From assembly GCA_016786585.1 (NCBI GenBank), contig JAEUUI010000008.1, forward strand, positions 248,001 through 312,000: 64,000 nt of DNA. The letters are read 5' to 3'. The notes below the pieces were generated by a model. It ran no database searches. It had not been told where the DNA came from and saw nothing but the letters and a program-made list of their open reading frames with translations. This stretch comes from Cyclobacteriaceae bacterium (GTDB lineage: Bacteria > Bacteroidota > Bacteroidia > Cytophagales > Cyclobacteriaceae). The first letter of the stretch is position 1. Each line of letters begins with the position of its first letter. This document shows positions 1 to 64,000 of the stretch, one piece after another. The translations under genes and the position numbers were made by a program.

Positions 1-682
1 GCAATGTAATACCGCTTGCATTGTCGTTTGCTCCGGGAAAAAATGTCTCTTTACCCATTCCTCCGAGGTGATCATAATGTGCAGTGATCACAATCAGCGA
101 ATCCGGCTTGCGAGTTCCTTTCACCAGACCGCAAACATTCCCGGCATTAAATGCAGCAACTTCTTTGTTTTCAATGTTTATCTGGAATGAGGATGGTTTC
201 TCTTTGAATACACTTTTTAATACCTGGATGTTTGTATAGTCCTGTGCCTTGTCAGCTACCGACCATGTCAGTTTGTTTTCAAGGGATACAATCACGCGAC
301 TTTCTGCATTCATAAAATGCGTTGAATCCTGTTCGGTGAGTTTTCCTTTTGCTTTTGTACCGCGACTATCCGGTGTGATAATAAAATCCCTTCCGGGGAT
401 CAGTTCAATACCGTTAACCGACACGTCCATTTTACCGGGAAAGGTGTTCACCGGGAATTGGAATTCCTGGCAGTAATTTTTTCCTGTCAAAGGCTTTAGG
501 CCGTAGTGTTTGAATTCTGCTGCGAGGTATTCGGCAGCTTTCTTAAGGCCGTTGTTGGTATAGCCACGTCCCCAGAAGTATTCGGATGTGAGCGTATCGA
601 TCGTTTTTCGCGCAGCATCAACATCCTGGGCAAATGACTTGATACAAATGAGTAAGAGTACTACAGCAATGAATCGGTTCAT
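1..682 (-). CDS. M28 family metallopeptidase (partial, C-terminus outside window)
   Basis: Exported zinc-dependent aminopeptidase-like protein; only the N-terminal 227 residues are visible because the gene runs off the left edge. It begins with a signal peptide (MNRFIAVVLLLICIKSFAQ). The zinc-site signatures of the M28 family follow at the end of the visible part: TAHYDHLGG (about bases 56-82) and GANDNASG (about 15-38). The region between them and the signal peptide resembles the PA-like insert often found in this family. The start codon overlaps the stop of the upstream gluconate-dehydrogenase-like gene by one base (TAATG), so the two are probably cotranscribed. The substrate cannot be told from the sequence. 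Confidence 0.85.
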   Translation of the reverse strand, partial: MNRFIAVVLLLICIKSFAQDVDAARKTIDTLTSEYFWGRGYTNNGLKKAAEYLAAEFKHYGLKPLTGKNYCQEFQFPVNTFPGKMDVSVNGIELIPGRDFIITPDSRGTKAKGKLTEQDSTHFMNAESRVIVSLENKLTWSVADKAQDYTNIQVLKSVFKEKPSSFQINIENKEVAAFNAGNVCGLVKGTRKPDSLIVITAHYDHLGGMGKETFFPGANDNASGITL

Positions 683-1341
683 TACGAGTCGAACTTCACC
701 GATTCACGCAAGGTCTTTTCATCGTAAGCAAGCCCCATCTGGTCAAGAACTTCTTTGGGAACACCGTCCCACTGGTTAGGCTTGTTACCCATATAACCAA
801 GATCTTTAATGCCGATTGCACTGGTAAAGAAACCGGTTGTAGTCAGGTCGCGCATAATGTTAAAAAATGCTACGCCTTGCTGCATTTCCGGCTTTGCTTT
901 TTCAGGATAAGCGATCTGGTCGACCATGGCTATATGCTGCTGTGCTGAGCAATCCACAAACGAATTATTGAACTGCTTGAAGCATTGCATGTCCAGCCAC
1001 TTTAATCCGCCCCGCACGGGAAGTTGATAGTACGGCCGGTCTTTAACGATGAATTCGATGAATGCAGGAACGCCTGCCTCCGAAGCGTTTCCGGAAACGT
1101 CATCCTTCGGAATGATGATGTCACCAAGCACGGTAATCGTCTTCATTTCATGTTCATCGAAGAACTTTTCGGCCAGCAGCTTTTCATCGCGCATCTTTTC
1201 AAATGGATGACGATCATAATTGAGTATTGTTTCCGCGACTGATGTTTCAGTCTTTTTAGTATCGGTATCGCACGATTGCAGGAGGGTGGTTACGCCCAGC
1301 GTTCCCAATGTCAGTGCTTTGAGTGAATCTCTTCTTTTCAT
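682..1341 (-). CDS. Gluconate 2-dehydrogenase subunit 3 family protein
   Basis: Small accessory subunit (219 aa) of a periplasmic flavin-dependent sugar or sugar-acid dehydrogenase. The N-terminus MKRRDSLKALTLGTLG ends in LLQSC, so it looks like a Tat-type (twin-arginine) signal combined with a lipobox. The body carries the family features: an early 'ITVLGDIIIPKDD' segment, followed by helices that mention an exposed 'FIEFIVKDRP'. Family members pair with a large GMC flavoprotein, and such a gene lies immediately upstream (1428-3173, gap 86 bases). By analogy this subunit escorts the large subunit through the Tat pathway. The substrate is unknown; gluconate is only the name of the founding member. 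Confidence 0.85.
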   Translation of the reverse strand: MKRRDSLKALTLGTLGVTTLLQSCDTDTKKTETSVAETILNYDRHPFEKMRDEKLLAEKFFDEHEMKTITVLGDIIIPKDDVSGNASEAGVPAFIEFIVKDRPYYQLPVRGGLKWLDMQCFKQFNNSFVDCSAQQHIAMVDQIAYPEKAKPEMQQGVAFFNIMRDLTTTGFFTSAIGIKDLGYMGNKPNQWDGVPKEVLDQMGLAYDEKTLRESVKFDS

Positions 1342-1427
1342 GTTTTATGTTTTGAAGGTGTTCAGGTATTAATGTTTTGGTGTTAATGTGTTTAGGTTCC
1401 AGGGTTAACACATTCGAACATCAGACA

Positions 1428-3173
1428 TCATAAGTTCTGTTGTTTAATTTGATCGACAATGTATTCCGAGGCGCGCCACGAAAGTGCAAGGATCGTCCAC
1501 GTTGGATTTTTATCTGCCTGCGATACAAAAGCTCCGCCATCTACCACGAATAAATTCTTGCAATCGTGGGCCTGGTTAAACTTGTTCAATGCAGAACGTT
1601 TTTTATCATTACCCATTCGTACGGTACCAACTTCGTGAATGATTCGCCCGGGGGTAGCAAGTCCGTAATTGGTTTCAGGACCCGCAACACCGTATGTAAG
1701 CGTGGCGCCCATTTTATGGATGATCTCCTGAAAAGTCTCCTGCATGTGTTTAGCCTGCTTGATCTCGTATTCGCTCCATTTATAATGAAATCGTAGTACC
1801 GGGATTCCGAATTTATCAACCACGTTCGGATCAATTTCGCAATAGTTGTCTTCGCGCGGAATCGCTTCACCGCGGCCATCCATTCCGAAAGCTGAACCGA
1901 AGAAATAACGATGATCATCTTTCAAGGACGCACCGTATCCTCCTGCTGGCTTCATGTTGCCGTTACGATCCGGGAACTTTCCGTTGTAATTCTGTACACC
2001 GAATCCAAATCCATACGATGGCATACCCATACCTCCCCAATACTCGATATGGTATCCGCGGGGAAAGTCAAGCTTCTTGTTATCAAGCCACCACGGTGAA
2101 TACACGTGGATACCACCCACACCATCTTCATTATAACGCTTGCGGTTGAAAAGTTTGGGAAGGATACCGCCCATACCCACGCCCGTTGAATCGTGCAGGT
2201 ATTTTCCAACCACATTGCTTGAATTGCCAAGACCGTTCGGATGGTTTGTCGACTTCGAGTTCAGCATCAATCGTGCGGATTCGCACGCACTTGCTGCGAG
2301 TACAACAACCTTGGCACTCACCTGGTATTCCTGCATATCATCTTTCGATACATACGAAACCCCCGTTGCCAATCCGTTTGCGTCTGTAAGCACTTCCCGC
2401 ACCATCGCGTTATTGATAACCTCGAGGTTATCGGTTTTAACCGCAGGTTTGATCAGGCATGATGATGCAGAAAAATCGCCATACACGGTACAACCTCTGC
2501 TACATTGCGAGCAGAAGAAACATGAACCGCGATCGTCATTAATTTTTTTAGTGAGAATGGAAAGCCGTGAAGGAATAACCGTTACTCCGGCCGATGTTGC
2601 AGCTTGCTTGATAAGCAATTCATGCAGGCGCGGTTTTGGGGGCGGTAGGAACTTACTGTCGGGATCGTTCGGTAAACCTTCTTTTGTTCCGAACACACCG
2701 ATCAGATCATCAACCTTGTCGTAGTAGGGAGCAATATCATCATAGCTTATCGGCCAATCTTCACCGAGACCGTCATTGCTTTTACCTTTAAAATCCTTTG
2801 GACCGAAACGCAGTGAGATGCGCCCCCAGTGATTTGTTCTTCCGCCAAGCATGCGTGACCGAAACCAGTCGAACTTTGATCCGGGCGAATTCACCTGTGT
2901 GTACGGTTCGCCTTCCAACTCCCATCCGCCATATGCGGCATCAAAATCTCCAAACGGGCGGAACTGCGTTGATGCACCTCTTCGGGGAGAATCAAACGGC
3001 CATTTTAATTGGGTAACATTTTTAGCGGGGTCGTACCACGGACCGGCTTCGAGCACCAAAACTTTTAAACCGGCTTGTGTGAGCACGTATGCGGCCATGC
3101 CACCACCGGCACCGGAGCCTACGATACACACATCATATTTTTTGGACGACTTCTTTATTTGAAGATCAGGCAT
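1428..3173 (-). CDS. GMC family oxidoreductase (large dehydrogenase subunit)
   Basis: FAD-dependent glucose-methanol-choline oxidoreductase, 581 aa. The FAD-binding motif GSGAGGG is at residues 18-24, a GMC-type GGRTNHWGR segment follows, and the C-terminal signature HEVGTVRMG ... NPTWTILALSWR contains the usual catalytic-side residues. A cysteine cluster C-x2-C-x2-C-x3-C (in CFFCSQCSRGC) lies in the central part, as in GMC dehydrogenases that carry an iron-sulphur cluster. It lacks its own signal peptide, which fits export as a complex with the adjacent Tat-signal subunit (682-1341). It probably oxidises a sugar or polyol in the periplasm and passes electrons to a cytochrome; substrate unknown. 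Confidence 0.87.
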   Translation of the reverse strand: MPDLQIKKSSKKYDVCIVGSGAGGGMAAYVLTQAGLKVLVLEAGPWYDPAKNVTQLKWPFDSPRRGASTQFRPFGDFDAAYGGWELEGEPYTQVNSPGSKFDWFRSRMLGGRTNHWGRISLRFGPKDFKGKSNDGLGEDWPISYDDIAPYYDKVDDLIGVFGTKEGLPNDPDSKFLPPPKPRLHELLIKQAATSAGVTVIPSRLSILTKKINDDRGSCFFCSQCSRGCTVYGDFSASSCLIKPAVKTDNLEVINNAMVREVLTDANGLATGVSYVSKDDMQEYQVSAKVVVLAASACESARLMLNSKSTNHPNGLGNSSNVVGKYLHDSTGVGMGGILPKLFNRKRYNEDGVGGIHVYSPWWLDNKKLDFPRGYHIEYWGGMGMPSYGFGFGVQNYNGKFPDRNGNMKPAGGYGASLKDDHRYFFGSAFGMDGRGEAIPREDNYCEIDPNVVDKFGIPVLRFHYKWSEYEIKQAKHMQETFQEIIHKMGATLTYGVAGPETNYGLATPGRIIHEVGTVRMGNDKKRSALNKFNQAHDCKNLFVVDGGAFVSQADKNPTWTILALSWRASEYIVDQIKQQNL

Positions 3174-3237
3174 CAGGAATAGGTTTCCTGAAAGCTAAGT
3201 GTTTCTTCTTTAAAGTGTAAGCGGGGATTTTACTTTT

Positions 3238-3474
3238 TTACGAATGGCTGTGCTTTTCATTCTTGGGTACCGGATCGTAGCCGTGTGTGCCCCACGGATG
3301 GCAGCGCGCAATGCGCTTGGTTCCCAGCCAGATGCCTTTGATCACGCCCCATTCACGAATGGCTTCGATGGCATATTGCGAGCAGCTTGGTGTGTGCCGG
3401 CAGTTCGATCCCAGGTAAGGAGAGATCGCAATCTGGTAGAAGCGGATGGGTAATATGAAGAGTTTGCGCAGCAC
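3238..3474 (-). CDS. yidD: Membrane protein insertion efficiency factor YidD
   Basis: Small (78 aa) protein that assists the YidC insertase at the inner membrane. The whole sequence fits the family: the amphipathic N-terminus [17 protein letters not shown], the cysteine signature [11 protein letters not shown], then the IREWGVIKG and RIARCHPWG segments and the final DPVP. The first codon appears to be GTG at 3474, because no in-frame ATG lies between the upstream cysS stop and the conserved N-terminus. It lies 14 bases downstream of cysS and is probably cotranscribed with it. The usual partner genes rnpA and yidC are not in this window. Confidence 0.93.
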
Positions 3475-3488
3475 GTTACCTCAACATG

Positions 3489-4994
3489 TTACTCGATCGT
3501 GTAGTTCATTTCACCATCCTTGCCATCCATTAACTGGACGCCTAAGCCCTTAAGTTCGTCACGGATTTTATCGGAGAGCGCAAAGTTCTTGTCGGCACGC
3601 GCTTTTTTACGAAGCCCGATCAATACCTTGATCACCCCATCCATGAGTTCCTGGTTATGGCTTTCCTCATCTTTAATGCCCAACACATCTTCCATGATGG
3701 CGATGTATGTGTTTTTGAACTCCGCAAACGTTTCGGCACTCACTGCGGCAAACTTGAGATTGCCAGATTTAAAATCATTGATCCGGGATGACATCTCAAA
3801 CAACACCGCCAGTGTTTTTGCAGTGTTAAAATCATCGCTCATGGTTTGGTAGCATTCGCTTACCATGCGCTTCAAATCAGCGGCAAGGGTAGCGTCATCC
3901 GTTCCGTTACCGGGATGATTCAGCGACTTCAGGGTTGTTAACGCATTCGATAGTTTTTTAAAACCTTTTTCTGCAGCGCTCAACGCATCATTTGAAAAAT
4001 CCAGCGTGCTGGAGTAGTGTGACTGCAACATAAAAAAGCGAACGGCCATCGGACTGTAAGCCTTGGCCAACAGCGGGTGTGATCCTGCAAACAATTCACG
4101 CGGCAAGAACGAGTTACCTTTCGACTTGCTCATCTTTTCTCCGTTAACCGTCAGCATGTTGGTGTGCATCCAGTACCGCACCGGAGATTTTCCGAGTGCG
4201 CCAACATTCTGTGCGATCTCGCATTCATGGTGCGGGAATTTTAAGTCCATGCCACCGCCATGGATATCGAATTGATCGCCCAGGTATTTTGTACCCATCG
4301 CAGAGCATTCGAGATGCCAGCCCGGGATTCCCTGGCCCCATGGAGAGTTCCAGCGCTGAATATGGTTTGGTGATACGGCTTTCCAGATGGCAAAGTCGAT
4401 CGCGTTACGTTTTTCATCCTGGCGGTCTAGTTCGCGGGTGCCTTCGAGTAATTCATCGATGTTACGGCCGCTTAGCTCACCGTAGTTATGTTTTTCATTG
4501 TATTTACGAACGTCAAAGTAAACGGAGCCATTGACTTCATATGCATAACCGTTTTCAAGAATCTTCTTCACCATGTCGATCTGCTCCACAATGTGTCCGG
4601 TAGCCGTAGGTTCGATGCTGGGCGGAAGGATGTTAAACATCCGGCAAACGTCATGAAAGCTGGTGGTATACTTCTGGACGATCTCCATTGGCTCAAGCTG
4701 CTCAAGCTTGGCGCTTTCTTCAATCCGGTCAACGCCCACTCCGGCATCGTTGGTGAGGTGGCCCGCGTCAGTAATGTTACGAACATAACGCACCTTGTAC
4801 CCAATGTGGGTGAGGTAGCGGAATACGATGTCGAAAGATGTGAACGTGCGCAGGTTTCCGAGGTGTACTTCGTTATAAACTGTTGGCCCACAGGAATATA
4901 AACCTACAAATGGAGCTTTTGCGGGTGTAAAAAGTTCTTTGTTTCCACTGAGTGAATTGGAAATGGAAACGGGGTATTTTTCGTACAGCGTCAT
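3489..4994 (-). CDS. cysS: Cysteine--tRNA ligase
   Basis: Charges tRNA-Cys with cysteine in the cytoplasm. Of 501 aa, the class I signatures are plain: HLGN (the HIGH motif, residues 44-47) and KMSKS (287-291). The zinc ligands expected of the family are present as Cys35, Cys230, a His in the PHHE segment (about 255-256) and Glu257. The C-terminal part is the helical anticodon-binding domain. The start at 4994 gives a normal length. A weak promoter -7 match (TACCTTCG on the minus strand, 5009-5016) lies just upstream. yidD follows in the same direction. Confidence 0.97.
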
Positions 4995-5054
4995 AAATGA
5001 AACAGGAGCGAAGGTAGGATTTTATATGACGAATTTCGAATCGGAATTCCGGGT

Positions 5055-5987
5055 CTACTTTTTCTTGTCAAACAGTGATCCCACTTTTGCCGGGACTTTA
5101 ACAAACTCTGGAACCTGTAACGAAGTTCCGATTACCTGGTTCATTTTTTCGATGAGATATTTTGCAAGTTCGGGTGAATAGATTTCCTCGTGCTGGTGCA
5201 TGAAAAAATACACATTTTTGATTCCTTCATCGGTCCATTTTTTCATCCGGTTAACCCAATCGTCAACGCGGGTATAATCTGTAGGATGGAGGCCGTTCCC
5301 GACAAAGCGGATAAACGCTTCTTTTGTGGTGAGGCGCATATGCACACAATCGCGTCTTCCCGAGGCATCGGTTATCACCGAACCTGTTTTCAGTTTCTCA
5401 AACGTACTCCACGCTTCATCAAATACTTTCTGATCGTTAAACCAGGCCGGGTTACGAAGTTCGATGAAAAGCTGAACGTCTTTCGGAACTGATTCAATAA
5501 AGGCCTGGATTGTTTCCATTGATTTGGGCGCCATCTGCGGATGCGGCATTAAAAAGATGGGACCGAGATTGTCTTCAAAGGCATAGATCGCCTCAAGGAA
5601 TTCATCTACCAGCTCCTTCGTGTTTTTTAATCTCCGGAGGTGAGTGATCTGATCAACAAACTTTGGGCAGAACTTAAAATCTTTCCCGACTTTACTTTTC
5701 CAGCCTTCAATCTGTTTCTTATAAGGCATGCGATAGAAGGTCGCGTTAAGTTCAATGGCATTGAACTTTCGGGCATAGTGTTCGAGAAAGTCTCCTGCTT
5801 TTGTTTTAGGCGGATAAATCTTTCCAACCCAGTCAGGCCGGCCCCATTTGGCGCAGCCAACATAGAAGTTTGTCTTTTTTGCTACAGGTGATTTGGCGAG
5901 AACTTTTGCTGTTCCGGGATGATCGGGCGGAAGCTTGAAGTTGATCTTACTGAGATCTGTTGTTTCCTCTACTTTCCCGAAATCCAT
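5055..5987 (-). CDS. DUF72 domain-containing protein (YecE-like)
   Basis: Cytoplasmic protein of 310 aa of the DUF72 (COG1801, YecE) family, which has a TIM-barrel fold and no firmly established function. Recognisable family segments are FYVGCAKWGRPDWVGKIYP near residue 42, NAIELNATFYRMP near 95, LFIELRNPAWF in the centre and the C-terminal VYFFMHQHEE. The first 35 residues precede the domain and may be a local extension. A 16-base perfect inverted repeat lies between this gene and the one upstream (6004-6053). No catalytic role is proposed. Confidence 0.88.
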   Translation of the reverse strand: MDFGKVEETTDLSKINFKLPPDHPGTAKVLAKSPVAKKTNFYVGCAKWGRPDWVGKIYPPKTKAGDFLEHYARKFNAIELNATFYRMPYKKQIEGWKSKVGKDFKFCPKFVDQITHLRRLKNTKELVDEFLEAIYAFEDNLGPIFLMPHPQMAPKSMETIQAFIESVPKDVQLFIELRNPAWFNDQKVFDEAWSTFEKLKTGSVITDASGRRDCVHMRLTTKEAFIRFVGNGLHPTDYTRVDDWVNRMKKWTDEGIKNVYFFMHQHEEIYSPELAKYLIEKMNQVIGTSLQVPEFVKVPAKVGSLFDKKK

Positions 5988-6003
5988 GCTGCCGTGTATT
6001 AAA

Positions 6004-6053
6004 CGTTATTAGTTAATCGTAACCGGAGTAAGTTATGCGATTAACTAATAACG
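6004..6053. repeat. Perfect 16-base inverted repeat between two genes
   Basis: Arms CGTTATTAGTTAATCG (6004-6019) and its exact reverse complement (6038-6053) are separated by 18 bases. It lies between the stop of the 2TM gene and the start of the DUF72 gene, both on the minus strand. No run of T follows on either strand, so it is not a typical Rho-independent terminator. It could be an intercistronic stabilising hairpin or a small repeat element. Confidence 0.8.
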
Positions 6054-6065
6054 AACAACAGATGG

Positions 6066-6368
6066 TTATTGACGCTTCATCTTTTCCATCTCTTCTTTAA
6101 TCTTACGGTCTTCCCAATCTTTACCGAAGAAGATGCCGTTCTTGAAGAAGCTTATGGTGTAGAAGAACATTCCGATACCCCAGCCAAACCAAACCCAGCC
6201 GACCCACCAGTGACCTTCTGAGTTGAAATCGTTTTGATACCAGTTTAAAAATGTCAAAAATGAACAGACAGAGAAGTAAGCGATGAGCGAACTGTAGTAA
6301 CTTTTTCTTTTGCGGACGCTTTTGCGCGCTTCTTTATAGAGTTTTTCATCTTCGGGTGTGTTGTACAT
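6066..6368 (-). CDS. 2TM domain-containing membrane protein
   Basis: Small inner-membrane protein (100 aa) of the 2TM domain family common in Bacteroidota. A basic N-terminal stretch (KLYKEARKSVRKRKSYYSS) is followed by two membrane segments (about residues 27-43 and 52-73) joined by a Trp/Gly-rich loop (HWWVGWVWFGWG). The tail FGKDWEDRKIKEEM is characteristic of the family. The domain is often found at the N-terminus of histidine kinases or alone, as here. Its function is unknown; it may be cotranscribed with the lipocalin-like gene upstream, 26 bases away. Confidence 0.85.
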   Translation of the reverse strand: MYNTPEDEKLYKEARKSVRKRKSYYSSLIAYFSVCSFLTFLNWYQNDFNSEGHWWVGWVWFGWGIGMFFYTISFFKNGIFFGKDWEDRKIKEEMEKMKRQ

Positions 6369-6394
6369 GACGGTAGATTTTAAGGTGTTACAAG

Positions 6395-6943
6395 TTAATC
6401 AAGCTTGGTCAATTTTAATTCAATAAACGGATACCAGTTTATATCATCAGGTGAATATTCACCGGTTTCGTACCAGCTTTTGGTTTTAGGATCGAGTTTG
6501 ATTTCGTACCGGATTTTAGCGTTGTTCTGCACGTCAAATCCCCAGACGAAGTTGTTCTCAGCCACCACCTTGAAATACGCATCAGTCTTGCTTCCGTCTT
6601 TCAGGTGCGAAGTCATTTTAAATTCTTTCGCTTGTTCGTCATAACACAGAACCGCGAATGCATTAAACATAATCTCGTTGGCATTCTGCGGATTGCGGCC
6701 CGTGCCTTCGATTACCAAAATTGTATTGTCGAGTTTATAGAAGATGTTTTCTTCCTGCGCAATTTTCGTATCCGGACCGTTACGTTGTTTCGCAATCGCT
6801 TCGCCTTTCCATTTTCCGGCCAGGTACGCGACTTTTTGCATTTGTTGTTTGAGTTCATCAGACGCTTTTCCGAGACCTTGTGCATGGCCGTGTCCGATTG
6901 CCAATCCCAGAAACAGGGCAGCGACTACCAGTAAGTTTTTCAT
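6395..6943 (-). CDS. Exported heme-binding-barrel/DUF1579-like protein
   Basis: Exported protein of 182 aa with a clear signal peptide (MKNLLVVAALFLGLAIGHGHAQ). The mature part starts with an LAGKWKGEA motif near residue 41 and alternates polar and hydrophobic residues through FYKLDNTILVIEGTG, KEFKMTSHLKDG and NNFVWGFDVQNNAKIRYEI. This is the pattern of the lipocalin-like/DUF1579 barrels that open with 'L.G.W.G'. The ligand is unknown. It lies 11 bases downstream of the small membrane gene 6955-7161 and so may belong to the regulon of the winged-helix protein encoded upstream. Confidence 0.6.
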   Translation of the reverse strand: MKNLLVVAALFLGLAIGHGHAQGLGKASDELKQQMQKVAYLAGKWKGEAIAKQRNGPDTKIAQEENIFYKLDNTILVIEGTGRNPQNANEIMFNAFAVLCYDEQAKEFKMTSHLKDGSKTDAYFKVVAENNFVWGFDVQNNAKIRYEIKLDPKTKSWYETGEYSPDDINWYPFIELKLTKLD

Positions 6944-6954
6944 AGTTGTTTTAG

Positions 6955-7161
6955 TTAGTTGTTGGTGAAGAGATTATAGGTTGTTTGTGTGAACCAGTTT
7001 GCACTGGTCCGGAGCAGGGTGGAAGCAAGTGAATCAGGCGCTGGCCCCTGAAGTTCACCCACCATAAACTGTTTTGACTTGGGGAGGAGCATCGCTATAA
7101 CAATGACAAGTGCAGTGATTAAGCCCGCAGTAATCCAAATCCTTCTTAAACTTGTTGTCAT
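6955..7161 (-). CDS. Small single-span membrane protein (68 aa), unrecognised
   Basis: The product has a short basic N-terminus (MTTSLRRIW) followed by one strongly hydrophobic segment (about residues 10-25, ITAGLITALVIVIAMLL) and a polar, probably periplasmic tail. No family was recognised. The gene is supported by its position: it starts directly after a palindromic site (7162-7184) and is followed at 11 bases by an exported barrel protein. That site matches the operator in front of the winged-helix operon, so this gene is likely a target of the same regulator. Confidence 0.6.
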   Translation of the reverse strand: MTTSLRRIWITAGLITALVIVIAMLLPKSKQFMVGELQGPAPDSLASTLLRTSANWFTQTTYNLFTNN

Positions 7162-7184
7162 ATAAACTGGTTTATATTATAAAC
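7162..7184. promoter_or_regulatory. Second copy of the winged-helix operator
   Basis: GTTTAT-ATT-ATAAAC occupies 7170-7184 as a perfect palindrome around three central bases. A third half-site, ATAAAC, lies at 7162-7167, so half-sites alternate across the whole stretch. The same GTTTAT-N3-ATAAAC palindrome occurs in the promoter of the regulator operon (8088-8102). It lies directly upstream of the ATG of the 68-aa membrane protein gene. Confidence 0.6.
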
Positions 7185-7200
7185 TAAGTGGTCAAAAAAA

Positions 7201-7488
7201 TTATTTCCCGATGTATTGTTTCAACGTGTTCACGTATTCTTCAAATGCTTTTAAACCGTGCTTTGTGATCTTACAGGTTGTTAATGGTTTCTTTCCTTTG
7301 AATGTCTTTTCGATGGTGATGTAGCCTGCTTCTGATAGTTTATCGAGCTGCACGCTCAGGTTGCCGGCTGTAGAGTTCGTCTTCTCTTTTAAGAAGGTAA
7401 ACTCAGCCGATTCCACGCTCATCAGTAACGACATCACGCCAAGCCTCAGCTGTGAATGCAACAACGGGTCAAGATCCTTTAACGTCAT
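7201..7488 (-). CDS. Winged-helix transcriptional regulator (95 aa)
   Basis: Small DNA-binding protein of the winged-helix type often annotated as a transcriptional regulator beside membrane proteins in Bacteroidota. The sequence reads as an N-terminal helix (LHSQLRLGVMSLLM), a recognition region (TNSTAGNLSVQLDKLSEAGYITIEKTF) and a wing (GKKPLTTCKITKHGLKAFEEYV). It resembles the MarR/PadR-like HTH_34 group. Its start overlaps the stop of the membrane protein gene by one base (TAATG). Identical palindromes upstream of its operon and of the next gene suggest that it regulates both, probably as a dimer that represses its own promoter. Confidence 0.85.
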   Translation of the reverse strand: MTLKDLDPLLHSQLRLGVMSLLMSVESAEFTFLKEKTNSTAGNLSVQLDKLSEAGYITIEKTFKGKKPLTTCKITKHGLKAFEEYVNTLKQYIGK

Positions 7489-8057
7489 TACTTCTCCGAT
7501 TTTCTGAGCATGTATCCCGGCACCAGGTACCCAAGGGCAATTGATACGGCCGCAACCAGAAACTGTTCCTTAATCGGGAGAAAGAAGAGCACGGTTCCGA
7601 GTGTCCAAAACACAATACCTCCGAGCATCAGCGGCCGGAATTTTAAAATAACTCCGGTGATAAAAGTGGGTAACGCACACATGGTGATGATCATGGGATT
7701 CACCATCCAGCTGATGAAGCGACCGGCAGCAATGATCAGAACACAGTTGATGCCGTAACCGATCCAAACCCATTTATGGATCTGATCAAGGTGAGTTGTT
7801 ACAGTTTCCGTTTTTGCGTGACGCGTGGCATAGATGCCTGAAATTATCCCCGCGGGTATGGTAAGTGAAAACATCAGGAACGGATTTTTTACATCCGTAA
7901 ACGCAATGAGTAAATAAACACCCAGGTTGGCGATGATGATCGTCCAGCCCCACAGAAGGAAGTAAAAACTGCTCTTGCGAACATTACCTTTTGCCTGCTG
8001 AATCATGGAGGTGATCAGGTCGAGACTTTGGTGGGGATTTAGCGTGTTATTTTCCAT
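7488..8057 (-). CDS. Multi-span membrane protein cotranscribed with winged-helix regulator
   Basis: Integral membrane protein of 189 aa from the ATG at 8057. The N-terminus (MENNTLNPHQSLDLITSMIQQAKGNVRKSS) is soluble, followed by about five hydrophobic segments (YFLLWGWTIIIANLGVYLL, FLMFSLTIPAGIISG, WVWIGYGINCVLIIAAG, MIITMCALPTFITG, and a C-terminal pair). A longer reading from 8105 is rejected because it would start inside the promoter. The gene is translationally coupled to the regulator downstream. Such membrane protein/winged-helix pairs are common in Bacteroidota, but no function is known. The membrane partner might sense a signal or modulate the regulator. Confidence 0.75.
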   Translation of the reverse strand: MENNTLNPHQSLDLITSMIQQAKGNVRKSSFYFLLWGWTIIIANLGVYLLIAFTDVKNPFLMFSLTIPAGIISGIYATRHAKTETVTTHLDQIHKWVWIGYGINCVLIIAAGRFISWMVNPMIITMCALPTFITGVILKFRPLMLGGIVFWTLGTVLFFLPIKEQFLVAAVSIALGYLVPGYMLRKSEK

Positions 8058-8074
8058 ATCCGTGTTTAACGACA

Positions 8075-8108
8075 CAAACATAAAATAGTTTATAAAATAA
8101 ACCAAAAA
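8075..8108 (-). promoter_or_regulatory. Promoter with embedded palindromic operator for the regulator operon
   Basis: Read on the minus strand, a TTTTTG box (8103-8108) is followed after 20 bases by TATGTTTG (8075-8082), an exact fit to the Bacteroidota TAnnTTTG -7 element. The spacer holds the palindrome GTTTAT-N3-ATAAAC (8088-8102), placing a dimeric repressor exactly between the two promoter elements. Transcription would begin about 8068-8070, just ahead of the ATG at 8057. Confidence 0.75.
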
Positions 8109-8142
8109 TATTAAAAAGTCCTTTTTTTACTTAAATTTGGGC

Positions 8143-8727
8143 ATGTTTACCGGTATAATTGAAGCCTTCGGAAAAGTGAGTTCGATTCGAACGGAGGGTG
8201 GCAACAAACATTTTACAATCGAAAGTCCTATCAGCAATCAGCTGAGAGTTGATCAAAGTGTTTCGCATAATGGCGTATGTCTCACGGTTATAAAAATCGA
8301 CAGTGATTCGCATACCGTTACTGCAATTAACGAGACGCTGCAGAAGTCAAATCTCGGTAAGCTAGAACAGGGCGATGCCATTAACCTTGAGCGCTGCATG
8401 ATTGCCAATGGTCGCTTCGATGGTCACATCGTGCAGGGCCATGTTGACCAGACCGGAACCGTAAAGTCAGTAAAGGCGGTGGATGGCAGCTGGCTGTTTG
8501 ATTTTGAATACGATCCGTCATTGGGTAATGTAACGGTTGAAAAAGGATCGATCTGCGTGAATGGAGTAAGCCTTACATGCTTCAACTCAACAACCAACGG
8601 TTTTACCGTAGCAATTATTCCGTACACGTACGAGCATACCAACTTCAAATCGCTGAAGGCGGGTGATACCGTTAACCTCGAATTTGATATTATCGGGAAA
8701 TACGTAAAGCGCTTGCTGGGGAAGTAA
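8143..8727 (+). CDS. ribE: Riboflavin synthase subunit alpha
   Basis: Dismutates two molecules of 6,7-dimethyl-8-ribityllumazine into riboflavin and the pyrimidinedione, the last step of riboflavin synthesis. The start at 8143 gives the invariant N-terminus MFTGIIE. The 194-aa protein shows the internal duplication of two lumazine-binding barrels: the first has HNGVCLTV and the second CVNGVSLTC. The helix YTYEHTNF lies near the C-terminus. Length is normal. The gene is divergent from the winged-helix operon and ends one base before the convergent PAP2 gene. No FMN riboswitch was seen upstream. Confidence 0.96.
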   Translation: MFTGIIEAFGKVSSIRTEGGNKHFTIESPISNQLRVDQSVSHNGVCLTVIKIDSDSHTVTAINETLQKSNLGKLEQGDAINLERCMIANGRFDGHIVQGHVDQTGTVKSVKAVDGSWLFDFEYDPSLGNVTVEKGSICVNGVSLTCFNSTTNGFTVAIIPYTYEHTNFKSLKAGDTVNLEFDIIGKYVKRLLGK

Positions 8728-8728
8728 G

Positions 8729-9334
8729 CTACTTGACCTGAAGCTGTTGAGCTTCTTTATATTTTCGTTTCCAGATCCACTGCTGCACCTTATAGCCGGT
8801 CCAGCCGCAAAGCAACCCGATTAGCAGTCCAACCAAAATGTCGCCCGGATAATGCGCGCCAAGATAAATCCGTGTGTACGTCATTACTATAGCCCATACA
8901 AACAATACCCACATCCAGCGGTAGCGATGCCGGAACACCAGCCAGAAAAACATGGCGGTAGCAAAGGTGTTGGCTGCGTGGCTTGACGCGAAACCATACT
9001 TCCCGCCCGTATAAATCTTGCCGGCAGAATCTTTTACCAGATGAACGAGACCTTGCAACGAAGGCTCACGCGAGGGGCGAAGCCGTTCAAAGTATGGTTT
9101 CATAAAGCCGCTGGTGATCCGGTCCGTCAGGAGAATCGCGAACGCAATGCCGATGATGATAATCCACCAGTCTTTTTTGAAATATTTAATCGTGATGAAA
9201 AGCAGAAACAGATACAGTGGCAGCCAGAACAACGTTTTGGTGATCCAGAACATCACGGGATCGAGAAAGGGTGTATGAAAGCTGTTCAGGTAAAGCAGCA
9301 GTTCGCGATCAAGTTCTTTTAACCATTCCAGCAT
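8729..9334 (-). CDS. PAP2 family phosphatase
   Basis: Integral membrane acid phosphatase/haloperoxidase family protein of 201 aa, probably acting on a lipid phosphate such as undecaprenyl pyrophosphate or a phosphatidic acid. The three catalytic motifs are present: KPYFERLRP (K-x6-RP), SSHAANTF (the SGH motif in SSH form) and TRIYLGAHYPGD (R-x5-H-x3-D). About five to six hydrophobic spans surround them. The ATG at 9334 is preferred; an in-frame TTG two codons earlier is possible but unlikely. It converges with ribE, with one base between. Confidence 0.92.
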   Translation of the reverse strand: MLEWLKELDRELLLYLNSFHTPFLDPVMFWITKTLFWLPLYLFLLFITIKYFKKDWWIIIIGIAFAILLTDRITSGFMKPYFERLRPSREPSLQGLVHLVKDSAGKIYTGGKYGFASSHAANTFATAMFFWLVFRHRYRWMWVLFVWAIVMTYTRIYLGAHYPGDILVGLLIGLLCGWTGYKVQQWIWKRKYKEAQQLQVK

Positions 9335-9390
9335 GTGCAACAGATTGATCTCAAAGCTACTTAACTCTTCAAAAAGATATAACTTTCACC

Positions 9391-10326
9391 ATGAAATTTT
9401 CACAGGCTCCCGAGGCCCTTCTGATGGTCAGGCCGAAACACTTTGGATTCAATCCGCAAACTGCTGACACTAATACATTTCAGCATGCTACAACTTCCGA
9501 ATCTTCCTTGATTCAAACCCGTGCGCTTCAGGAATTTGATAAAATGGTTGATGTATTGCGTTCGAACGATATTGAAATTCTTGTCGTAGAAGATTCAACT
9601 AATCCGGTAAAACCGGATGCAATATTTCCGAACAACTGGATATCCTTTCACCACGATGGAACAATCGTGCTTTATCCAATGCTTGCGGAGAACCGAAGAC
9701 CGGAACGCGAAAATGCGGTAATTCAGTCCGTTGAACGGCTGTATTCAACGAACGACTGTATTGACTTAACTGCGTATGAAAATCAGGGTAAGTTTCTGGA
9801 GGGCACAGGCAGCATTGTGTTCGACTACGTGAATAAAATTGCCTATGCCTCACGTTCACCGCGAACGGATGAAACAGTGTTGAATGAGCTAATGACAAGA
9901 CTCGGATTCAAAAGCATTGTGTTCGATGCCGTAGACGAACAAGGCGAACCGATCTACCATACTAATGTTCTGATGTGCGTCGGAACAAAGTTTGTTATTC
10001 TTTGCCTGGATGCCATTAAGAATGAAGATGACCAGGATAGCTTATTGGCTTCGTTTGCTGAAACCCATCACAAAGTTATTGCCATCAGCTTTGCACAGAT
10101 GAAACAGTTTGCCGGCAACATGCTGGAAGTTAACTCAAAAGCGAGTGAACCATTTGTCCTCTTATCGCAACGTGCCTTTCAGTCGCTGCTGCCGGGCCAG
10201 CTTGATGCGCTTAGTAAGTTTGCAGAACCTGTTCCCATTGATATCCCCACCATCGAGGATCATGGCGGGGGCAGCGTACGCTGTATGGTGGCCGGTATTT
10301 TTAATCCGTCACGCGGGACCGACTGA
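9391..10326 (+). CDS. Arginine deiminase-related/citrulline-utilisation hydrolase (CtlX-like)
   Basis: Cytoplasmic guanidino-group-modifying enzyme superfamily protein, 311 aa, close to the family named CtlX for citrulline utilisation. Visible hallmarks are ALLMVRPKHFGFN at the N-terminus, FPNNWISFHHDG (catalytic-side His), the ENRRPER segment, FLEGTGSIVFD, YHTNVLMCVG and NMLEV. The expected nucleophilic Cys is near the C-terminus in GGGSVRCMVAGIF. It probably hydrolyses or deiminates an arginine- or citrulline-related substrate; the exact reaction is not determined by sequence. Its last 26 bases overlap the convergent histidine kinase gene. Confidence 0.85.
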   Translation: MKFSQAPEALLMVRPKHFGFNPQTADTNTFQHATTSESSLIQTRALQEFDKMVDVLRSNDIEILVVEDSTNPVKPDAIFPNNWISFHHDGTIVLYPMLAENRRPERENAVIQSVERLYSTNDCIDLTAYENQGKFLEGTGSIVFDYVNKIAYASRSPRTDETVLNELMTRLGFKSIVFDAVDEQGEPIYHTNVLMCVGTKFVILCLDAIKNEDDQDSLLASFAETHHKVIAISFAQMKQFAGNMLEVNSKASEPFVLLSQRAFQSLLPGQLDALSKFAEPVPIDIPTIEDHGGGSVRCMVAGIFNPSRGTD

Positions 10327-12184
10327 TCGTATCGGTATTCTTTTCAATCCACTCTTCGGCGGACTGGTAATTCTGAAAGAAGAAAGTCTCAATTCCGTGA
10401 GCCCGGGAAGTATCGCGTAAGCGATCGCGGTAATCTTCATTGTGCTGCTCCGGATCGTAAATGCAAATCCCGGTTCGTAAGCCATGTTGAACGGCTGACG
10501 GAAAAATTTCTTTGAACATCCACTTTTGGTCTTCGACAGCAATGCTTCCTTGTTTCCGCATATCGCTGATCCAGCAGGGCGTATGATAGAGAATCATCAT
10601 TTCGAGACTTTTCATGAATACCTGACGGTATTGCTCGCTGCTGGCCTGACCTTTCCAGATAACACCCAGTGCATTGATGCGGGCATTGTAAAATAGCGTG
10701 CAGCAATTATTCTCCAGACAAATCTGACCATCAATGTCGGTGAAGATTTTAAAATAGAGATAAAACTTAGTGCCCACATTCAATTGACTTTCAATCTCAA
10801 CCTTGCCGCCCAGACTTTCGATCTGTGATTTTACAAGGTATAAACCCAGTCCGCGGCCTTCGATATGAGAATGGAATCTTTTGTACAGTCCGAATAACTC
10901 TTTTCCGTACGATTCCAGGTTCATGCCCATGCCGTTGTCACTCACTTTTAGTACGACATAATTGTCCTGCTTGAATGTATGAAGTGAAAGTTCAAGGGTA
11001 CGTTGCGGAGATTGATATTTAATAGCATTTGAGATCAGGTTGTAAAGAATGCTGTTCAAAATTGGCCTGACGGTGTAGATAACTGGTTCAGATGAGAAAT
11101 CGGTTTTAACGATAATGCCTTCAAAGAGTTGTTCGCCAACGGCTTTTTTGGCCTGCAGGAATTCCGCTTCAAAATTTATCTTCTCTTTAACCCGGTAGAA
11201 TGCATTCCGTACGTCAATAATCTTGTTAAGGTCACGTATAACCCCATCGAATTCAAGAGACGATTCTTTGATCAGTTGAACGAGCTTGCGTGTTTCTTCC
11301 GACCCATCGGCATGTTCGCGCGCCAACAGGTTTGTTAACCCCAGCAGTCGGGCGATGGGAGCACGCAGGTTATGTGAGATGGTATACGAGAATTGTTGAA
11401 GTTCATGATTGTGTTTGATCAGCTCTTCATTGGCTTCAATAAGTTTACGGCCTTTTTCCTGCGCGATTTGTTCCAACTGCTGATTTTGCTCGGTGAGTTC
11501 ATTCCGCTGGTTCTGAATGATCGTGTACGCCAGTTTAAGATCGGTGTTGGTTTGTTGCAGACTTTTATTGATGTTCTCTTTTTCAAGAATGAGCCTGAGA
11601 TTCTGTTCTTCCGCACGTTCACTGATGATTTTCAAAATCAGGGCGCTTGCAGCGATCGCCACGAATGCAACAATCGAGATGTGATTAATGTAATAGTATG
11701 AACTGCTGGTAAAACCTTTTTGGTAATACCCCTGGCCGAGTGCTTCATGAATAGGATCGAACAAAACGAGGCACAATAAACTGAAACACAGAGTACTGTA
11801 GAGTTTGAGCCGTTCGCGTGTATTAAACACCAGGCAGGGAACAAGGCCTGAAGCCAGTAAAATGATGCGGCTGTCGTAATACAATATGTCGGTATGATCG
11901 CCCGTGGCTTTCAACCGGTAGGTGATATACAGCGTTACAATCGGCAGGAAAATACAAAGCAGTATTCGTCCGATATTGATGAACCCGAACCGGTTTAATG
12001 CGATAACTGAAAGATAAACGAGGGAAGTAAGAAATGTAAAGGGTGTGGATACGGTTGTGCCAAACAGCCAAACTGTGGCGAGTAGCAATACAAACGCGAG
12101 GATGGCAAAAATTACCGCGATCAGGTTGGCAATTTTTACATTTCGCAGTAACGCATCATGACTTTCAGAAACGGGGGCAAACAT
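10301..12184 (-). CDS. Membrane histidine kinase with C-terminal STAS-like domain
   Basis: Sensor kinase of 627 aa. The N-terminal 190 residues form about six hydrophobic spans without a large periplasmic domain. A coiled coil (about 195-270) leads to HisKA with the phospho-acceptor His in FSYTISHNLRAP, then an ATPase domain with the N box LYNLISNAIKYQ, G1 VSDNGMGM and G2 GRGLGLYLVKS. After the kinase a further ~130 residues begin with CLENNCCTLFYN and include WKGQASSEQYRQVFMKSLEM. They resemble the STAS/SpoIIAA-like domain found alone in Bacteroidota as a 'what is the current action' module. No response regulator is adjacent, so it is an orphan kinase. It overlaps the convergent CtlX-like gene. 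Confidence 0.85.
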   Translation of the reverse strand: MFAPVSESHDALLRNVKIANLIAVIFAILAFVLLLATVWLFGTTVSTPFTFLTSLVYLSVIALNRFGFINIGRILLCIFLPIVTLYITYRLKATGDHTDILYYDSRIILLASGLVPCLVFNTRERLKLYSTLCFSLLCLVLFDPIHEALGQGYYQKGFTSSSYYYINHISIVAFVAIAASALILKIISERAEEQNLRLILEKENINKSLQQTNTDLKLAYTIIQNQRNELTEQNQQLEQIAQEKGRKLIEANEELIKHNHELQQFSYTISHNLRAPIARLLGLTNLLAREHADGSEETRKLVQLIKESSLEFDGVIRDLNKIIDVRNAFYRVKEKINFEAEFLQAKKAVGEQLFEGIIVKTDFSSEPVIYTVRPILNSILYNLISNAIKYQSPQRTLELSLHTFKQDNYVVLKVSDNGMGMNLESYGKELFGLYKRFHSHIEGRGLGLYLVKSQIESLGGKVEIESQLNVGTKFYLYFKIFTDIDGQICLENNCCTLFYNARINALGVIWKGQASSEQYRQVFMKSLEMMILYHTPCWISDMRKQGSIAVEDQKWMFKEIFPSAVQHGLRTGICIYDPEQHNEDYRDRLRDTSRAHGIETFFFQNYQSAEEWIEKNTDTISRSRVTD

Positions 12185-12291
12185 TGGTTATCAGCGTTTT
12201 GCGTGCGCAAGTATAAGTAAACAGAACAATATTTCTTTCTAAAAGAATTTCTTAATTTTCGAATGTTATAGTTGGAATTAATTATCCCCCG

Positions 12292-13773
12292 ATGGAAAAG
12301 TTTGATCTCGTTGTTATTGGCGCAGGCCCTTCGGGCTATGCAGCTGCTATGCGTGCCATTGATTTTAAAAAGAAGGTATTGCTGATTGAAAAAGAGCGTG
12401 TAGGCGGAGCCGGTGTTACCAATGGAGCGTTATCATCGAAAACGTGGTGGGAACTTTCGCGCGAAGCATCAAGCTTTCGCAAAAATCTGAAACGTTACAA
12501 CATACAAGCCCCGAGTATCTCGTATAAAGAAATTCAATCAGAAGTTGTCAGGGCAGTAGAGGAGCGCAAAGGTATGCTGGAGGAACACATGGAGCTTCTG
12601 AAAAATTCTTCGAAAGCCAGTCTGCTTACCTTTAAATCCGGTACTGCGCGACTGATTACATCAAACGAAGTTGAAATTGCTAACGGTTTGCGCAAAGAAA
12701 CTGTAACAACCGACTATATTATTCTGGCTACCGGTAGTCGCCCGCGCTACTTGCCTGAATTGCCGATCGATGAAAAGATCGTGATGACCAGCGAAGGAAT
12801 AGAGGCGATGGAAGATTTCCCGGAAAGCATGGTGATTGTAGGTGCCGGGGTTATCGGTTGCGAGTACGCGACTATTTTTTCTGGATTCGGTAAAACAAAG
12901 GTTCATTTGATCGACAAAGGCGCACGCATTCTTCCGTTTGAAGACGAAGATGTTGTGAAAGTGATTGAGCGAAACATGGAAAACAGCGGTGTGCTCATTC
13001 ACCGCAATTCGCGCCTCATTCGTATGGAAGTTAAAAATGGCCGGGTTGAGTATGAGCTCGAGTACGATGATTCCAGTAAAGAAGTATTTAATGTAGAGAA
13101 GGCGCTGGTGTCGGTGGGCAGGATTCCAAACTATGAAGAGCTGTGGGATGATAAAGTGCCGATCAACATTACCAAGCGCGGCATTGAAGATAACGACACA
13201 CAAACCAATGTTTCTAACATATATGCAGTAGGTGATATTACCGCGGATATTTCATTGGTGAATGTGGGCGAATTGGAGGGACGCTATGCAGTAGAGAAGA
13301 TATTCGGTAGTCCGAAACGCAAACTCGTGTATGAAAACATCAGCACGATCATGTTCCTGAGTCCGGAAGTTGCGGGTGTCGGATTGAATGAAACGCAGGC
13401 GCGCGAAAAAGGAATCGAATATAAAGTTGTTACGCTGGATTACAGCTGCATACCGCGTGCGATTGCCAAACGAAATACACAAGGCTTTATCAAGTTACTG
13501 GTAACCAATGATGAGCAGATGAAGATATTGGGTGTCAAGATCATTGGAAATCAGGCATCCAGCGCGATCCAGGCAGTGGCCTTATTGATCTCGATGGATA
13601 AGGGAATTGAAGAGCTTGCTGAATGTGTTCATCCGCATCCGTCTATCACTGAAGGTATCCAGGAGTGCGTGCGGATGCTGCTCGGCAAGTCGCTGTTTAA
13701 ACCGTCGGCTTTGAAGGGAAGACTTTCCTGCAGAACCTGGTCGGTAGGAGAGTATAGTGATATTCATTTTTAG
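12292..13773 (+). CDS. Dihydrolipoamide dehydrogenase-like flavoprotein lacking the redox cysteines
   Basis: Pyridine-nucleotide/FAD oxidoreductase fold, 493 aa. FAD-binding GAGPSGYAAA is at residues 10-19, an NAD-binding GAGVIGCEYATIFSGFG lies in the middle, AVGDIT binds FAD, and the dimerisation domain ends with HPHPSITEG, which retains the His and Glu of the catalytic base pair. The active-site disulphide of the family (G-G-x-C-L/V-N-x-G-C-x-P-S-K) is replaced by GGAGVTNGALSSK, so both cysteines are absent. It therefore cannot be a normal lipoamide dehydrogenase or glutathione reductase. A transhydrogenase-like or direct electron-transfer role is possible. No ligase or acyltransferase genes of a 2-oxoacid complex lie nearby. 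Confidence 0.85.
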   Translation: MEKFDLVVIGAGPSGYAAAMRAIDFKKKVLLIEKERVGGAGVTNGALSSKTWWELSREASSFRKNLKRYNIQAPSISYKEIQSEVVRAVEERKGMLEEHMELLKNSSKASLLTFKSGTARLITSNEVEIANGLRKETVTTDYIILATGSRPRYLPELPIDEKIVMTSEGIEAMEDFPESMVIVGAGVIGCEYATIFSGFGKTKVHLIDKGARILPFEDEDVVKVIERNMENSGVLIHRNSRLIRMEVKNGRVEYELEYDDSSKEVFNVEKALVSVGRIPNYEELWDDKVPINITKRGIEDNDTQTNVSNIYAVGDITADISLVNVGELEGRYAVEKIFGSPKRKLVYENISTIMFLSPEVAGVGLNETQAREKGIEYKVVTLDYSCIPRAIAKRNTQGFIKLLVTNDEQMKILGVKIIGNQASSAIQAVALLISMDKGIEELAECVHPHPSITEGIQECVRMLLGKSLFKPSALKGRLSCRTWSVGEYSDIHF

Positions 13774-13782
13774 CGTTAACTA

Positions 13783-15300
13783 TTAACCTCGGTTTGCCAG
13801 CACTTCACTCAACGGTATCTTTCGGATTTTGCTTTCGATCCATGCGGAAAAATCAAACAGACGAATGATCTGCTGTTCAAAAACATCGTGACGCATTTTA
13901 TCGAAATCGCTCGCAATCTTTTCCCACAGCGCTTTCCGTTTCATTCCGGAAATCGGAAGGTTCTGCCGGTTCACAAAGCTTAAAACACTGCGCTCTATTT
14001 TGTACTCCTTCCCGACAACATTCATATCGCGTTTGATCGAGCGTGTTTCGGATTTAATAAGGTCGAAGTCTTTTTTCTCGTACAGGATCATCAGGTTAGC
14101 CAACCGGATGGTACGGTAAAGCGGGAGATATGAATAGTTCTTTCCAATGAAGATGATTTTATTTAACGCTTTCTGTGCCTTACCGTAATCGCGTAGCCCG
14201 AAGTGAATTAAAGCAGTATACAAACTCAATTCAGCATTGCGCGCGAGACTTAACAAATGTGATTTTTTGAATAGATCTTCTGAGAATCGCTGCATCAGGG
14301 CTTCGCTGGCAAAGAAGTCACCTTTATCAAGCAACGGAAATGCTTCGTACAGAAAAATCAAACATGTAACATTCGCACTGAAATTCAGTGACGGGTTGTC
14401 GAGCTTTTTGAGTTGATTAATAAAATGGCGCATGCCCTCATAGTTTTTCAAACTACGGAGCGTGTCGAGAATGCCTTCCAGCGTAAGCAAATAGTAGATG
14501 GGCGGATTTGACCATAGATGTTTATTGCTTTCTAAAAGATTATTAAGCTCATAAAAGGAGTGGAGGGCTGATTTGTAATCGCCCACACTAATCAGGTAGT
14601 TTGCCTGGAAAAGCTGGTGAAGTTTTTTGATCTCGAAATTTTCGACATTCGAGGAAGCCACAAGACTCATTTCACTCACCACCAGGTCGTTCAGTTCATT
14701 CTTCTGCTGTTCTGAACGGATGTTTCCTTTATGCAAAACCCGGTGTTTCAGTAATTCATACAATGCCGACTGCTGATTGATTTTCTGCGTGATGCGCATT
14801 ACTTCGTTGATGCGAAACTGCTTGTGAAGTAGCAACTTCTCATCAATGTGCGGAAAGTTTAGCGTAAGCAGATATTCCAGTTCCAGACGCGAGGCTATTA
14901 GTAACGCGTAATAATTTTCGAGCTTGCGTGCACTGTCGATTACTTTCTGCAATAAATCAAAACATTCTTCAAATAATGATTTCTCAAACAGGATGCGTGC
15001 CTTAAGAATCTTATCAAATAACGAGTAGTAACTGTCCTGTTCGGTTCGTAACGCCAACATGGTATCCAGCACAACCTGATAAAGATATTTGACGGTGGTA
15101 TCAAACGATGCTCCCGAATGCTGCTTCATAAATTTAGTTCGCAGCAGTTCAGGTGTTATAGTTTTATTCTGCCCGATGATAGTGTACAAGCTCAGGTAAT
15201 GCGGCATCGACTCCGCCCGGGGCGCGTTCATTTTAAAAGCCTTCTTTTCCGGTTTTGACATCGACTGGATGAGCGATATGAGGGCAGAAGACTTAAGCAT
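13783..15300 (-). CDS. Conserved hypothetical helical-repeat (TPR-like) protein
   Basis: The 505-aa product has no signal peptide and no recognised catalytic motif. It opens with MLKSSALISLIQSMSKPEKKAFK, a pattern seen in Bacteroidota proteins of unknown function that are almost wholly alpha-helical. Repeating helix pairs such as LFEKSLFEECFDLLQKVIDSARKLE, ISVGDYKSALHSFYELNN and FGLRDYGKAQKALNKI suggest TPR-like repeats and a scaffold role. It converges with the flavoprotein gene (9 bases apart) and is divergent from the citrate operon. Function unknown. Confidence 0.75.
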   Translation of the reverse strand: MLKSSALISLIQSMSKPEKKAFKMNAPRAESMPHYLSLYTIIGQNKTITPELLRTKFMKQHSGASFDTTVKYLYQVVLDTMLALRTEQDSYYSLFDKILKARILFEKSLFEECFDLLQKVIDSARKLENYYALLIASRLELEYLLTLNFPHIDEKLLLHKQFRINEVMRITQKINQQSALYELLKHRVLHKGNIRSEQQKNELNDLVVSEMSLVASSNVENFEIKKLHQLFQANYLISVGDYKSALHSFYELNNLLESNKHLWSNPPIYYLLTLEGILDTLRSLKNYEGMRHFINQLKKLDNPSLNFSANVTCLIFLYEAFPLLDKGDFFASEALMQRFSEDLFKKSHLLSLARNAELSLYTALIHFGLRDYGKAQKALNKIIFIGKNYSYLPLYRTIRLANLMILYEKKDFDLIKSETRSIKRDMNVVGKEYKIERSVLSFVNRQNLPISGMKRKALWEKIASDFDKMRHDVFEQQIIRLFDFSAWIESKIRKIPLSEVLANRG

Positions 15301-15420
15301 ACATAAATTGACGGTATTGTATTATTATTTTTTTATCCAATCAAAATACAGTAAATCAGATAATTAGATATGTGGTACTCAATTTGTAATTACGATTTTC
15401 GCACATTTTTAGCATTATAA

Positions 15421-15456
15421 CAAACGTTTGAAAATTTAGCTTTGACGTCAGCTAAA
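15421..15456 (+). promoter_or_regulatory. Candidate promoter and operator of the citrate operon
   Basis: TAGCTTTG (15437-15444) fits the TAnnTTTG -7 element, 34 bases ahead of the symporter start. No convincing TTG box lies at the right distance upstream. The -7 element lies inside an inverted repeat TTTAGCT (15435-15441) / AGCTAAA (15450-15456), and a 10-base perfect palindrome CAAACGTTTG (15421-15430) sits just upstream. Both could bind a regulator. The remainder of 15301-15478 is AT-rich with nothing else recognised. Confidence 0.4.
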
Positions 15457-15478
15457 TCCTGGCTTAACAGATACTCGG

Positions 15479-16963
15479 ATGTCGAAGCGATACATTGGCC
15501 TTTTTACGGGCATAGTTGCCTTTATAATAATCATGGTGCTTCCCGCGCCAGCAGGATTATCGCATGAAGGGAAGAGTGCGGCCGCAGTAGTTATCCTCAT
15601 GAGCATCTGGTGGATTACGGAAGCGATCCCCGTGTTTGCTACTGCCTTCCTGCCACTGGCACTTTACCCTGTTCTTCAAATTTTACCAGCATCCAAAACC
15701 GCTGTGAATTACGGTCACAATTACGTGCTGATGATGCTCGGTGGTTTTTTTCTTGGGAAGGCGATCGAGGCTCAAAATCTTCACAAGCGAATCGCCTTAG
15801 TGATCATAAACATCTTTGGAGTCAGTCGCAGGAAAATCATCTTCAGTATGATGGTTGCCACCGCGTTTCTTTCAATGTGGATTGCAAACGTTACGGCTGC
15901 AGTCATGATGTTTCCGATTGCATTATCGATCGTTGCCAAAGAGGAAGAAGATCTTACGGGTAAAAAAAGTACGTTCGCAAAAGCGTTGATGCTGGGCATT
16001 GCATATTCGGCTACGCTTGGCGGACTTGGAACTCTGATCGGCACACCGACAAACCTGATCATGATCGGTATCCTGGAAAACCTTTTTCCGGATGCCCCTC
16101 CGATAACATTCTTCACGTGGCTGAAAGTAGGCTTGCCTTTAATGATTGTGCTGTTGCCCATATTCGCATATTACCTGTCGCGCTATTTTAACGTAAGCGG
16201 GAACCTCAGCGGCAATGAAACACTCATTAAAGACGAACTGAAAGCGTTGGGTAAAACTACTCCGGGCGAACGCAGGGTAATTTATGTTTGCCTCTTCGCG
16301 ATTTTCGGTTGGGTATTTCGTGAAAATCTTGTCTTCGGTGATTTCGTCATCCCGGGGTGGAGTGAGTTGCTGGGGCTGCAGGATTTTGTGCATGACAGCA
16401 CCGTTGCTATTGCTGCATCGCTTTTGCTTTTCGCAATTCCTGCCAACAAAGAGAAGCGGCTGCTCGACTGGAAGCAGGCAAGTCAGGTTCCCTGGGGTGT
16501 TGTTATGATCGTTGGGGGAGGTTATGCAATTGCTGCCGGCTTTGAGTCAACCGGTTTGGCTGACTGGTTGGGTGCGCAACTCGCATTTGTAAGCAGTTAT
16601 CCGTTTATCATTGTGCTGATTCTTGTAATTGGTTTCGTGATGATCTTCACGGAATTCAATTCGAACACAGCAACGGCAAACATTCTTTTACCTGTACTCG
16701 CAAGTATGGCGGTTGCCGCGAGTATGAATCCATTCCTTTTGATGATTCCGGCAACAGTCGCATCATCGCTGGGTTTCATGATGCCTGCGGGAACAGGTCC
16801 GAACACGGTGATCTTCGGAAGTGAACGAGTAACGGTGTCCGACATGGTGAAATGTGGCGTGTGGTTGAATCTCATCAGCCTGGTAGTGCTTACTATTCTC
16901 ATGTATTTTGTTATCATGCCGTGGCTTAATTTCGAACCTACATTGCCGGCATGGGCGCAATAA
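15479..16963 (+). CDS. DASS-family (SLC13) sodium/anion symporter, probably citrate or dicarboxylate
   Basis: Inner-membrane permease of 494 aa with about eleven hydrophobic segments. Both substrate/sodium SNT-type hairpins of the DASS family are present: GTLIGTPTNLIM in the first half and the exact SNT in EFNSNTATANILLP in the second. The signature region around MMPAGTGPNTVIFG is also typical. The family imports di- and tricarboxylates with sodium. It is followed after 30 bases by the citrate lyase genes on the same strand, which makes citrate the most likely substrate. The family also contains succinate and malate carriers, so this is inference from context. Confidence 0.88.
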   Translation: MSKRYIGLFTGIVAFIIIMVLPAPAGLSHEGKSAAAVVILMSIWWITEAIPVFATAFLPLALYPVLQILPASKTAVNYGHNYVLMMLGGFFLGKAIEAQNLHKRIALVIINIFGVSRRKIIFSMMVATAFLSMWIANVTAAVMMFPIALSIVAKEEEDLTGKKSTFAKALMLGIAYSATLGGLGTLIGTPTNLIMIGILENLFPDAPPITFFTWLKVGLPLMIVLLPIFAYYLSRYFNVSGNLSGNETLIKDELKALGKTTPGERRVIYVCLFAIFGWVFRENLVFGDFVIPGWSELLGLQDFVHDSTVAIAASLLLFAIPANKEKRLLDWKQASQVPWGVVMIVGGGYAIAAGFESTGLADWLGAQLAFVSSYPFIIVLILVIGFVMIFTEFNSNTATANILLPVLASMAVAASMNPFLLMIPATVASSLGFMMPAGTGPNTVIFGSERVTVSDMVKCGVWLNLISLVVLTILMYFVIMPWLNFEPTLPAWAQ

Positions 16964-16993
16964 CATTACGGTTGTATATTTAGGGTAATACGT

Positions 16994-18223
16994 ATGAACA
17001 ACAAAGGTTTTGCGGGCAATAAAGGCGATAAAGATCGGTCGGACTGCTTTGTTATGCTTGAGCTTTCCGATTCCGGAGGTATCCGGATTACCGTTAACAG
17101 TAAAGTGAAGTCGCTGTATGGCGAAAGCATCACGGCATTGTGTAACGATGTGCTTTCATTCTTCGAAATTAAGCATGCTGTTGTTACGCTTGATGACAAA
17201 GGTGCGCTACCGTTTGTAATTGCAGCCCGGCTTGAAGCGGCTGTCAAAAAAGTTATCAGGACCGAAAAAGAATATCTGTTGCCATTACTGGCCGATAATC
17301 AGTACACAACCCCGCGTGACCGGTACCGGTTCTCAAGATTGTATCTGCCGGGAAACACACCGAGCTTAATGATTAACGCAGGTGTTCACAAGCCAAACGC
17401 TGTGATCCTGGATTTGGAAGATGCGGTGGCAATTGAGAAAAAGAACGAGGCTCGCTTTTTAGTTCGAAACACATTACGCGCGCTCGACTTTATGGGTGCA
17501 GAGCGGATGGTGCGGATTAACCAGTTGCCTGCCGGGTTGAATGATCTCGATTATGTGATACCGCATCATGTGAATGTAGTTCTGATCCCGAAATGCGAAA
17601 GTGCTCATCAGATTCATGAAGTAAATAATCACATCCTGGCTATACACGCACGACTGGGTATTACTACATCGGTTTGGCTGATGCCGATTGTGGAGAGTGC
17701 GCTGGGAGTTATTAACGTTTTTGAAATTGCAAAAGCAGCTAAAAATGTTGTGGCGGTTGCCATCGGGCTCGAAGACTACACGGCTGATCTTGGTGTTAGC
17801 AGAACCGCTGAAGGGAAGGAATCACTCTTTGTGCGAAGCATGGTTGTAAATGCATGCAAAGCCGCTGGTATTCAGCCGATTGATTCCGTGTTTTCGGATG
17901 TAGGTGATATGGAAGGGTTACGGAAAAACGTGCTTCAGTCAAAGGCTCTGGGTTTTGAAGGAATGGGCTGTATTCATCCGCGGCAAATCAGCGTTATTCA
18001 TGAAAGCTTTGCACCCGACACTGCCGAGATAGATAAAGCGCAGAAAATAGTTTCAGCATTTGAAGATGCAACGCGAAAAGGATTGGGTGTTGTGTCGCTC
18101 GGAACAAAAATGATCGATGCACCTGTTGTGAAGCGTGCGCAGCGAACCATTGAATTGGCGGTAGCAATGGGCAGACTGGATAAGAACTGGAAGGACACAT
18201 ATCATAAAGCGGAACCGATATGA
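16994..18223 (+). CDS. citE: Fused citrate lyase acyl-carrier (CitD) and citryl-CoA lyase (CitE) protein
   Basis: Two-domain subunit of citrate lyase, 409 aa. Residues about 7-85 align with CitD: the RSDC segment holds Ser16, the counterpart of the serine that carries the phosphoribosyl-dephospho-CoA arm, and TLDDKGALPFVIAARLEA matches the conserved CitD C-terminus. Residues about 112-400 are a CitE/HpcH-type barrel: SRLYLPGNTPSLM, ILDLEDAV (metal-binding Asp/Glu), VRINQ, LMPIVESALGV, GLEDYTADLG and GCIHPRQI. CitE cleaves the citryl thioester to oxaloacetate and an acetyl-carrier. These proteins are normally separate. The stop overlaps the citF start (ATGA). No citC, citX or citG, needed for charging and priming, is in the window. 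Confidence 0.85.
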   Translation: MNNKGFAGNKGDKDRSDCFVMLELSDSGGIRITVNSKVKSLYGESITALCNDVLSFFEIKHAVVTLDDKGALPFVIAARLEAAVKKVIRTEKEYLLPLLADNQYTTPRDRYRFSRLYLPGNTPSLMINAGVHKPNAVILDLEDAVAIEKKNEARFLVRNTLRALDFMGAERMVRINQLPAGLNDLDYVIPHHVNVVLIPKCESAHQIHEVNNHILAIHARLGITTSVWLMPIVESALGVINVFEIAKAAKNVVAVAIGLEDYTADLGVSRTAEGKESLFVRSMVVNACKAAGIQPIDSVFSDVGDMEGLRKNVLQSKALGFEGMGCIHPRQISVIHESFAPDTAEIDKAQKIVSAFEDATRKGLGVVSLGTKMIDAPVVKRAQRTIELAVAMGRLDKNWKDTYHKAEPI

Positions 18224-19779
18224 GCAAAGTGAAACTTGTTGTCAACGCAGCCGGACGTTCGGTTCCCACGGAAGTGAATGGCAAGCCGGTGATTGCATAT
18301 AAGGGAATCGGCAAACATAAGCCTGAAGGCCGGAAGTTCGGGCCACGAATTTCTTCGTGCGCAGATTTTCCGGATGACGGAAATAAGCTTGTCCCTTCTC
18401 TAAAAGAAGCATTGATCAGGAGCGGATTAAAAGACGGCATGACGATCTCTACGCATCACCACTTTCGGAATGGGGATTTGATCGCTGTACAAATTTTTGA
18501 TATCGCAAGCGAACTTGGTGTTAAAAATCTGGTGTGGTTTCCATCGGCCTCATTCGAATGTCATGCTCCTTTAATAAAGTATCTCGAAGACGGAACGATT
18601 CATCACATCGAAGGAAGCATGAACGGCCAGCTTGGACGGTTTACCTCGCATGGCAAGATGAAAGGTGTTGGCGTCCTTCGTTCGCATGGCGGCCGGTACC
18701 AGGCGGTGCAGGATGGAGAAGTGGCGATCGACATTGCGGTTATCGCTGCACCTACGGCTGACTTTTTTGGTAATGCCAATGGTGTTGACGGACCGGCAGC
18801 GTGTGGATTGCTTGGCTTTGCGTTGGCGGATTCCCAGTATGCTGATAAAGTTATCGTTGTAACCGACAACCTTGTTCCATTTCCATGTGTTCCCTGGCAG
18901 ATTCAGGGGAATTACGTTGATCATGTTGTACAGGTTGATCAGGTCGGAGTTCCTTCTAAGATAGTTTCCGGCACAACAGAGATTACGAAAAGCCCCGACC
19001 GGTTACTGCTGGCCGAAATGACAGCCAGATTTTGTGAACATGCCGGAATCATTAAAGACGGTTTTTCATTCCAGGCAGGGGCGGGAGGCACGGCTTTATC
19101 GATCGGCATTTACTTCGCGGAGCTCTTGAAAGCGAAGGGCATGAAAGCACGCTTTGCACGTGGTGGAAGCAACAAGTACCTCGTAAACATGTTGAATGAA
19201 GGCCTTGTCGACTTCATCTTGGATGGCCAGACATTCGACTTGGATGGTGTGAAGTCGATGCGGGAAAATCCGAATCATGTAAGTACAAGTCCGTTCACGA
19301 GCTATAACTATCACGGTAAAGGAAATTTCGCGTCCATGCTGGATGTGGTGATTCTTGGTGCTACGGAAGTTGATGTGAACTTCAATGCGAATGTAGTTAC
19401 GCACTCCGATGGTTTGCTGCTGCACGGCATCGGGGGGTGGCAGAATTGTTTGTTCGCTAAGTGTACAATATTGCCTGTGCCCTTGTTTCGTGATCGCATT
19501 CCGGTTATCCGTGATGAAGTAACGACTCTTTGTGGCCCAGGTGAGTTGATCGATGTCATTGTTACAGAGCGCGGGATTGCGATTAACCCATTGCGCACCG
19601 ATTTAATTGAACGAATGAAAAATAGCGGTCTGCCGATTAAAACGATTCATGAATTGAAAGCCGAAGCAGAGAAGATCTGTGGTGTTCCGGCAAAGCAGAA
19701 ATTCGAAAACGAAATTGTTGCAGTTGTAAAATGGATTGATGGAACCGTGTTGGATACAATCTATAAGGTGATGCCATAA
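18220..19779 (+). CDS. citF: Citrate lyase subunit alpha
   Basis: Citrate:acetyl-ACP transferase, 519 aa, which swaps the acetyl group on the carrier serine for citrate. The sequence follows CitF closely: GRKFGPRISSCADFPDDGNKL near the N-terminus, TISTHHHFRNGD, VDGPAACGLLGFA, ARGGSNKYLVNMLNEGLVDFILDGQTFD, HSDGLLLHGIGGWQN and the C-terminal CGPGELIDVIVTERGIAINP. Length is as expected. It overlaps the CitDE gene by four bases, so the two subunits are probably made in equal amounts. A strong terminator follows at 19810. Together with the symporter it forms a three-gene citrate uptake and cleavage unit. Confidence 0.95.
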   Translation: MSKVKLVVNAAGRSVPTEVNGKPVIAYKGIGKHKPEGRKFGPRISSCADFPDDGNKLVPSLKEALIRSGLKDGMTISTHHHFRNGDLIAVQIFDIASELGVKNLVWFPSASFECHAPLIKYLEDGTIHHIEGSMNGQLGRFTSHGKMKGVGVLRSHGGRYQAVQDGEVAIDIAVIAAPTADFFGNANGVDGPAACGLLGFALADSQYADKVIVVTDNLVPFPCVPWQIQGNYVDHVVQVDQVGVPSKIVSGTTEITKSPDRLLLAEMTARFCEHAGIIKDGFSFQAGAGGTALSIGIYFAELLKAKGMKARFARGGSNKYLVNMLNEGLVDFILDGQTFDLDGVKSMRENPNHVSTSPFTSYNYHGKGNFASMLDVVILGATEVDVNFNANVVTHSDGLLLHGIGGWQNCLFAKCTILPVPLFRDRIPVIRDEVTTLCGPGELIDVIVTERGIAINPLRTDLIERMKNSGLPIKTIHELKAEAEKICGVPAKQKFENEIVAVVKWIDGTVLDTIYKVMP

Positions 19780-19809
19780 TTTATATTAACGGCATGTCTG
19801 TATTCCCCG

Positions 19810-19835
19810 AAAGGCCACATCTTGTGGTCTTTTTT
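19810..19835 (+). terminator. Rho-independent terminator of the citrate operon
   Basis: Ten-base-pair stem (AAAGGCCACA with TGTGGTCTTT, one G-T pair), a three-base loop and a T run, 31 bases after the citF stop codon. It separates the citrate operon from the riboside locus. Confidence 0.9.
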
Positions 19836-20109
19836 AGTTTATGATTCCTTCTATTTCCGGCTTTTCGTGTTGAATTCGATGCGTCTCCCCACGGGATGCA
19901 ACAACCGTTTCCGGAAAAATTATGGAGCAGAATGGTGCAGCAGGATCTTTTGGTGTGAATGCTAATATTAATGCAAATTTTGTATTTAATTAATTGATTA
20001 TTAAATATTTAAGCTCGTGATAGTCAATTTACAGTTATCAAAATGAGTCATTTTTTGAAGAATTCAATCGTTTGAAGTGGGTACGTTTGAAACACCTATT
20101 CCAAAGTCT
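19836..20109. other. Intergenic region between the citrate and riboside loci
   Basis: The stretch (with the preceding terminator, about 330 bases without a gene) is AT-rich in its centre (for example 19975-20010) and holds no recognisable gene or RNA. Its 3' end carries a candidate promoter, described separately. No direct repeat or strong operator-like palindrome was found. Confidence 0.5.
20051..20089 (+). promoter_or_regulatory. Candidate promoter of the riboside-utilisation operon
   Basis: TACGTTTG (20082-20089) fits TAnnTTTG exactly. A TTTTTTG box lies at 20051-20057, giving a spacer of 24 bases, longer than the usual 19-22. Transcription would begin about 20095, after the alternative in-frame start at 20077. 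This supports the ATG at 20110 for ribokinase. Confidence 0.45.
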
Positions 20110-21030
20110 ATGAAAAAAATCATTGTAATCGGAAGCTGTAATACCGACATGGTTATCAAAACCGACAGGCTTCCTACACCCGGTGAAACTGTGTTGGGTG
20201 GAACGTTTCTGATGAACGCGGGTGGCAAAGGAGCAAACCAGGCAGTAACGGCAGCACGGCAGGGAGGAAAAGTAACATTCATCTCGAAAACCGGTAATGA
20301 TGTTTTCGGAAAGCAGTCGGTTGAACTCTATAATGCTGAAGGTATTAATACTGATTATATTTTTTCTGATCCAAAAAATCCTTCCGGTGTTGCATTGATC
20401 ACGGTCGACTCCCATGGCGAGAATTGTATCGTAGTTGCGTCCGGGGCAAACGGCAGCTTGTCACCAGCCGATATTGAAAGTGCAAAGGCAGAGATCGAAA
20501 CCGGAAACTTTGTGCTTATGCAGCTTGAGATTCCAATTGAGACTGTTGAGTACGCTGCTGCACTTGCCAGTAAAAAAGGCATTCCGGTTATTCTTAACCC
20601 TGCACCCGCCCGGACATTATCGGAAAAACTTTTAAAGTGTCTGTATGTGATCACACCGAATGAACACGAAGCTGAAATGCTTTCCGGAATTAAAGTTACT
20701 GACTGGACAAGTGCCCGCAAGGCAGCCGACATTATCAGTGATAAGGGTGTAGACAATGTTGTTATCACGATGGGTGCACAGGGTGCTTTCATCAAAGAAA
20801 AAGATCAGTACCACACAGTTGATGCAACTAAGGTAGTGGCCATCGATACAACGGCAGCCGGTGACTCCTTCAGCGGGGCGTTTTGTGTTGGTCTTGCGGA
20901 AGGCAAATCGATCGTGGAAGCAGTGAAAAGCGCTACGCGCGTTGCTGCGATAACGGTTACACGAATGGGTGCGCAGTCGTCCATTCCATTCCGCAATGAA
21001 GTTGCATTGTTAGAAGTTGAAAAAGGATAA
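20110..21030 (+). CDS. rbsK: Ribokinase
   Basis: Phosphorylates D-ribose to ribose 5-phosphate in the cytoplasm; PfkB family, 306 aa. The N-terminus KKIIVIGSCNTDMVIKTDRLP and the sugar-binding NAGGKGANQAVTAARQGG are those of ribokinases rather than fructokinases. The C-terminal signature DTTAAGDSFSGAF contains the catalytic Asp. The start at 20110 gives the standard N-terminus; an in-frame codon at 20077 would lie upstream of the promoter. It is the first gene of the riboside locus and is followed by the SusC gene after a 2-base (or 23-base) gap, so free ribose is the expected end product of the pathway encoded downstream. Confidence 0.92.
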   Translation: MKKIIVIGSCNTDMVIKTDRLPTPGETVLGGTFLMNAGGKGANQAVTAARQGGKVTFISKTGNDVFGKQSVELYNAEGINTDYIFSDPKNPSGVALITVDSHGENCIVVASGANGSLSPADIESAKAEIETGNFVLMQLEIPIETVEYAAALASKKGIPVILNPAPARTLSEKLLKCLYVITPNEHEAEMLSGIKVTDWTSARKAADIISDKGVDNVVITMGAQGAFIKEKDQYHTVDATKVVAIDTTAAGDSFSGAFCVGLAEGKSIVEAVKSATRVAAITVTRMGAQSSIPFRNEVALLEVEKG

Positions 21031-21053
21031 GCATGAATATTAACCTCCATCCT

Positions 21054-23984
21054 ATGAAAAGATTTTTGCAAGCCTTTATCACGTGCGCGATGCTGATGGG
21101 AACGATCGGCTCTTTTGCGCAAAGTAAGATTAATGGTTCCGTAAAGGACGCTTCCGGCCAGGGGCTTCCTGGAGTAAGTGTGTCCGTGAAAGGAACAAAT
21201 AATGGAGTGATTACCGAAGCCGATGGCACATTTTCATTGACAGCCTCAGAGGGCTCGGTGCTGGTGTTCTCTTTTATTGGTTACGAATCAGTCGAACATC
21301 CCGTTTCGGGTACAGGCGCAATCAATATTGTGCTGAGTGAGTCGACTACCATGCTGGATGAAGTGGTTATGATAGGTTATGGCACGACAACAAAGAAGGA
21401 ACTTACCGGAGCTGTAACATCGGTAAAAGCAAAAGATTTCAATACGGGTAGTTTTAATGACCCGATCGGGCTTGTCCAGGGAAAAGTTGCCGGCTTACTG
21501 ATCTCGAAGCCCGATGGAGCAGATCCGCTCTCCGGATATCAGATTCTTCTTCGGGGTGCGAACACGCTTACATCAGGTCAGCAGCCGTTAATTATTATCG
21601 ATGGCGTAATCGGAGCGGACTTGAACAACCTCAACTTTCAGGATGTCGAAACATTTGATGTGCTGAAGGATGGGTCTGCTGCCGCGATTTACGGAACACG
21701 TGGAACGAACGGGGTAATCATCATTACCACGAAAAGCGCCCGAAAGGGTAAGGGGACATTTGAATATTCAGTTCAGGGATCAACGCAAGTGGCTCCACGC
21801 GCTGTTCGTAACCTTAGTGCAAAGGAATTTAAATATGCAGTAGAACATTATCCGGTAAGTGCAGGCCCGTCAGTGTTATTGGGTCACGATACAGATTGGT
21901 TTGACGAGGTAACACGCAATCATCCGGTTAGCTATCAGCAGAACCTGGCACTTTCGGGTGGAACAGATTCGTTTTCTCACCGCACATCTGTTACACATAG
22001 TACGGAAACCGGACTTCTGGCCGACAACCAGATGGAACGTTTGCTTGTTAAGTCGAATATCAAACAGAAAGTTCTTCAGGATAAGCTGACGCTCGACTTC
22101 AATTTGATTAACAATGTTTCCAAGTACAAGCCTGCTAACTACGAGATTTTCCGACAGGCATTTATTCAAAATCCAACGCAGCCGGTCTACGATGATTCTG
22201 ATCCGAGAACTGGTGGATATTTTTATGATGACGAATTGGACTACCGAAACCCGGTAGCGATGCTGAAAGAACGCAAGCGCGATGGCAAGACAAACAACCT
22301 CGTGCTGAATATGCGCGCCACACTTCAAATTACGGACGGTCTTTCATGGGACAACTTTATTTCTACTCAAAAGTCGGAGTGGGAAGAGAACTCTTACAAA
22401 ACTCAGTTCTATCCTTCACTGGTTGGAACCAACACAACACCGGGTGTAGCGGGCGAAGCTGAAATTTCAAATGGTCGTAACAGTAACTCGCAACTTGAAA
22501 GCGTTGTAAACTATGCGACATCGTTTGGTGATCATGATCTGCAATTGATTGCTGGGTATAGTTTTCAGGAGTTTGTAGAAAGCAGTTCCTATGTCGGTAA
22601 TTCAAATTTTGATACCGATGTTTATGGTTATAACAATATCGGGGCGGGTTCTTATTTCTATCAGGGTAAGGGTTATCTCGGTTCTTACAAACAGTCGAGC
22701 AGGCTGATCGCGTTGTTCGCACGTGCTTCCTACAATTTTAATGAGCGCTATCTTTTATCTGCATCCCTTCGCAGGGAAGGTTCGTCCAAGTTTGGTGACA
22801 ATCATAAATGGGGATTGTTCCCCGCAGTGAGCGCTGGATGGAGAATCAAAAAAGAGAATTTTCTGTCAGATGTTACCTGGATTGATGAGCTCAAATTAAG
22901 GGCTGGTTTCGGAGTTACGGGAAATCAAGACTTCGATCCTTACAAATCACGGATCCTGCTCGCGCGCAGCGGTAGCTTGTATTACAACGAACAATGGATT
23001 AACGCGTTTGAGCCGGCACAGAATCCTAATCCGGACTTACGATGGGAAAAGAAACGAGAACTGAACATCGGTGCTGACTTCGGCTTGTTCAATAACAAGT
23101 TGAGCGGTAGCATCGAGTACTACAGGCGTAAGACAGTCGATTTGCTATGGACATTCCAGGTCTCCACGCCACCGTATCTCTATAAAGAGTTGTTTGCAAA
23201 TGTCGGCACGATAAGCAACCAGGGCATTGAATTAACACTGAATGCCCAGGTGATGAAGAAAGGCAGTTTCCTCTGGGGAATGATTTTTACAGCGAGTCAT
23301 AATCAGAACAAGCTTAACAAACTTTCGAACAAGGAATTTACCCAGAAGTCGTATGAAGTTGGCTTCATGGGTGGAACTATTACAGCTAACACGCAACGGA
23401 TTGAAGAAGGAAAACCCCTCGGAACATTTTACGGACCGGTTTGGGTAGGTGTGAAAGATGGCCGCGATGTATTTAAAAATCAAAATCCTGTAGGGGAAGT
23501 GGATCGTGACGATTGGGAAGACATCGGTAATGCCAATCCGTTTGCTTTTCTCGGGTGGACAAACAGTTTCAGCTACAAGAACTGGGGCTTGAAGTTTGCC
23601 TTCCGTGCCGGGTTGGGTGGAAAAGTACTGAATTCATATCGTTTGTATTATGAAAGCTGGAAGAGCCTGTCGATCCGCAACATTGTTCACACGCAGTATG
23701 AAAACCCTGAGTTTACGGCAGCGATCACGTATTCATCGAAGTACGTAGAGGACGCAACGTTCCTGAAACTCGATAACATATCGCTCAGCTATAACTTCAA
23801 CATTCAATCGAGGTTTGTGTCGCGCCTGAACATGTTTGCTTCCGCGCAAAATGTTTTTTGGCTCACAAAATATAAAGGCATCGACCCGGAGGTAAACCTG
23901 GGCGGACTTGAGCCGGGTATCGACAGGTTATCGTATTATCCACGGACAACTTCCATAACCATTGGTTTAAATGCAGCATTCTAA
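21054..23984 (+). CDS. SusC/RagA-type TonB-linked outer-membrane transporter
   Basis: Outer-membrane import channel of 976 aa. A signal peptide (MKRFLQAFITCAMLMGTIGSFAQ) is followed by a carboxypeptidase-regulatory-like domain (about 25-105: INGSVKDASGQGLPGVSVSVKGTN in parts), a TonB-box region LDEVVMIGYGT, the plug with QILLRGANTLTSGQQPLIIIDGV and DVLKDGSAAAIYGTRGTNGVIIITTK, and a long beta-barrel ending in an aromatic residue (GLNAAF). An in-frame ATG at 21033 is possible but would lengthen the signal peptide. It pairs with the SusD lipoprotein downstream. The cargo is likely a riboside-containing compound, judged from the neighbouring hydrolases and ribokinase. Confidence 0.95.
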   Translation: MKRFLQAFITCAMLMGTIGSFAQSKINGSVKDASGQGLPGVSVSVKGTNNGVITEADGTFSLTASEGSVLVFSFIGYESVEHPVSGTGAINIVLSESTTMLDEVVMIGYGTTTKKELTGAVTSVKAKDFNTGSFNDPIGLVQGKVAGLLISKPDGADPLSGYQILLRGANTLTSGQQPLIIIDGVIGADLNNLNFQDVETFDVLKDGSAAAIYGTRGTNGVIIITTKSARKGKGTFEYSVQGSTQVAPRAVRNLSAKEFKYAVEHYPVSAGPSVLLGHDTDWFDEVTRNHPVSYQQNLALSGGTDSFSHRTSVTHSTETGLLADNQMERLLVKSNIKQKVLQDKLTLDFNLINNVSKYKPANYEIFRQAFIQNPTQPVYDDSDPRTGGYFYDDELDYRNPVAMLKERKRDGKTNNLVLNMRATLQITDGLSWDNFISTQKSEWEENSYKTQFYPSLVGTNTTPGVAGEAEISNGRNSNSQLESVVNYATSFGDHDLQLIAGYSFQEFVESSSYVGNSNFDTDVYGYNNIGAGSYFYQGKGYLGSYKQSSRLIALFARASYNFNERYLLSASLRREGSSKFGDNHKWGLFPAVSAGWRIKKENFLSDVTWIDELKLRAGFGVTGNQDFDPYKSRILLARSGSLYYNEQWINAFEPAQNPNPDLRWEKKRELNIGADFGLFNNKLSGSIEYYRRKTVDLLWTFQVSTPPYLYKELFANVGTISNQGIELTLNAQVMKKGSFLWGMIFTASHNQNKLNKLSNKEFTQKSYEVGFMGGTITANTQRIEEGKPLGTFYGPVWVGVKDGRDVFKNQNPVGEVDRDDWEDIGNANPFAFLGWTNSFSYKNWGLKFAFRAGLGGKVLNSYRLYYESWKSLSIRNIVHTQYENPEFTAAITYSSKYVEDATFLKLDNISLSYNFNIQSRFVSRLNMFASAQNVFWLTKYKGIDPEVNLGGLEPGIDRLSYYPRTTSITIGLNAAF

Positions 23985-23993
23985 CCTTTAAAG

Positions 23994-25496
23994 ATGAGCA
24001 AAATGAAAAAGTATATAACACTTACAACAATTGCCTTGCTCTTCGTAACGACATCCTGTTTCGATTTGTCGGAGCATATCTACTCAAACATTCCAGCCGA
24101 GAACTTCTTTCAAACCGAAAAGGATGTTATCGCATATGCTGGTCGTGCATACGTTAAGCTTCAACCTTACCCGGAAGAGCAGCGCCTTTGGTCGCTGGGC
24201 GAGCTGGCGGCCGATGAACTTGTGATTCCCACCAAGCATAATGGAGAATGGTATGATCAGGGGCGTTGGGATGATATTCATAAACTGAACATTGCTCCAA
24301 ATAACAAAATCCTTACGCAAGCGTGGGATATGGTTTTTCAGGGAATATCGGCATGTAATGAAATCCTGAGCGTAATCTCTGACATCAATTTCGATAACAA
24401 GGAACGCGTACTTGCGGAGATCAAAATTTTGCGCGCGTTCTATTACTACTGGGGAATGGACTACTGGGGTAACATTCCATTTTCAACCTCGTACGGTTCA
24501 AAAGAACTACCACTGCAAAAGGATCGCGTGTTCGTGTATGAGTTTATCATGCAGGAGATTGACGAAAATATTGACTTCCTCCAGGAGACACCGACCACCC
24601 AATACTATGGTCGTGTTACCAAAGCCATGGCGTACATGCTTCAGGCGAAAATGTATATGAATGCCCAGGAGTGGATCGGAGAAGATCACTTTGCGGATGC
24701 TGTTACTGCTTGTGATAACATCATAGCGATAGGCGCGTATGAAATTGCTGACGACTACTTTGCAAACTTCAAAATTCACAATGAAGACTCGAAGGAGAAC
24801 ATATTTGTTATCCCGTATCAGGCTCAACTCACAACTGAGCACTTCTACTGGTCTTATCTGACCTTGAATTCAGCCAGTCGCGCAACCATTAACATGACGG
24901 GTGTTCCGTGGGATGGCTTTGTTGTCAACCCGACATTCTTTACCAAATATGCTGACGAAGATTTGCGCAGAAAGTCATTTCTGTTCGGGCAGCAGTATGA
25001 TAAAGCCGGAAATCCGATTGTGATTGACGGTGTGCCCTTCATTTACACGCCAACCATTGCAAACTATAATTCACGTGGGGAATGGGAGGGAGCGCGTATT
25101 GCCAAGTATGAATATCAGGAAGAACTTAATTATGATGTGAATGACATGGAGAATGACTTTGTGCTCTTCCGGTACGCCGATGTGCTCTACACAAAATTGG
25201 AGGCATTGTATCGCCTTGGTCAGGCGGCCACGTTCATCAGTGATCCTGATTTGCAGAAAATTCGTACCCGTGCGGGGTTAATACCCTATACTGTTGGTGA
25301 CCTGACCGACACTGAATTATTGGATGAGCTTGGACGTGAGTTTGCGTTTGAGGGTCACCGCAGACAGGATATGATTCGCTTTGGCGTGTGGGAAAATGCA
25401 GGTTGGAATAAGCCGGCAACTACACCAAATAAGCGCCTCTTTCCGATACCTCAAACGGCCATAAATACAAATAATAACCTACAGCAAAATCCGTAA
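23994..25496 (+). CDS. SusD/RagB-type nutrient-binding lipoprotein
   Basis: Surface lipoprotein, 500 aa, that captures the substrate and hands it to the SusC channel. It has a lipoprotein signal with the lipobox in FVTTSCFDLS. The family pattern is plain: an N-terminal TPR-like helical part (AENFFQTEKDVIAYAGRAYVKLQ, ILRAFYYYWGMDYWGNIPF) and the C-terminal SusD signature FRYADVLYTKLEALYRLG ... ELLDELGREFAFEGHRRQDMIRFG. A second in-frame ATG at 24003 is an alternative start. It lies 9 bases after the SusC gene and 3 bases before the first ADP-ribosylglycohydrolase. Confidence 0.95.
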   Translation: MSKMKKYITLTTIALLFVTTSCFDLSEHIYSNIPAENFFQTEKDVIAYAGRAYVKLQPYPEEQRLWSLGELAADELVIPTKHNGEWYDQGRWDDIHKLNIAPNNKILTQAWDMVFQGISACNEILSVISDINFDNKERVLAEIKILRAFYYYWGMDYWGNIPFSTSYGSKELPLQKDRVFVYEFIMQEIDENIDFLQETPTTQYYGRVTKAMAYMLQAKMYMNAQEWIGEDHFADAVTACDNIIAIGAYEIADDYFANFKIHNEDSKENIFVIPYQAQLTTEHFYWSYLTLNSASRATINMTGVPWDGFVVNPTFFTKYADEDLRRKSFLFGQQYDKAGNPIVIDGVPFIYTPTIANYNSRGEWEGARIAKYEYQEELNYDVNDMENDFVLFRYADVLYTKLEALYRLGQAATFISDPDLQKIRTRAGLIPYTVGDLTDTELLDELGREFAFEGHRRQDMIRFGVWENAGWNKPATTPNKRLFPIPQTAINTNNNLQQNP

Positions 25497-25499
25497 ACG

Positions 25500-27494
25500 A
25501 TGAAGTTGAGAATTGCTCTTAGTGTTTTTGTTCTGCTGATCGCGGTCAACGTTACCGTTGCTCAAAAGAAAACTATTTCGAAGACCGAACTGCGCGACAA
25601 GATTGCCGGTGCGTGGATTGGGCAGATGATCGGTAACATCTACGGATTGCCACACGAGAACAAATACGTAAACGCCCCGGGCGATGAAAGCAAGTGGCCT
25701 TATGGTTACACGAAAAATCTCGACAAGCTTAAGCAGTACAAGGGTGCGTTCTCCGATGACGATACCGATGTAGAATACATGTATTTGCTCACTATGGAAA
25801 AATACGGCCACGAACCGACTTATGAGCAGATGCGTGATGCGTGGATGTTTCATATCCGCGACCGTGTATGGCTTGCAAACCGTGGCGCACTCGGCCTGAT
25901 GCATTTCGGATATACTCCGCCTTTTACAGGAGACAAGAATATCAATCCTCACTGGTTTCAAATCGATCCGCAACTCATCAACGAAATCTGGGCGTACACG
26001 GCTCCCGGAATGGTAAAGTATGCTGCGCAGAAATCCGATTGGGCTGCACTGATTACCAGTGATGAATGGGGCGCTGAACCAACCGTAATGTATGGAGCAA
26101 TGTATGCTGCTGCATTCTTTGAAAAGGACATCCGTAGGCTCATCGATATCGGGTTAAAAGAATTACCGGTGAATGGACGCTACGCGCAGACCGTTCGCGA
26201 TATGATCGCGCTGCATCAGAAGTATCCGAACAACTGGCAGGACGCATGGAAGGAGATGGCCGGGAAGTATTATATCAATGAACCTGATCTTACTAAAACT
26301 ATCTGGAACGCAAACCTCAACGGAGCATGTGGCATCCTGGCCATGCTTTATGGAAAGGGTGATTTTCAGAAAACACTCGACCTGTCGTGCGCGATGGGGT
26401 TCGATGCCGATAACCAGGCTGCAACCGTTGCCGGGTTGCTCGGTATAATTTATGGCTTCAAAGGTCTGCCGGCAAATTTGTACCTGCCAATCGAAGGCTG
26501 GACAAAACCATTCAACGACACATACATCAACATTACCCGTCACGAGTTGCCGGATGCCAGCATACAGGATATGATCGACAGAACGTTAACGGTAACGCTT
26601 GATCTTATTAAAGCTGAAGGTGGTTCTGTAAGTGGGAAAGCAGGTGCTGAGAAAATCACCATCAACACCGCAGCCACGTTCGATGTGCCGGTAGAGTTTT
26701 ATGTTGGTCCTGCGCCACGCATGGAAGTTAACAAACCGGTTGACTTTGTTTTCTACAGCGATGCAAACAAGAAATATAACTGGACTTTGGCCGGTGGAAA
26801 TCTGCCGAAAGGCGTAACGTTTGAAAAAGGAAAGCTATCCGGTACACCGACCGTTCCCGGCAACTACAAAATCACCGTACAGCTTGATAACGGAAAGAAA
26901 TTCCTCAAAAAAGATTTTGATCTGCTCGTCCGCACCCAGAACATCGCGGGCTCCGCAACGAGCGTGTTGTCGAACGTAAATGAGCTTAACTGGAAAGTAA
27001 TTGATTCAGCATGGGTAACATTTGGAAAGTCGATGTATGCAACCACACCTGATCCGGTTCTTCGTGATGGAAAGTTCAATGGCACCGGCTCTGTTTTTTA
27101 TAGCCTGGCCGCAAAGGCTAAAATTCCGAAAGTAGACTACTATGGTTACGAATGGAAAGAAGAACAAAATATCGACATGATTGGCTTCTTTACCGGAGGA
27201 ATGGAAGAGTTCGGAGGCTGGTTCACGTCATTGAATGTTCAGTATAAAAACGCGGAAGGAAAATGGGTTCCGGTTGAACGGACGCTGATCAACCCACCGC
27301 TGCCGAAAACCGACGTTGTGTTTTTTCAACCGCATTTCGTGGAGTATATCATCAGCTTCGCTCCGGTAAAAACAAAAGCCATTCGGATTATCGGTGATGC
27401 CGCGATCCAGGATCACTGGAACAAATACACGAAGAAAGTTTCCGGGTTTACATCGATCAGTGAACTCAGTGTTTATAAGTCTGAAAGCAAATAG
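25500..27494 (+). CDS. Exported ADP-ribosylglycohydrolase with putative Ig-like domain
   Basis: Probable periplasmic or surface glycohydrolase of 664 aa, first of three paralogues. After a signal peptide (MKLRIALSVFVLLIAVNVTVAQ) comes the ADP-ribosylglycohydrolase (DraG/ARH) domain: KIAGAWIGQMIGNIYG at the start, metal-site acidic residues in AFSDDDTDVEYMYL, and the second metal cluster in GFDADNQAATVAGLLG. Residues about 400-480 form a putative Ig domain of the type LPKGVTFEKGKLSGTPTVPGNY, followed by a C-terminal beta-rich region. The family hydrolyses N- or O-glycosidic bonds to ribose. Export is unusual for classical DraG enzymes and suggests a catabolic role here. Confidence 0.88.
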   Translation: MKLRIALSVFVLLIAVNVTVAQKKTISKTELRDKIAGAWIGQMIGNIYGLPHENKYVNAPGDESKWPYGYTKNLDKLKQYKGAFSDDDTDVEYMYLLTMEKYGHEPTYEQMRDAWMFHIRDRVWLANRGALGLMHFGYTPPFTGDKNINPHWFQIDPQLINEIWAYTAPGMVKYAAQKSDWAALITSDEWGAEPTVMYGAMYAAAFFEKDIRRLIDIGLKELPVNGRYAQTVRDMIALHQKYPNNWQDAWKEMAGKYYINEPDLTKTIWNANLNGACGILAMLYGKGDFQKTLDLSCAMGFDADNQAATVAGLLGIIYGFKGLPANLYLPIEGWTKPFNDTYINITRHELPDASIQDMIDRTLTVTLDLIKAEGGSVSGKAGAEKITINTAATFDVPVEFYVGPAPRMEVNKPVDFVFYSDANKKYNWTLAGGNLPKGVTFEKGKLSGTPTVPGNYKITVQLDNGKKFLKKDFDLLVRTQNIAGSATSVLSNVNELNWKVIDSAWVTFGKSMYATTPDPVLRDGKFNGTGSVFYSLAAKAKIPKVDYYGYEWKEEQNIDMIGFFTGGMEEFGGWFTSLNVQYKNAEGKWVPVERTLINPPLPKTDVVFFQPHFVEYIISFAPVKTKAIRIIGDAAIQDHWNKYTKKVSGFTSISELSVYKSESK

Positions 27495-27495
27495 A

Positions 27496-29151
27496 ATGAA
27501 GTTGGTTATTAATAATTTTTGGTTGTTGTTGATTGTGTGTGTGATAGCTTCCGGTTGCAAGCCGGAGGCTACCACCGCTTCTGATGATGTATTGTCGAAG
27601 GAGTCGGTCACCATGTCAAAAATTTCGCTTCAGGATAAAATCAAGGGTGGATGGGCCGGTCAAACCATTGGTGTGGTTTACGGAGCGCCTGTTGAGTTCA
27701 AGTATCAGGGATCATTGATAGACGACAAGATGAATATCCCGTGGAATGAACATTATGTGAAATACTGGTGGGATAAGAAGCCGGGATTGTTTGATGACAT
27801 CTATACCGACCTGAACTTTGTTAAAGCATTTCAGAATCATGGATTAAATGCAACGTCCGATTCGATCGCTCATCACTGGTCGAATACCGCGTATCACCTC
27901 GCGCACGCAAACCAGGCTTCACGTTATAACATCTTAAACGGAATCATGCCCCCGGCATCAGGATTCTGGAAGAACAACCCCCATGCAGACGATATCGATT
28001 TTCAAATCGAAGCTGATTTTATCGGCCTGATGGCCCCCGGAATGGTGAATGCCGCAACCGACATAGCTGATCGTGTTGGGCACGTGATGAATAGCGGAGA
28101 CGGTTGGTATGGCGGGGTGTTCGTGTCAGCGATGTACTCACTGGCGTTTGTATCGAACGATCCGGTATATATCGTAGAGCAGGCAATCAAGACCATCCCT
28201 GCTGGAACGAAGTTTCACGATTGCATCGCGGATGTAATTGCGTGGCATAAGCAATATCCCAACGACTGGAAGCAAACGTGGTTTGAAGTTCAAAAGAAAT
28301 GGAACCTGGACGTTGGTTGTCCGAAAGGCGCATTCCTCGGGTTTAACATCGATGCAAAGATTAATTCTGCGTACGTAGCAATCGGAATGCTGTACGGTAA
28401 CGGTGACTTCACGAAGTCGGTTGACATCGCAGCGCGTTGCGGTCAGGATGCTGACTGCAATCCGGCAACGGTAGGAGGTGTGCTCGGTGTGATGCTGGGG
28501 TATGATAAAATACCTGCGTTCTGGCTAAAGGCCTTACAAGAGATTGAGCATGATAATTTCGAGAACACGGACGTGTCACTTGCCAAAGCGTATACGTGGA
28601 GTTTCAGTCACGCTCTTGCGATGATTGAACAACAAGGCGGTAAAATCTCCGGTGACAAAATTACCATTCCGCTCACGAAGCCGGTCGCTGTGAAATTCGA
28701 ACAGAATTTTGAGAAGACCTTTCTGGTTGAACGAAGCAAAATCGACAAGTCATTCACCGATGAAATCACCCTGGAATTTACCGGTAACGGGTATCTGCTC
28801 TACGGCAACATGGTGAAACGGGCAAAGATTGATCCTGACTATGTCGATCGCATTGCAAAACGTACCTATGGTTCAGAGCCACTCGGGCTTGCAGAGATAA
28901 ACGATCCGTATGTTGCTATCATGCATGTGTACACCGATGGCATTGTTACCGATACCATTTCGTTGCCGATGATGAATACTGCCCGCAAGCTTGAACCCTC
29001 ATGGAACTACCAGATGCCCGAAGGCAAGCACACCATTCGTCTTAAATGGATCAATCCGGATAAAGGCTATGAATACCGCATCAACGATATGGTTGTGTAT
29101 TCGGAGAATGAACCAAAAAGTAATCTTCCTGTAAGCGACAAAAAACAATGA
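27496..29151 (+). CDS. ADP-ribosylglycohydrolase lipoprotein, second paralogue
   Basis: Predicted lipoprotein (lipobox in VIASGCKPEA), 551 aa from the ATG at 27496; longer in-frame readings overlap the preceding gene and lack a signal peptide. The glycohydrolase domain shows KIKGGWAGQTIGVVYG, the acidic metal site in LFDDIYTDLNFV and the second cluster CGQDADCNPATVGGVLG. The centre carries NPHADDIDFQIEADFIG, shared with the next gene. The last ~130 residues form a beta-rich domain (GNGYLLYGNMVKRAK, PEGKHTIRLKWINPDKG) that may bind carbohydrate. It is much closer to the following paralogue than to the preceding one, indicating a recent tandem duplication. Its stop overlaps the next start by four bases. 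Confidence 0.87.
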   Translation: MKLVINNFWLLLIVCVIASGCKPEATTASDDVLSKESVTMSKISLQDKIKGGWAGQTIGVVYGAPVEFKYQGSLIDDKMNIPWNEHYVKYWWDKKPGLFDDIYTDLNFVKAFQNHGLNATSDSIAHHWSNTAYHLAHANQASRYNILNGIMPPASGFWKNNPHADDIDFQIEADFIGLMAPGMVNAATDIADRVGHVMNSGDGWYGGVFVSAMYSLAFVSNDPVYIVEQAIKTIPAGTKFHDCIADVIAWHKQYPNDWKQTWFEVQKKWNLDVGCPKGAFLGFNIDAKINSAYVAIGMLYGNGDFTKSVDIAARCGQDADCNPATVGGVLGVMLGYDKIPAFWLKALQEIEHDNFENTDVSLAKAYTWSFSHALAMIEQQGGKISGDKITIPLTKPVAVKFEQNFEKTFLVERSKIDKSFTDEITLEFTGNGYLLYGNMVKRAKIDPDYVDRIAKRTYGSEPLGLAEINDPYVAIMHVYTDGIVTDTISLPMMNTARKLEPSWNYQMPEGKHTIRLKWINPDKGYEYRINDMVVYSENEPKSNLPVSDKKQ

Positions 29152-30722
29152 AGAGAGCCTTAGTCTATAGTATCTGTGTGCTGTTAATGGCAGCTTCCTG
29201 CAGAAAGAGGGAACTTGAATCAAGTGCGTTGCCTGAACGTTTCTCGATTTCAACAGAAGCGTTGAAAGATAAAATCCGCGGAGGCTGGGCGGGGCAAACC
29301 ATCGGCTGCACATTTGGCGGACCAACAGAATTCAAATTTAAAGGAACACTCATTCAGGACTATCAGCCGATCATCTGGCACGACCACTATATTAAAGAAA
29401 CATTCGAGATTGATCCGGGTCTGTACGATGATGTCTACATCGACATGACATTCGTAGAGATTCTTGAGAAATATGGGTTAAATGCCCCGGTGGATTCTTT
29501 CGCTTTGTCGTTTGCGCGTGACGATTACAAGCTCTGGCATGCCAATCAGGCGGCACGCTATAACATCCTCAATGGAATCATGCCACCGGCATCCGGTCAT
29601 TGGATGAATAACCCGCATGCGGATGATATTGATTTCCAGATTGAGGCCGACTTCGCGGGCATGATGACTCCCGGAATGATCAACGCCTCATCAATCATTT
29701 GCGACAGCATCGGCCATATTATGAACTATGGCGATGGTTTTTACGGAGGCGCTTTTATGTCGGCTATGTACTCGGCCGCTTACGTGACAGACGATATAGA
29801 ACTGGTTGTTAGCGAAGCATTAAAAATCATTCCTCCCGAAAGCAAGTTTTACAAAACCATTGCCGATGTTATTGCCTGGCATAAACAGTACCCGGATGAC
29901 TGGAAAAAGGCCTGGTTTGAAATCGAGAAAAATCATTCATCTGATAAAGGTTGTTCGGAAGGTGTGTTCAATGCCTTCAATATCGATGCAAGCCTGAATG
30001 CAGCCTATGTTGTGATGGGATTATTGTATGGTGAAAAAGACTTCTTCAAAACCATGGACGTTGCCACACGATGCGGTCAGGATTCGGATTGTAATCCCGC
30101 AACCGCTGCGGGTATCCTCGGAGTGATGATCGGATATAAAAATATTCCGAAGTACTGGAAGCCTGCGCTGGAGGAAGCCGAGGACCTGAAGTTTCCGTAC
30201 ATGGATATTTCACTCCGTCAGATTTATGACTTGAGCTTCAAGCACGCACTGGCAGTCGTGCGCGCAAATGGAGGTACAATTTCGGATTCATTAATCGCAA
30301 TCAACGTTCAGCAACCTCAAGCGCTAAAGCTTGAGCAATCTTTCGAAGGCTTGTATCCCGCATCGGAGTTGTTAATACGTAAAGATCATCTCGACGATCC
30401 GATTGTTGTGGATTTTACCGGGAATGGTGTAGTGGTGTTGGGGAATCTCAGGAGTGTATGCGGTGCATCGCAGAGTGATTACGTGGCATTGCTGGATGTT
30501 TATGTTGATGGAAAGAACACCGGGCAGATGAAAATGCCATTCGACTACATCGTTCGTAAATACGACATCTATCACAACTATTCACTGCCACTAGGCAAGC
30601 ATAAAATTGAAATTAAGTGGACGAATCCAAATCCGGATTTCAGAATGTATTTAAAGTCGGTGGTCACGTACGGTGATTCACCGGTGAAATCGATTGATCC
30701 TGTGGTTGCAAACGAAAAATGA
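29148..30722 (+). CDS. ADP-ribosylglycohydrolase lipoprotein, third paralogue
   Basis: Predicted lipoprotein (lipobox in LLMAASCRKR), 524 aa. Domain order matches the second paralogue: KIRGGWAGQTIGCTFG, LYDDVYIDMTFV, NPHADDIDFQIEADFAG, CGQDSDCNPATAAGILG, then a C-terminal beta-domain (LPLGKHKIEIKWTNPNPD). Metal-binding aspartates are retained, so it is probably active. The start overlaps the previous gene (ATGA), and the double-domain esterase gene begins one base after its stop. Divergence in the substrate-side loops between the three paralogues suggests different ribosides or different linkages. Confidence 0.87.
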   Translation: MKRALVYSICVLLMAASCRKRELESSALPERFSISTEALKDKIRGGWAGQTIGCTFGGPTEFKFKGTLIQDYQPIIWHDHYIKETFEIDPGLYDDVYIDMTFVEILEKYGLNAPVDSFALSFARDDYKLWHANQAARYNILNGIMPPASGHWMNNPHADDIDFQIEADFAGMMTPGMINASSIICDSIGHIMNYGDGFYGGAFMSAMYSAAYVTDDIELVVSEALKIIPPESKFYKTIADVIAWHKQYPDDWKKAWFEIEKNHSSDKGCSEGVFNAFNIDASLNAAYVVMGLLYGEKDFFKTMDVATRCGQDSDCNPATAAGILGVMIGYKNIPKYWKPALEEAEDLKFPYMDISLRQIYDLSFKHALAVVRANGGTISDSLIAINVQQPQALKLEQSFEGLYPASELLIRKDHLDDPIVVDFTGNGVVVLGNLRSVCGASQSDYVALLDVYVDGKNTGQMKMPFDYIVRKYDIYHNYSLPLGKHKIEIKWTNPNPDFRMYLKSVVTYGDSPVKSIDPVVANEK

Positions 30723-30723
30723 T

Positions 30724-32295
30724 ATGAAGGGGAGGCTGATGTTTGTGGTGTTAGTGCTCATCCTGGTAACAGGATGTTCGGATGATGAACCGAAAAAGGT
30801 TACGGTGCCTTTCGTGCGGTTGCGTGAAGATCAGATTCTGCAAAGCTCGGTACTCAATCGCGCAGTTGAATACGCAGTGTTGTTACCTGCCGGGTACGAT
30901 GAGTCGGAAGAGACTTATCCGGTGGTGTATCTGCTGCATGGCTATGGTGATGATGAAACTGCCTGGTATAAAAACGGTGGACTTCAGTTTTTTGTGGATA
31001 AATACATTGCCGAAACAGTTCCAATGATCTACGTGATGCCGCAAGGTTTCAATACGTATTACATCGATAAATACAACGGCACGTTTCCGTACATGGACAT
31101 GTTTGTAAATGAGCTGGTTCCTGAAATTGACGCACGGTTCCGCACCAAGCCCGACAAATCACAACGGGCGGTCATGGGCTACTCGATGGGAGGGTATGGC
31201 GCGCTGATTTTACCGGCCATGCACCCGGAAGTTTTCTCGATCAGTATCCCGTTAAGCATGTCTTTCCGGACGGACGAGCAATACATTGCTGAGTCGCAAC
31301 AGGCGTTCGATAATCAATGGGCTCCCAACTTTGGTCCCGCAAAGGGTGTGTCGGGTGCTGCCCGGATCACGCAGTATTTTAAAGACAGAAGTCCCTTCTA
31401 CTTCTTTCAGGAAGAGGATTTGAATGCATACAACGATGTAAAGTTTCTGATCGACTGCGGGGATGATGAAGAAGCGCTGATTTTTACGATCAACAATCTT
31501 CATTCACTGATGCGCAACAAGGGTATCGCGCATGAGTATCGCGTACGAAGTGGTGGCCATTCTTTCGATTACTGGAAAAAATCATATCCTGAGGCATTGA
31601 AATTTATCAGCAATGCTGTTCAAGGGGTTCCATATCCAACGGAGCCTGCTCCGGCAGAGGCGGGCACATTGATCAGCGAAAGCGAAATTGAATCTGCTGA
31701 CGTATCGGGTATTAGCCTGAATATTCTAACACCTGCTGACTATTCCGCTACAACAGTCGAATACCCGGTTTTGTATCTCATGCATGACCCAGGCGCAAAT
31801 GCGCAAGCCAATCGCGTTAAGACATTCTCGCTGCTGCGCAACGCGATGATCGCGGCTAAAATACCACAGTCGGTTGTTGTTGAGATCAATGAAACGCTGG
31901 CAGACGATGAAAAAATCGATGAGATAATCGCGTACGTTGACGGAGCGTATCGAACAAAAGATCTTCGGGCGAATCGTGTCATTGTGGGAAACGGATCATT
32001 GGCCTTGAATGCTCTGATGTTGGCAGACGAGTCAGACAACTTTAGTGATTGCTTTATTTTCAACGCGCAGCTGCCGGACGAAGGTGCCGATGTTTCGGGA
32101 GATGTGTTTTACTATGTTGACGGAACCGATAAGAATGCAAGCTTCAAGGGGTATGAAAACCTGTATCTCAAAATCAGGAACGATGGCACGGATGGCTACG
32201 AGTACCGTGTGCGTCAGGGCGCTGAATCTCACCAGGCATTCTTAAACGGACTTAACGAATCGTTTTCATCCTTAAAAGAAAGTCTTACCCGATGA
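30724..32295 (+). CDS. Tandem esterase lipoprotein, second domain degenerate
   Basis: Lipoprotein (lipobox in VLILVTGCSDD) of 523 aa with two alpha/beta-hydrolase (esterase D/PF00756-like) domains. Domain 1 (about 25-290) is intact: YPVVYLLHGYGDDETAW, the nucleophile in GYSMGGYGAL and a C-terminal His in RSGGHSFDYW. Domain 2 (about 315-515) keeps the fold pattern (YPVLYLMHDPG) but the nucleophile elbow reads GNGSLALNAL, with Gly where Ser should be. It is therefore probably non-catalytic. The enzyme may remove acyl groups from the locus substrate. The start at 30724 follows the previous stop by one base; the next gene overlaps by ATGA. Confidence 0.82.
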   Translation: MKGRLMFVVLVLILVTGCSDDEPKKVTVPFVRLREDQILQSSVLNRAVEYAVLLPAGYDESEETYPVVYLLHGYGDDETAWYKNGGLQFFVDKYIAETVPMIYVMPQGFNTYYIDKYNGTFPYMDMFVNELVPEIDARFRTKPDKSQRAVMGYSMGGYGALILPAMHPEVFSISIPLSMSFRTDEQYIAESQQAFDNQWAPNFGPAKGVSGAARITQYFKDRSPFYFFQEEDLNAYNDVKFLIDCGDDEEALIFTINNLHSLMRNKGIAHEYRVRSGGHSFDYWKKSYPEALKFISNAVQGVPYPTEPAPAEAGTLISESEIESADVSGISLNILTPADYSATTVEYPVLYLMHDPGANAQANRVKTFSLLRNAMIAAKIPQSVVVEINETLADDEKIDEIIAYVDGAYRTKDLRANRVIVGNGSLALNALMLADESDNFSDCFIFNAQLPDEGADVSGDVFYYVDGTDKNASFKGYENLYLKIRNDGTDGYEYRVRQGAESHQAFLNGLNESFSSLKESLTR

Positions 32296-33839
32296 AAACA
32301 TTGAGACTAATCATATTGATTGTTTTTTCCGGAGCATCAGTCAGCTATGCTCAAAAGCCACGCATTGAAGAGGGGGTTGCGATGAGCAGTAAAATTTTAG
32401 CGCAGGATGTAAAGTATTCAATCATTCTTCCGGAAGACTACTACACGTCAAAGAAAAGCTACCCGGTTGTTTATCTGCTGCATGGCTTGGGCGATAACGA
32501 ATCTTCCTGGCTTGAATACGGACAGATAAGCCAGGTCGCGGATGCGGCCGTGAAGAAGAAAGAAATCGTGCCGATGATTTACGTGATGCCTGCCGGATAT
32601 CGCAATTACTATGTAAACGACTATGCCGGTAAGTTTTTGTACGAGGATATGTTTATAAAAGAACTTGTTCCCTATATCGATTCGCATTACAGAACCCTTG
32701 CCGATAAATCACAGCGTGCAACATTAGGTTACTCCATGGGTGGCTTTGGTGCGTTAGTTCTGCCACTCCGTAACCCGGATGTCTTTACCGTCAGCGTGCC
32801 TTTGAGTATCTCCGTTCGTACGGATAGTCAGTACATGACAGAAGAAGCTTCCGGTTGGGATGATCAATGGGGCAGATTATTCGGGGCGGTGGGTGTAACA
32901 GGTGAAGGTAGGATCACGGAGTACTATAAACAGCATTCTCCGTTTCACATTTTTGCACAAAGCGATTTAAGTTCATTACGGAACCTAAGGTTATACGTCG
33001 ATAATGGCGATGATGAAGAAACCCTTTGCCGGAGTAACGAAGAACTGCACATGCTTTTACGCGACAGGAAATTTCCGCACGAGTTCCGGGTGCGTAATGG
33101 GGGGCACGAGTTTCAATATTGGCGCGATGCGCTTCCAAATGGACTGCACTTCATCAGTGATGCATTTGAAAGAAAACCATATCGGGGTGATGTCAAAAAT
33201 TTGACTCCGGCTGCAAACGTTTCCAACTCACTAAAGATTGTTAACGAAAGCGGGTTCGAAATTCTCCTCCCGGCAGAATATGAAAGAACAAACCGGCTGT
33301 ACCCGGTGCTGTATGTTATTGGAAATCTGACAGCATCTTCAAAAGATAAGATCAGTGCGCATATCTCACTTTCTATCGCAAATGCAACGCTCACACCTTT
33401 GATCACCGTGTTTGTCGATTCAAAACAAACGGATGTTGTTGCTTCTGTCGTTCCGGCTGTCGAAAAGAAATATCGGGCAAGAATTGGATGGCGTTTCCGG
33501 GCATTGATCGGAATAGAAGCAGGCGGAACAGTTGCGCTCGAAAGCGCACTTATTCCGGAGACGTTTACTTCTTGCGTGCTTTTCGATGTGCCCATTGATT
33601 GTGACGCGCTCAAATCAGGTGTTCAGACCAGTAAAAAGCAACTCAGCCGCACATGGTTTTTTATGTATAGTACCGACAAAGGCGAAGCTTATCAGGGTAA
33701 TGGCTGTGCGCATATCTACCTGCGTGATGAAGAAGTTTATCACGAATACCGTGTGCAGGAGGGGAAGGGCGGGGAGGCGTGGATACTCAATAACCTTGAT
33801 GAGGCATTAACCTTCACACAACGTAAAATTCACCGATAG
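32292..33839 (+). CDS. Tandem exported esterase, second paralogue, second domain degenerate
   Basis: Exported (signal peptide MKTLRLIILIVFSGASVSYAQ) two-domain esterase-like protein, 515 aa, homologous throughout to the preceding gene. Domain 1 carries YPVVYLLHGLGDNESSW, nucleophile Ser in GYSMGGFGAL, and His in RNGGHEFQYW, so it should be active. Domain 2 (about 310-510) has GIEAGGTVAL at the nucleophile elbow, with Glu in place of Ser, and no obvious catalytic His. Unlike its neighbour it has a signal peptidase I-type signal rather than a lipobox, so it may be soluble in the periplasm. The permease gene follows after 19 bases. Confidence 0.82.
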   Translation: MKTLRLIILIVFSGASVSYAQKPRIEEGVAMSSKILAQDVKYSIILPEDYYTSKKSYPVVYLLHGLGDNESSWLEYGQISQVADAAVKKKEIVPMIYVMPAGYRNYYVNDYAGKFLYEDMFIKELVPYIDSHYRTLADKSQRATLGYSMGGFGALVLPLRNPDVFTVSVPLSISVRTDSQYMTEEASGWDDQWGRLFGAVGVTGEGRITEYYKQHSPFHIFAQSDLSSLRNLRLYVDNGDDEETLCRSNEELHMLLRDRKFPHEFRVRNGGHEFQYWRDALPNGLHFISDAFERKPYRGDVKNLTPAANVSNSLKIVNESGFEILLPAEYERTNRLYPVLYVIGNLTASSKDKISAHISLSIANATLTPLITVFVDSKQTDVVASVVPAVEKKYRARIGWRFRALIGIEAGGTVALESALIPETFTSCVLFDVPIDCDALKSGVQTSKKQLSRTWFFMYSTDKGEAYQGNGCAHIYLRDEEVYHEYRVQEGKGGEAWILNNLDEALTFTQRKIHR

Positions 33840-33858
33840 TAAACCTAACCTATAAACT

Positions 33859-34863
33859 ATGTATATCATCAGCAGCTATTCTCTCGCAGTCTTTTTCTGC
33901 ATCATCACGATGCTGTGCTGGGGCTCGTGGGGTAACACGCAAAAACTGGCCGCCAAAACCTGGCGCTATGAATTATTTTATTGGGACTACGTAATCGGCA
34001 TTGTGCTGCTTTCGGTTGTGTTTGGATTTACGCTTGGAAGCATGGGCGAGCAGGGAAGAAGCTTTACAACTGACCTGGCGCAGGTAAGCAGCGACAATTT
34101 GTGGAGTGCGATCCTGGGCGGAGTAATCTTCAATGCATCAAACATCTTGTTGTCAGCGTCCATTTCCATTGCCGGAATGGCTGTGGCGTTCCCGGTAGGC
34201 GTGGGCCTTGCACTTGTGCTGGGTGTTATCCTGAATTATAACAGCGCATCGAAAGATGATCCGATAATTCTGTTCGCGGGTGTTGCACTGATCATGGTGG
34301 CAATCATTTTTAACGGCATTGCTTCGGGAAAAATGGCAACAGGCGATAAGAAATCATCTTCCAAGGGAATCTGGCTCGCGGTTATCGCAGGGATATTGAT
34401 GTCGTTCTTCTACCGTTTTGTAGCGGCCGCGATGGATGTAAACAATTTCGAATCGCCCACACCGGGAATGATGACACCGTACACGGCCTTTTTTGTTTTT
34501 GCGATCGGCATGCTCATCAGCAACTTCCCGTTCAACACATTGATTATGAAAAAGCCGTTTGTTGGTGCGCCTGTGACGTACAAAGATTATTTCAGCGGAA
34601 GCTTCAGTACGCATCTCGTGGGTGTTGCCGGAGGGCTAATCTGGGGACTCGGAACCGTGCTTAGTTATATGTCGGCAGGTAAAGCGGGTGCCGCCATCTC
34701 GTATGCGCTGGGTCAGGGTGCAACAATGGTGGCTGCATTCTGGGGTGTGTTCATCTGGAAAGAATTTAAAGGAGCCAGTGCGCGTGTTAACGTACTGCTG
34801 TTCTTCATGTTTTTACTTTTTATCTCAGGCCTCGCACTCATCATTGTGTCGGGAGGCAATTAA
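33859..34863 (+). CDS. GRP-family sugar permease (probable ribose transporter)
   Basis: Inner-membrane permease of 334 aa with about ten hydrophobic segments. It belongs to the glucose/ribose porter branch of the drug/metabolite transporter superfamily: CWGSWGNTQKLAAKTWRYELFYWDY at the N-terminus, FPVGVGLALVLGVILNY in the first half and GGLIWGLGTVLSYMSAGKAGAAISYALGQG in the second. With ribokinase as the only sugar kinase in the locus, ribose is the most likely cargo. Nucleosides or other small sugars are possible. It corresponds to the inner-membrane step of the riboside pathway. Confidence 0.85.
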   Translation: MYIISSYSLAVFFCIITMLCWGSWGNTQKLAAKTWRYELFYWDYVIGIVLLSVVFGFTLGSMGEQGRSFTTDLAQVSSDNLWSAILGGVIFNASNILLSASISIAGMAVAFPVGVGLALVLGVILNYNSASKDDPIILFAGVALIMVAIIFNGIASGKMATGDKKSSSKGIWLAVIAGILMSFFYRFVAAAMDVNNFESPTPGMMTPYTAFFVFAIGMLISNFPFNTLIMKKPFVGAPVTYKDYFSGSFSTHLVGVAGGLIWGLGTVLSYMSAGKAGAAISYALGQGATMVAAFWGVFIWKEFKGASARVNVLLFFMFLLFISGLALIIVSGGN

Positions 34864-34900
34864 ACAATTAAACTAACTAATAACCTAAAACAATTTAGCT

Positions 34901-35701
34901 ATGAAAAGAAGTCTGATGTTTTTAAGTGCTGCGGTACTGGCATTGAGTACTGCATTTATTTCATCGTGCAGCGATGACGAGAGCGGTGGTGGGTCGAAAG
35001 TTCCGCCAGCAAAAATTAAGACCATTGCTTTTAATGACGGTTTTGCGATTGAGAGCTGGGCGTTTTCGTATGATGATCAGGATCGCGTAACCAGTATCAG
35101 CAATGTATACGATGGTGGCGACCCGGCAACAATTACGTATACCTACGATGATGCAGCGAGTGAGTTAACGATCGATAAAGACGGAAATGAAACAGTTTAT
35201 GCGCTTGATACCGAAGGCCGTGTTATTAAGGAATACTGGAACGAAGATAAAACCGAATGGGAAGGTTATCAGTACAATTCTGATGGTCGCATGATTAAAA
35301 TCTTCGAACACTACAGCGGAGCAGATCACCTGAAATATGACCTTACCGTGGAAGATAACAACACTACGCACCGCATCCGGTATGAAGATGATGGTACTAC
35401 CGTTCGTGAAGACCGTGAGTTCACCTATACCATCGGTGATAACGCCAGCGGAATCCACCAGATTTATGCGGTAGACTCAGAGTGGAAGAATATTGCAGGT
35501 TTGTACGGCAAGCAGAGCGAAAAACTTGTTGAAGCCTATGTTCGCCACATCACCGAAGAACCAGGTACAAGCTATGGAGCAACGTATGCCTATACTTTCG
35601 ATGATAAGGATCGTGTAGCTACACAAACCAAAAATGGTACAAGCAGTGGTGGGACGTTTACTGAATCGTGGGCTTACACGTACTACGAAGACGGAGAGTA
35701 A
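34901..35701 (+). CDS. Lipoprotein with YD-like repeats
   Basis: Predicted lipoprotein (MKRSLMFLSAAVLALSTAF, lipobox in FISSCSDD) of 266 aa. The mature part is made of short beta-hairpin repeats of the type 'FSYDDQDRVTSISN', 'YTYDDAASELTIDKDGN', 'YALDTEGRVIKEYW', 'YQYNSDGRMIKIFE' and 'YTFDDKDRVATQTKNG'. This is the YD/RHS-like pattern of Bacteroidota surface lipoproteins (DUF4595-like). Function unknown; it may bind carbohydrate or another surface. It lies 37 bases after the permease and just before a strong terminator, so it is probably the last gene of the riboside operon. Confidence 0.75.
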   Translation: MKRSLMFLSAAVLALSTAFISSCSDDESGGGSKVPPAKIKTIAFNDGFAIESWAFSYDDQDRVTSISNVYDGGDPATITYTYDDAASELTIDKDGNETVYALDTEGRVIKEYWNEDKTEWEGYQYNSDGRMIKIFEHYSGADHLKYDLTVEDNNTTHRIRYEDDGTTVREDREFTYTIGDNASGIHQIYAVDSEWKNIAGLYGKQSEKLVEAYVRHITEEPGTSYGATYAYTFDDKDRVATQTKNGTSSGGTFTESWAYTYYEDGE

Positions 35702-35722
35702 TTCCTTTTTAGTTAGAGTTCG

Positions 35723-35756
35723 GGCCGGGAGCGATTATTCGCTTTCGGCCTTTTTT
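35723..35756 (+). terminator. Terminator of the riboside locus
   Basis: Twelve-base-pair stem (GGCCGGGAGCGA with TCGCTTTCGGCC, two G-T pairs), loop TTAT and a run of six T. Its T run overlaps the stop codon of the convergent fucosidase gene. Confidence 0.92.
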
Positions 35757-37101
35757 ATCTGATTTCCAGTTCGATGATCGTGTCAATATCGTTTCGCCTG
35801 GCGTTTGGAATTTTTAGCGTTACCCCAAATTCATTGTCAATGAATTTGACTGCGCCCTTATCGCTGAACATTTTTGCGGAAACTATTTTCTTTCCCAGCG
35901 ATGGAAATGTAAGTGTCTCGTCCTGCCAGTTGAGAATGTGTACGTAAACCTTGTTTCCTTTTTGAGTCATCACGCCCCATTCGCGTGGGGTCAGCGGCCC
36001 GCCATTCGTTTCGTAAATAGTTTCGCCATTCGTCTTCAGCCATTCGCCCATTTGTTTTAAGAGGGCAACATGCTCGGGCTGAATTTTTCCGTTCGGCATC
36101 GGGCCGACATTCAATAGAAAGTTTGAGCTGTAGCCTGCGGCTTTTACCAGGTATTGAATAAGTTCTTTTTCAGTTTTGTTGCCAGCATCCTGAAGATTAA
36201 ATCCCCAGGAGTAATTAATCGTTTCGCAAATTTCTTTCGGGAGATCACCAATTTTCTGCTCAGGTGCGAAGCCCGTGGTGTTATGACCGGGAAGATCTTT
36301 TTCAAACATTTGGAAGTCTTCACCTTCATAAGGTGGGCGGTGGTGGTTACTGCCGATCAGGGCCGCTGGTTGTAACTTGTGAATCAGGCTGTATGTTTTT
36401 TCCAATCGCCAGTCATCATCTTTTTTATCCCACATTCCGTCAAACCAAATACCGGCAATCGGGCCATATCCGGTAAGTAACTCGGTAAGTTGTGCGTCCA
36501 TATAATCGAGGTACTTGTACCAGTTTCCGTTTTCCGGTCTGCCGGTATAACCATTGCCTGTATTGCCGCGTGGAAAATAATCCGGATGATGCCAGTCGAG
36601 CTGCGAATGATAGAAGAATAGTTTGATTCCTTGCGCATGACATTCATCGGCAAGCATCTTTAGCACATCCTTTTTGTAAGGTGTGCGGTCAACAATGTCG
36701 TAGTCGGAAACTTTGCTGTCGAACATCGCAAACCCGTCATGATGTTTGCTGGTGATGGTGATGTATTTCATGCCTGCATCTTTCGCCATTTGCACCCATT
36801 CCTTCGGATTGAAGTCAATCGGGTTGAAAAAAGCAGGCAGTTTTTCGTATGTCCTGGCAGGAATGCGCTGATTATTCATCACCCATTCGCCATCGCCCAG
36901 CTGACTGTAAACACCCCAATGAATGAAAAGTCCGAACCGTGCACCTTCAAACCATTCGCGTGATTTAATATTTTCAGGAGCAGGCGTGTACTTGGTTTGC
37001 GCGTGAACAGTAAGTGAGACTAGTATCGCGCAAAGGAAGGTGGGTATGCTCTTTGTTCTGAACAAAACAATAGAGCAATTCCGGATAGCGAAATGCATCA
37101 T
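35755..37101 (-). CDS. Alpha-L-fucosidase (GH29)
   Basis: Exported glycoside hydrolase family 29 enzyme of 448 aa, releasing alpha-L-fucose. A signal peptide ends at about residue 35 (VSLTVHAQ). Family signatures are WFEGARFGLFIHWGVYSQ, ITITSKHHDGFAMF, and GIWFDGMWD, whose Asp is the expected catalytic nucleophile. The end of the barrel has NFLLNVGPMPNG, and a small C-terminal beta-domain follows. Two adjacent ATG codons (37101, 37098) could start it. It lies 19 bases downstream of hisIE, so it could be read through from the histidine operon. No fucose uptake genes accompany it. Confidence 0.92.
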   Translation of the reverse strand: MMHFAIRNCSIVLFRTKSIPTFLCAILVSLTVHAQTKYTPAPENIKSREWFEGARFGLFIHWGVYSQLGDGEWVMNNQRIPARTYEKLPAFFNPIDFNPKEWVQMAKDAGMKYITITSKHHDGFAMFDSKVSDYDIVDRTPYKKDVLKMLADECHAQGIKLFFYHSQLDWHHPDYFPRGNTGNGYTGRPENGNWYKYLDYMDAQLTELLTGYGPIAGIWFDGMWDKKDDDWRLEKTYSLIHKLQPAALIGSNHHRPPYEGEDFQMFEKDLPGHNTTGFAPEQKIGDLPKEICETINYSWGFNLQDAGNKTEKELIQYLVKAAGYSSNFLLNVGPMPNGKIQPEHVALLKQMGEWLKTNGETIYETNGGPLTPREWGVMTQKGNKVYVHILNWQDETLTFPSLGKKIVSAKMFSDKGAVKFIDNEFGVTLKIPNARRNDIDTIIELEIR

Positions 37102-37120
37102 CGGTAAAAGAGTTTAGTAA

Positions 37121-37717
37121 TTACTTATGTCGTTTCTTCAGCACAGCTTTTACATCGTCAAGCGAAGTATTTTTCGCCTCCAGCAATACCAGATAGTGAT
37201 AAAGTAAATCGGCTGCTTCGTTCAGAAACAGATCTTTGTTTTCGTCTTTGGCTTCAATCACAAGTTCTACCGCCTCTTCGCCCACTTTTTGTGCAATCTT
37301 ATTTAATCCTGCTTCGAATAACGAAGTTGTATACGAACCTTTTTTCGGATTCGCCTTACGGTCTTTAATCATGGTCTCCAGCCGGTTAAGATTCCAGCCT
37401 TCATTCTTCTCATTAAAGCACGTATCGGCACCGGTATGACAGGTCGGGCCCTTTGGGTTCACTTTTATCAATAAGGAATCATTATCGCAGTCCTGAAGAA
37501 TCTCCACAAGTTCGAGCGAGTTGCCCGATGTTTCACCTTTCGTCCAAAGTCTTTTTTTACTGCGACTGTAAAACGTTACTTTTTTTTCGCGAACGGTTTT
37601 ATCGTATGCTTCTGCATTCATGAACGCTACCATCAGCACCTTATTGGTCGATGCATCCTGAACGACACAGGGAACAAGGCCGTTGAGCTTTTCAAAATCA
37701 ATCGTGTTCGCACCCAT
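37121..37717 (-). CDS. hisIE: Bifunctional phosphoribosyl-AMP cyclohydrolase / phosphoribosyl-ATP pyrophosphatase
   Basis: Catalyses steps 2 and 3 of histidine synthesis; 198 aa. The N-terminal HisI half (about 1-105) has VQDASTNKVLMVAFMN, SRSKKRLWTKGETSGN and the metal-binding DCDNDSLL ... TCHTGADTC. The C-terminal HisE half (about 108-198) has KGSYTTSLFEAGLNKIAQKVGEEAVELVIEA and a DLLYHYLVLL segment. Last gene of the operon, two bases after hisF. Confidence 0.96.
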   Translation of the reverse strand: MGANTIDFEKLNGLVPCVVQDASTNKVLMVAFMNAEAYDKTVREKKVTFYSRSKKRLWTKGETSGNSLELVEILQDCDNDSLLIKVNPKGPTCHTGADTCFNEKNEGWNLNRLETMIKDRKANPKKGSYTTSLFEAGLNKIAQKVGEEAVELVIEAKDENKDLFLNEAADLLYHYLVLLEAKNTSLDDVKAVLKKRHK

Positions 37718-37719
37718 GA

Positions 37720-38475
37720 TTAAATCCTTACGGGAATGTTGTTTTGTGAAAGATAATGTTTTAGATCGGGTATCGTAATCTCCCCAAAGTGAAAGATGCT
37801 CGCGGCCAGGGCTGCATCGGCTTTGCCGGATGTAAATGCTTCCAGAAAATGTCTTTTTTCACCAGCTCCGCCCGAAGCAATTACCGGAATAGTCAGCTGT
37901 TCGTGGAGCGATGCCAATGCTGTTAAGGCAAATCCGCTTTTGGTGCCGTCATGATCCATGCTGGTGAACAGAATCTCACCTGCACCGCGGCTTTCGCATT
38001 CCTTCGCCCAGGAAAATAACTCTTTATCACTAGGAGTCTTTCCGCCATGCGTATGAACAATCCATTGATCGTTAACAAGGCGTGCATCGATCGCAGCAAC
38101 AACGCATTGCGACCCGAATGCCTTTGCCAGTTCATCGATGCGACCGGGGTTTCGAACGGCTGCTGAATTAATGCTCACTTTATCAGCGCCTGCTTCGAGC
38201 AGAGGCGCTACATCTTCCGCAGAGTTGATCCCACCACCAATCGTAAAAGGAATATTAATATTTCGGGCGATTTCCTTCACCAGCGTTGCGAAGGTTTTTC
38301 GTTTTTCATTAGTGGCCGAGATGTCAAGGAACACCAATTCATCGGCACCTTGTTGTGCATAGGTTGAAGCAAGTTCAACGGGATCACCCGCATCGCGGAT
38401 GTTTACAAAGTTCACGCCCTTTACGGTCCGGCCATCTTTAATGTCGAGGCAGGGGATGATTCGCTTGCTGAGCAT
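37720..38475 (-). CDS. hisF: Imidazole glycerol phosphate synthase subunit HisF
   Basis: Cyclase subunit of IGP synthase, 251 aa. It uses ammonia from HisH to form IGP and AICAR. The (beta/alpha)8 barrel signatures are [15 protein letters not shown] (catalytic Asp near residue 11), [22 protein letters not shown], the second catalytic Asp in [11 protein letters not shown] and PVIASGGAG. The start overlaps the hisA stop by one base. Confidence 0.97.
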
Positions 38476-39197
38476 TACTTGAAGGTAAAGGGCCGCAAAT
38501 CGGCTAGTTCAATTTTGTGTTCATAAAGTGCTTTGCCGATGATAGCACCATAAATCCCCATGGCTTTCAACTTACGGAGATCTTCCAGCGAACTTACGCC
38601 ACCGCTGGCTGTTATCTTGAGGGTAGGGAACCGCTTAAGAAGTTTTTCATACAATCCGAAGTTCGGGCCGTCCAGCATACCGTCTGATCCGATGTCCGTA
38701 CAAGTCAGGTATTCCAGTCCGCTTCCCATGTAATCTTCCACGAGTTCAAATAATCGCAACTCGGTTGGTTCCAGCCATCCGTTAATCATGATGTGTTCGC
38801 CCTTCACATCGGCACTGAGAATGAAGTTGCGTGCGCCATACTCATTCATCCAGCGTTTGAATTTCTCCGGCTCGTTGATCGCTACACTTCCGATGTTGAT
38901 TTGATAGATGTCGAGGTTGATGAGTTGTTCGACATCCTCATCGGTCTTAACACCGCCTCCGAAGTCGATCTGTAACGCGGTTTTCTCCTGCAGTTCGTAG
39001 ATCACATCCCAATTCACCACTTCACCCTCCTTGGCTCCATCCAGATCAATCAGATGCAGATATTCGAGGTCGGCATTCTGGAATTGCAGTGCGACATCTA
39101 ACGGATCTTCGCTGTAGATTTTCTTCTTCTTAAAATCGCCCTGCGTAAGCCGTACGCACTTTCCGTCAATAATATCAATGGCAGGAATAATCTTCAT
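38475..39197 (-). CDS. hisA: ProFAR isomerase
   Basis: 1-(5-phosphoribosyl)-5-[(5-phosphoribosylamino)methylideneamino]imidazole-4-carboxamide isomerase, 240 aa. It shares the HisF barrel: [19 protein letters not shown] with the catalytic Asp near residue 8, [21 protein letters not shown], the second Asp in [14 protein letters not shown], and ITASGGVSS. It overlaps hisH by four bases (ATGA on the minus strand) and hisF by one. Confidence 0.97.
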
Positions 39198-39772
39198 ATA
39201 CGTAAAAAATTCTTCAATATTGTTTGTCCGGCTTCTGCCGACTTCTCCGGGTGGAATTGCACGGCATAAAAATTATCTTTCTTCATGGCTGCGCTGAACG
39301 GTACCGTGTATTCTGTTACGGCAGATGTAAACATATTCACCGGAACATAATAACTGTGCACATAATATACGCTTTTGTTTTCGAGTTCCGGACTGATCCA
39401 CCCTGTGACTTTTGTCAGCTCGTTCCAGCCCATGTGTGGCACTTTAAAATCGGCTTTCGGTACAAAGCGTTTCACAGGCTGATCGAAAATCCCAAGGCAC
39501 TCCGTATCGTTTTCCTCCGAATGGCGGCACATCAACTGCATACCTAAACAAATTCCCAGTACGGGTTGTTTTAGATTTTTTATTACCTGATCAAGTTTCC
39601 GGTCTCGCAGATACGCCATGGTGGTACTTGCTTCGCCCACTCCGGGAAAAATCACCCGGTCAGCACTGTTAATAATTTCAGGGTTATCAGAAATCGTAAA
39701 GTCAACACCCAGCCGCTCCAGTGCGAATGACACCGATTGAATATTGCCAGCGTTGTATTTGATTAGAACCAT
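39194..39772 (-). CDS. hisH: Imidazole glycerol phosphate synthase subunit HisH
   Basis: Glutaminase subunit of IGP synthase, 192 aa. The class I amidotransferase triad is visible: Cys in GICLGMQLMC, and His and Glu in QFHPEKS. The oxyanion-side PGVGEA is also present. It should follow hisB directly, but here a 430-base four-helix-bundle unit lies between hisB and hisH. Only about nine bases separate that unit from the hisH start, so hisH expression may depend on transcription through it. Confidence 0.97.
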   Translation of the reverse strand: MVLIKYNAGNIQSVSFALERLGVDFTISDNPEIINSADRVIFPGVGEASTTMAYLRDRKLDQVIKNLKQPVLGICLGMQLMCRHSEENDTECLGIFDQPVKRFVPKADFKVPHMGWNELTKVTGWISPELENKSVYYVHSYYVPVNMFTSAVTEYTVPFSAAMKKDNFYAVQFHPEKSAEAGQTILKNFLRI

Positions 39773-39781
39773 TTTTGAATG

Positions 39782-40207
39782 ACGAATTTAGAATAACGAA
39801 TTACGAATAATTTCTTACTTGGGATTATTTGCTCTTGTTGTCTTTATAGACTTAACAGTAATGGCCAGTAATTCATTGGCTTCTTTTAAAAGGGTTTGAA
39901 TCTCGGTCGTTTTTCCTGTATTAAATTCTTCCAGCATCTCCAGGAAGAAAATAGATTCATCCAGTTCTTCTTCCACGATTTTTAGCTTGTTGATAAAGTC
40001 AGCTGGTGACTTTCCACGACATGCAGCGCGATAGTTTGCGGCTGATGAACTTGATGATAGGATTAGCTGATTGCAATATGCATTATTTATCGTACTAGAT
40101 TGAAGCGATTGAATCAGCTTGGCAACACCTACCGCGAATTTCTTAAATCTACTTTTTAACTCTTCAATGCTCATTCCCTTATTCGTCCTTCGTAATTCTG
40201 CATTCGT
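39782..40207. mobile_element. Intervening-sequence-like unit with terminal inverted repeats, inside the his operon
   Basis: A unit of about 426 bases, bounded by 29-base imperfect inverted repeats: 39782-39810 and 40179-40207, identical at 24 of 29 positions. Each is rich in the motif (T)ACGAAT. It contains one gene, for a four-helix-bundle protein related to those found in 23S rRNA intervening sequences. The right repeat ends two bases before the hisB stop codon and the left begins nine bases before the hisH start, so the unit fits exactly in the intergenic gap without disrupting either gene. No transposase is present. Confidence 0.75.
39815..40174 (-). CDS. Four-helix-bundle protein (rRNA intervening-sequence type, S23)
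   Basis: The 119-aa product belongs to the four-helix-bundle family first seen encoded within 23S rRNA intervening sequences. It is all helical, with the characteristic SSSAANYRAACRGKSPADFINKLKIVEEELDESIFFLEML stretch. Function is unknown. It lies within inverted repeats in the intergenic gap between hisB and hisH, in the same orientation as the operon, and is the only gene of the operon without a role in histidine synthesis. This argues for insertion. Confidence 0.9.
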   Translation of the reverse strand: MSIEELKSRFKKFAVGVAKLIQSLQSSTINNAYCNQLILSSSSSAANYRAACRGKSPADFINKLKIVEEELDESIFFLEMLEEFNTGKTTEIQTLLKEANELLAITVKSIKTTRANNPK

Positions 40208-40209
40208 AC

Positions 40210-41325
40210 TTATAAAGTTCCCTTCGTGCTCGGTAAATCATTCCCTTCCTTCTTTACCGCCATTTTGATTGCTTTGGCAAAGGCTTTAAAGATCGCCTCT
40301 ATTTTATGGTGTTCGTTGGTTCCTTCTGCCTTGACGTTCAGATTGCATTTTGCCGCATCAGAAAAAGACTTGAAGAAATGCAGAAACATTTCTGTTGGCA
40401 TTTCACCAATCTTTTCGCGTTTAAATTCCGCATCCCAAACAAGCCAAGGTCTTCCGCCAAAGTCGATAGCTACTTGTGCGAGGCAGTCGTCCATAGGTAG
40501 ACAAAAGCCATACCGTTCGATGCCCCGTTTGTTACCAAGGGCTTTACTGAAAGCTTCGCCTAACGCAAGCGCGGTGTCTTCTATCGTGTGATGTTCATCA
40601 ATGTGAAGATCACCTTTCACATTTACCGAAAGATCAAGTTTGCCGTGTTTGGAAAGCTGATCGAGCATGTGATCGAAAAATCCTAACCCTGTCGATATAT
40701 TACTTTTCCCGGCTCCGTCAAGATCTACGGTAATCGTGATGTCTGTTTCCTTTGTCTTTCGGTTAACAGTCGCCTGTCTGTTTGTTGTTGTCAGGAAGTT
40801 ATAAATGTCTTGCCACGACTGCGTTTGTAAAGCACAGTAGTCAGCAAACCCTGAGTTAGTTAGTTTATCATTCAGACTTCCATCTTTTAGTAAGATTCCT
40901 TTAGCGCCAAGATTTTTTGCAAGTTCGATGTCGGTTAGCCGGTCTCCGATAGTGTAGGAATTTTTCAGATCGTATTCTGCGGAGAGGTATTTCGTTAATA
41001 ACCCAGTTCCTGGTTTTCGCGTGGGTTTGTTTTCGTGCGGAAACGATTTGTCGATACAGATATCCGAAAATATGATCCCTTCACTTTTTAGCGTGTTCAA
41101 CATGCGTTCATGGGCAGGCCAGAATGTGGTCTCCGGAAAGCGATCGGTACCCAATCCATCCTGGTTTGTGACCATCACCAGTTCATAATCCGTTTGACGT
41201 GCAATTTTCCCAAGCCACGTAAACACTCCGGGATAATATTCGAGCTTCTCAAGACTGTCGATCTGTTCATCCGGTGGCTCAATGATCAACGTGCCGTCAC
41301 GATCGATAAATAAAACTTTCTTCAT
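40210..41325 (-). CDS. hisB: Bifunctional histidinol-phosphatase / imidazoleglycerol-phosphate dehydratase
   Basis: Two-domain enzyme of 371 aa catalysing steps 7 and 9 of histidine synthesis. The N-terminal HAD phosphatase (about 1-165) begins [12 protein letters not shown] with the nucleophilic Asp. The C-terminal dehydratase (about 175-371) has the metal-binding [33 protein letters not shown] and [14 protein letters not shown] motifs. The start at 41325 gives the standard HAD N-terminus and overlaps the hisC stop by four bases. A longer in-frame reading to 41400 would extend into hisC and is rejected. Confidence 0.96.
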
Positions 41326-42374
41326 AATTTCTTCAACGCTTTCACCAGCCGTTGATTCTCGTCCGGAGTTCCAACGGTAATTCTCAAACAGCCATAGCAC
41401 AATGTAACTTTCGAACGATCGCGCACAATAATTCCTTTTTCCATCAGGTATTGGTAGGTGAGGAATGCATCGCTCATTCTAACCAGCAGAAAGTTTGCAT
41501 CCGAAGGATAAACCGCTTCGACTACCGGTAACTTTAACAGCGCCTTCGCCAGCTTCTTGCGTTCTTTCACAACCTCCTTCACCGATGATTCCATGAACAT
41601 CGTGCTTTCGAGCGCATCCAGCACCAGTTCCTGCGTACGGGTGTTTACGTTGTAGGGATACTTGATCTTGTTCAGGAGTGAAATGATTTCCTCCGAAGCG
41701 AAACACATACCCAGCCGAAGGCCTGCAAGCCCCCATGCCTTTGAAAATGTTTGGAGTACAACCAGGTTCGGATATTTCGCTAACTCATGAATGAAACTTT
41801 TGCTCTTGGCAAAGTCCAGGTAGGCTTCATCAATCACCACCAATCCGTAAAACCTTTTGAGAATCTCAACAATTTTATCGCGACTTAATAAATTACCAGT
41901 CGGGTTATTAGGACTGCACAGAAATAAAATCTTCGTGCTTGCATCGAACGTATTTGGAAACGTTTCGAGATCAAGATCAAAATCGGGTGTAAGCAAAGCT
42001 TGCTGAACTTTAACAGCATTTACTTCAGCGCACACAGAATACATACCATACGTGGGCTCCGTAACGAGAATTGAGTCCTGGTTGGGTTCGCAAAATGCAC
42101 GAATCAATAAATCGATTGCTTCGTCACTTCCGTTGCCCAGAAAAATTTGCCCTGACCGAACATCTTTCAACTCGGCAATTCTTTCTTTTAATCTTCGCTG
42201 TTGCGGATCCGGATACCGATTGTATGGAGAAGGATAGGGGTTCTCGTTGGCATCCAGGTAAATTTCAGCCTCACCTTTAAACTCATCACGCGCGGATGAG
42301 TACGGTTTCATGTTCAGGATGTTTTTCCTGACCAGCGTACTGATGTCAATGAAAGATTTCGAGCGTTTTGCCAT
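41322..42374 (-). CDS. hisC: Histidinol-phosphate aminotransferase
   Basis: PLP-dependent class I/II aminotransferase of 350 aa that converts imidazole-acetol phosphate into histidinol phosphate. Visible are [60 protein letters not shown] and the PLP lysine in [14 protein letters not shown]. The end has [19 protein letters not shown]. The start at 42374 is preferred; an internal Met at residue 22 would remove the N-terminal arm. It lies 18 bases after hisD. Confidence 0.96.
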
Positions 42375-42392
42375 GCCGACTGAATTCCAGGG

Positions 42393-43676
42393 TTATTTGA
42401 GGTTCGCCAAACGAATACTAACTGCCTGCTTATGACCCGTAAGTTGTTCTGCCTCAGCCATTTTCTCCACCACCGGTCCAAGCGCTTGCAATCCGCTTTG
42501 CGTGAGCTTCTGAAACGTAATATACCGGATAAAACTTTCCAGTGAAACGCCACCGGAAGCTTTCGCATAACCGTTTGTTGGAAGCGTGTGATTGGTTCCC
42601 GAAGCATAATCGCCAATCGCTTCAGGTGAATAATTACCAATGAAAACCGACCCCGCGTTAACGATCTTGTCACTCAATACATCAGCATCCTTGGTGTTGA
42701 TGATCAGGTGCTCGGGTGCATACTCGTTGATGAAGTCAGCCGCTGTTGCTGACGATTCGATACAAATGATCTTGCTGTTTTGCAATGATTTTTCGGCAAT
42801 GGCTTTCCGCGGAAGCGCTGATAGTTGCTGATCCACTTCTGCCTGGATTGTGGTAATTAATTTTTCATCATTAACCACCAGCATTACCTGACTGTCTTCC
42901 CCGTGTTCAGCCTGCGACAATAAATCCGCAGCAACAAAAGCGGGGTTTGCAGATTCATCGGCCCAAACCAATACTTCAGACGGACCAGCCGGCATGTCGA
43001 TCGCAATACCTTGCTGATTGACTAACTGTTTAGCTTTCGTGACATACTGATTACCGGGTCCAAAAATTTTATACACGTTTGGAATACTCTCTGTGCCGTA
43101 AGCCATCGCGGCAATCGCCTGCGCACCGCCAACTTTGAAAATCTTGCGGATGCCCGTGAGTTGTGCTGCATATATGATGGCTGAATTGATCTTGCCGTTG
43201 CTATCGGGTGGTGTACACAAGATGACTTCTTTGCAACCGGCAAGTCTGGCCGGAATGCCCAGCATCAATACGGTTGAGAAAAGAGGAGCAGAGCCACCGG
43301 GAATGTAAATGCCTACCTTTTGAACCGGAACGGCTTTTCGCCAGCACGTAACACCCGGCATCGTCTCAACCGGAGTTAATGTTTGCTTTTGTGAAGCGTG
43401 AAATACTTCGATGTTTACGGCAGCAACAGCAATTGCATCTTTAAGTTCTTTTGGAATGGATTCGATCGCCTCCTGAATTTCCTTTTCCGTAAGCTGAAGG
43501 TTTGTAACCTCAGCCCGATCAAATTGCCGGGTGAACTCACGCAGGGCCTCGTCTCCTGAACGCTGCACGCGCGCTAGGATGTTCCTGACAGAGTTTTCTA
43601 AAAACTCAAGTTCAACCTGGGGCCGCTCACATAAGGACGACCACGTTTTCTTAGGTGGATTGATAACTATCTGCAT
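42393..43676 (-). CDS. hisD: Histidinol dehydrogenase
   Basis: Zinc enzyme of 427 aa that oxidises L-histidinol to L-histidine in two NAD-dependent steps. The sequence has KVGIYIPGGSAPLFSTVLMLG, the long signature around VGGAQAIAAMAYGTESIPNVYKIFGPGN (shown by parts), IDMPAGPSEVLV, LLSQAEHGEDSQ with a zinc ligand, and YAPEHLII and SGTNHTLPT further on. Second gene of the operon, three bases after hisG. Confidence 0.97.
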   Translation of the reverse strand: MQIVINPPKKTWSSLCERPQVELEFLENSVRNILARVQRSGDEALREFTRQFDRAEVTNLQLTEKEIQEAIESIPKELKDAIAVAAVNIEVFHASQKQTLTPVETMPGVTCWRKAVPVQKVGIYIPGGSAPLFSTVLMLGIPARLAGCKEVILCTPPDSNGKINSAIIYAAQLTGIRKIFKVGGAQAIAAMAYGTESIPNVYKIFGPGNQYVTKAKQLVNQQGIAIDMPAGPSEVLVWADESANPAFVAADLLSQAEHGEDSQVMLVVNDEKLITTIQAEVDQQLSALPRKAIAEKSLQNSKIICIESSATAADFINEYAPEHLIINTKDADVLSDKIVNAGSVFIGNYSPEAIGDYASGTNHTLPTNGYAKASGGVSLESFIRYITFQKLTQSGLQALGPVVEKMAEAEQLTGHKQAVSIRLANLK

Positions 43677-43679
43677 GGT

Positions 43680-44540
43680 TTATAAAATCATTTTTTCAAT
43701 CGGGATAACCAGAATGCCTTGCGCACCCAATGATTTCAGCTGATCGATCTTTTCCCAAAACGCGTTTTCATCAACAACGGAATGCAGCGAACTCCAGCCG
43801 GGTTTCCCTAACGGGATGATGGTCGGGCTTTTCATGCCGGGAATGATGCTGGTGATTTTCTCGATCGCGTCATTCGGACAATTCAACAAAATGTACTTGT
43901 TGTTTTTGGCCTTCTGTACTGCTTCCACTCTGAACAACAGTTTATCCAGAATGTTCTGCTTGTCGGGATTAAGCTTCGGGCTGGAAATAATCACAGCTTC
44001 GGAGTTCATCACCACTTCAACTTCCTTCAGTCCGTTGCTCAGCAGCGTACTGCCGGTACTGACGACATCACAAATTGCATCTGCGAGGCCGATACCCGGT
44101 GCGATTTCAACCGAGCCGCTGATTTCGTGCAGGCCGGCTGAGAGATTGTTCTTTTGAAGGAAGGCGTTAACAATGTTTGGGTAGGAGGTGGCAATGTTCT
44201 TTCCATTGAACCATGACAGCCCGGTATAGTTTTCTGATCGGGGAATAGCCATCGAGAGGCGGCATCGTGCGAAGTCGAGTCGCTTGACAAGCGTGTTTTG
44301 CTTTTGTTTTTCCACCAAAACATTCTCGCCTACAATACCAATGTCCGCAACCTGGTCTTCTACGTATTGCGGGATGTCGTCATCGCGCAGAAACAGGATT
44401 TCGACCGGAAAATTGCGCGCCTGAGTTTTTAACTGATCCTTACCGTTGCTGAATAACAGGCCACTTTCCTGCAACAGATTTAGCGAACTTTCCTGGAGAC
44501 GTCCGCTTTTCTGGATGGCTATTCTGAGAAGAGTATTCAT
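43680..44540 (-). CDS. hisG: ATP phosphoribosyltransferase, long form
   Basis: First and feedback-regulated enzyme of histidine synthesis, condensing ATP with PRPP. At 286 aa it is the long form with a C-terminal ACT-like regulatory domain (about 215-286, VRVEA-type beginning and TIIPLGKPGWSSLHSVVDE), so no separate HisZ is expected. The catalytic part shows RIAIQKSGRLQESSLNLL and the PRPP loop region ADAICDVVSTGSTLLSNGL. The gene lies 33 bases beyond an attenuator and a histidine-rich leader peptide, which should control the whole operon. Confidence 0.97.
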   Translation of the reverse strand: MNTLLRIAIQKSGRLQESSLNLLQESGLLFSNGKDQLKTQARNFPVEILFLRDDDIPQYVEDQVADIGIVGENVLVEKQKQNTLVKRLDFARCRLSMAIPRSENYTGLSWFNGKNIATSYPNIVNAFLQKNNLSAGLHEISGSVEIAPGIGLADAICDVVSTGSTLLSNGLKEVEVVMNSEAVIISSPKLNPDKQNILDKLLFRVEAVQKAKNNKYILLNCPNDAIEKITSIIPGMKSPTIIPLGKPGWSSLHSVVDENAFWEKIDQLKSLGAQGILVIPIEKMIL

Positions 44541-44573
44541 ATTCTATCGTGTGTATGCTAGAGGGTTATAAAC

Positions 44574-44605
44574 AAAAAAGGCCTGCCGGATTCGCGGCAA
44601 GCCTT
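44574..44605 (-). terminator. Attenuator of the histidine operon
   Basis: On the minus strand an 11-base-pair stem (AAGGCTTGCCG with CGGCAGGCCTT, one wobble) with a 6-base loop is followed by a run of T. It lies between the leader peptide stop (44628) and the hisG start (44540). This is the terminator position of a classical amino-acid attenuator. Confidence 0.9.
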
Positions 44606-44627
44606 TCTTAAAAGTCTTATAGTTTAG

Positions 44628-44702
44628 TTAAAACATAAACCTGCCACGCATCGTGTGAAGTACATGATGGTGGTGCAGATGGATGTTTGCTGTTGTTCTC
44701 AT
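44628..44702 (-). CDS. hisL: Histidine operon leader peptide
   Basis: A 24-codon reading frame, too short for ordinary gene finding. It reads M-R-T-T-A-N-I then H-L-H-H-H-H, with six histidines among 24 residues (positions 8, 10-13 and 16), and ends in ...G-R-F-M-F-stop. It lies directly between the promoter of the operon and a Rho-independent terminator, and hisG follows. Ribosome stalling at the run of His codons when charged tRNA-His is scarce would favour read-through into hisG. The predicted transcription start is only a few bases before the ATG, so the leader transcript may be almost leaderless. An anti-terminator pairing could not be computed here. Confidence 0.88.
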   Translation of the reverse strand: MRTTANIHLHHHHVLHTMRGRFMF

Positions 44703-44711
44703 TTGATGGCT

Positions 44712-44743
44712 CAAAGAAAAACAACAATTTTAATTTATCAAAA
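44712..44743 (-). promoter_or_regulatory. Promoter of the histidine operon
   Basis: On the minus strand TTTTG (44739-44743) is followed after 19 bases by TTTCTTTG (44712-44719), one mismatch from TAnnTTTG. It lies just ahead of the leader peptide ATG at 44702. Confidence 0.55.
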
Positions 44744-44792
44744 CTGTTTCGATACAAACCGTGTTAATTTTACGGGCTAACAACTGTTAATC

Positions 44793-45809
44793 ATGAAATT
44801 TCGCTGGATACTCATTGCCTTGAGTGTTGCTTTGATGTGCTGCGACAGCGCGGACACCAAGAAGCACCGCTTTCTGCTAAAAGGAAATGCAGAGCTGGCA
44901 GATAGGCATGAGGAAGCTGCGATCCGGTATTTTAATGAAGCATTGAAAATTGATTCATGCTTTGCAGATGCTCATAACAACCTGGGAACCTTGTACTTCC
45001 GCCAGAAAGACTATGGCCAGGCGATTCAATATTATAGTCAGGCAATTGGCTGCAACCCGACTTACTGGGCAGCCTACCTGAATCGCGCGAATACCCTTTT
45101 CGAAGTGAAGGACCTTCCGGGCGCATTTACCGATGTGAACAAAGTGCTGACTGCAAAGCCCGACACCCTGCCTGCTCTTTTTCTCAAGGGTTTGATTTTC
45201 ACACAGACGCGCCAGTATTCCAAAGCGGAAACTATTTTTCGTAAAATTTTGGAGATCGATTCTTTGAATTCTGAGGCGTTGACTAACCTGGGCACAGTGC
45301 TCTATTATAAAGGAAGTTACGTAGCTGCGCGAAATGTTTTAAATCAGGTTGTTGAGCGGAAAACGAATGAGGCTGAAGCGCTCAACACACTTTCTCTTGT
45401 TGCTCTGGCTGAGAAGAATTTCACCACAGCACTCGCAATGATCGACCGGTCGCTTGCTTTGAACGGTGAGAACGCATTCTATAAAAATAACAAGGGATAT
45501 ATCCTGCTGAAAATGAACCAGCCTGAAAAAGCGCTTCCGTATATTGATGAGAGTATTGTACTTGATCCGTACAACAGTTATGCGTATCGTAATAAGGGTT
45601 TATATTATCTTCAACGGAATGATGCAGCGAATGCCATTAAAATGCTGACGCGTGCCGTGGAGCTGGATACGTACACCGAGCAGGTACATTTTTATTTGAT
45701 GGAGGCATACGTGCTCGATAAAAATCAGGAGAAAGCGTGTGCTGAACTCAAGCTTGCGGCTGACCACCATGAACAGGCAACCACGCTGACAATACCGAAC
45801 TGCAAGTAA
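44793..45809 (+). CDS. TPR-repeat lipoprotein
   Basis: Predicted lipoprotein (lipobox around LMCCDSAD) of 338 aa made almost wholly of tetratricopeptide repeats, about eight in all. Examples are EEAAIRYFNEALKIDSCFADAHNNLGTLY, YGQAIQYYSQAIGCNPTYWAAYLNRANTL (shown by parts) and KALPYIDESIVLDPYNSYAYRNKGLYY. TPR proteins at the envelope usually act as assembly scaffolds; no specific partner is evident. The gene is divergent from the histidine operon and its stop overlaps the NUDIX gene start by one base, so the two are cotranscribed. Confidence 0.85.
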   Translation: MKFRWILIALSVALMCCDSADTKKHRFLLKGNAELADRHEEAAIRYFNEALKIDSCFADAHNNLGTLYFRQKDYGQAIQYYSQAIGCNPTYWAAYLNRANTLFEVKDLPGAFTDVNKVLTAKPDTLPALFLKGLIFTQTRQYSKAETIFRKILEIDSLNSEALTNLGTVLYYKGSYVAARNVLNQVVERKTNEAEALNTLSLVALAEKNFTTALAMIDRSLALNGENAFYKNNKGYILLKMNQPEKALPYIDESIVLDPYNSYAYRNKGLYYLQRNDAANAIKMLTRAVELDTYTEQVHFYLMEAYVLDKNQEKACAELKLAADHHEQATTLTIPNCK

Positions 45810-46447
45810 TGACGTTTGATCGAATTATACAGGAACTTGATAAACGGCTGAAGGATCCGTTACCCGCGGGCAGGGCCCACGAGCTGTTACGTGCCCGTCC
45901 GGTAAGTGGTCAGTTTCCTGATTTCGGACATAAACTTCCACCCAAACCTGGCAGTGTTCTGATTTTGTTGTTTGAAGAGGATGGCGTAATCAAACTGCCG
46001 TTGACAAAGCGCGCAACCTATAAAGGAGCACACAGTGCGCAGATAAGCTTCCCGGGTGGAAAAGCAGAAGCAGGGGAAACTGTGATTGAAGTTGCTTTAC
46101 GGGAAGCTGAAGAAGAAATCGGTGTACATCGTGACGATGTACATGTAATTGGAACGCTCAGCGAGTTTTTTGTTGTGCCCAGCAACTTCATGGTAACTCC
46201 GGTAGTGGGCACGCTTAACTATGTTCCCGTGTTCAAACCTGACCCGCGCGAAGTCGAGAAGATTATCTACGCAGACCTCAACGACATTATCCGCGATGAT
46301 GCTGTGTATGAAGAAGAGATACTTGCAGCCGGTTTATACCCGATGATTGCCCCGCACTTCCTGATCGAAAACGAAATTGTCTGGGGTGCCACCGCGATGA
46401 TGCTGAATGAGTTTAGGGAGGTGTTGCGGGAGATCATTGAACGATAA
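45809..46447 (+). CDS. NUDIX hydrolase (CoA pyrophosphatase-like)
   Basis: Cytoplasmic pyrophosphohydrolase of 212 aa. The NUDIX box is complete: it begins GGKAEAGE and ends REAEEEIGV, preceded by a SAQISFPGGK segment typical of the CoA/acyl-CoA diphosphatase (YeaB/NudL-like) subgroup. The substrate may be coenzyme A or a related nucleotide. The N-terminal 40 residues are polar and not recognised. It is coupled to the TPR lipoprotein upstream by a TAATG overlap. A hairpin repeat begins immediately after its stop codon. Confidence 0.9.
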   Translation: MTFDRIIQELDKRLKDPLPAGRAHELLRARPVSGQFPDFGHKLPPKPGSVLILLFEEDGVIKLPLTKRATYKGAHSAQISFPGGKAEAGETVIEVALREAEEEIGVHRDDVHVIGTLSEFFVVPSNFMVTPVVGTLNYVPVFKPDPREVEKIIYADLNDIIRDDAVYEEEILAAGLYPMIAPHFLIENEIVWGATAMMLNEFREVLREIIER

Positions 46448-46525
46448 CGTCACTTCGAGCGTAAAGGCTTTGCTCTTGTAGTTTTGATTAGTTTGCTCGA
46501 AATGACGTAAGCCGTCACTTCGAGC
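46448..46525. repeat. Short hairpin repeat of the GTCAnTTCGAGC family
   Basis: CGTCACTTCGAGC (46448-46460) pairs with GCTCGAAATGACG (46495-46507), 12 of 13 positions complementary. A second direct copy of the left arm follows at 46513-46525, and both left arms are followed by TAGTTTTGATT. The sequences resemble the arms of the longer repeats around 50.8-51.6 kb (CGTCATnCTGAGC). It fills the gap between the NUDIX gene and the convergent redoxin gene. Confidence 0.7.
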
Positions 46526-46565
46526 ATTTTAGTTTTGATTCACTTTACCCAAACAGTGGTCGGGC

Positions 46566-47765
46566 TTATCGCGATAGCACCAGCATATCAATCTCACGTT
46601 CTTCTTTCAACCATTCGAAGCCTGCTTTACGAAACACCTCTGCCATGTCGCCTTTCTTTTCCGGCTGCCATTCAAGCTGGATGTTATAGCGGCCGCTCAC
46701 ATTTGTTTCATCGATTACCGGCATACCAAAGATACCGAAGCTCTCAAAATATTCCGCTAAAGCAGAAATCTTAATCCCTGTTCCTGTGATATGATTGCTG
46801 CTTGCTCCGTAGTAATCGTTTTGCTCGGACGACTGCTCGAACGTGAGGGGAGTCGCTGTACGCTTCAATACCATTACCGGAACTTTTCTTTTTTCCATCC
46901 GCACCCGAATATCAAAATGCTTCGGTAATTCCTGTTGCATAAATGCATAGATGTTGTCGCCTGCCTTCGGAACAATTACATCCAGGCAATACCGGTTTTT
47001 GATCTCGCTGTATTCAAACATTTTCGGATCGATCTCAAGGATTGTACGGAAATACGATACGTGATAGGCCATTCTATATAATCCATCAATTGTAAAGTTG
47101 ACGATACTCAACCTGCGTTTTTCGAAATTTCCCTGGCCTACTTTCGACATTGACCCCACTCCGGCAACACCGGGTTGGAGATTGAATGTTTCGCGCGTGT
47201 CAGCTGCTGTATGAAAATACTCATCGATGTCGAAATCCGGCCGGTCTTTCTTCAGCGGAAGCGAGAGGTCCTTACCTGCAACAAGATTCCTGATAACCTC
47301 TTCGGTTACATTGTCGCTGCTGGTGATGGCTTTAATGGTACCGGATTTATCGATCAGCACCACGTGCGGAATGGTGCGGTAGTCGAAATACGTTCGCATC
47401 AATGAAGCTGTGTCTACCGCCAGCATAAATCCTACCGGACGATTCTTAACGAATTTCTGAATGCGCTTTAGCTTTTCATGCGTAATTCCGATGATTTGAA
47501 GTTCTGTTGCAAACTGCTTTTGATAAGTCTCATATTTCGGCATGGACGAGATACACGGCCCGCACCATGTTGCCCAAAAGTCGAGGATCACTGCCTTGCC
47601 ACTGAAATTTTGCGAAGAAATGCTGTTTACTACCGTAGCGGGTGATTCAGGGCGAATGCAATTGGGCAGGTCGACCGCTGGCAGCTTGTCGCCCACGGTA
47701 AGATGTTGTGAAAAAGCACTTACCAACGCAACAACGCTGAATAGTGATGTGAGAAGTATTTTCAT
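46566..47765 (-). CDS. Exported TlpA-like redoxin with DUF3738 domain
   Basis: Exported 399-aa protein (signal peptide MKILLTSLFSVVALVSAFSQ). The N-terminal ~180 residues form a thioredoxin-like domain with the active site FWATWCGPC, typical of TlpA/ResA-like periplasmic reductants. The C-terminal ~215 residues (from about LPLKKDRPDF) match the pattern of the DUF3738/TIGR03435 'soil-associated' domain: DGLYRMAY, ...KISALAEYFESF, PVIDETNVSGRYNIQLEW. The combination suggests a redox-linked envelope role; the function of the second domain is unknown. The ATG at 47765 gives a normal signal peptide; an earlier in-frame start at 47795 is less likely. Confidence 0.82.
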   Translation of the reverse strand: MKILLTSLFSVVALVSAFSQHLTVGDKLPAVDLPNCIRPESPATVVNSISSQNFSGKAVILDFWATWCGPCISSMPKYETYQKQFATELQIIGITHEKLKRIQKFVKNRPVGFMLAVDTASLMRTYFDYRTIPHVVLIDKSGTIKAITSSDNVTEEVIRNLVAGKDLSLPLKKDRPDFDIDEYFHTAADTRETFNLQPGVAGVGSMSKVGQGNFEKRRLSIVNFTIDGLYRMAYHVSYFRTILEIDPKMFEYSEIKNRYCLDVIVPKAGDNIYAFMQQELPKHFDIRVRMEKRKVPVMVLKRTATPLTFEQSSEQNDYYGASSNHITGTGIKISALAEYFESFGIFGMPVIDETNVSGRYNIQLEWQPEKKGDMAEVFRKAGFEWLKEEREIDMLVLSR

Positions 47766-47877
47766 GACGGTTAATTTTTTGTGCAACCTCATCAAAACAA
47801 ATGCCCTTGCATGTTAATGCGCCCATTAATCTATGTTAAAGTTCCTTAACGGACTGAAACGCACGGCATGGGATCGC

Positions 47878-47885
47878 TATTTTTG
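47878..47885 (+). promoter_or_regulatory. Promoter -7 element of the two-component operon
   Basis: TATTTTTG fits TAnnTTTG exactly. No clear TTG box lies 19-22 bases upstream. Its position, 19 bases before the ATG at 47904, argues against the alternative start at 47868. Confidence 0.5.
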
Positions 47886-47903
47886 TACATCGATAGTCCA
47901 ATA

Positions 47904-49418
47904 ATGAAACGCTCACGTGCCGACAAGTTTGTAATTGCCATTTTCGTTTGCATAACGGTACTGCTGGGCGTACAATGGTACAGCCTGCAACATTTTATCG
48001 GGTTGCAGCGAATCGAGTTCAACAAGGCTATCAATAATGCGCTCGAGAAAACCGTTACCGATAACCGCAGGATGCGAACCGACAGCATCAGTCACGAAAT
48101 GTATCGCTGGTTGATGGATACAAGTTTAACCAAGCTGTACAGCAAACGAAATGAGAAGCTTCATACAACCATTTACTATGTGGAAGACGTGAAAGCTCTT
48201 CAAATCCAACGGATGGATTTTTCGCTGGCATTTGAAAACCGGCCCATTGTACCCGGATCGGATTCGGTAAAATCGATTATCGCCCGCCACATTGTTTCGA
48301 TGTTTCGAAGTCAATATCAGGATTATGAATCCGTTTACTACTATACGCAAACTACGGGAGAAAAAGCAGCCGCCTTATCGCAACGGTTGCGTAACGATAC
48401 ATTGCAATTGACGAGAGCTTTTAAGGAGAATCTGGAGAGCGCACGGATTTTGACTGATTTCAGGATGACGTTTTTGGGGGAGGATGATAGTGTGCGTGCC
48501 GATCACTATGCTGAACAAGCCATGCCCGCGCAAAGTTTGCAAACCCGTTTGTTTAAAACAGGTGGCTACAACAAGGCCCAGCGAACCTATGTGTTCGCAA
48601 CGTTTAACGATCCGTCAGCATGGCTTTTCAGCAGACTACTTACTCCGGTACTCGTTTCAATAGGCATTGTTCTGGGAGTCGCTGCTGCGCTGTTTTACCT
48701 CTATCGGATCATCCGAAAGCAAAAGCAACTGTCGCAGTTAAAAAACGATTTCATCGACAACATGACACACGAATTGAAAACGCCTATCGCAACAATTGCC
48801 GCTGCTGCGGAAGCATTGCAACATTTTGGCGTGCAATCGAACACCGTAAAAACGGAAAAGTATCTTTCGAACATCCGTGTGCAGGCATCCCGGCTCAACA
48901 CGATTGTTAATAAAGTGCTGGATATCGCTTCGTTCGACAGGAGCGAAGTAGTTTTGCAAAAAGGAAAGATTCCGGTTAACGACTTGTTGCAGGAGATTCA
49001 GCATACGCACCGGTTGGTTCATCCGGATGTCGAGCTGACAATGGAGTTGTCATCTGCCGAAGGTGAAATTACAGGCGATCGTTTCCATTTAAAGAATGTT
49101 TTGTTCAACCTCGTGGATAATGCCGTGAAGTACAGCAACACCAATAAGCCCGTTATCCGAATTTCAACGCAACTCGCTGGTAACCATTCCGACATTGTCG
49201 TACAAGACAATGGTGCAGGCATTCCGGCTGATCACTTGCCGCGGATATTTGAGAAATTCTATCGCGTACCAACAGGCAACGTTCACCGGGTGAAGGGGTT
49301 TGGACTTGGACTATACTATGTTAAAAAGATCGTTGAGCTGCACAATGGCGTTGTACACATGGAGAGCGAGTTGGGCAAAGGCACGACAGTTCACATCCGG
49401 TTACCGTTAAGCGCATGA
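47904..49418 (+). CDS. Membrane sensor histidine kinase
   Basis: 504-aa kinase with two membrane segments (about residues 8-28 and 250-275) flanking a ~220-residue periplasmic sensor domain of unknown type. The cytoplasmic part has HisKA with the phospho-acceptor His in NMTHELKTPIATI and an ATPase domain: N box FNLVDNAVKYS, G1 VQDNGAGIP, F box FEKFYRVP and G2 GFGLGLYYVKK. It overlaps the response regulator gene by four bases (ATGA), so the two form a dedicated pair. The signal is unknown; an exported redoxin gene is divergent from it. Confidence 0.93.
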   Translation: MKRSRADKFVIAIFVCITVLLGVQWYSLQHFIGLQRIEFNKAINNALEKTVTDNRRMRTDSISHEMYRWLMDTSLTKLYSKRNEKLHTTIYYVEDVKALQIQRMDFSLAFENRPIVPGSDSVKSIIARHIVSMFRSQYQDYESVYYYTQTTGEKAAALSQRLRNDTLQLTRAFKENLESARILTDFRMTFLGEDDSVRADHYAEQAMPAQSLQTRLFKTGGYNKAQRTYVFATFNDPSAWLFSRLLTPVLVSIGIVLGVAAALFYLYRIIRKQKQLSQLKNDFIDNMTHELKTPIATIAAAAEALQHFGVQSNTVKTEKYLSNIRVQASRLNTIVNKVLDIASFDRSEVVLQKGKIPVNDLLQEIQHTHRLVHPDVELTMELSSAEGEITGDRFHLKNVLFNLVDNAVKYSNTNKPVIRISTQLAGNHSDIVVQDNGAGIPADHLPRIFEKFYRVPTGNVHRVKGFGLGLYYVKKIVELHNGVVHMESELGKGTTVHIRLPLSA

Positions 49419-50107
49419 TCATCCAGCCTACGATATTGCTCATTGAAGATGAGTTTACCCTGGGTGAGATTATCCGCGAAAGCCTGGAGAGCAGACAATT
49501 CACGGTGTTGCATTGTCAATCCGGACGTGAAGGATTGCAGAAATTTTTTGAAGCCAAACCATCGCTCGTGATTTTAGACGTGATGTTACCCGATGCCGAT
49601 GGATTCGAACTGGCCCGTCAGATCCGCCAGACCAATAAAGAGGTCGCTATTTTGTTTCTCACTGCCAAATCGTTACCACAACATGTGGTGGAAGGCTTTG
49701 AAAGCGGTGGCAATGATTATCTGAAAAAACCTTTTAGCCTCGAGGAATTGATTGTGCGCATAAAAGTTCTGTTATCGCACGACAGGCTGTTGATTGATGA
49801 ATCGGATACAGCCGATGTTTTGGAGTTGGGGGAGTACCGATTCTTTCCGCAACGGCAGGTACTGCAGTTTCACAGCGAAACAAAACGGTTGTCGTCACGC
49901 GAGGCTGAGTTGCTTAAGCTCTTGTACTTTTCCCGCAACCGCATGATCGAACGCAAAACCATTCTGCTGAAGCTCTGGAATGACGATCACATCTTTAACA
50001 GCCGCAGCCTGGACGTGTACATTACCCGGCTTCGCAAATACCTGGCGCAAGACCGGCAGGTACAGATCATCAATTACCGGGGGAGCGGGTATAAGTTGGT
50101 TATCTAG
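49415..50107 (+). CDS. OmpR-family response regulator
   Basis: DNA-binding partner of the adjacent kinase, 230 aa. The receiver domain has the acidic pair in IEDEF, the phospho-acceptor Asp in LVILDVMLPDADG, and the switch and Lys in LFLTAK and YLKKPFS. The C-terminal winged helix has SSREAELLKLLYFSRNRMIERKTIL (shown by parts) and ends DVYITRLRKYLAQ ... YRGSGYKL. The gene is translationally coupled to the kinase. Confidence 0.94.
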   Translation: MIIQPTILLIEDEFTLGEIIRESLESRQFTVLHCQSGREGLQKFFEAKPSLVILDVMLPDADGFELARQIRQTNKEVAILFLTAKSLPQHVVEGFESGGNDYLKKPFSLEELIVRIKVLLSHDRLLIDESDTADVLELGEYRFFPQRQVLQFHSETKRLSSREAELLKLLYFSRNRMIERKTILLKLWNDDHIFNSRSLDVYITRLRKYLAQDRQVQIINYRGSGYKLVI

Positions 50108-50117
50108 CAACAAGTTA

Positions 50118-50149
50118 TTTGGATTAATTCTAAATAGATTGTAAAATTG
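50118..50149 (+). promoter_or_regulatory. Promoter of the LuxR-type regulator gene
   Basis: TTTG (50118-50121), a 20-base spacer, then TAAAATTG (50142-50149), one mismatch from TAnnTTTG. Transcription would begin about 50155, at the base of the hairpin described next. Confidence 0.55.
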
Positions 50150-50154
50150 CGTTT

Positions 50155-50176
50155 CCTTCAAAAAATGAAGGTTTTT
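50155..50176 (+). terminator. Hairpin with T run in front of the LuxR-type regulator
   Basis: Six-base-pair stem CCTTCA/TGAAGG with an A5 loop and T5 tail, 48 bases after the response regulator stop and five bases before the next start. It may terminate the two-component operon, or lie in the leader of the next transcript. The stem is short, so efficiency is uncertain. Confidence 0.55.
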
Positions 50177-50180
50177 CCCC

Positions 50181-50816
50181 TTGCAAAAACCTGCTACCAT
50201 ACTGTTGGCCGACAATCAGCCCCTTACGGCTGCAGGGATCACGTTCCTCGTGGAATCGGGCCGGGAGGCAGAGATTATCGGTACAGTGGCTGATGCTGCG
50301 CAGATCGGCAAGGTAACACGCGAGCTCAAACCCGACCTGTTAATAGCCGACTACAACATCCCCGGTTACGTGACACTCGATGAACTCAGGAGCGTGATTT
50401 CGGAAACAAATGTGAATACACTCATCATCTCCTCCGACAGCAATCGCGATACTATCCGGCAGTCGGTGAACATGGGTGTGAAAGGCTACATCACAAAAGA
50501 ATGCAGTCGCGAAGAGATTGCCCTGGCGATCCGGTCAACGTCCCGTGGTGAAAAATTCTTCTGCCATAAAATCCTGGATGTTATTATGAGTCAGGATGCA
50601 GGGCAGCAACCTGCGTTGCTAACCGGCCGCGAGCTGGAGATCCTGGGTTTACTTGCAAAGGGTTATTCAACCCAGCGTGCAGCTGATGAGTTGAGTCTGA
50701 GTCCGCATACCATTCATACCCATCGTAAGAGCATCATTAAGAAGCTGTCGATCAAGTCGCCAACGGAATTCGTTCTCTACGCAATTGATTTTGGGTTGAT
50801 TGTGATTAATCGTTGA
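50181..50816 (+). CDS. NarL/LuxR-family response regulator
   Basis: Orphan response regulator of 211 aa. The receiver domain starts ATILLADNQ and carries the phospho-acceptor Asp in LLIADYN, then IISSDS and the Lys region VKGYITKE. The C-terminal LuxR helix-turn-helix is complete: TGRELEILGLLAKGYSTQRAADELSLSPHTIHTHRKSIIKKL (in parts). The start must be TTG at 50181: no ATG in this frame precedes the conserved first strand. It is preceded by its own promoter and a hairpin, so it is not simply part of the two-component operon. Confidence 0.92.
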   Translation: MQKPATILLADNQPLTAAGITFLVESGREAEIIGTVADAAQIGKVTRELKPDLLIADYNIPGYVTLDELRSVISETNVNTLIISSDSNRDTIRQSVNMGVKGYITKECSREEIALAIRSTSRGEKFFCHKILDVIMSQDAGQQPALLTGRELEILGLLAKGYSTQRAADELSLSPHTIHTHRKSIIKKLSIKSPTEFVLYAIDFGLIVINR

Positions 50817-50821
50817 TCAAC

Positions 50822-50933
50822 CGTCATGCTGAGGCCTGAGCGTAGCGAGGGGCGAAGCATCCCCAGTAGAGCAGACCAATTGATTGTTACCCTTTCCTCT
50901 TTCAGGGGATTCTTCGCTGCGCTCAGAATGACG
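50822..50933. repeat. Composite hairpin repeat, copy B (left of the GIY-YIG gene)
   Basis: About 112 bases. A left arm opening with CGTCATGCTGAG and ending GCGAAGCATCCCC is joined by a ~40-base spacer (AGTAGAG ... CCTTTCCTCT) to the complementary right arm GGGGATTCTTCGC ... CAGAATGACG. Arms pair imperfectly. A copy with the same order and spacer motif occurs at 51458-51560, and single arms at 50951-50987 and 51398-51442. Confidence 0.85.
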
Positions 50934-50950
50934 TTGTGTCATTAGTAAGT

Positions 50951-50987
50951 TCTCTATCAAGGGATTCTTCGCTTCGCTCGAATGACG
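50951..50987. repeat. Solo right arm of the composite repeat (copy C)
   Basis: The sequence TCTATCAAGGGATTCTTCG continues to GAATGACG and matches the right arm and adjoining spacer of copies B and D. No left arm is attached. Confidence 0.8.
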
Positions 50988-51087
50988 TTTGTGTTCAGAT
51001 ACTTATCAAAAAACTCACCTGGTTTGCACTACTTTCATTCAGCAACAGCATCAAACAATTAATGCTTCATTGTGATTATTTTCATGA

Positions 51088-51387
51088 ATGGAGCGCGGTG
51101 GAACAGTTTATATTATAACGAATAAACATCATACGGTTTTCTACGTCGGAGTTACTTCTGAACTTGTTTATCGCATTATCGAACATCGAGACAAGCTTTA
51201 TCCCAAAAGCTTTTCGGCAAAATATAACGTATCAAAGCTTGTATACTATGAGCACTTCGCATCTATCAAAGAAGCGATCGAACGAGAGAAGTATCTGAAA
51301 GGTAAAGTACGGAAGTTTAAATTGGATTTGATTGAGACAATGAATCCCGAATGGAGGGATTTGGCTGAAGATGTTTTGAAGTGGTAG
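51088..51387 (+). CDS. GIY-YIG nuclease-superfamily protein
   Basis: Stand-alone GIY-YIG domain of 99 aa (UPF0213-like). The two catalytic-side motifs are TVYIITNKHHTVFYVGVTS, where YII and YVG represent GIY and YIG, and the downstream Arg and His region LVYRIIEHRDKLYPKSFSAKYN (in parts). The conserved Glu is in EAIEREKYLKG, and the C-terminus NPEWRDLAED is typical of the many single-domain copies in Bacteroidota. Cellular function is unknown. The gene is bracketed on both sides by composite hairpin repeats in the same orientation, suggesting that gene and repeats travel together. Confidence 0.93.
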   Translation: MERGGTVYIITNKHHTVFYVGVTSELVYRIIEHRDKLYPKSFSAKYNVSKLVYYEHFASIKEAIEREKYLKGKVRKFKLDLIETMNPEWRDLAEDVLKW

Positions 51388-51397
51388 GCATATTAAC

Positions 51398-51560
51398 CGT
51401 CATGCTGAGACCTTGAGCGCAGTGAAAGGTTGAAGCATCCCTGGCATATTTAATTTCCGTCATGCTGAGCGCATCGCGCGAAGCATCCCCAGTAGAGTGC
51501 CAAAGTTAATCATCATCCCTTTCCTCTATCAGGGGATTCTTCGCTTCGCTCAGAATGACG
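51398..51560. repeat. Composite hairpin repeat, copy D, plus an extra left arm
   Basis: A solo left arm (51398-51442, CGTCATGCTGAGACC ... GAAGCATCCCTGG) is followed by a full composite unit (51458-51560). The latter has left arm CGTCATGCTGAGCGC ... AAGCATCCCC, spacer AGTAGAG ... CCTTTCCTCTATCA, and right arm GGGGATTCTTCGC ... CAGAATGACG. It is a direct repeat of copy B at 50822-50933. Confidence 0.85.
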
Positions 51561-51623
51561 TGGCACTACTACTACCCTCCAAAGGGTACTCAGCTTTATT
51601 CAAAATTCCGCTTTCAAAGGCGA

Positions 51624-51671
51624 TTGACCACGCTTGGTACACCACCTACCTTTGTTTAGAAAGTTTCTAAA
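51624..51671 (+). promoter_or_regulatory. Promoter and palindromic operator of the haem-uptake operon
   Basis: TTG (51624-51626), a 20-base spacer and TACCTTTG (51647-51654) match the Bacteroidota promoter exactly. Immediately downstream, overlapping the expected transcription start, is a perfect 17-base palindrome TTTAGAAA-G-TTTCTAAA (51655-51671). A metalloregulator bound there would block initiation. The element shows that the start of the first gene must lie after about 51660. Confidence 0.75.
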
Positions 51672-51687
51672 TACATTATCGATCATT

Positions 51688-52527
51688 GTGAAAAGGGGCG
51701 TAGGTATTTTTTCAATTGCACTGATGGCATTCAGTGCATCATTTGCGCAGCAGCGCATCATCACCGCGGGCAGTGCCATTACGGAAACCGTTTGTGCATT
51801 AGGGGATTGCGATAAGATCGTGGCTTCCGATAAAACCAGTCTATATCCTGAATCTATTCAAGGCCTGCCATCCATCGGTTACCGGAATGGAATCAATGCC
51901 GAAGGCGTCATTAGTCTCAAGCCAACGCTGATTATCGCCGAAAAGGACTATGTAAAAGACGAAGTACTTGCTCAGCTGTCAGCTTCCGGCATCAAACTGC
52001 TGATCATTGACCGCCAGTTTACGATTGACGACACAAAGAAACTTATAACTCAGATTGCAGAAGCATTAAACCGGCAGACAGAAGGTAAGAAACTTAGCGC
52101 CCGTATAGATGCCGATCTCGCGGAAGCGAAGTCAATGCTCAAGAAAGCGGCCGTATCCCCCAGGGTGTTGTGCATTTACAATCGCGGCAGTGCGAATGTG
52201 AGCCTGGCGGGTAAAGAAACGTTCGGAGAAATTATTGCGTACATCGGTGCTCAAAACGTATTCAATACTGTTACCGGCTATAAACCGCTGAACACGGAAG
52301 CATTGATTGCAGCCAATCCCGACTTCCTGATCACCACAACATCAGGACTCGAAAGCATTGGTGGTATTGATGGATTCTTAAAAGTACCCGGAGTAGCACA
52401 AACAACCGCGGGTAAAAAACGGCAGATCATCTCAGTTGACAGTTCGATGCTCACAAACTTCGGTCCGCGCATTGGGCAAGCGATAAAAGAACTTGTGCGG
52501 CTTATTCATCCTGAACTCGCTAACTGA
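51688..52527 (+). CDS. hmuT: Haem ABC transporter substrate-binding protein
   Basis: Periplasmic binding protein (279 aa) of the helical-backbone type that carries haem to the permease. Start chosen at GTG 51688: it lies 17 bases after the palindrome and gives the signal peptide MKRGVGIFSIALMAFSASFAQ. An upstream in-frame TTG (51634) lies inside the promoter spacer. The mature part has RIITAGSAITETVCALGD, VASDKTSLYPESIQGLPSIGYRN, GVISLKPTLII and the C-terminal IGQAIKELVRLIHPE, the pattern of HmuT-like proteins rather than cobalamin carriers. The downstream genes for permease, ATPase and haem-processing protein support haem as substrate. Confidence 0.85.
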   Translation: MKRGVGIFSIALMAFSASFAQQRIITAGSAITETVCALGDCDKIVASDKTSLYPESIQGLPSIGYRNGINAEGVISLKPTLIIAEKDYVKDEVLAQLSASGIKLLIIDRQFTIDDTKKLITQIAEALNRQTEGKKLSARIDADLAEAKSMLKKAAVSPRVLCIYNRGSANVSLAGKETFGEIIAYIGAQNVFNTVTGYKPLNTEALIAANPDFLITTTSGLESIGGIDGFLKVPGVAQTTAGKKRQIISVDSSMLTNFGPRIGQAIKELVRLIHPELAN

Positions 52528-52528
52528 G

Positions 52529-53596
52529 ATGAATCTTTCCCTGACGGTGCGGGATACGCGGCATGCGCTTGTGCTAACAGCGCTAAGTCTTGTGCTGGTC
52601 ATCACTGTACTTGTTTCGCTGACCGTTGGCGCAGTAACAATTCCTGTGGGGGATGTTATCATCATTCTGCTCCAAAAAATCGGTTTGTTCAGTCAACTTC
52701 AGGTGGACAGTATGCATGAGGTTGTGTTAACAACCATTCGCTTTCCGCGTGTGGTGATGACACTACTGGTTGGTGGTGCGCTTGGCGTTAGTGGTGCCGC
52801 GTTACAGGGATTGTTTCGTAACCCGTTGGTTGAACCCGGTCTGATTGGAGTATCCGGAGGATCCGCAGCAGCAGTTGTATTGATGATTGTTTTTGGAAGT
52901 GGATTTTTCCTGTCGACTGACAACTTGCTGTACGATGCGATCATTCCGATAGTTTCTTTCGGAGGTGGTGCGCTTGCAACATTTATGGTGTTGGGTCTTG
53001 GCAAGCAATCGGGCAAAACAAACATAGCCGTACTTGTTCTCACGGGTGTTGCTATCAACGCGCTGGCCGGATCGGTTATCGGGCTTTCAGTTTTCTATGC
53101 GGATGAGAATCAGCTTAGAACATTTACCTTCTGGACGCTGGGCGACCTGGGCGGTGCTACACCAGGCAAGCTGCTTATTACTGCACCTTTGCTCCTTGGT
53201 TCCATGGCAGCACTTCTCGTTCAATCACGTTCGCTCAATGCTATTGCACTGGGCGAAGCCGAAGCGTATCACATGGGTGTAAATGTTGAGCGCACGAAGC
53301 GAATAATCGTTTTAAGCAGCGCGTTAGCCGTAGGGGTAAGTGTTTCCCTGGCGGGGATCATTGGATTTATCGGTCTTGTTATCCCGCATCTTATTCGCGT
53401 TGTTTTTCACGCAGATCAACGTCTGGTGTTGCCGGCATCAGTATTGGGCGGGGCGTGGCTGCTGATTATTGCTGATGTAATAGCCCGGACGATAGTAGCT
53501 CCGGCCGAGTTGCCGATCGGGGTGATGACGGGATTGATTGGTGCCCCGTTTTTCATTATGCTGTTAATGAAAGCTAAACTCAAAAACGAAATCTGA
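52529..53596 (+). CDS. hmuU: Haem ABC transporter permease (FecCD family)
   Basis: Inner-membrane permease of 355 aa with about nine to ten hydrophobic segments. FecCD signatures include IRFPRVVMTLLVGGALGVSGAALQGLFRNPLVEPGLIGVSGGS (in parts), GDLGGATPGKLL, and the ATPase-coupling region LGEAEAYHMGVNVERTKRIIVL followed by GFIGLVIPHLIRVVF. The start at 52529 follows the hmuT stop by one base; its stop overlaps the hmuV start (TGATG). It transports the ligand delivered by the adjacent binding protein. Confidence 0.94.
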   Translation: MNLSLTVRDTRHALVLTALSLVLVITVLVSLTVGAVTIPVGDVIIILLQKIGLFSQLQVDSMHEVVLTTIRFPRVVMTLLVGGALGVSGAALQGLFRNPLVEPGLIGVSGGSAAAVVLMIVFGSGFFLSTDNLLYDAIIPIVSFGGGALATFMVLGLGKQSGKTNIAVLVLTGVAINALAGSVIGLSVFYADENQLRTFTFWTLGDLGGATPGKLLITAPLLLGSMAALLVQSRSLNAIALGEAEAYHMGVNVERTKRIIVLSSALAVGVSVSLAGIIGFIGLVIPHLIRVVFHADQRLVLPASVLGGAWLLIIADVIARTIVAPAELPIGVMTGLIGAPFFIMLLMKAKLKNEI

Positions 53597-54423
53597 TGTA
53601 TCAGGCAATCGATCTTTCGTTTCGCGTGCGCGATCGCATCATTCTTCAGAATGTCAATCTAACCATCAGGCCAGGTGAGTTCACGGCAGTAGTTGGACCT
53701 AACGGTGCCGGTAAGAGTACACTCCTCAAATCGCTTGCGTATGAGAACACAAATTTCCGTGGTCAAGTAATTATCAACGGTACTTCAACTAGTTCATACA
53801 CACCGAAATCATTGTCGCGCGTGCGCGCTGTGCTTCCGCAAAGCACTACAGTTCCGTTCGCATTCACGGCTGAGCAGATCGTTCACCTGGGCCGGTATAC
53901 GCATCGGTCAACACACATTGTGAACCGTGCAATCGTGCAGGAGGTGATGGAACGTACATCTACGTTTTCATTGAAAGATCAGGCATACAGCACGTTATCG
54001 GGCGGGGAGAAGCAGCGCGTTCAACTGGCCCGTGTGCTGGCACAGGTTTGGGAAGAAACGGTTCATCCGCGATACATCCTGCTCGATGAGCCAACCTCAA
54101 GCATGGACATTGCCCAGCAGCAACAAATGTTCGCCCTTGCAAAAAGTGTTTGCAGCCGCAACATCGGAGTGATGGCGATTGTGCATGATCTTAACCAGGC
54201 CGTGCAGTTTGCTGACCAGCTTTACTTTTTGCGCGATGGAAAAATCACGGCAGCCGGTGAAGCGAAAGATGTATTTACCAAAACAAACATCGAGGAAACG
54301 TTTTGTTGCCGGGTAAACGTGTACCACGATCCTTGCAATAATTGTCCATATGTCATCACGGAACGTACTGACACCGTTCCGGCATCTATCCATCATTTAA
54401 AACTTAAAACATCATCCTTATGA
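53596..54423 (+). CDS. hmuV: Haem ABC transporter ATP-binding protein
   Basis: ATPase of the haem importer, 275 aa. Walker A GPNGAGKST is at residues 34-42, the signature is LSGGEKQRVQLARVL, Walker B with the catalytic Glu is YILLDEPTSSMD, and the switch His is in AIVHDLNQA. A C-terminal extension of about 25 residues contains several Cys (CCRVNVYHDPCNNCPY). It overlaps hmuU by one base and hmuS by four, so the operon is tightly coupled. Confidence 0.94.
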   Translation: MYQAIDLSFRVRDRIILQNVNLTIRPGEFTAVVGPNGAGKSTLLKSLAYENTNFRGQVIINGTSTSSYTPKSLSRVRAVLPQSTTVPFAFTAEQIVHLGRYTHRSTHIVNRAIVQEVMERTSTFSLKDQAYSTLSGGEKQRVQLARVLAQVWEETVHPRYILLDEPTSSMDIAQQQQMFALAKSVCSRNIGVMAIVHDLNQAVQFADQLYFLRDGKITAAGEAKDVFTKTNIEETFCCRVNVYHDPCNNCPYVITERTDTVPASIHHLKLKTSSL

Positions 54424-55493
54424 ATACCGTAGCAGAATCAGCCATCGTAAGCCTTCGCGAAGCGTGGAAAACATTGCAACAGTCAAACCCGGGAATGAGA
54501 ATTCGCGAATGCGCCCAACAGCTTGGCGTAAGTGAAGCTGAAGTGCTGGCTACTACGGTCGGTGAATATACAACGCGTTTGGAGGGCGACTGGACAGAAC
54601 TGGTAAAGCGGTTGCCGGAACTTGGCCGTGTTATGTCGCTTACGCGGAATGACGGTTGTGTGCTGGAACACAAAGGTCTCTTTCAGAAAATTGACATTAT
54701 GGGTTCAGGCGTACGCGCTATGGCAACTGTAATTGGTCCGATTGAATCGCGGATATTTTTTGGCGGGTGGAAGTTTGGATTCGCAGTGAAACAGCAAACA
54801 CCGCGCGGACTTCAGCAGAGTATCCAGATTTTTGATCAGTCGGGTACGGCAGTAATGAAAGTTTTCGTGGTGGAGGAGCAAGGCAATAAAAAGGGTAGTG
54901 ATCAAGTGGCGTTCGACAAGCTTGTCGCTGATTTCACAGCATCCGATCAATCGACCCTGATAACTGTCGAAACCATTAGTGAACCTCCCACAAAACCAAT
55001 CGGGGATGTTGATGCGCAGGCGCTGCTTACTGATTGGGCCGCGATGAAAGACACCCACGATTTTTTTGGCATGCTTCGGAAGCATAATGTCAATCGCCTG
55101 GATGCATTGTATCTCGCCAGCGATTTTACATATCAGATAAAAAAAGAAGCATTGAAAGTGGTGTTAGACACTGCAGCAGAAACGAAACTTCCCATTATGA
55201 TCTTTGCCGGCAATCGCGGTAATATCCAGATTCATCAAGGTAAAGTTCAAACCATTCGCGTAATGGAAAACTGGCTGAATGTTCTTGATCCTGATTTCAA
55301 CATGCACCTGCGGGAAGATTTGATTGATACCCTTTGGGTTGTGAAAAAGCCGACTGACGATGGTGTGGTTACAAGCATTGAAGCCTTTGATTCGCAGAAG
55401 AATATGATCGCGCAGTTCTTCGGCTTACGCAAACCCGGCATTCCGGAGTTGCGGGCGTGGGCTACACTGGTTGAATCCCTGCCAAAGGCTTAG
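54420..55493 (+). CDS. hmuS: Haem-degrading/haem-trafficking protein (HemS/HmuS family)
   Basis: Cytoplasmic haem-binding protein of 357 aa with the internal duplication of the HemS family: each half has a 'LREAWKTL..'/'LLTDWAAMKDTHDFFGML' helix and a beta-sheet ending in 'NWLNVLDPDFNMHLREDLIDTLWVV'. The haem-facing region of the first half is SLTRNDGCVLEHKGLF, with a candidate His ligand. Members deliver haem to an oxygenase or cleave it themselves. It is the last gene of the hmuTUVS operon and ends one base before the convergent AraC regulator gene. Confidence 0.9.
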   Translation: MNTVAESAIVSLREAWKTLQQSNPGMRIRECAQQLGVSEAEVLATTVGEYTTRLEGDWTELVKRLPELGRVMSLTRNDGCVLEHKGLFQKIDIMGSGVRAMATVIGPIESRIFFGGWKFGFAVKQQTPRGLQQSIQIFDQSGTAVMKVFVVEEQGNKKGSDQVAFDKLVADFTASDQSTLITVETISEPPTKPIGDVDAQALLTDWAAMKDTHDFFGMLRKHNVNRLDALYLASDFTYQIKKEALKVVLDTAAETKLPIMIFAGNRGNIQIHQGKVQTIRVMENWLNVLDPDFNMHLREDLIDTLWVVKKPTDDGVVTSIEAFDSQKNMIAQFFGLRKPGIPELRAWATLVESLPKA

Positions 55494-55494
55494 C

Positions 55495-56376
55495 CTAACG
55501 GCCCAGCTGCATCAAATACTTCTTAGGTGTAATCCCGAACTTCTTGCGAAAGGCAGCGATGTAATGACTTGGATTGGTGTACCCGATCTGTGTAGCTACT
55601 TCGTTCACTTTGAATTTGCCGGTATCGAGCTGAAGGCGTGAGTAATCCAGTTTGTGATCCAGCAGATATCCAAACACCGTATTGCCGTAGATTTCTTTAA
55701 AGCCCACTTTGAGCTGAAATTCATTAAGTCCGGCAATTTTGGCTAGCTCTTTCAGTCCCGGAGGGTTATCCATGTGTCGCAGGATATGTTCCTTGGCGTG
55801 CTTGATCTTGCGAACCGTTTCTTCATTATTCAGGAACGGGCAGCTTTCGGTGTTGGCTTTCTTTTCTGAAAAGTAAAGACTTAACAGCTCGTAAATTTTT
55901 CCCTGGATATAAAGCTGACGTGCATTTTCGCTTAGCTGAATGTTGAATAGCTGGCTTAACGTGATCATCAAAAACGAAGGAATATCCCGCTCATCATAAA
56001 ATTTATAGTTCACGTTCTCGCCCTTTAAAAATTTCAACGGCTCGGTGGTGAACAATTTGTGAAGGCTTTCCAGCGGAATAAAAAGGAACACCATGCGGCA
56101 GCCGGGCGACAAGCGAAGGTTAAACGGCATGTCGCTTTCCGGATTATACATAAAGTAATTCCGCTGTTTTTGAATCTCGCGACTATAATGCGGTCCGAAT
56201 TCAAAACGTGCGCTTCCCTCAAGGCAAAAGTAGAAGTGAATATTCTTCCGGTTGATCTCACTCGTTAAGGGCTGAACCTCACCAGACTCGTTGTTTACGA
56301 TAATTAATCGCGTTCCATTCTGGTCAAAGATTACCTGCTCTAGCCTTTCAAGGGTATTTTCAGCTACCACGCTCAT
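55495..56376 (-). CDS. AraC-family transcriptional regulator
   Basis: Regulator of 293 aa. The C-terminal ~100 residues hold two helix-turn-helix units: GLKELAKIAGLNEFQLKVGFKEIYG and KVNEVATQIGYTNPSHYIAAFRKKFGITPKKYL (in parts). The N-terminal ~170 residues form a sensing domain with a cupin-like IHFYFCLEGSARFEFG segment. It is convergent with hmuS and divergent from the TonB receptor gene, the usual place for a regulator of a siderophore or haem receptor. Members of this group often respond to the imported ligand. It is probably an activator of the receptor gene. Confidence 0.92.
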   Translation of the reverse strand: MSVVAENTLERLEQVIFDQNGTRLIIVNNESGEVQPLTSEINRKNIHFYFCLEGSARFEFGPHYSREIQKQRNYFMYNPESDMPFNLRLSPGCRMVFLFIPLESLHKLFTTEPLKFLKGENVNYKFYDERDIPSFLMITLSQLFNIQLSENARQLYIQGKIYELLSLYFSEKKANTESCPFLNNEETVRKIKHAKEHILRHMDNPPGLKELAKIAGLNEFQLKVGFKEIYGNTVFGYLLDHKLDYSRLQLDTGKFKVNEVATQIGYTNPSHYIAAFRKKFGITPKKYLMQLGR

Positions 56377-56380
56377 GTGA

Positions 56381-56424
56381 TTTAGATTTGTTTCCCCACA
56401 AAAGTATCTAAAAAATGCTTACAA
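56381..56424 (-). promoter_or_regulatory. Promoter of the AraC regulator gene, with a half-site pair
   Basis: On the minus strand TTG (56422-56424) precedes TACTTTTG (56399-56406) by only 15 bases, shorter than usual; the -7 box is exact. An inverted pair TTTAGAT (56381-56387) / ATCTAAA (56406-56412) brackets the -7 element and shares the TTTAGA half-site with the palindrome at 51655. Confidence 0.45.
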
Positions 56425-56484
56425 AATAACCCTATTTTTAAGTTTTTAGGTCATAAATACCAAAATCCGTACTATCCACTGGGG

Positions 56485-56517
56485 TTGTTATTAATGATAC
56501 ACAAACGGGTATTTTTG
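56485..56517 (+). promoter_or_regulatory. Promoter of the TonB receptor gene
   Basis: TTG (56485-56487), a 22-base spacer and TATTTTTG (56510-56517) match the Bacteroidota promoter. Transcription would begin about 56523, leaving a leader of about 48 bases before the ATG at 56571. Confidence 0.65.
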
Positions 56518-56570
56518 TGTGAAGGCACGCTGTAATGTTGCATCGTTTTTAAACGGAGCGCACGCGCTGC

Positions 56571-58790
56571 ATGAACAGAATAGCTACAGTTTTTCTTCTT
56601 TCGCTGATCGGAGTATCAGCGATCGCACAGGTTAAAATTACAGTTACCGACAAAACACAAAAACTGGAAGGGGCATCGGTAGTGGTTGAATCTCCCGGTA
56701 CTTCCAGAACCGTTCTTACAAACGAATCCGGCATTGCCGTGATCGACATAACGCAATTTCCGGTTACCGTCACCGCGTCGTATGTGGGGTTTATGAGCCA
56801 GAGTCTTGTAATTGCGAATGCGGGCGACTATACAATCACTCTTGCCGGTTCAGCCTCCGAGCTTGATGAAGTTGTTATTACCGGACAGTTTGAACCGCAG
56901 TCGGTAAGCCGCTCGGTTGTTAAAGTAAAAACGATTTCTGCCGAAACCATTCGCGCGAAAGGCGCAACCCGGCTGCAGGATGTGTTAAATACCGAACTCA
57001 ACGTTCGGTTCTCAATGGATCCCGCACTGGGCGTCTCCACGATGTCGATGCAGGGGTTGTCGGGACAAAATGTTAAGGTGTTAATTGACGGGATACCGGT
57101 AATCGGCCGGCAGGGAACCTCAAATGCGGTTGACCTCAACCAGCTTAATGTGAACTCGATCGACCGCATCGAGATTATTGAAGGTCCGATGTCAACAATC
57201 TACGGTGCGGATGCGCTTGCTGGCGTTATCAACATCATCACCCGGAAACCTGAACAGGAGAAAATCAGCGGATCAGTTCGCATCCACGAAGAAAACATCG
57301 GTAACGAGTACAGCCTCTTTAAGCAGGGCATCCACCAGGAGAGTGTGAACGTCGGATATCGGGGAAAATCTTTTTATACACTTGCCGACTTCGGCCATAA
57401 CTATTCCGGTGGATGGCAGGGAGATTCTACCGGCCGGGAAAAACAATGGCATCCAAAAAGCCAATGGATTGGGAGCGGGGTAGTTGGCGTACAGCGTGAA
57501 AATTGGAATGCTTCTTACCGGCTCGATTATCTGAACGAAGACCTGTACGACCCGGCGCACTTCTCGGGCAATGAAGCAATCGACCGCCACTACATAACGA
57601 ATCGCTTTATGCACCAGGTACAGGGTGCGATCACATTCAACGATAAGTTAAGCTATAACGGAGCAGTAGCGTTTACCAATTACAGTCGCGAAACACAGGC
57701 GATCGTTGTAAACAAGGCGACAGGTGAGGAGACCCTTGCGTTGAGCGGGCAAGATTTAACCGAATATACAGGAACAACGATTCGCGGAACGTTCCAGTAC
57801 AAGATCTCAAATAAGCTTTCGTTTCAACCCGGTTATGATATAAATCTTGAGTCGGGCTCAGGCGGAAGGCTATTGGCCGGGACGAACAACATTTCCGACT
57901 TTGCCGCATTTCTTTCGGCTGAATTGAAGCCTATAAAAACAGTTACCATTCGTCCGGGTTTACGCGTAGTTCACAACTCTGTTTATCAGGCACCGCCTGC
58001 GCTTCCGTCCCTGAATGTCAGGATTGAACTTTCTTCGCGCCATGATCTCCGGCTTTCGTATGGTCGTGGTTTCCGCGCACCGTCTATCCGGGAGCTTTAT
58101 TTCTATTTCTTCGATAGTAATCACCAGGTCGAGGGTAATCCCGATCTGGAAGCCGAGCGTTCGCATAGCCTGAGCGCAAACTGGAACTGGCGTGTGTTAA
58201 CCAGCCAGCAGATAACGTACACCACAACGCTGGGTGGGTTTTATAATACGGTCGACAACATGATTGTCAATGCATTACGCCCGAACTCTACCATTTATTC
58301 ATACTTCAATGTTGATACGTACAAAACACAGGGCCTGACTTTTAACAACACGATAAACGCTGGTCACCTGAAAGCTGCCGCAGGCTTCGCCTACACCGGA
58401 AGGTATAATCAGCTTGTGGCAACCGATGAAAATCTTCCCGAGTTTACATGGTCATCTGAAGTCAATGCATCCGTTACCTACGAGTTTGTTAAAGCGGGTT
58501 TGGTGGCGAGTATGTATTACAAATACACCGGAAAGACACCTTTTTACCAGCAAAATTTTTCAACTACACCCGTATCTGTTATTCAGGCAAAGGTAGACGA
58601 CTATCACTGGGCTGATGTAAGCCTCCAAAAAACATTTATTAAACATCTGAATGTGGTTGTGGGGATTCATAATCTCTTTAACCTGACCAGCATCCGTACA
58701 ACGGGTATTTCCGAAGGCGGGCACGGGGGCAACGGTAACTCGCTTGCATCCGGAAGATCGTTTTATACAACACTTGTCGTGAATCTTTAA
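56571..58790 (+). CDS. TonB-dependent outer-membrane receptor (probable haem receptor)
   Basis: Outer-membrane receptor of 739 aa. Signal peptide MNRIATVFLLSLIGVSAIAQ, then a carboxypeptidase-regulatory-like domain (about 22-100), a TonB-box/plug region with LDEVVITGQFEP, VLNTELNVRF, GQNVKVLIDGIPV and IEIIEGPMSTIYGADALAGVINIITRK, and a barrel ending in an aromatic-rich strand (FYTTLVVNL). The barrel includes the family segment YGRGFRAPSIRELYFYF and NPDLEAERS. Flanking hmu genes and the HmuY-like lipoprotein 17 bases downstream point to haem as ligand; a siderophore cannot be excluded by sequence alone. Confidence 0.92.
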   Translation: MNRIATVFLLSLIGVSAIAQVKITVTDKTQKLEGASVVVESPGTSRTVLTNESGIAVIDITQFPVTVTASYVGFMSQSLVIANAGDYTITLAGSASELDEVVITGQFEPQSVSRSVVKVKTISAETIRAKGATRLQDVLNTELNVRFSMDPALGVSTMSMQGLSGQNVKVLIDGIPVIGRQGTSNAVDLNQLNVNSIDRIEIIEGPMSTIYGADALAGVINIITRKPEQEKISGSVRIHEENIGNEYSLFKQGIHQESVNVGYRGKSFYTLADFGHNYSGGWQGDSTGREKQWHPKSQWIGSGVVGVQRENWNASYRLDYLNEDLYDPAHFSGNEAIDRHYITNRFMHQVQGAITFNDKLSYNGAVAFTNYSRETQAIVVNKATGEETLALSGQDLTEYTGTTIRGTFQYKISNKLSFQPGYDINLESGSGGRLLAGTNNISDFAAFLSAELKPIKTVTIRPGLRVVHNSVYQAPPALPSLNVRIELSSRHDLRLSYGRGFRAPSIRELYFYFFDSNHQVEGNPDLEAERSHSLSANWNWRVLTSQQITYTTTLGGFYNTVDNMIVNALRPNSTIYSYFNVDTYKTQGLTFNNTINAGHLKAAAGFAYTGRYNQLVATDENLPEFTWSSEVNASVTYEFVKAGLVASMYYKYTGKTPFYQQNFSTTPVSVIQAKVDDYHWADVSLQKTFIKHLNVVVGIHNLFNLTSIRTTGISEGGHGGNGNSLASGRSFYTTLVVNL

Positions 58791-58807
58791 TTACTAATTA
58801 TAAAATC

Positions 58808-60202
58808 ATGAATCATACATCCATTAAATTACTTGCTGTTCTTTTTATAACCGCATGCCTGTTTTCTTCGTGTGAAGACGATCCGAAACTGCCGGACAAT
58901 CAACTTCAGTTTGAGTCGACCGTAGCCGGAATCTCAAGTGAAGATGAGTCACTGCCGTTGAACATTACGCTTTCCCGTGCGGCCTCATCCGATGTTGTTG
59001 TAACGCTTTCTGTGAATGGCGGAAACCTGGTTTATGGAACGGATTTTACCACCACACCGGCCGCCACAGGAAACATGATTACGATTACTATTCCGGAAGG
59101 AGAGACCACTGCACAGGTTACCCTGAATAAAGTTGCAGGTGTGGGCTTCAGCGGAGATGAGAGCGTTGTGTTTGAGGTGGTATCGGTTGACGGATCACCG
59201 GTTGTGGGTGAGAATTCAAAGATCACGGTGACATTTTCCGAAATCACGGTAACCTCAGCAGCGATGAACATTCGCGGAGGCGGTCCGACATTTCCGAACC
59301 GGGTGTTTATCGACCTGAGTGCTAATCGTCAGACGGCCGTTAGCCGTACCGATTGGGATTTTGGTTTCTATACTGAAGCCGGCCAGTTCAAAGTAATTTT
59401 GAATGATGCATTGTCAATGCTCGCCAAGCCACTGGATAAAACCGATTTGACCGCGGTAACGTCAGCAGATACCGTAGGAATGGGCGCTACACTTACAACA
59501 GATGCATTCTCGGTTGATAATATCTGGTACATTGATGCTCCGTCAGGCGATCTTAACAATCTTGCGATTGATGATATCTCAGCAACAGCTTCTGAAAACA
59601 AGGTTTATATTGTTAACCGTGGAAAAGATGCAGCCGGCAACCAGCGCAGCTGGAAGAAGGTTCGTGTAATGCGAAATGGCGATAACTACACCATTCAGTA
59701 TGCTGACATTGCTGCAACTACGTTCCAGACGATTGATGTAACACGCAATAACGCTTATGTGTTTAACTACGTAAGTGTTGATTCCAATGCCACGGTGCAG
59801 CCGGAACCGCAAAAAGGAAAATGGGATATTGCCTACACGGCATTTATGAATCAAACCAATCTCGGTGAAGGATTCATTCCGTATATGTTTAATGACTTCA
59901 TCATCCAGAATCGTGAAGGTGTAGAAACCGTTCAATTACTGGTATCAACAGCAGGGGAGTATGCCGATTTCGATGCAAGCGATCTGGCAGGCATAACATT
60001 CAGTGCAACTCAAACAACGATTGGCTCGACCTGGAGAAATGGTGGCGGCCCGTCAACACCTCCTTCGCTTCGTACCGACCGGTTTTACCTGGTCAAGGAT
60101 GTTGATGGCAACATCTACAAACTAAAATTCACAGCCTTAACTACCGATGGCGAACGGGGTCGTCCTGCTATTGAATACGCCCTGGTAAGTGCCGGATCAT
60201 AA
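58808..60202 (+). CDS. HmuY-like lipoprotein with N-terminal Calx-beta-like domain
   Basis: Predicted surface lipoprotein (lipobox in CLFSSCEDD) of 464 aa that probably scavenges haem for the upstream receptor. The C-terminal ~310 residues follow the HmuY pattern: FIDLSANRQTAVSRTDWDFGFY, KVILNDALSMLAKPLDKTDL and WDIAYTAF near the end. The N-terminal ~115 mature residues look like a Calx-beta domain (YGTDFTTTP ... ITIPEGETTAQVTL ... GDESVVFEV), not part of the Porphyromonas protein. The mature chain contains no histidine at all, so bis-His haem ligation, as in P. gingivalis HmuY, is impossible; several Met residues could serve instead. A terminator follows. Confidence 0.83.
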   Translation: MNHTSIKLLAVLFITACLFSSCEDDPKLPDNQLQFESTVAGISSEDESLPLNITLSRAASSDVVVTLSVNGGNLVYGTDFTTTPAATGNMITITIPEGETTAQVTLNKVAGVGFSGDESVVFEVVSVDGSPVVGENSKITVTFSEITVTSAAMNIRGGGPTFPNRVFIDLSANRQTAVSRTDWDFGFYTEAGQFKVILNDALSMLAKPLDKTDLTAVTSADTVGMGATLTTDAFSVDNIWYIDAPSGDLNNLAIDDISATASENKVYIVNRGKDAAGNQRSWKKVRVMRNGDNYTIQYADIAATTFQTIDVTRNNAYVFNYVSVDSNATVQPEPQKGKWDIAYTAFMNQTNLGEGFIPYMFNDFIIQNREGVETVQLLVSTAGEYADFDASDLAGITFSATQTTIGSTWRNGGGPSTPPSLRTDRFYLVKDVDGNIYKLKFTALTTDGERGRPAIEYALVSAGS

Positions 60203-60215
60203 TGTTTTCTGATCG

Positions 60216-60242
60216 TCAGGAGGCTAATAACCTCCTGATTTT
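60216..60242 (+). terminator. Terminator of the receptor-HmuY operon
   Basis: Eight-base-pair perfect stem TCAGGAGG/CCTCCTGA, seven-base loop and a run of four T, 13 bases after the HmuY-like gene. Confidence 0.85.
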
Positions 60243-60254
60243 CATTTACTTCCA

Positions 60255-60281
60255 TTGAAGTTAGTTTGATTTGTATCTTCG
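60255..60281 (+). promoter_or_regulatory. Candidate promoter of the DUF4920 gene
   Basis: TTG (60255-60257), 16 bases, then TATCTTCG (60274-60281), one mismatch from TAnnTTTG. It lies 22 bases before the ATG at 60304 and argues against the in-frame upstream start at 60271. Confidence 0.4.
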
Positions 60282-60303
60282 CACAGCTTTTAAATCACAT
60301 TCA

Positions 60304-60783
60304 ATGAAATCAATCCGTCTATCACTTGCTGTTTTCTTCATAACAATTGCTGTTGCATCACAGGCGCAACCTCCGAAAACACCTGCTACACCCGGAACAA
60401 CTTTTGGAGAATCAGTTACTGCCGATAACGCTTCTGCAATTGCCGAGCTTCCGAATCTCTTGGGCGACAAACCGATGGCAGACGTCAAAGTTTCGGGTAA
60501 AGTACTGGATGTTTGTCCGAAGAAAGGCTGCTGGATGACGCTGGAGATGCCCGACAAGTCAACGGTGCTGGTGAAGTTCAAAGACTACGGATTCTTTGTT
60601 CCCCTGGAACTGATTGGCAAGACGGTTGTACTGGAAGGGCAGGCGAAAAAGATTGAAACGTCTGTTGCCGAGCTTAAGCATTACGCAGAGGATGCGAAGA
60701 AATCAAAAGAAGAAATTGAGGCCATTACGGAACCAAAAAAGGAAATCCGCCTGACGGCTAACGGAGTACTTGTTGTGAAATAA
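60304..60783 (+). CDS. DUF4920 domain-containing exported protein
   Basis: Exported protein (signal peptide MKSIRLSLAVFFITIAVASQAQ) of 159 aa. It matches the DUF4920 pattern: a proline-rich linker, then VKVSGKVLDVCPKKGCWMTLEM, where the two cysteines bracket a metal- or redox-like CPKKGC motif, and DYGFFVPLELIGKTVVLEG. The C-terminal part is helical and rich in Lys and Glu. It probably acts in the periplasm. The CxxxxCW motif may bind copper or another metal, though no function is established. It overlaps the DUF3817 gene by one base (TAATG). Confidence 0.88.
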   Translation: MKSIRLSLAVFFITIAVASQAQPPKTPATPGTTFGESVTADNASAIAELPNLLGDKPMADVKVSGKVLDVCPKKGCWMTLEMPDKSTVLVKFKDYGFFVPLELIGKTVVLEGQAKKIETSVAELKHYAEDAKKSKEEIEAITEPKKEIRLTANGVLVVK

Positions 60784-61091
60784 TGAACAGTATCAGGAAT
60801 CTTAGAATCGTGGGGATACTCGAAGGAGTATCCTTTCTTGTGTTGGGCGCGGCTATGGTCGTTAAATATGGTTATGGCATACCGGAGGCAGTGAAATACC
60901 CGGGCTGGGCGCACGGGTTATTATTTGTGCTGTACATCATGGCTGTTCCACTTGCACAGAAGGCTATGAGCTGGAACTTCAAATGGCTTGTGATCGCATG
61001 GGCTGCAAGTGTAATTCCATTGGGAACATTTTTCCTGGATAAATATCTGGTAAGGCGCGAGAAGGAGTTGCTCGCAAATAAGTCTGCCTAA
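60783..61091 (+). CDS. DUF3817 family small membrane protein
   Basis: Inner-membrane protein of 102 aa with three hydrophobic segments (about 9-28, 40-60 and 68-87). It begins LRIVGILEGVSFLVLGAAMVVKYGYG and has YPGWAHGLLFVLYIMAVPLAQ, both characteristic of the DUF3817 (YdzA-like) family, whose function is unknown. It is coupled to the DUF4920 gene by overlap. Its stop codon runs into the hairpin at 61090-61114. Confidence 0.88.
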   Translation: MNSIRNLRIVGILEGVSFLVLGAAMVVKYGYGIPEAVKYPGWAHGLLFVLYIMAVPLAQKAMSWNFKWLVIAWAASVIPLGTFFLDKYLVRREKELLANKSA

Positions 61092-61114
61092 AAAAAAGAG
61101 GCCCGAAAGCCTCT
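61090..61114 (-). terminator. Rho-independent terminator (minus strand)
   Basis: Stem AGAGGC/GCCTCT with a six-base loop; on the minus strand it ends in a run of eight T. It lies 27 bases past the stop of the lipoprotein gene 61141-62085. The hairpin may also help plus-strand transcripts stop, though no T run follows on that strand. Confidence 0.8.
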
Positions 61115-61140
61115 GAATTGCATAACCCCTAACTTCCAAA

Positions 61141-62085
61141 CTATTGGAGGGTAAGTTTTACTTTATAGACAACACCTTCGGTTATCACTTTTATTTTGTC
61201 TTCGGAAGGGCTATAAATATGACCCGAAAATGTACCTGAAACCGTGTTTGTCACACTGTCAAATTCGGTTAGCGTAAAAGTTTCAACTTGCGGAAATCCC
61301 CAGTGCCAATCTGAATCCCAAGACGACCCGGTCCTTTCGGATTCGTTGAAATTCATCTGCAGTTCTATATTCTCGGTTGTTGCCGGTAAGCCCATTTTGT
61401 AGTTGTCAAGGATGATCCATAACGACTCATAATAACCGTCATCAAGCATTTTCCGGCCAGTCAGTACAAAGAAGCCTGTTGATTCGTTGTAAATCGCTTG
61501 TTCAATATAAGTCGCTCTCCAGAGCAGTCCATCGAGTTTTAACTGAACGCTATTAGCAAGAAGACTATCTTGCGGATGGATAACATTAAAGCCAAAACTA
61601 ACGTAACCGTAACTTTCTGGTGACTGATCATCCGTAACTTCCAGGACTTCAGGAACAACAAATGTGCTGCCTTCTTCCGTAATTGAAAAAGGAAGTGGTA
61701 GTAATTGGGTTACAAACCGTGCTTGCTCGCTGCCTTCAAAAGGTGCAGCATATAACACGTGGTTATCGGAATCCACCACTAAAAACTCCACTAATTCATA
61801 GTTACCAACACTAAGCTGGACCGATTCGCTGACGTATCCGCTTCCAAAAGAAAACAAGGCAAGCTTTAAATGGTCAAAAACAATTGTGTTGCCTTTCCGC
61901 ACTGACACAACAATTGCAGCCGGTTCGCGGTCAAGAGTATCCAATAATTTTGCACCTGTTCTTTCTGTAATACCATACCTAAATTGAATAAATCCCTGAT
62001 TCTGATTAGATTCAGAAACATCTTCACAGGCTGTTACAATCAACAGTAATAACCCTATCCATGATAAGCGAAAAAAGCTCTTCAT
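61141..62085 (-). CDS. Hypothetical lipoprotein
   Basis: Predicted lipoprotein of 314 aa from the ATG at 62085 (MKSFFRLSWIGLLLLIV, lipobox in VTACEDV). The mature chain reads as two beta-rich parts. The first (about 30-150) includes PAAIVVSVRKGNTIVFDHLKLALFSFG and VQLSVGNYELVEFLVVD. These resemble fimbrillin- or DUF4465-like putative surface lipoproteins, with no firm match. No catalytic motif is visible. It lies 20 bases downstream of the aconitase gene on the same strand but may be a separate function. Confidence 0.7.
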   Translation of the reverse strand: MKSFFRLSWIGLLLLIVTACEDVSESNQNQGFIQFRYGITERTGAKLLDTLDREPAAIVVSVRKGNTIVFDHLKLALFSFGSGYVSESVQLSVGNYELVEFLVVDSDNHVLYAAPFEGSEQARFVTQLLPLPFSITEEGSTFVVPEVLEVTDDQSPESYGYVSFGFNVIHPQDSLLANSVQLKLDGLLWRATYIEQAIYNESTGFFVLTGRKMLDDGYYESLWIILDNYKMGLPATTENIELQMNFNESERTGSSWDSDWHWGFPQVETFTLTEFDSVTNTVSGTFSGHIYSPSEDKIKVITEGVVYKVKLTLQ

Positions 62086-62105
62086 TCGATATTTAATCAA
62101 TTGTA

Positions 62106-64000
62106 TTACTTCTTCTTTTTAGCAGCTTTCTTCACCACTTTCTTAGCCGACTTTTTAGTCGCCTTAGCTTTCACCGGTTTGCGGGTAGCTTTCTTAGCAA
62201 CCTTCTTCGCTGCCTTTTTAACCGCCTTCTTGGCTGTCTTTTTGGTTAACGCTTTCTTAATCTTTTTAGCTACCGCCTTAATCTTCTTGCCTAAGGTTTT
62301 CTTGGCAGGAGCCTTTGGTGTTGATGCAAGTTCTTTCGCCATCAGGTTCAAGGCAGAACCCGCTTTAAACCATTCGATCTGACCTGCATTGTACGTGTGA
62401 TTAACCTTAATTGTATCGCTTGTTCCGTTCTTGTGGTGCAGTACGAGAGTCAATTGTTTTTCAGGAGCGAACGATGTCAGGTCAACAATATCGATTGTAT
62501 CGTCTTCCTGGAAGCGATCGTAGTCGCCTTCATTAGCGAACGTTAACCCAAGCATTCCCTGCTTCTTCAGGTTTGTTTCGTGGATACGGGCGAATGATTT
62601 CACCAGGATCACACGGATACCCAAATGACGCGGCTGCATCGCTGCATGCTCGCGCGATGAACCTTCACCATAGTTATGGTCACCCACCACGATAGTAGGA
62701 ATGCCAGCAGCTTTGTACGCCCGCTGGGTAGCCGGTACCGGACCGTATTCTCCGGTCAGTTGATTTTTAACACTGTCGGTTTTGTCGTTGAAATAGTTCA
62801 GCGCACCGGTCAATGTATTGTTAGCGATGTTATCGAGGTGACCGCGGAATCTCAGCCATGGACCAGCCATTGAGATGTGGTCGGTTGTACATTTTCCTTT
62901 TGCTTTGATCAGCAGTTTCATGCCCATCAGATTCTTGCCATCCCATGGAGCAAACGGAGCCAAAGCCTGCAAGCGGTTTGAATCAGGTTTGATCTTCACC
63001 ACAACTCTGCTGCCGTCTTTGGCAGGAGCAAGGTAGCCCGCATCTTTCACAGCAAAGCCTTTCGGAGGAAGTTCAACACCTTTTGGTTCATCAAGCTTAA
63101 CCGCCTGACCATCTTCATTGATCAGTGAGTCTTTCAGCGGGTTGAATGTCAGATCACCTGCGATTGCAAATGCGGTTGTAATTTCAGGAGAAGCCACGAA
63201 CGCGTGCGTGTTCGGATTACCATCGTTACGCTTGGCAAAGTTCCGGTTGAAGGATGTAATGATCGAGTTAGCACGGTTAGGATCGTTAGTATGACGTGAC
63301 CACTGACCGATACATGGTCCGCAGGCATTCGCCAGAACAACTCCACCCATTTTATCGAACACGCCCAGGAAGCCATCACGCTCAACAGTGTAACGCACCT
63401 GCTCCGAACCCGGAGTGATCGTGAATTCTGCTTTCGCTTTTAATTTTTTGTCGACTGCTTGCTTCGCCAGGGATGCCGAACGGGAGATATCTTCGTATGA
63501 AGAGTTGGTACACGATCCGATCAGACCAACTTCAAGGCGCTGAGGCCAGTTGTTTTTCTTTACTTCTTCTGCGAATTGTGAAATCGGAATGGCACGGTCT
63601 GGCGTGAAGGGTCCGTTTACGTGCGGCTCCAGTGTTGAAAGGTCAATCTCAATTACCTGATCGAAATATTTTTCAGGGTTCGCATAAACTTCCGGATCGC
63701 CCTGTAAGTGTTCTTTTACTTTATCGGCCAGTTCGGCAACTTCTTTGCGGCCGGTGCCACGCAGGTACTGCGACATCTTTTCATCGTACCCGAATGTTGA
63801 TGTGGTTGCACCAATTTCAGCGCCCATGTTACAAATGGTTCCTTTACCGGTACATGACAATGAATCAGCGCCCGGTCCGAAGTATTCAACGATTGCTCCG
63901 GTTCCGCCTTTAACGGTAAGAATTCCGGCAACTTTCAGGATAACATCTTTTGAGGAAGTCCAGCCACTTAACTTACCGGTAAGCTTGATACCGATCAGCT
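62106..64000 (-). CDS. Aconitate hydratase with histone-H1-like C-terminal tail (partial, N-terminus outside window)
   Basis: Tricarboxylic-acid-cycle enzyme that isomerises citrate and isocitrate; the visible 630 residues cover most of the protein and the gene continues past the right edge. Two [4Fe-4S] cysteines are in [10 protein letters not shown]; the swivel-domain motifs [17 protein letters not shown] and [19 protein letters not shown] are complete. It looks like the mitochondrial/Aquifex-type aconitase branch. After the usual end of the enzyme (ALNLMAKEL) the chain continues with about 72 residues of which 33 are Lys, the rest mostly Ala, Thr and Val, in KKAAKK-type repeats (62109-62324). 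Such tails bind nucleic acids in other proteins. Confidence 0.92.

Follow-up and report, generated by a model that had tools for sequence, protein, structure and literature searches.

What compound is the ribose-utilization locus of this Cyclobacteriaceae bacterium built to consume? In the window, the 64,000-nucleotide stretch of DNA that was analyzed, gene calls and Pfam matches place a ribokinase (RK), a SusC/SusD pair, three ADP-ribosylglycohydrolase-family proteins (AGH1–3), two exported CE1-like esterases, and a GRP/DMT-type permease in a single tight run on the plus strand. To our knowledge, the natural substrates of the ribokinase–AGH–permease core carried by many Bacteroidota have not been established. 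The original prediction saw here a rus-like locus for acylated ribosides or ADP-ribose-like compounds; our analysis confirms the likeness to rus and favors a complex or acylated substrate, while the ADP-ribose-like part found no specific support. We argue below that the locus is probably a member of the rus family specialized on a ribose conjugate of citrate or of a close 3-hydroxy-acid relative.

Organization and borders of the locus

The locus had been delimited at 20051–35756, which proved too narrow. It opens with a RusR homologue, a BT2802-family ribose utilization protein encoded on the minus strand (13783–15300; NCBIfam NF058569, 678.4 bits against a cut-off of 550), and this gene was overlooked at first together with a transporter–CitDE–CitF module on the plus strand (15479–19779). 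This module, hereafter the citrate arm, fills the space between RusR and the ribokinase and comprises: (i) a DASS/SLC13-type sodium-coupled di/tricarboxylate transporter (15479–16963; TIGR00785, 274 bits against 198.6); (ii) CitDE, a CitD-like acyl carrier fused to a CitE-like beta subunit (16994–18223; PF06857 and PF03328 above cut-off); and (iii) CitF, the citrate lyase alpha subunit (18220–19779). The divergent RusR/DASS intergenic region (15301–15478), presumed from its sequence to be a control region, contains CGTTTGAAA. The same motif, at most a candidate for a shared operator, stands upstream of both the DASS and ribokinase genes, in near relatives as well as in the window, in a descriptive comparison of 26 partly redundant intergenic stretches. 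The presence of RusR and the citrate arm shifts the predicted substrate toward a ribose conjugate with a citrate-like acid.

Downstream, the gene order and packing given for 20110–35701 were borne out, with every gene on the plus strand. The ribokinase (20110–21030) is followed by a SusC/RagA TonB-dependent outer-membrane transporter (21033–23984) and a SusD/RagB-like surface binding lipoprotein (23994–25496). Next come the exported AGH1 (25500–27494), which carries an Ig-like (He_PIG) stretch (PF05345) and a further C-terminal region, the exported lipoprotein AGH2 (27496–29151), with a C-terminal beta-rich domain, and AGH3 (29148–30722), also an exported lipoprotein, 47% identical to AGH2. 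The run continues with the two-domain, feruloyl-esterase-like lipoprotein EST1 (30724–32295), the exported esterase EST2 of the same family (32292–33839), the RusT-like GRP/DMT-type sugar permease (33859–34863), and a small conserved lipoprotein, YD (34901–35701). The ATGA overlaps are present at 29148/29151 and 32292/32295. By eye, lipobox-like N-termini are found on AGH2, AGH3, EST1, and the last protein, while AGH1 and EST2 have a signal peptide without the lipobox cysteine. The “YD-repeat” label of the last lipoprotein is weak (RHS_repeat, 20.8 bits, below the cut-off of 22); its homologues occur in nine of the 80 loci that we kept, some of them short contigs, out of 86 confirmed stretches.

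The two terminators said to flank the run exist as terminator-like hairpins on the plus strand, both by consensus match only: one (19809–19833) in the 330-base gap between CitF and RK, the other (35722–35751; 13 pairs, T-rich tail) closing the run. They are no more than suggestive as terminators, because the scan gave 27 such sites where 18.4 (sd 4.1) were expected. Two neighboring genes were considered as parts of the locus and rejected: a GH29 fucosidase (35755–37101), encoded on the opposite strand, to which only L005 and L006 have a close match next to the locus, and a dihydrolipoyl-dehydrogenase-like gene (12292–13773) that adjoins it only in L101 and L102.

Membership of the rus family

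Judged by family profiles and gene order, the locus is a relative of rus, as originally proposed: the RusR-family match, a ribokinase match at equivalog level (TIGR02152, 377 bits, cut-off 300; NF008353, 353.5 bits, cut-off 341), and synteny all agree. The SusC/SusD pair is recognized by TIGR04056 (715 bits) and by the SusD families PF07980 and PF14322, and the permease is assigned to the RusT type by family profile (PF07168 and PF06800 above cut-off) rather than by alignment to BT2809. In 10 of the 80 loci, a RusR homologue stands divergently beside RK, and in L101–L104 and L110 its neighbor is the DASS gene. The nucleoside hydrolase had been noted as absent from the run, and this extends to the whole assembly (96% complete), which has no match to PF01156; that enzyme is part of the Bacteroides thetaiotaomicron rus, with no claim made here for every rus locus.

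The citrate arm

The closest PDB relatives of the DASS transporter are NaDC3, SLC13A2, and the Na+/citrate cotransporter SLC13A5. CitF, the sole PF04223 match in the genome, passes the equivalog cut-off for citrate lyase alpha (TIGR01584, 522 bits against 501). CitDE falls below the corresponding equivalog cut-offs for the beta subunit (TIGR01588, 284 against 443 bits) and the acyl carrier (60.8 against 63.5 bits), and the next best match of its CitE part is RipC. Because of these two parts, the CitDE–CitF pair of the window is, at the level of sequence, citrate-lyase-like and is not filed here as citrate lyase; for the same reason, the acid may not be citrate. Moreover, the CitC, CitG, and CitX families have no match in any of 14 genomes (that of the window and those of L005–L017, of which L014 lacks AGH1, and L012, L015, and L017 show part of the unit), which leaves activation of the acyl carrier unexplained.

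The same system may act on another acid, such as citramalate, a malate-type acid, or some different 3-hydroxy acid that a CitE-like lyase would cleave, a possibility to which we give perhaps one chance in a handful or slightly better. The weak CitE score, the RipC match, and the missing CitC, CitG, and CitX speak for it, as do the CoA-transferase and CoA-ester lyase of a plasmid-borne version described below, both of which score under all equivalog cut-offs listed. Against it stand the CitF of the window, which lies above the citrate-lyase alpha cut-off (the member tested from the ABC-type clusters described below does not, with 460 bits against 501), and the resemblance of the transporter to di/tricarboxylate carriers.

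Conservation and co-occurrence

The arrangement is not due to chance, since 12 other loci or locus pieces (L005–L016) keep almost the same order of genes. They show two variations: L008 and L016 have the permease and the final lipoprotein in exchanged positions, and L014 is without AGH1. The whole locus is also carried by Gelidibacter japonicus Bio7-1 (L008, L104, and L179). The citrate arm can occupy either end: after a divergent RusR, the order is DASS–CitDE–CitF–RK–SusC–SusD–AGH–EST–permease/YD in the window, G001–G004, and G012, and RK–SusC–SusD–AGH–EST–permease–YD–DASS–CitDE–CitF in G010 (without AGH1). DASS alone follows YD in L010, L011, and L013.

CitF scores above cut-off in 12 of these 14 genomes, each of which has the whole locus or part of it, and is linked to the locus in seven; five others have CitDE/CitF on a separate contig, and in the last two CitF was not found, although the contigs are short and neither separation nor loss is thereby proven. 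With the window's own CitF set aside, 11/13 locus genomes carry the gene against 36/394 other genomes of the phylum (Fisher p ~1e-9). The 12 CitFs form one clade (support 0.999) that includes the five encoded on another contig, and the seven linked ones are monophyletic; hence, linkage of the citrate arm within the SusC/D type may have arisen once. As controls, we used 24 genomes with a rus core, i.e., a locus without AGH1 and esterases, taken from the 25 loci outside L005–L017 with a ribokinase in the stretch (L029 was left out), the absence of AGH1 and esterases being judged in the fetched stretch rather than the genome. Four of these 24 genomes have a CitF, all ~42% identical and outside the clade. 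For clade members, the two groups differ with p ~9e-8 (11/13 against 0/24), and for any CitF with p ~9e-5, in a comparison whose genomes (13 and 24) were reached through their loci and have no stated completeness.

Other clusters that pair AGHs with lyase genes

AGH arrays of another type (ABC-type clusters) occur in eight of 245 genomes, with CitDE–CitF contiguous in five and CitF elsewhere in three. Seven of the eight have four AGHs (one partly cut in G374), and G509 has three at a contig end; adjoining hydrolases belong to PF00144 (six clusters) or PF00756 (one). Similar binding-protein and permease genes accompany six clusters, G374 has another ABC set, and none is visible in G509. CitF is not rare in this class (56/245). 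Without the CitF fragment of G494, which lies at a contig end and was uncounted in the 245-genome tally, CitF is found in 7/8 ABC-type genomes against 49/237 others (p ~1.6e-4).

A further version is found on plasmids of Rhizobiaceae/Phyllobacteriaceae, in which ABC genes and two AGHs are followed by a CoA-transferase in 8/12 loci and also by a CitE-like lyase in 7/12, with a ribokinase in that slot in one. These 12, which include several of one species, come from plasmid contexts covering 23 of 33 records; high-GC genes were placed by tblastn, and L221 shows its CoA-transferase and lyase as fragments. None of CitDE, CitF, CoA-transferase, and lyase was seen in the remaining 11 plasmid contexts of AGHs, and the actinobacterial four-AGH cluster L210 ends in a ribokinase instead. 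Genes in the AGH–lyase clusters overlap or lie close together, with a gap of ~0.56 kb in L193.

These patterns bear on a rival account, in which the window holds a plain expanded rus locus for acylated or modified nucleosides or ribosides, and a citrate-fermentation unit adjoins it by coincidence. The gap and hairpin before RK are in keeping with this, as is the placement of CitDE/CitF on another contig in five genomes. Elsewhere in Bacteroidota, CitDE–CitF often sits in an operon with an MmgE/PrpD-type gene (13/16 contexts, identity tested for one member), where isocitrate dehydrogenase and aconitase were also seen by eye; the contexts examined were 16 from the 36 other CitF-bearing genomes of the phylum and 16 from the 245-genome set. 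Against coincidence speak the clade-specific co-occurrence of CitF across lineages, even off-contig, the position of the transporter or CitDE/CitF, which varies between the two ends of the locus from lineage to lineage, and the separate AGH–lyase clusters with their close or overlapping genes. We consider this account unlikely.

The exported hydrolases

All three AGHs are what they were called, with PF03747 scores of 101, 129, and 124 bits (AGH1–3) against a cut-off of 26.2. The metal-binding DD and DxD motifs and the N-terminal Glu are in place: E53, D86–D88, D302, and D304 of AGH1 are invariant in 14 sequences, and E67, D100, D101, D318, and D320 in a PF03747-family set of 38; these presumably correspond to residues of ARH3. 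Structure comparison shows an ARH3-like fold for AGH2 at ~13% identity, and the poor model of AGH1 (mean pLDDT 55) was left out. The two tandem esterases were also confirmed (PF00756, 120 and 146 bits against 22), and EST1 has ferulic acid esterases among its PDB relatives. Each has one domain with a putative Ser-Asp-His triad, assigned by motif rather than structure (EST1 domain 1: S154, D247/D248, H279, invariant in 10 sequences; EST2: S148, D240, H272, nine sequences), and a degenerate second domain. Extra hydrolases, two such esterases, and the lack of a nucleoside hydrolase favor the earlier suggestion of an acylated substrate beyond free nucleosides.

Could three AGHs instead serve different ribosidic links of an acyl-decorated ribofuranose polysaccharide from a capsule or O-antigen? 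This seems improbable, since the unit has no match to any other glycoside hydrolase family, and the GH29 gene downstream runs on the opposite strand and is a neighbor in L005 and L006 only. Least probable is scavenging of ADP-ribose, NAD, or protein-linked ADP-ribose: notwithstanding the fold of AGH2, the AGHs score far below the NCBIfam equivalog cut-offs for DraG and ADP-ribosylarginine hydrolase (maxima of 22.7 and 19.6 bits for cut-offs of 490 and 337, respectively), neither the run nor the upstream arm matches a pyrophosphatase/phosphatase family, and the citrate arm would be left unexplained.

A proposed pathway for a ribose–acid conjugate

For the ribose conjugate of citrate or a related acid that we favor, we infer substrate, bond specificity, order of steps, and regulation from gene content, families, conserved residues, the AGH2 fold, conserved linkage, and clade-specific co-occurrence. 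SusC/D would import the conjugate across the outer membrane; outside the cytoplasm, EST1 and EST2 would hydrolyze ester linkages (or esters that join units), and AGH1–3 would cleave alpha-ribosidic bonds. Ribose would then be taken up by the GRP permease and phosphorylated by the ribokinase, while the DASS transporter would bring in the tricarboxylate, to be split by CitF/CitDE into acetate and oxaloacetate or analogous products. The link between acid and ribose could be glycosidic, as in ribocitrin, or an ester.

Ribocitrin, a citric-acid riboside, is the known natural candidate substrate. The one paper retrieved for ribocitrin identifies it tentatively by LC-MS in a Streptomyces strain, terms it a dextransucrase inhibitor, and lists a 1982 paper on its structure. 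A literature search for ribosyl-citrate compounds under such names found nothing. The accessible text that joins ADP-ribosylglycohydrolase, ribokinase, and SusD (PMC10434189) includes no citrate lyase, and the accessible passages of two Salmonella papers yielded no link between the AGH and citrate genes.

From the recurrent pairing of AGHs with citrate-lyase-type genes in different clusters come a definite class of substrates that can be tested, a probable new reaction for a family that takes its name from ADP-ribose, and a pointer to ribose–hydroxyacid conjugates as a neglected reservoir of organic matter. More tentatively, and with the odds somewhat against it, a pathway that breaks down ribosyl-citrate (ribocitrin-type) compounds may have been assembled three times, each time with other components: SusC/D, exported AGHs, and CitDEF in Bacteroidota; an ABC importer, AGHs without evident export, and CitDEF in other phylum families; and an ABC importer, AGHs, and a CoA-transferase/CoA-ester lyase in rhizobia. 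If true, part of the ADP-ribosylglycohydrolase family would be citrate or hydroxy-acid ribosidases, and such conjugates would commonly serve as nutrients in soils, sediments, and waters.

Comparison with known systems

In the Salmonella STM4065-4066-4067 operon, an ADP-ribosylglycohydrolase-family gene likewise lies beside a riboside kinase gene, but the kinase is reported for aminoimidazole riboside, and SusC/D and citrate genes go unmentioned for the operon in the accessible part of that paper (PMC3161100). A plasmid of Parabacteroides distasonis carries a small cluster of the rus type (L213), where a BT2802-family gene (636 bits) diverges from a ribokinase followed by an AGH and a GRP transporter; it differs in having a nucleoside hydrolase and one AGH, and the 19 kb shown hold no SusC/D, esterase, or citrate gene. 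The AGHs share the fold and metal-site Asp pairs of the ARH3/DraG ADP-ribosyl hydrolases but are exported, carry an extra C-terminal domain, and have Cys or Asn after DxD, where Thr is the usual residue. The citrate lyase of citrate fermenters (CitDEF) has the same acyl-carrier, beta, and alpha subunits, with the CitF of the window above its equivalog cut-off; here, in contrast, CitD is fused to CitE, both under their cut-offs, CitC/CitG/CitX were not found in the 14 genomes, and ribose genes are linked. The rus locus of B. thetaiotaomicron has two ribokinases and that of the window a single one. Otherwise, the B. thetaiotaomicron locus (BT2802–BT2809), as described in the accessible parts of PMC12596196 and PMC10434189, shares with ours a RusR-family gene, ribokinase, a SusC/D pair, and a DMT/GRP-type permease, whereas the window locus dispenses with the nucleoside hydrolase and adds three AGHs, two esterases, and the DASS–CitDE–CitF arm.

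A citrate-lyase arm beside the ribokinase

The run at 20110-35701 (+) has the gene content, strand and tight packing first described for it: a ribokinase (RK) scoring above the cut-offs of two ribokinase equivalog models, SusC, SusD, three exported ADP-ribosylglycohydrolase-family proteins (PF03747; AGH1-3), two exported PF00756 esterases (EST1 and EST2), a GRP/DMT-type permease and a small lipoprotein. As far as the permease, genes are spaced by 1-19 bases or joined by ATGA overlaps; 37 bases precede the last gene, which is present, but whose ‘YD-repeat’ label is weak (20.8 bits vs. a cut-off of 22). A GH29 fucosidase-like gene (35755-37101) is convergent with the locus, and a close match adjoins two related loci (L005 and L006).

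The original prediction missed the other half of the locus. Between the RusR-type gene and RK lie a DASS/SLC13-type transporter (15479-16963), a CitD-CitE fusion (CitDE, 16994-18223) and CitF (18220-19779). The three genes hold the same position in genomes G001-G004 and G012 and stand at the opposite end, after the last lipoprotein, in G010; at L010, L011 and L013, a DASS gene follows the last lipoprotein. The sequence CGTTTGAAA is found ahead of the DASS gene (15301-15478) and again ahead of RK (19780-20109), in near relatives as well, and is a possible shared control element.

The CitE and CitD parts score below equivalog cut-offs, and CitC, CitG and CitX families had no match in any of 14 genomes (the window’s own and 13 related); the acid could thus be one related to citrate, and activation of the acyl carrier must take another route. 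By eye, the acyl-carrier Ser motif of the citrate-lyase-like genes (16994-19779) seems kept.

Co-occurrence of CitF with the locus

CitF scores above cut-off in 12 of these 14 genomes, which carry all or part of the locus; in seven it is linked, and in five it lies on a different contig. The two negative genomes are of 2.9-3.0 Mb. Across the phylum sample, 37/395 genomes have CitF, the window’s own included; of the 36 besides it, none carries the label of its class (11/13 vs. 36/394, Fisher p = 1e-9). As controls, we used 24 genomes with an RK-bearing AGH locus lacking AGH1 and the esterases. Four of them carry a CitF, in each case of another type (about 42% identity), giving p = 9e-5 for 11/13 against any control CitF and p = 9e-8 for CitF of the locus clade (11/13 vs. 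0/24). In a tree of 44 sequences, the 12 locus-genome CitFs form that clade (support 0.999), apart from 29 other phylum CitFs and three of the type in which AGH arrays accompany ABC importer genes; its hosts, by record labels, are Cyclobacteriaceae/Flammeovirgaceae, Flavobacteriaceae genera and Bacteroidales. The seven linked CitFs are a subclade (support 0.953; 0.959 with four more sequences).

AGH paralogues and other architectures

AGH2 and AGH3 share 47% identity, and either is about 30% identical to AGH1. Each forms its own clade with orthologues from other loci (12, 13 and 13 sequences for AGH1, AGH2 and AGH3; supports 0.975, 1.0 and 1.0), indicating that their divergence preceded the spread of the locus among these lineages. 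The window’s genome also has a fourth, orphan exported AGH (C16:236067-236939; L178), 52% identical to AGH2, with, by eye, a PAP2-like membrane phosphatase and a heavy-metal efflux system as neighbors, and no RK or permease in the 20 kb examined.

Of 32 phylum CitF surroundings examined, three place CitF behind AGH arrays. Among the first 16, 13 are in an operon with an MmgE/PrpD-type gene, where isocitrate dehydrogenase and aconitase are also seen by eye. A search with one ABC-type AGH found close relatives in 8/245 genomes of the taxonomic class that hosts it, in clusters of ABC permeases, a solute-binding protein, four AGHs and a hydrolase with, by eye, a signal-peptide-like start: PF00144 in six genomes (by Pfam for three, tblastn for the rest) or PF00756 in one. 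The one PF00144 protein tested scores far below resistance-type models. CitDE-CitF comes next, contiguous with the cluster, in five of the eight genomes, and CitF lies elsewhere in the other three; an actinobacterial version (L210) ends in RK instead. Several metal-site positions differ in the alignment of AGHa (L193, L201, L175), one of the four AGHs, so that it may be non-catalytic.

A third type, on Rhizobiaceae/Phyllobacteriaceae plasmids, comprises LacI, ABC permeases, a binding protein, two AGHs and usually an ATPase. A family III CoA-transferase comes next in 8/12 loci, with a CitE-like lyase in 7/12; several of these plasmids belong to one species and are thus not independent. In one Agrobacterium plasmid locus, RK takes this place after the two AGHs. 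The other 11 plasmid AGH contexts examined held no acid-splitting gene. At L215 (CP103578.1), recorded as an Enterobacter plasmid, pgm, seqA, fldA, fur and glnS surround a LacI-AGH-binding-protein group, which makes the plasmid label or the assembly doubtful.

Substrate of the locus

What is new here is the citrate-lyase arm, together with its recurrent association with AGHs. That the acid-splitting step is made of different enzymes argues that the AGH products are ribose and a citrate-like acid. We favor, with moderate confidence, a ribose conjugate with a citrate-like acid as the substrate; the released ribose would pass to RK and the acid to CitF/CitDE, and EST1 and EST2 might act on a citrate ester, an ester between units or a lactone. 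The earlier suggestion of ADP-ribose-like compounds is not supported. The known natural candidate is ribocitrin, an alpha-ribofuranoside of citric acid. An excerpt of one report tentatively identifies ribocitrin in a Streptomyces strain, terming it a dextransucrase inhibitor (PMC13136089).

Relation to rus loci and other riboside systems

The assignment to rus loci is supported by the RusR-type gene at 13783-15300 (-), a match to the NCBIfam BT2802-family ‘ribose utilization protein’ (678 bits vs. 550), and by orthologues of the unit elsewhere. Scanning one genome per species with AGH2 gave 80 loci with AGH2 relatives; RK is present in 33, the permease in 28, and a RusR-type gene divergent from and adjoining RK in 10. 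Orthologues of the unit, some only pieces, occur in nearly the same order at L005-L017, in Cyclobacteriaceae MAGs, a Flammeovirgaceae MAG, Gelidibacter japonicus, a Lutibacter MAG, a Paludibacter MAG and other Bacteroidales or unplaced Bacteroidetes MAGs. An ‘Alphaproteobacteria’ MAG contig (L044) carries a Bacteroidota-type RusR-RK-AGH-permease cluster, perhaps through a binning error.

In Bacteroides thetaiotaomicron, the RusR iModulon is given as BT2803-2809 in an excerpt of PMC12596196, and these genes are listed, in the accessible part of PMC10434189, as ribokinase, TonB receptor, SusD, DUF4969 protein, nucleoside hydrolase and DMT permease. Unlike this system as listed there, the window’s genome had no nucleoside hydrolase match, as originally noted for the locus. 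Another pairing of an AGH with a riboside kinase, comparable to AGH and RK here, is Salmonella STM4065-4067, where, according to a portion of PMC3161100, an ADP-ribosylglycohydrolase-family gene shares one operon with a kinase reported for aminoimidazole riboside.
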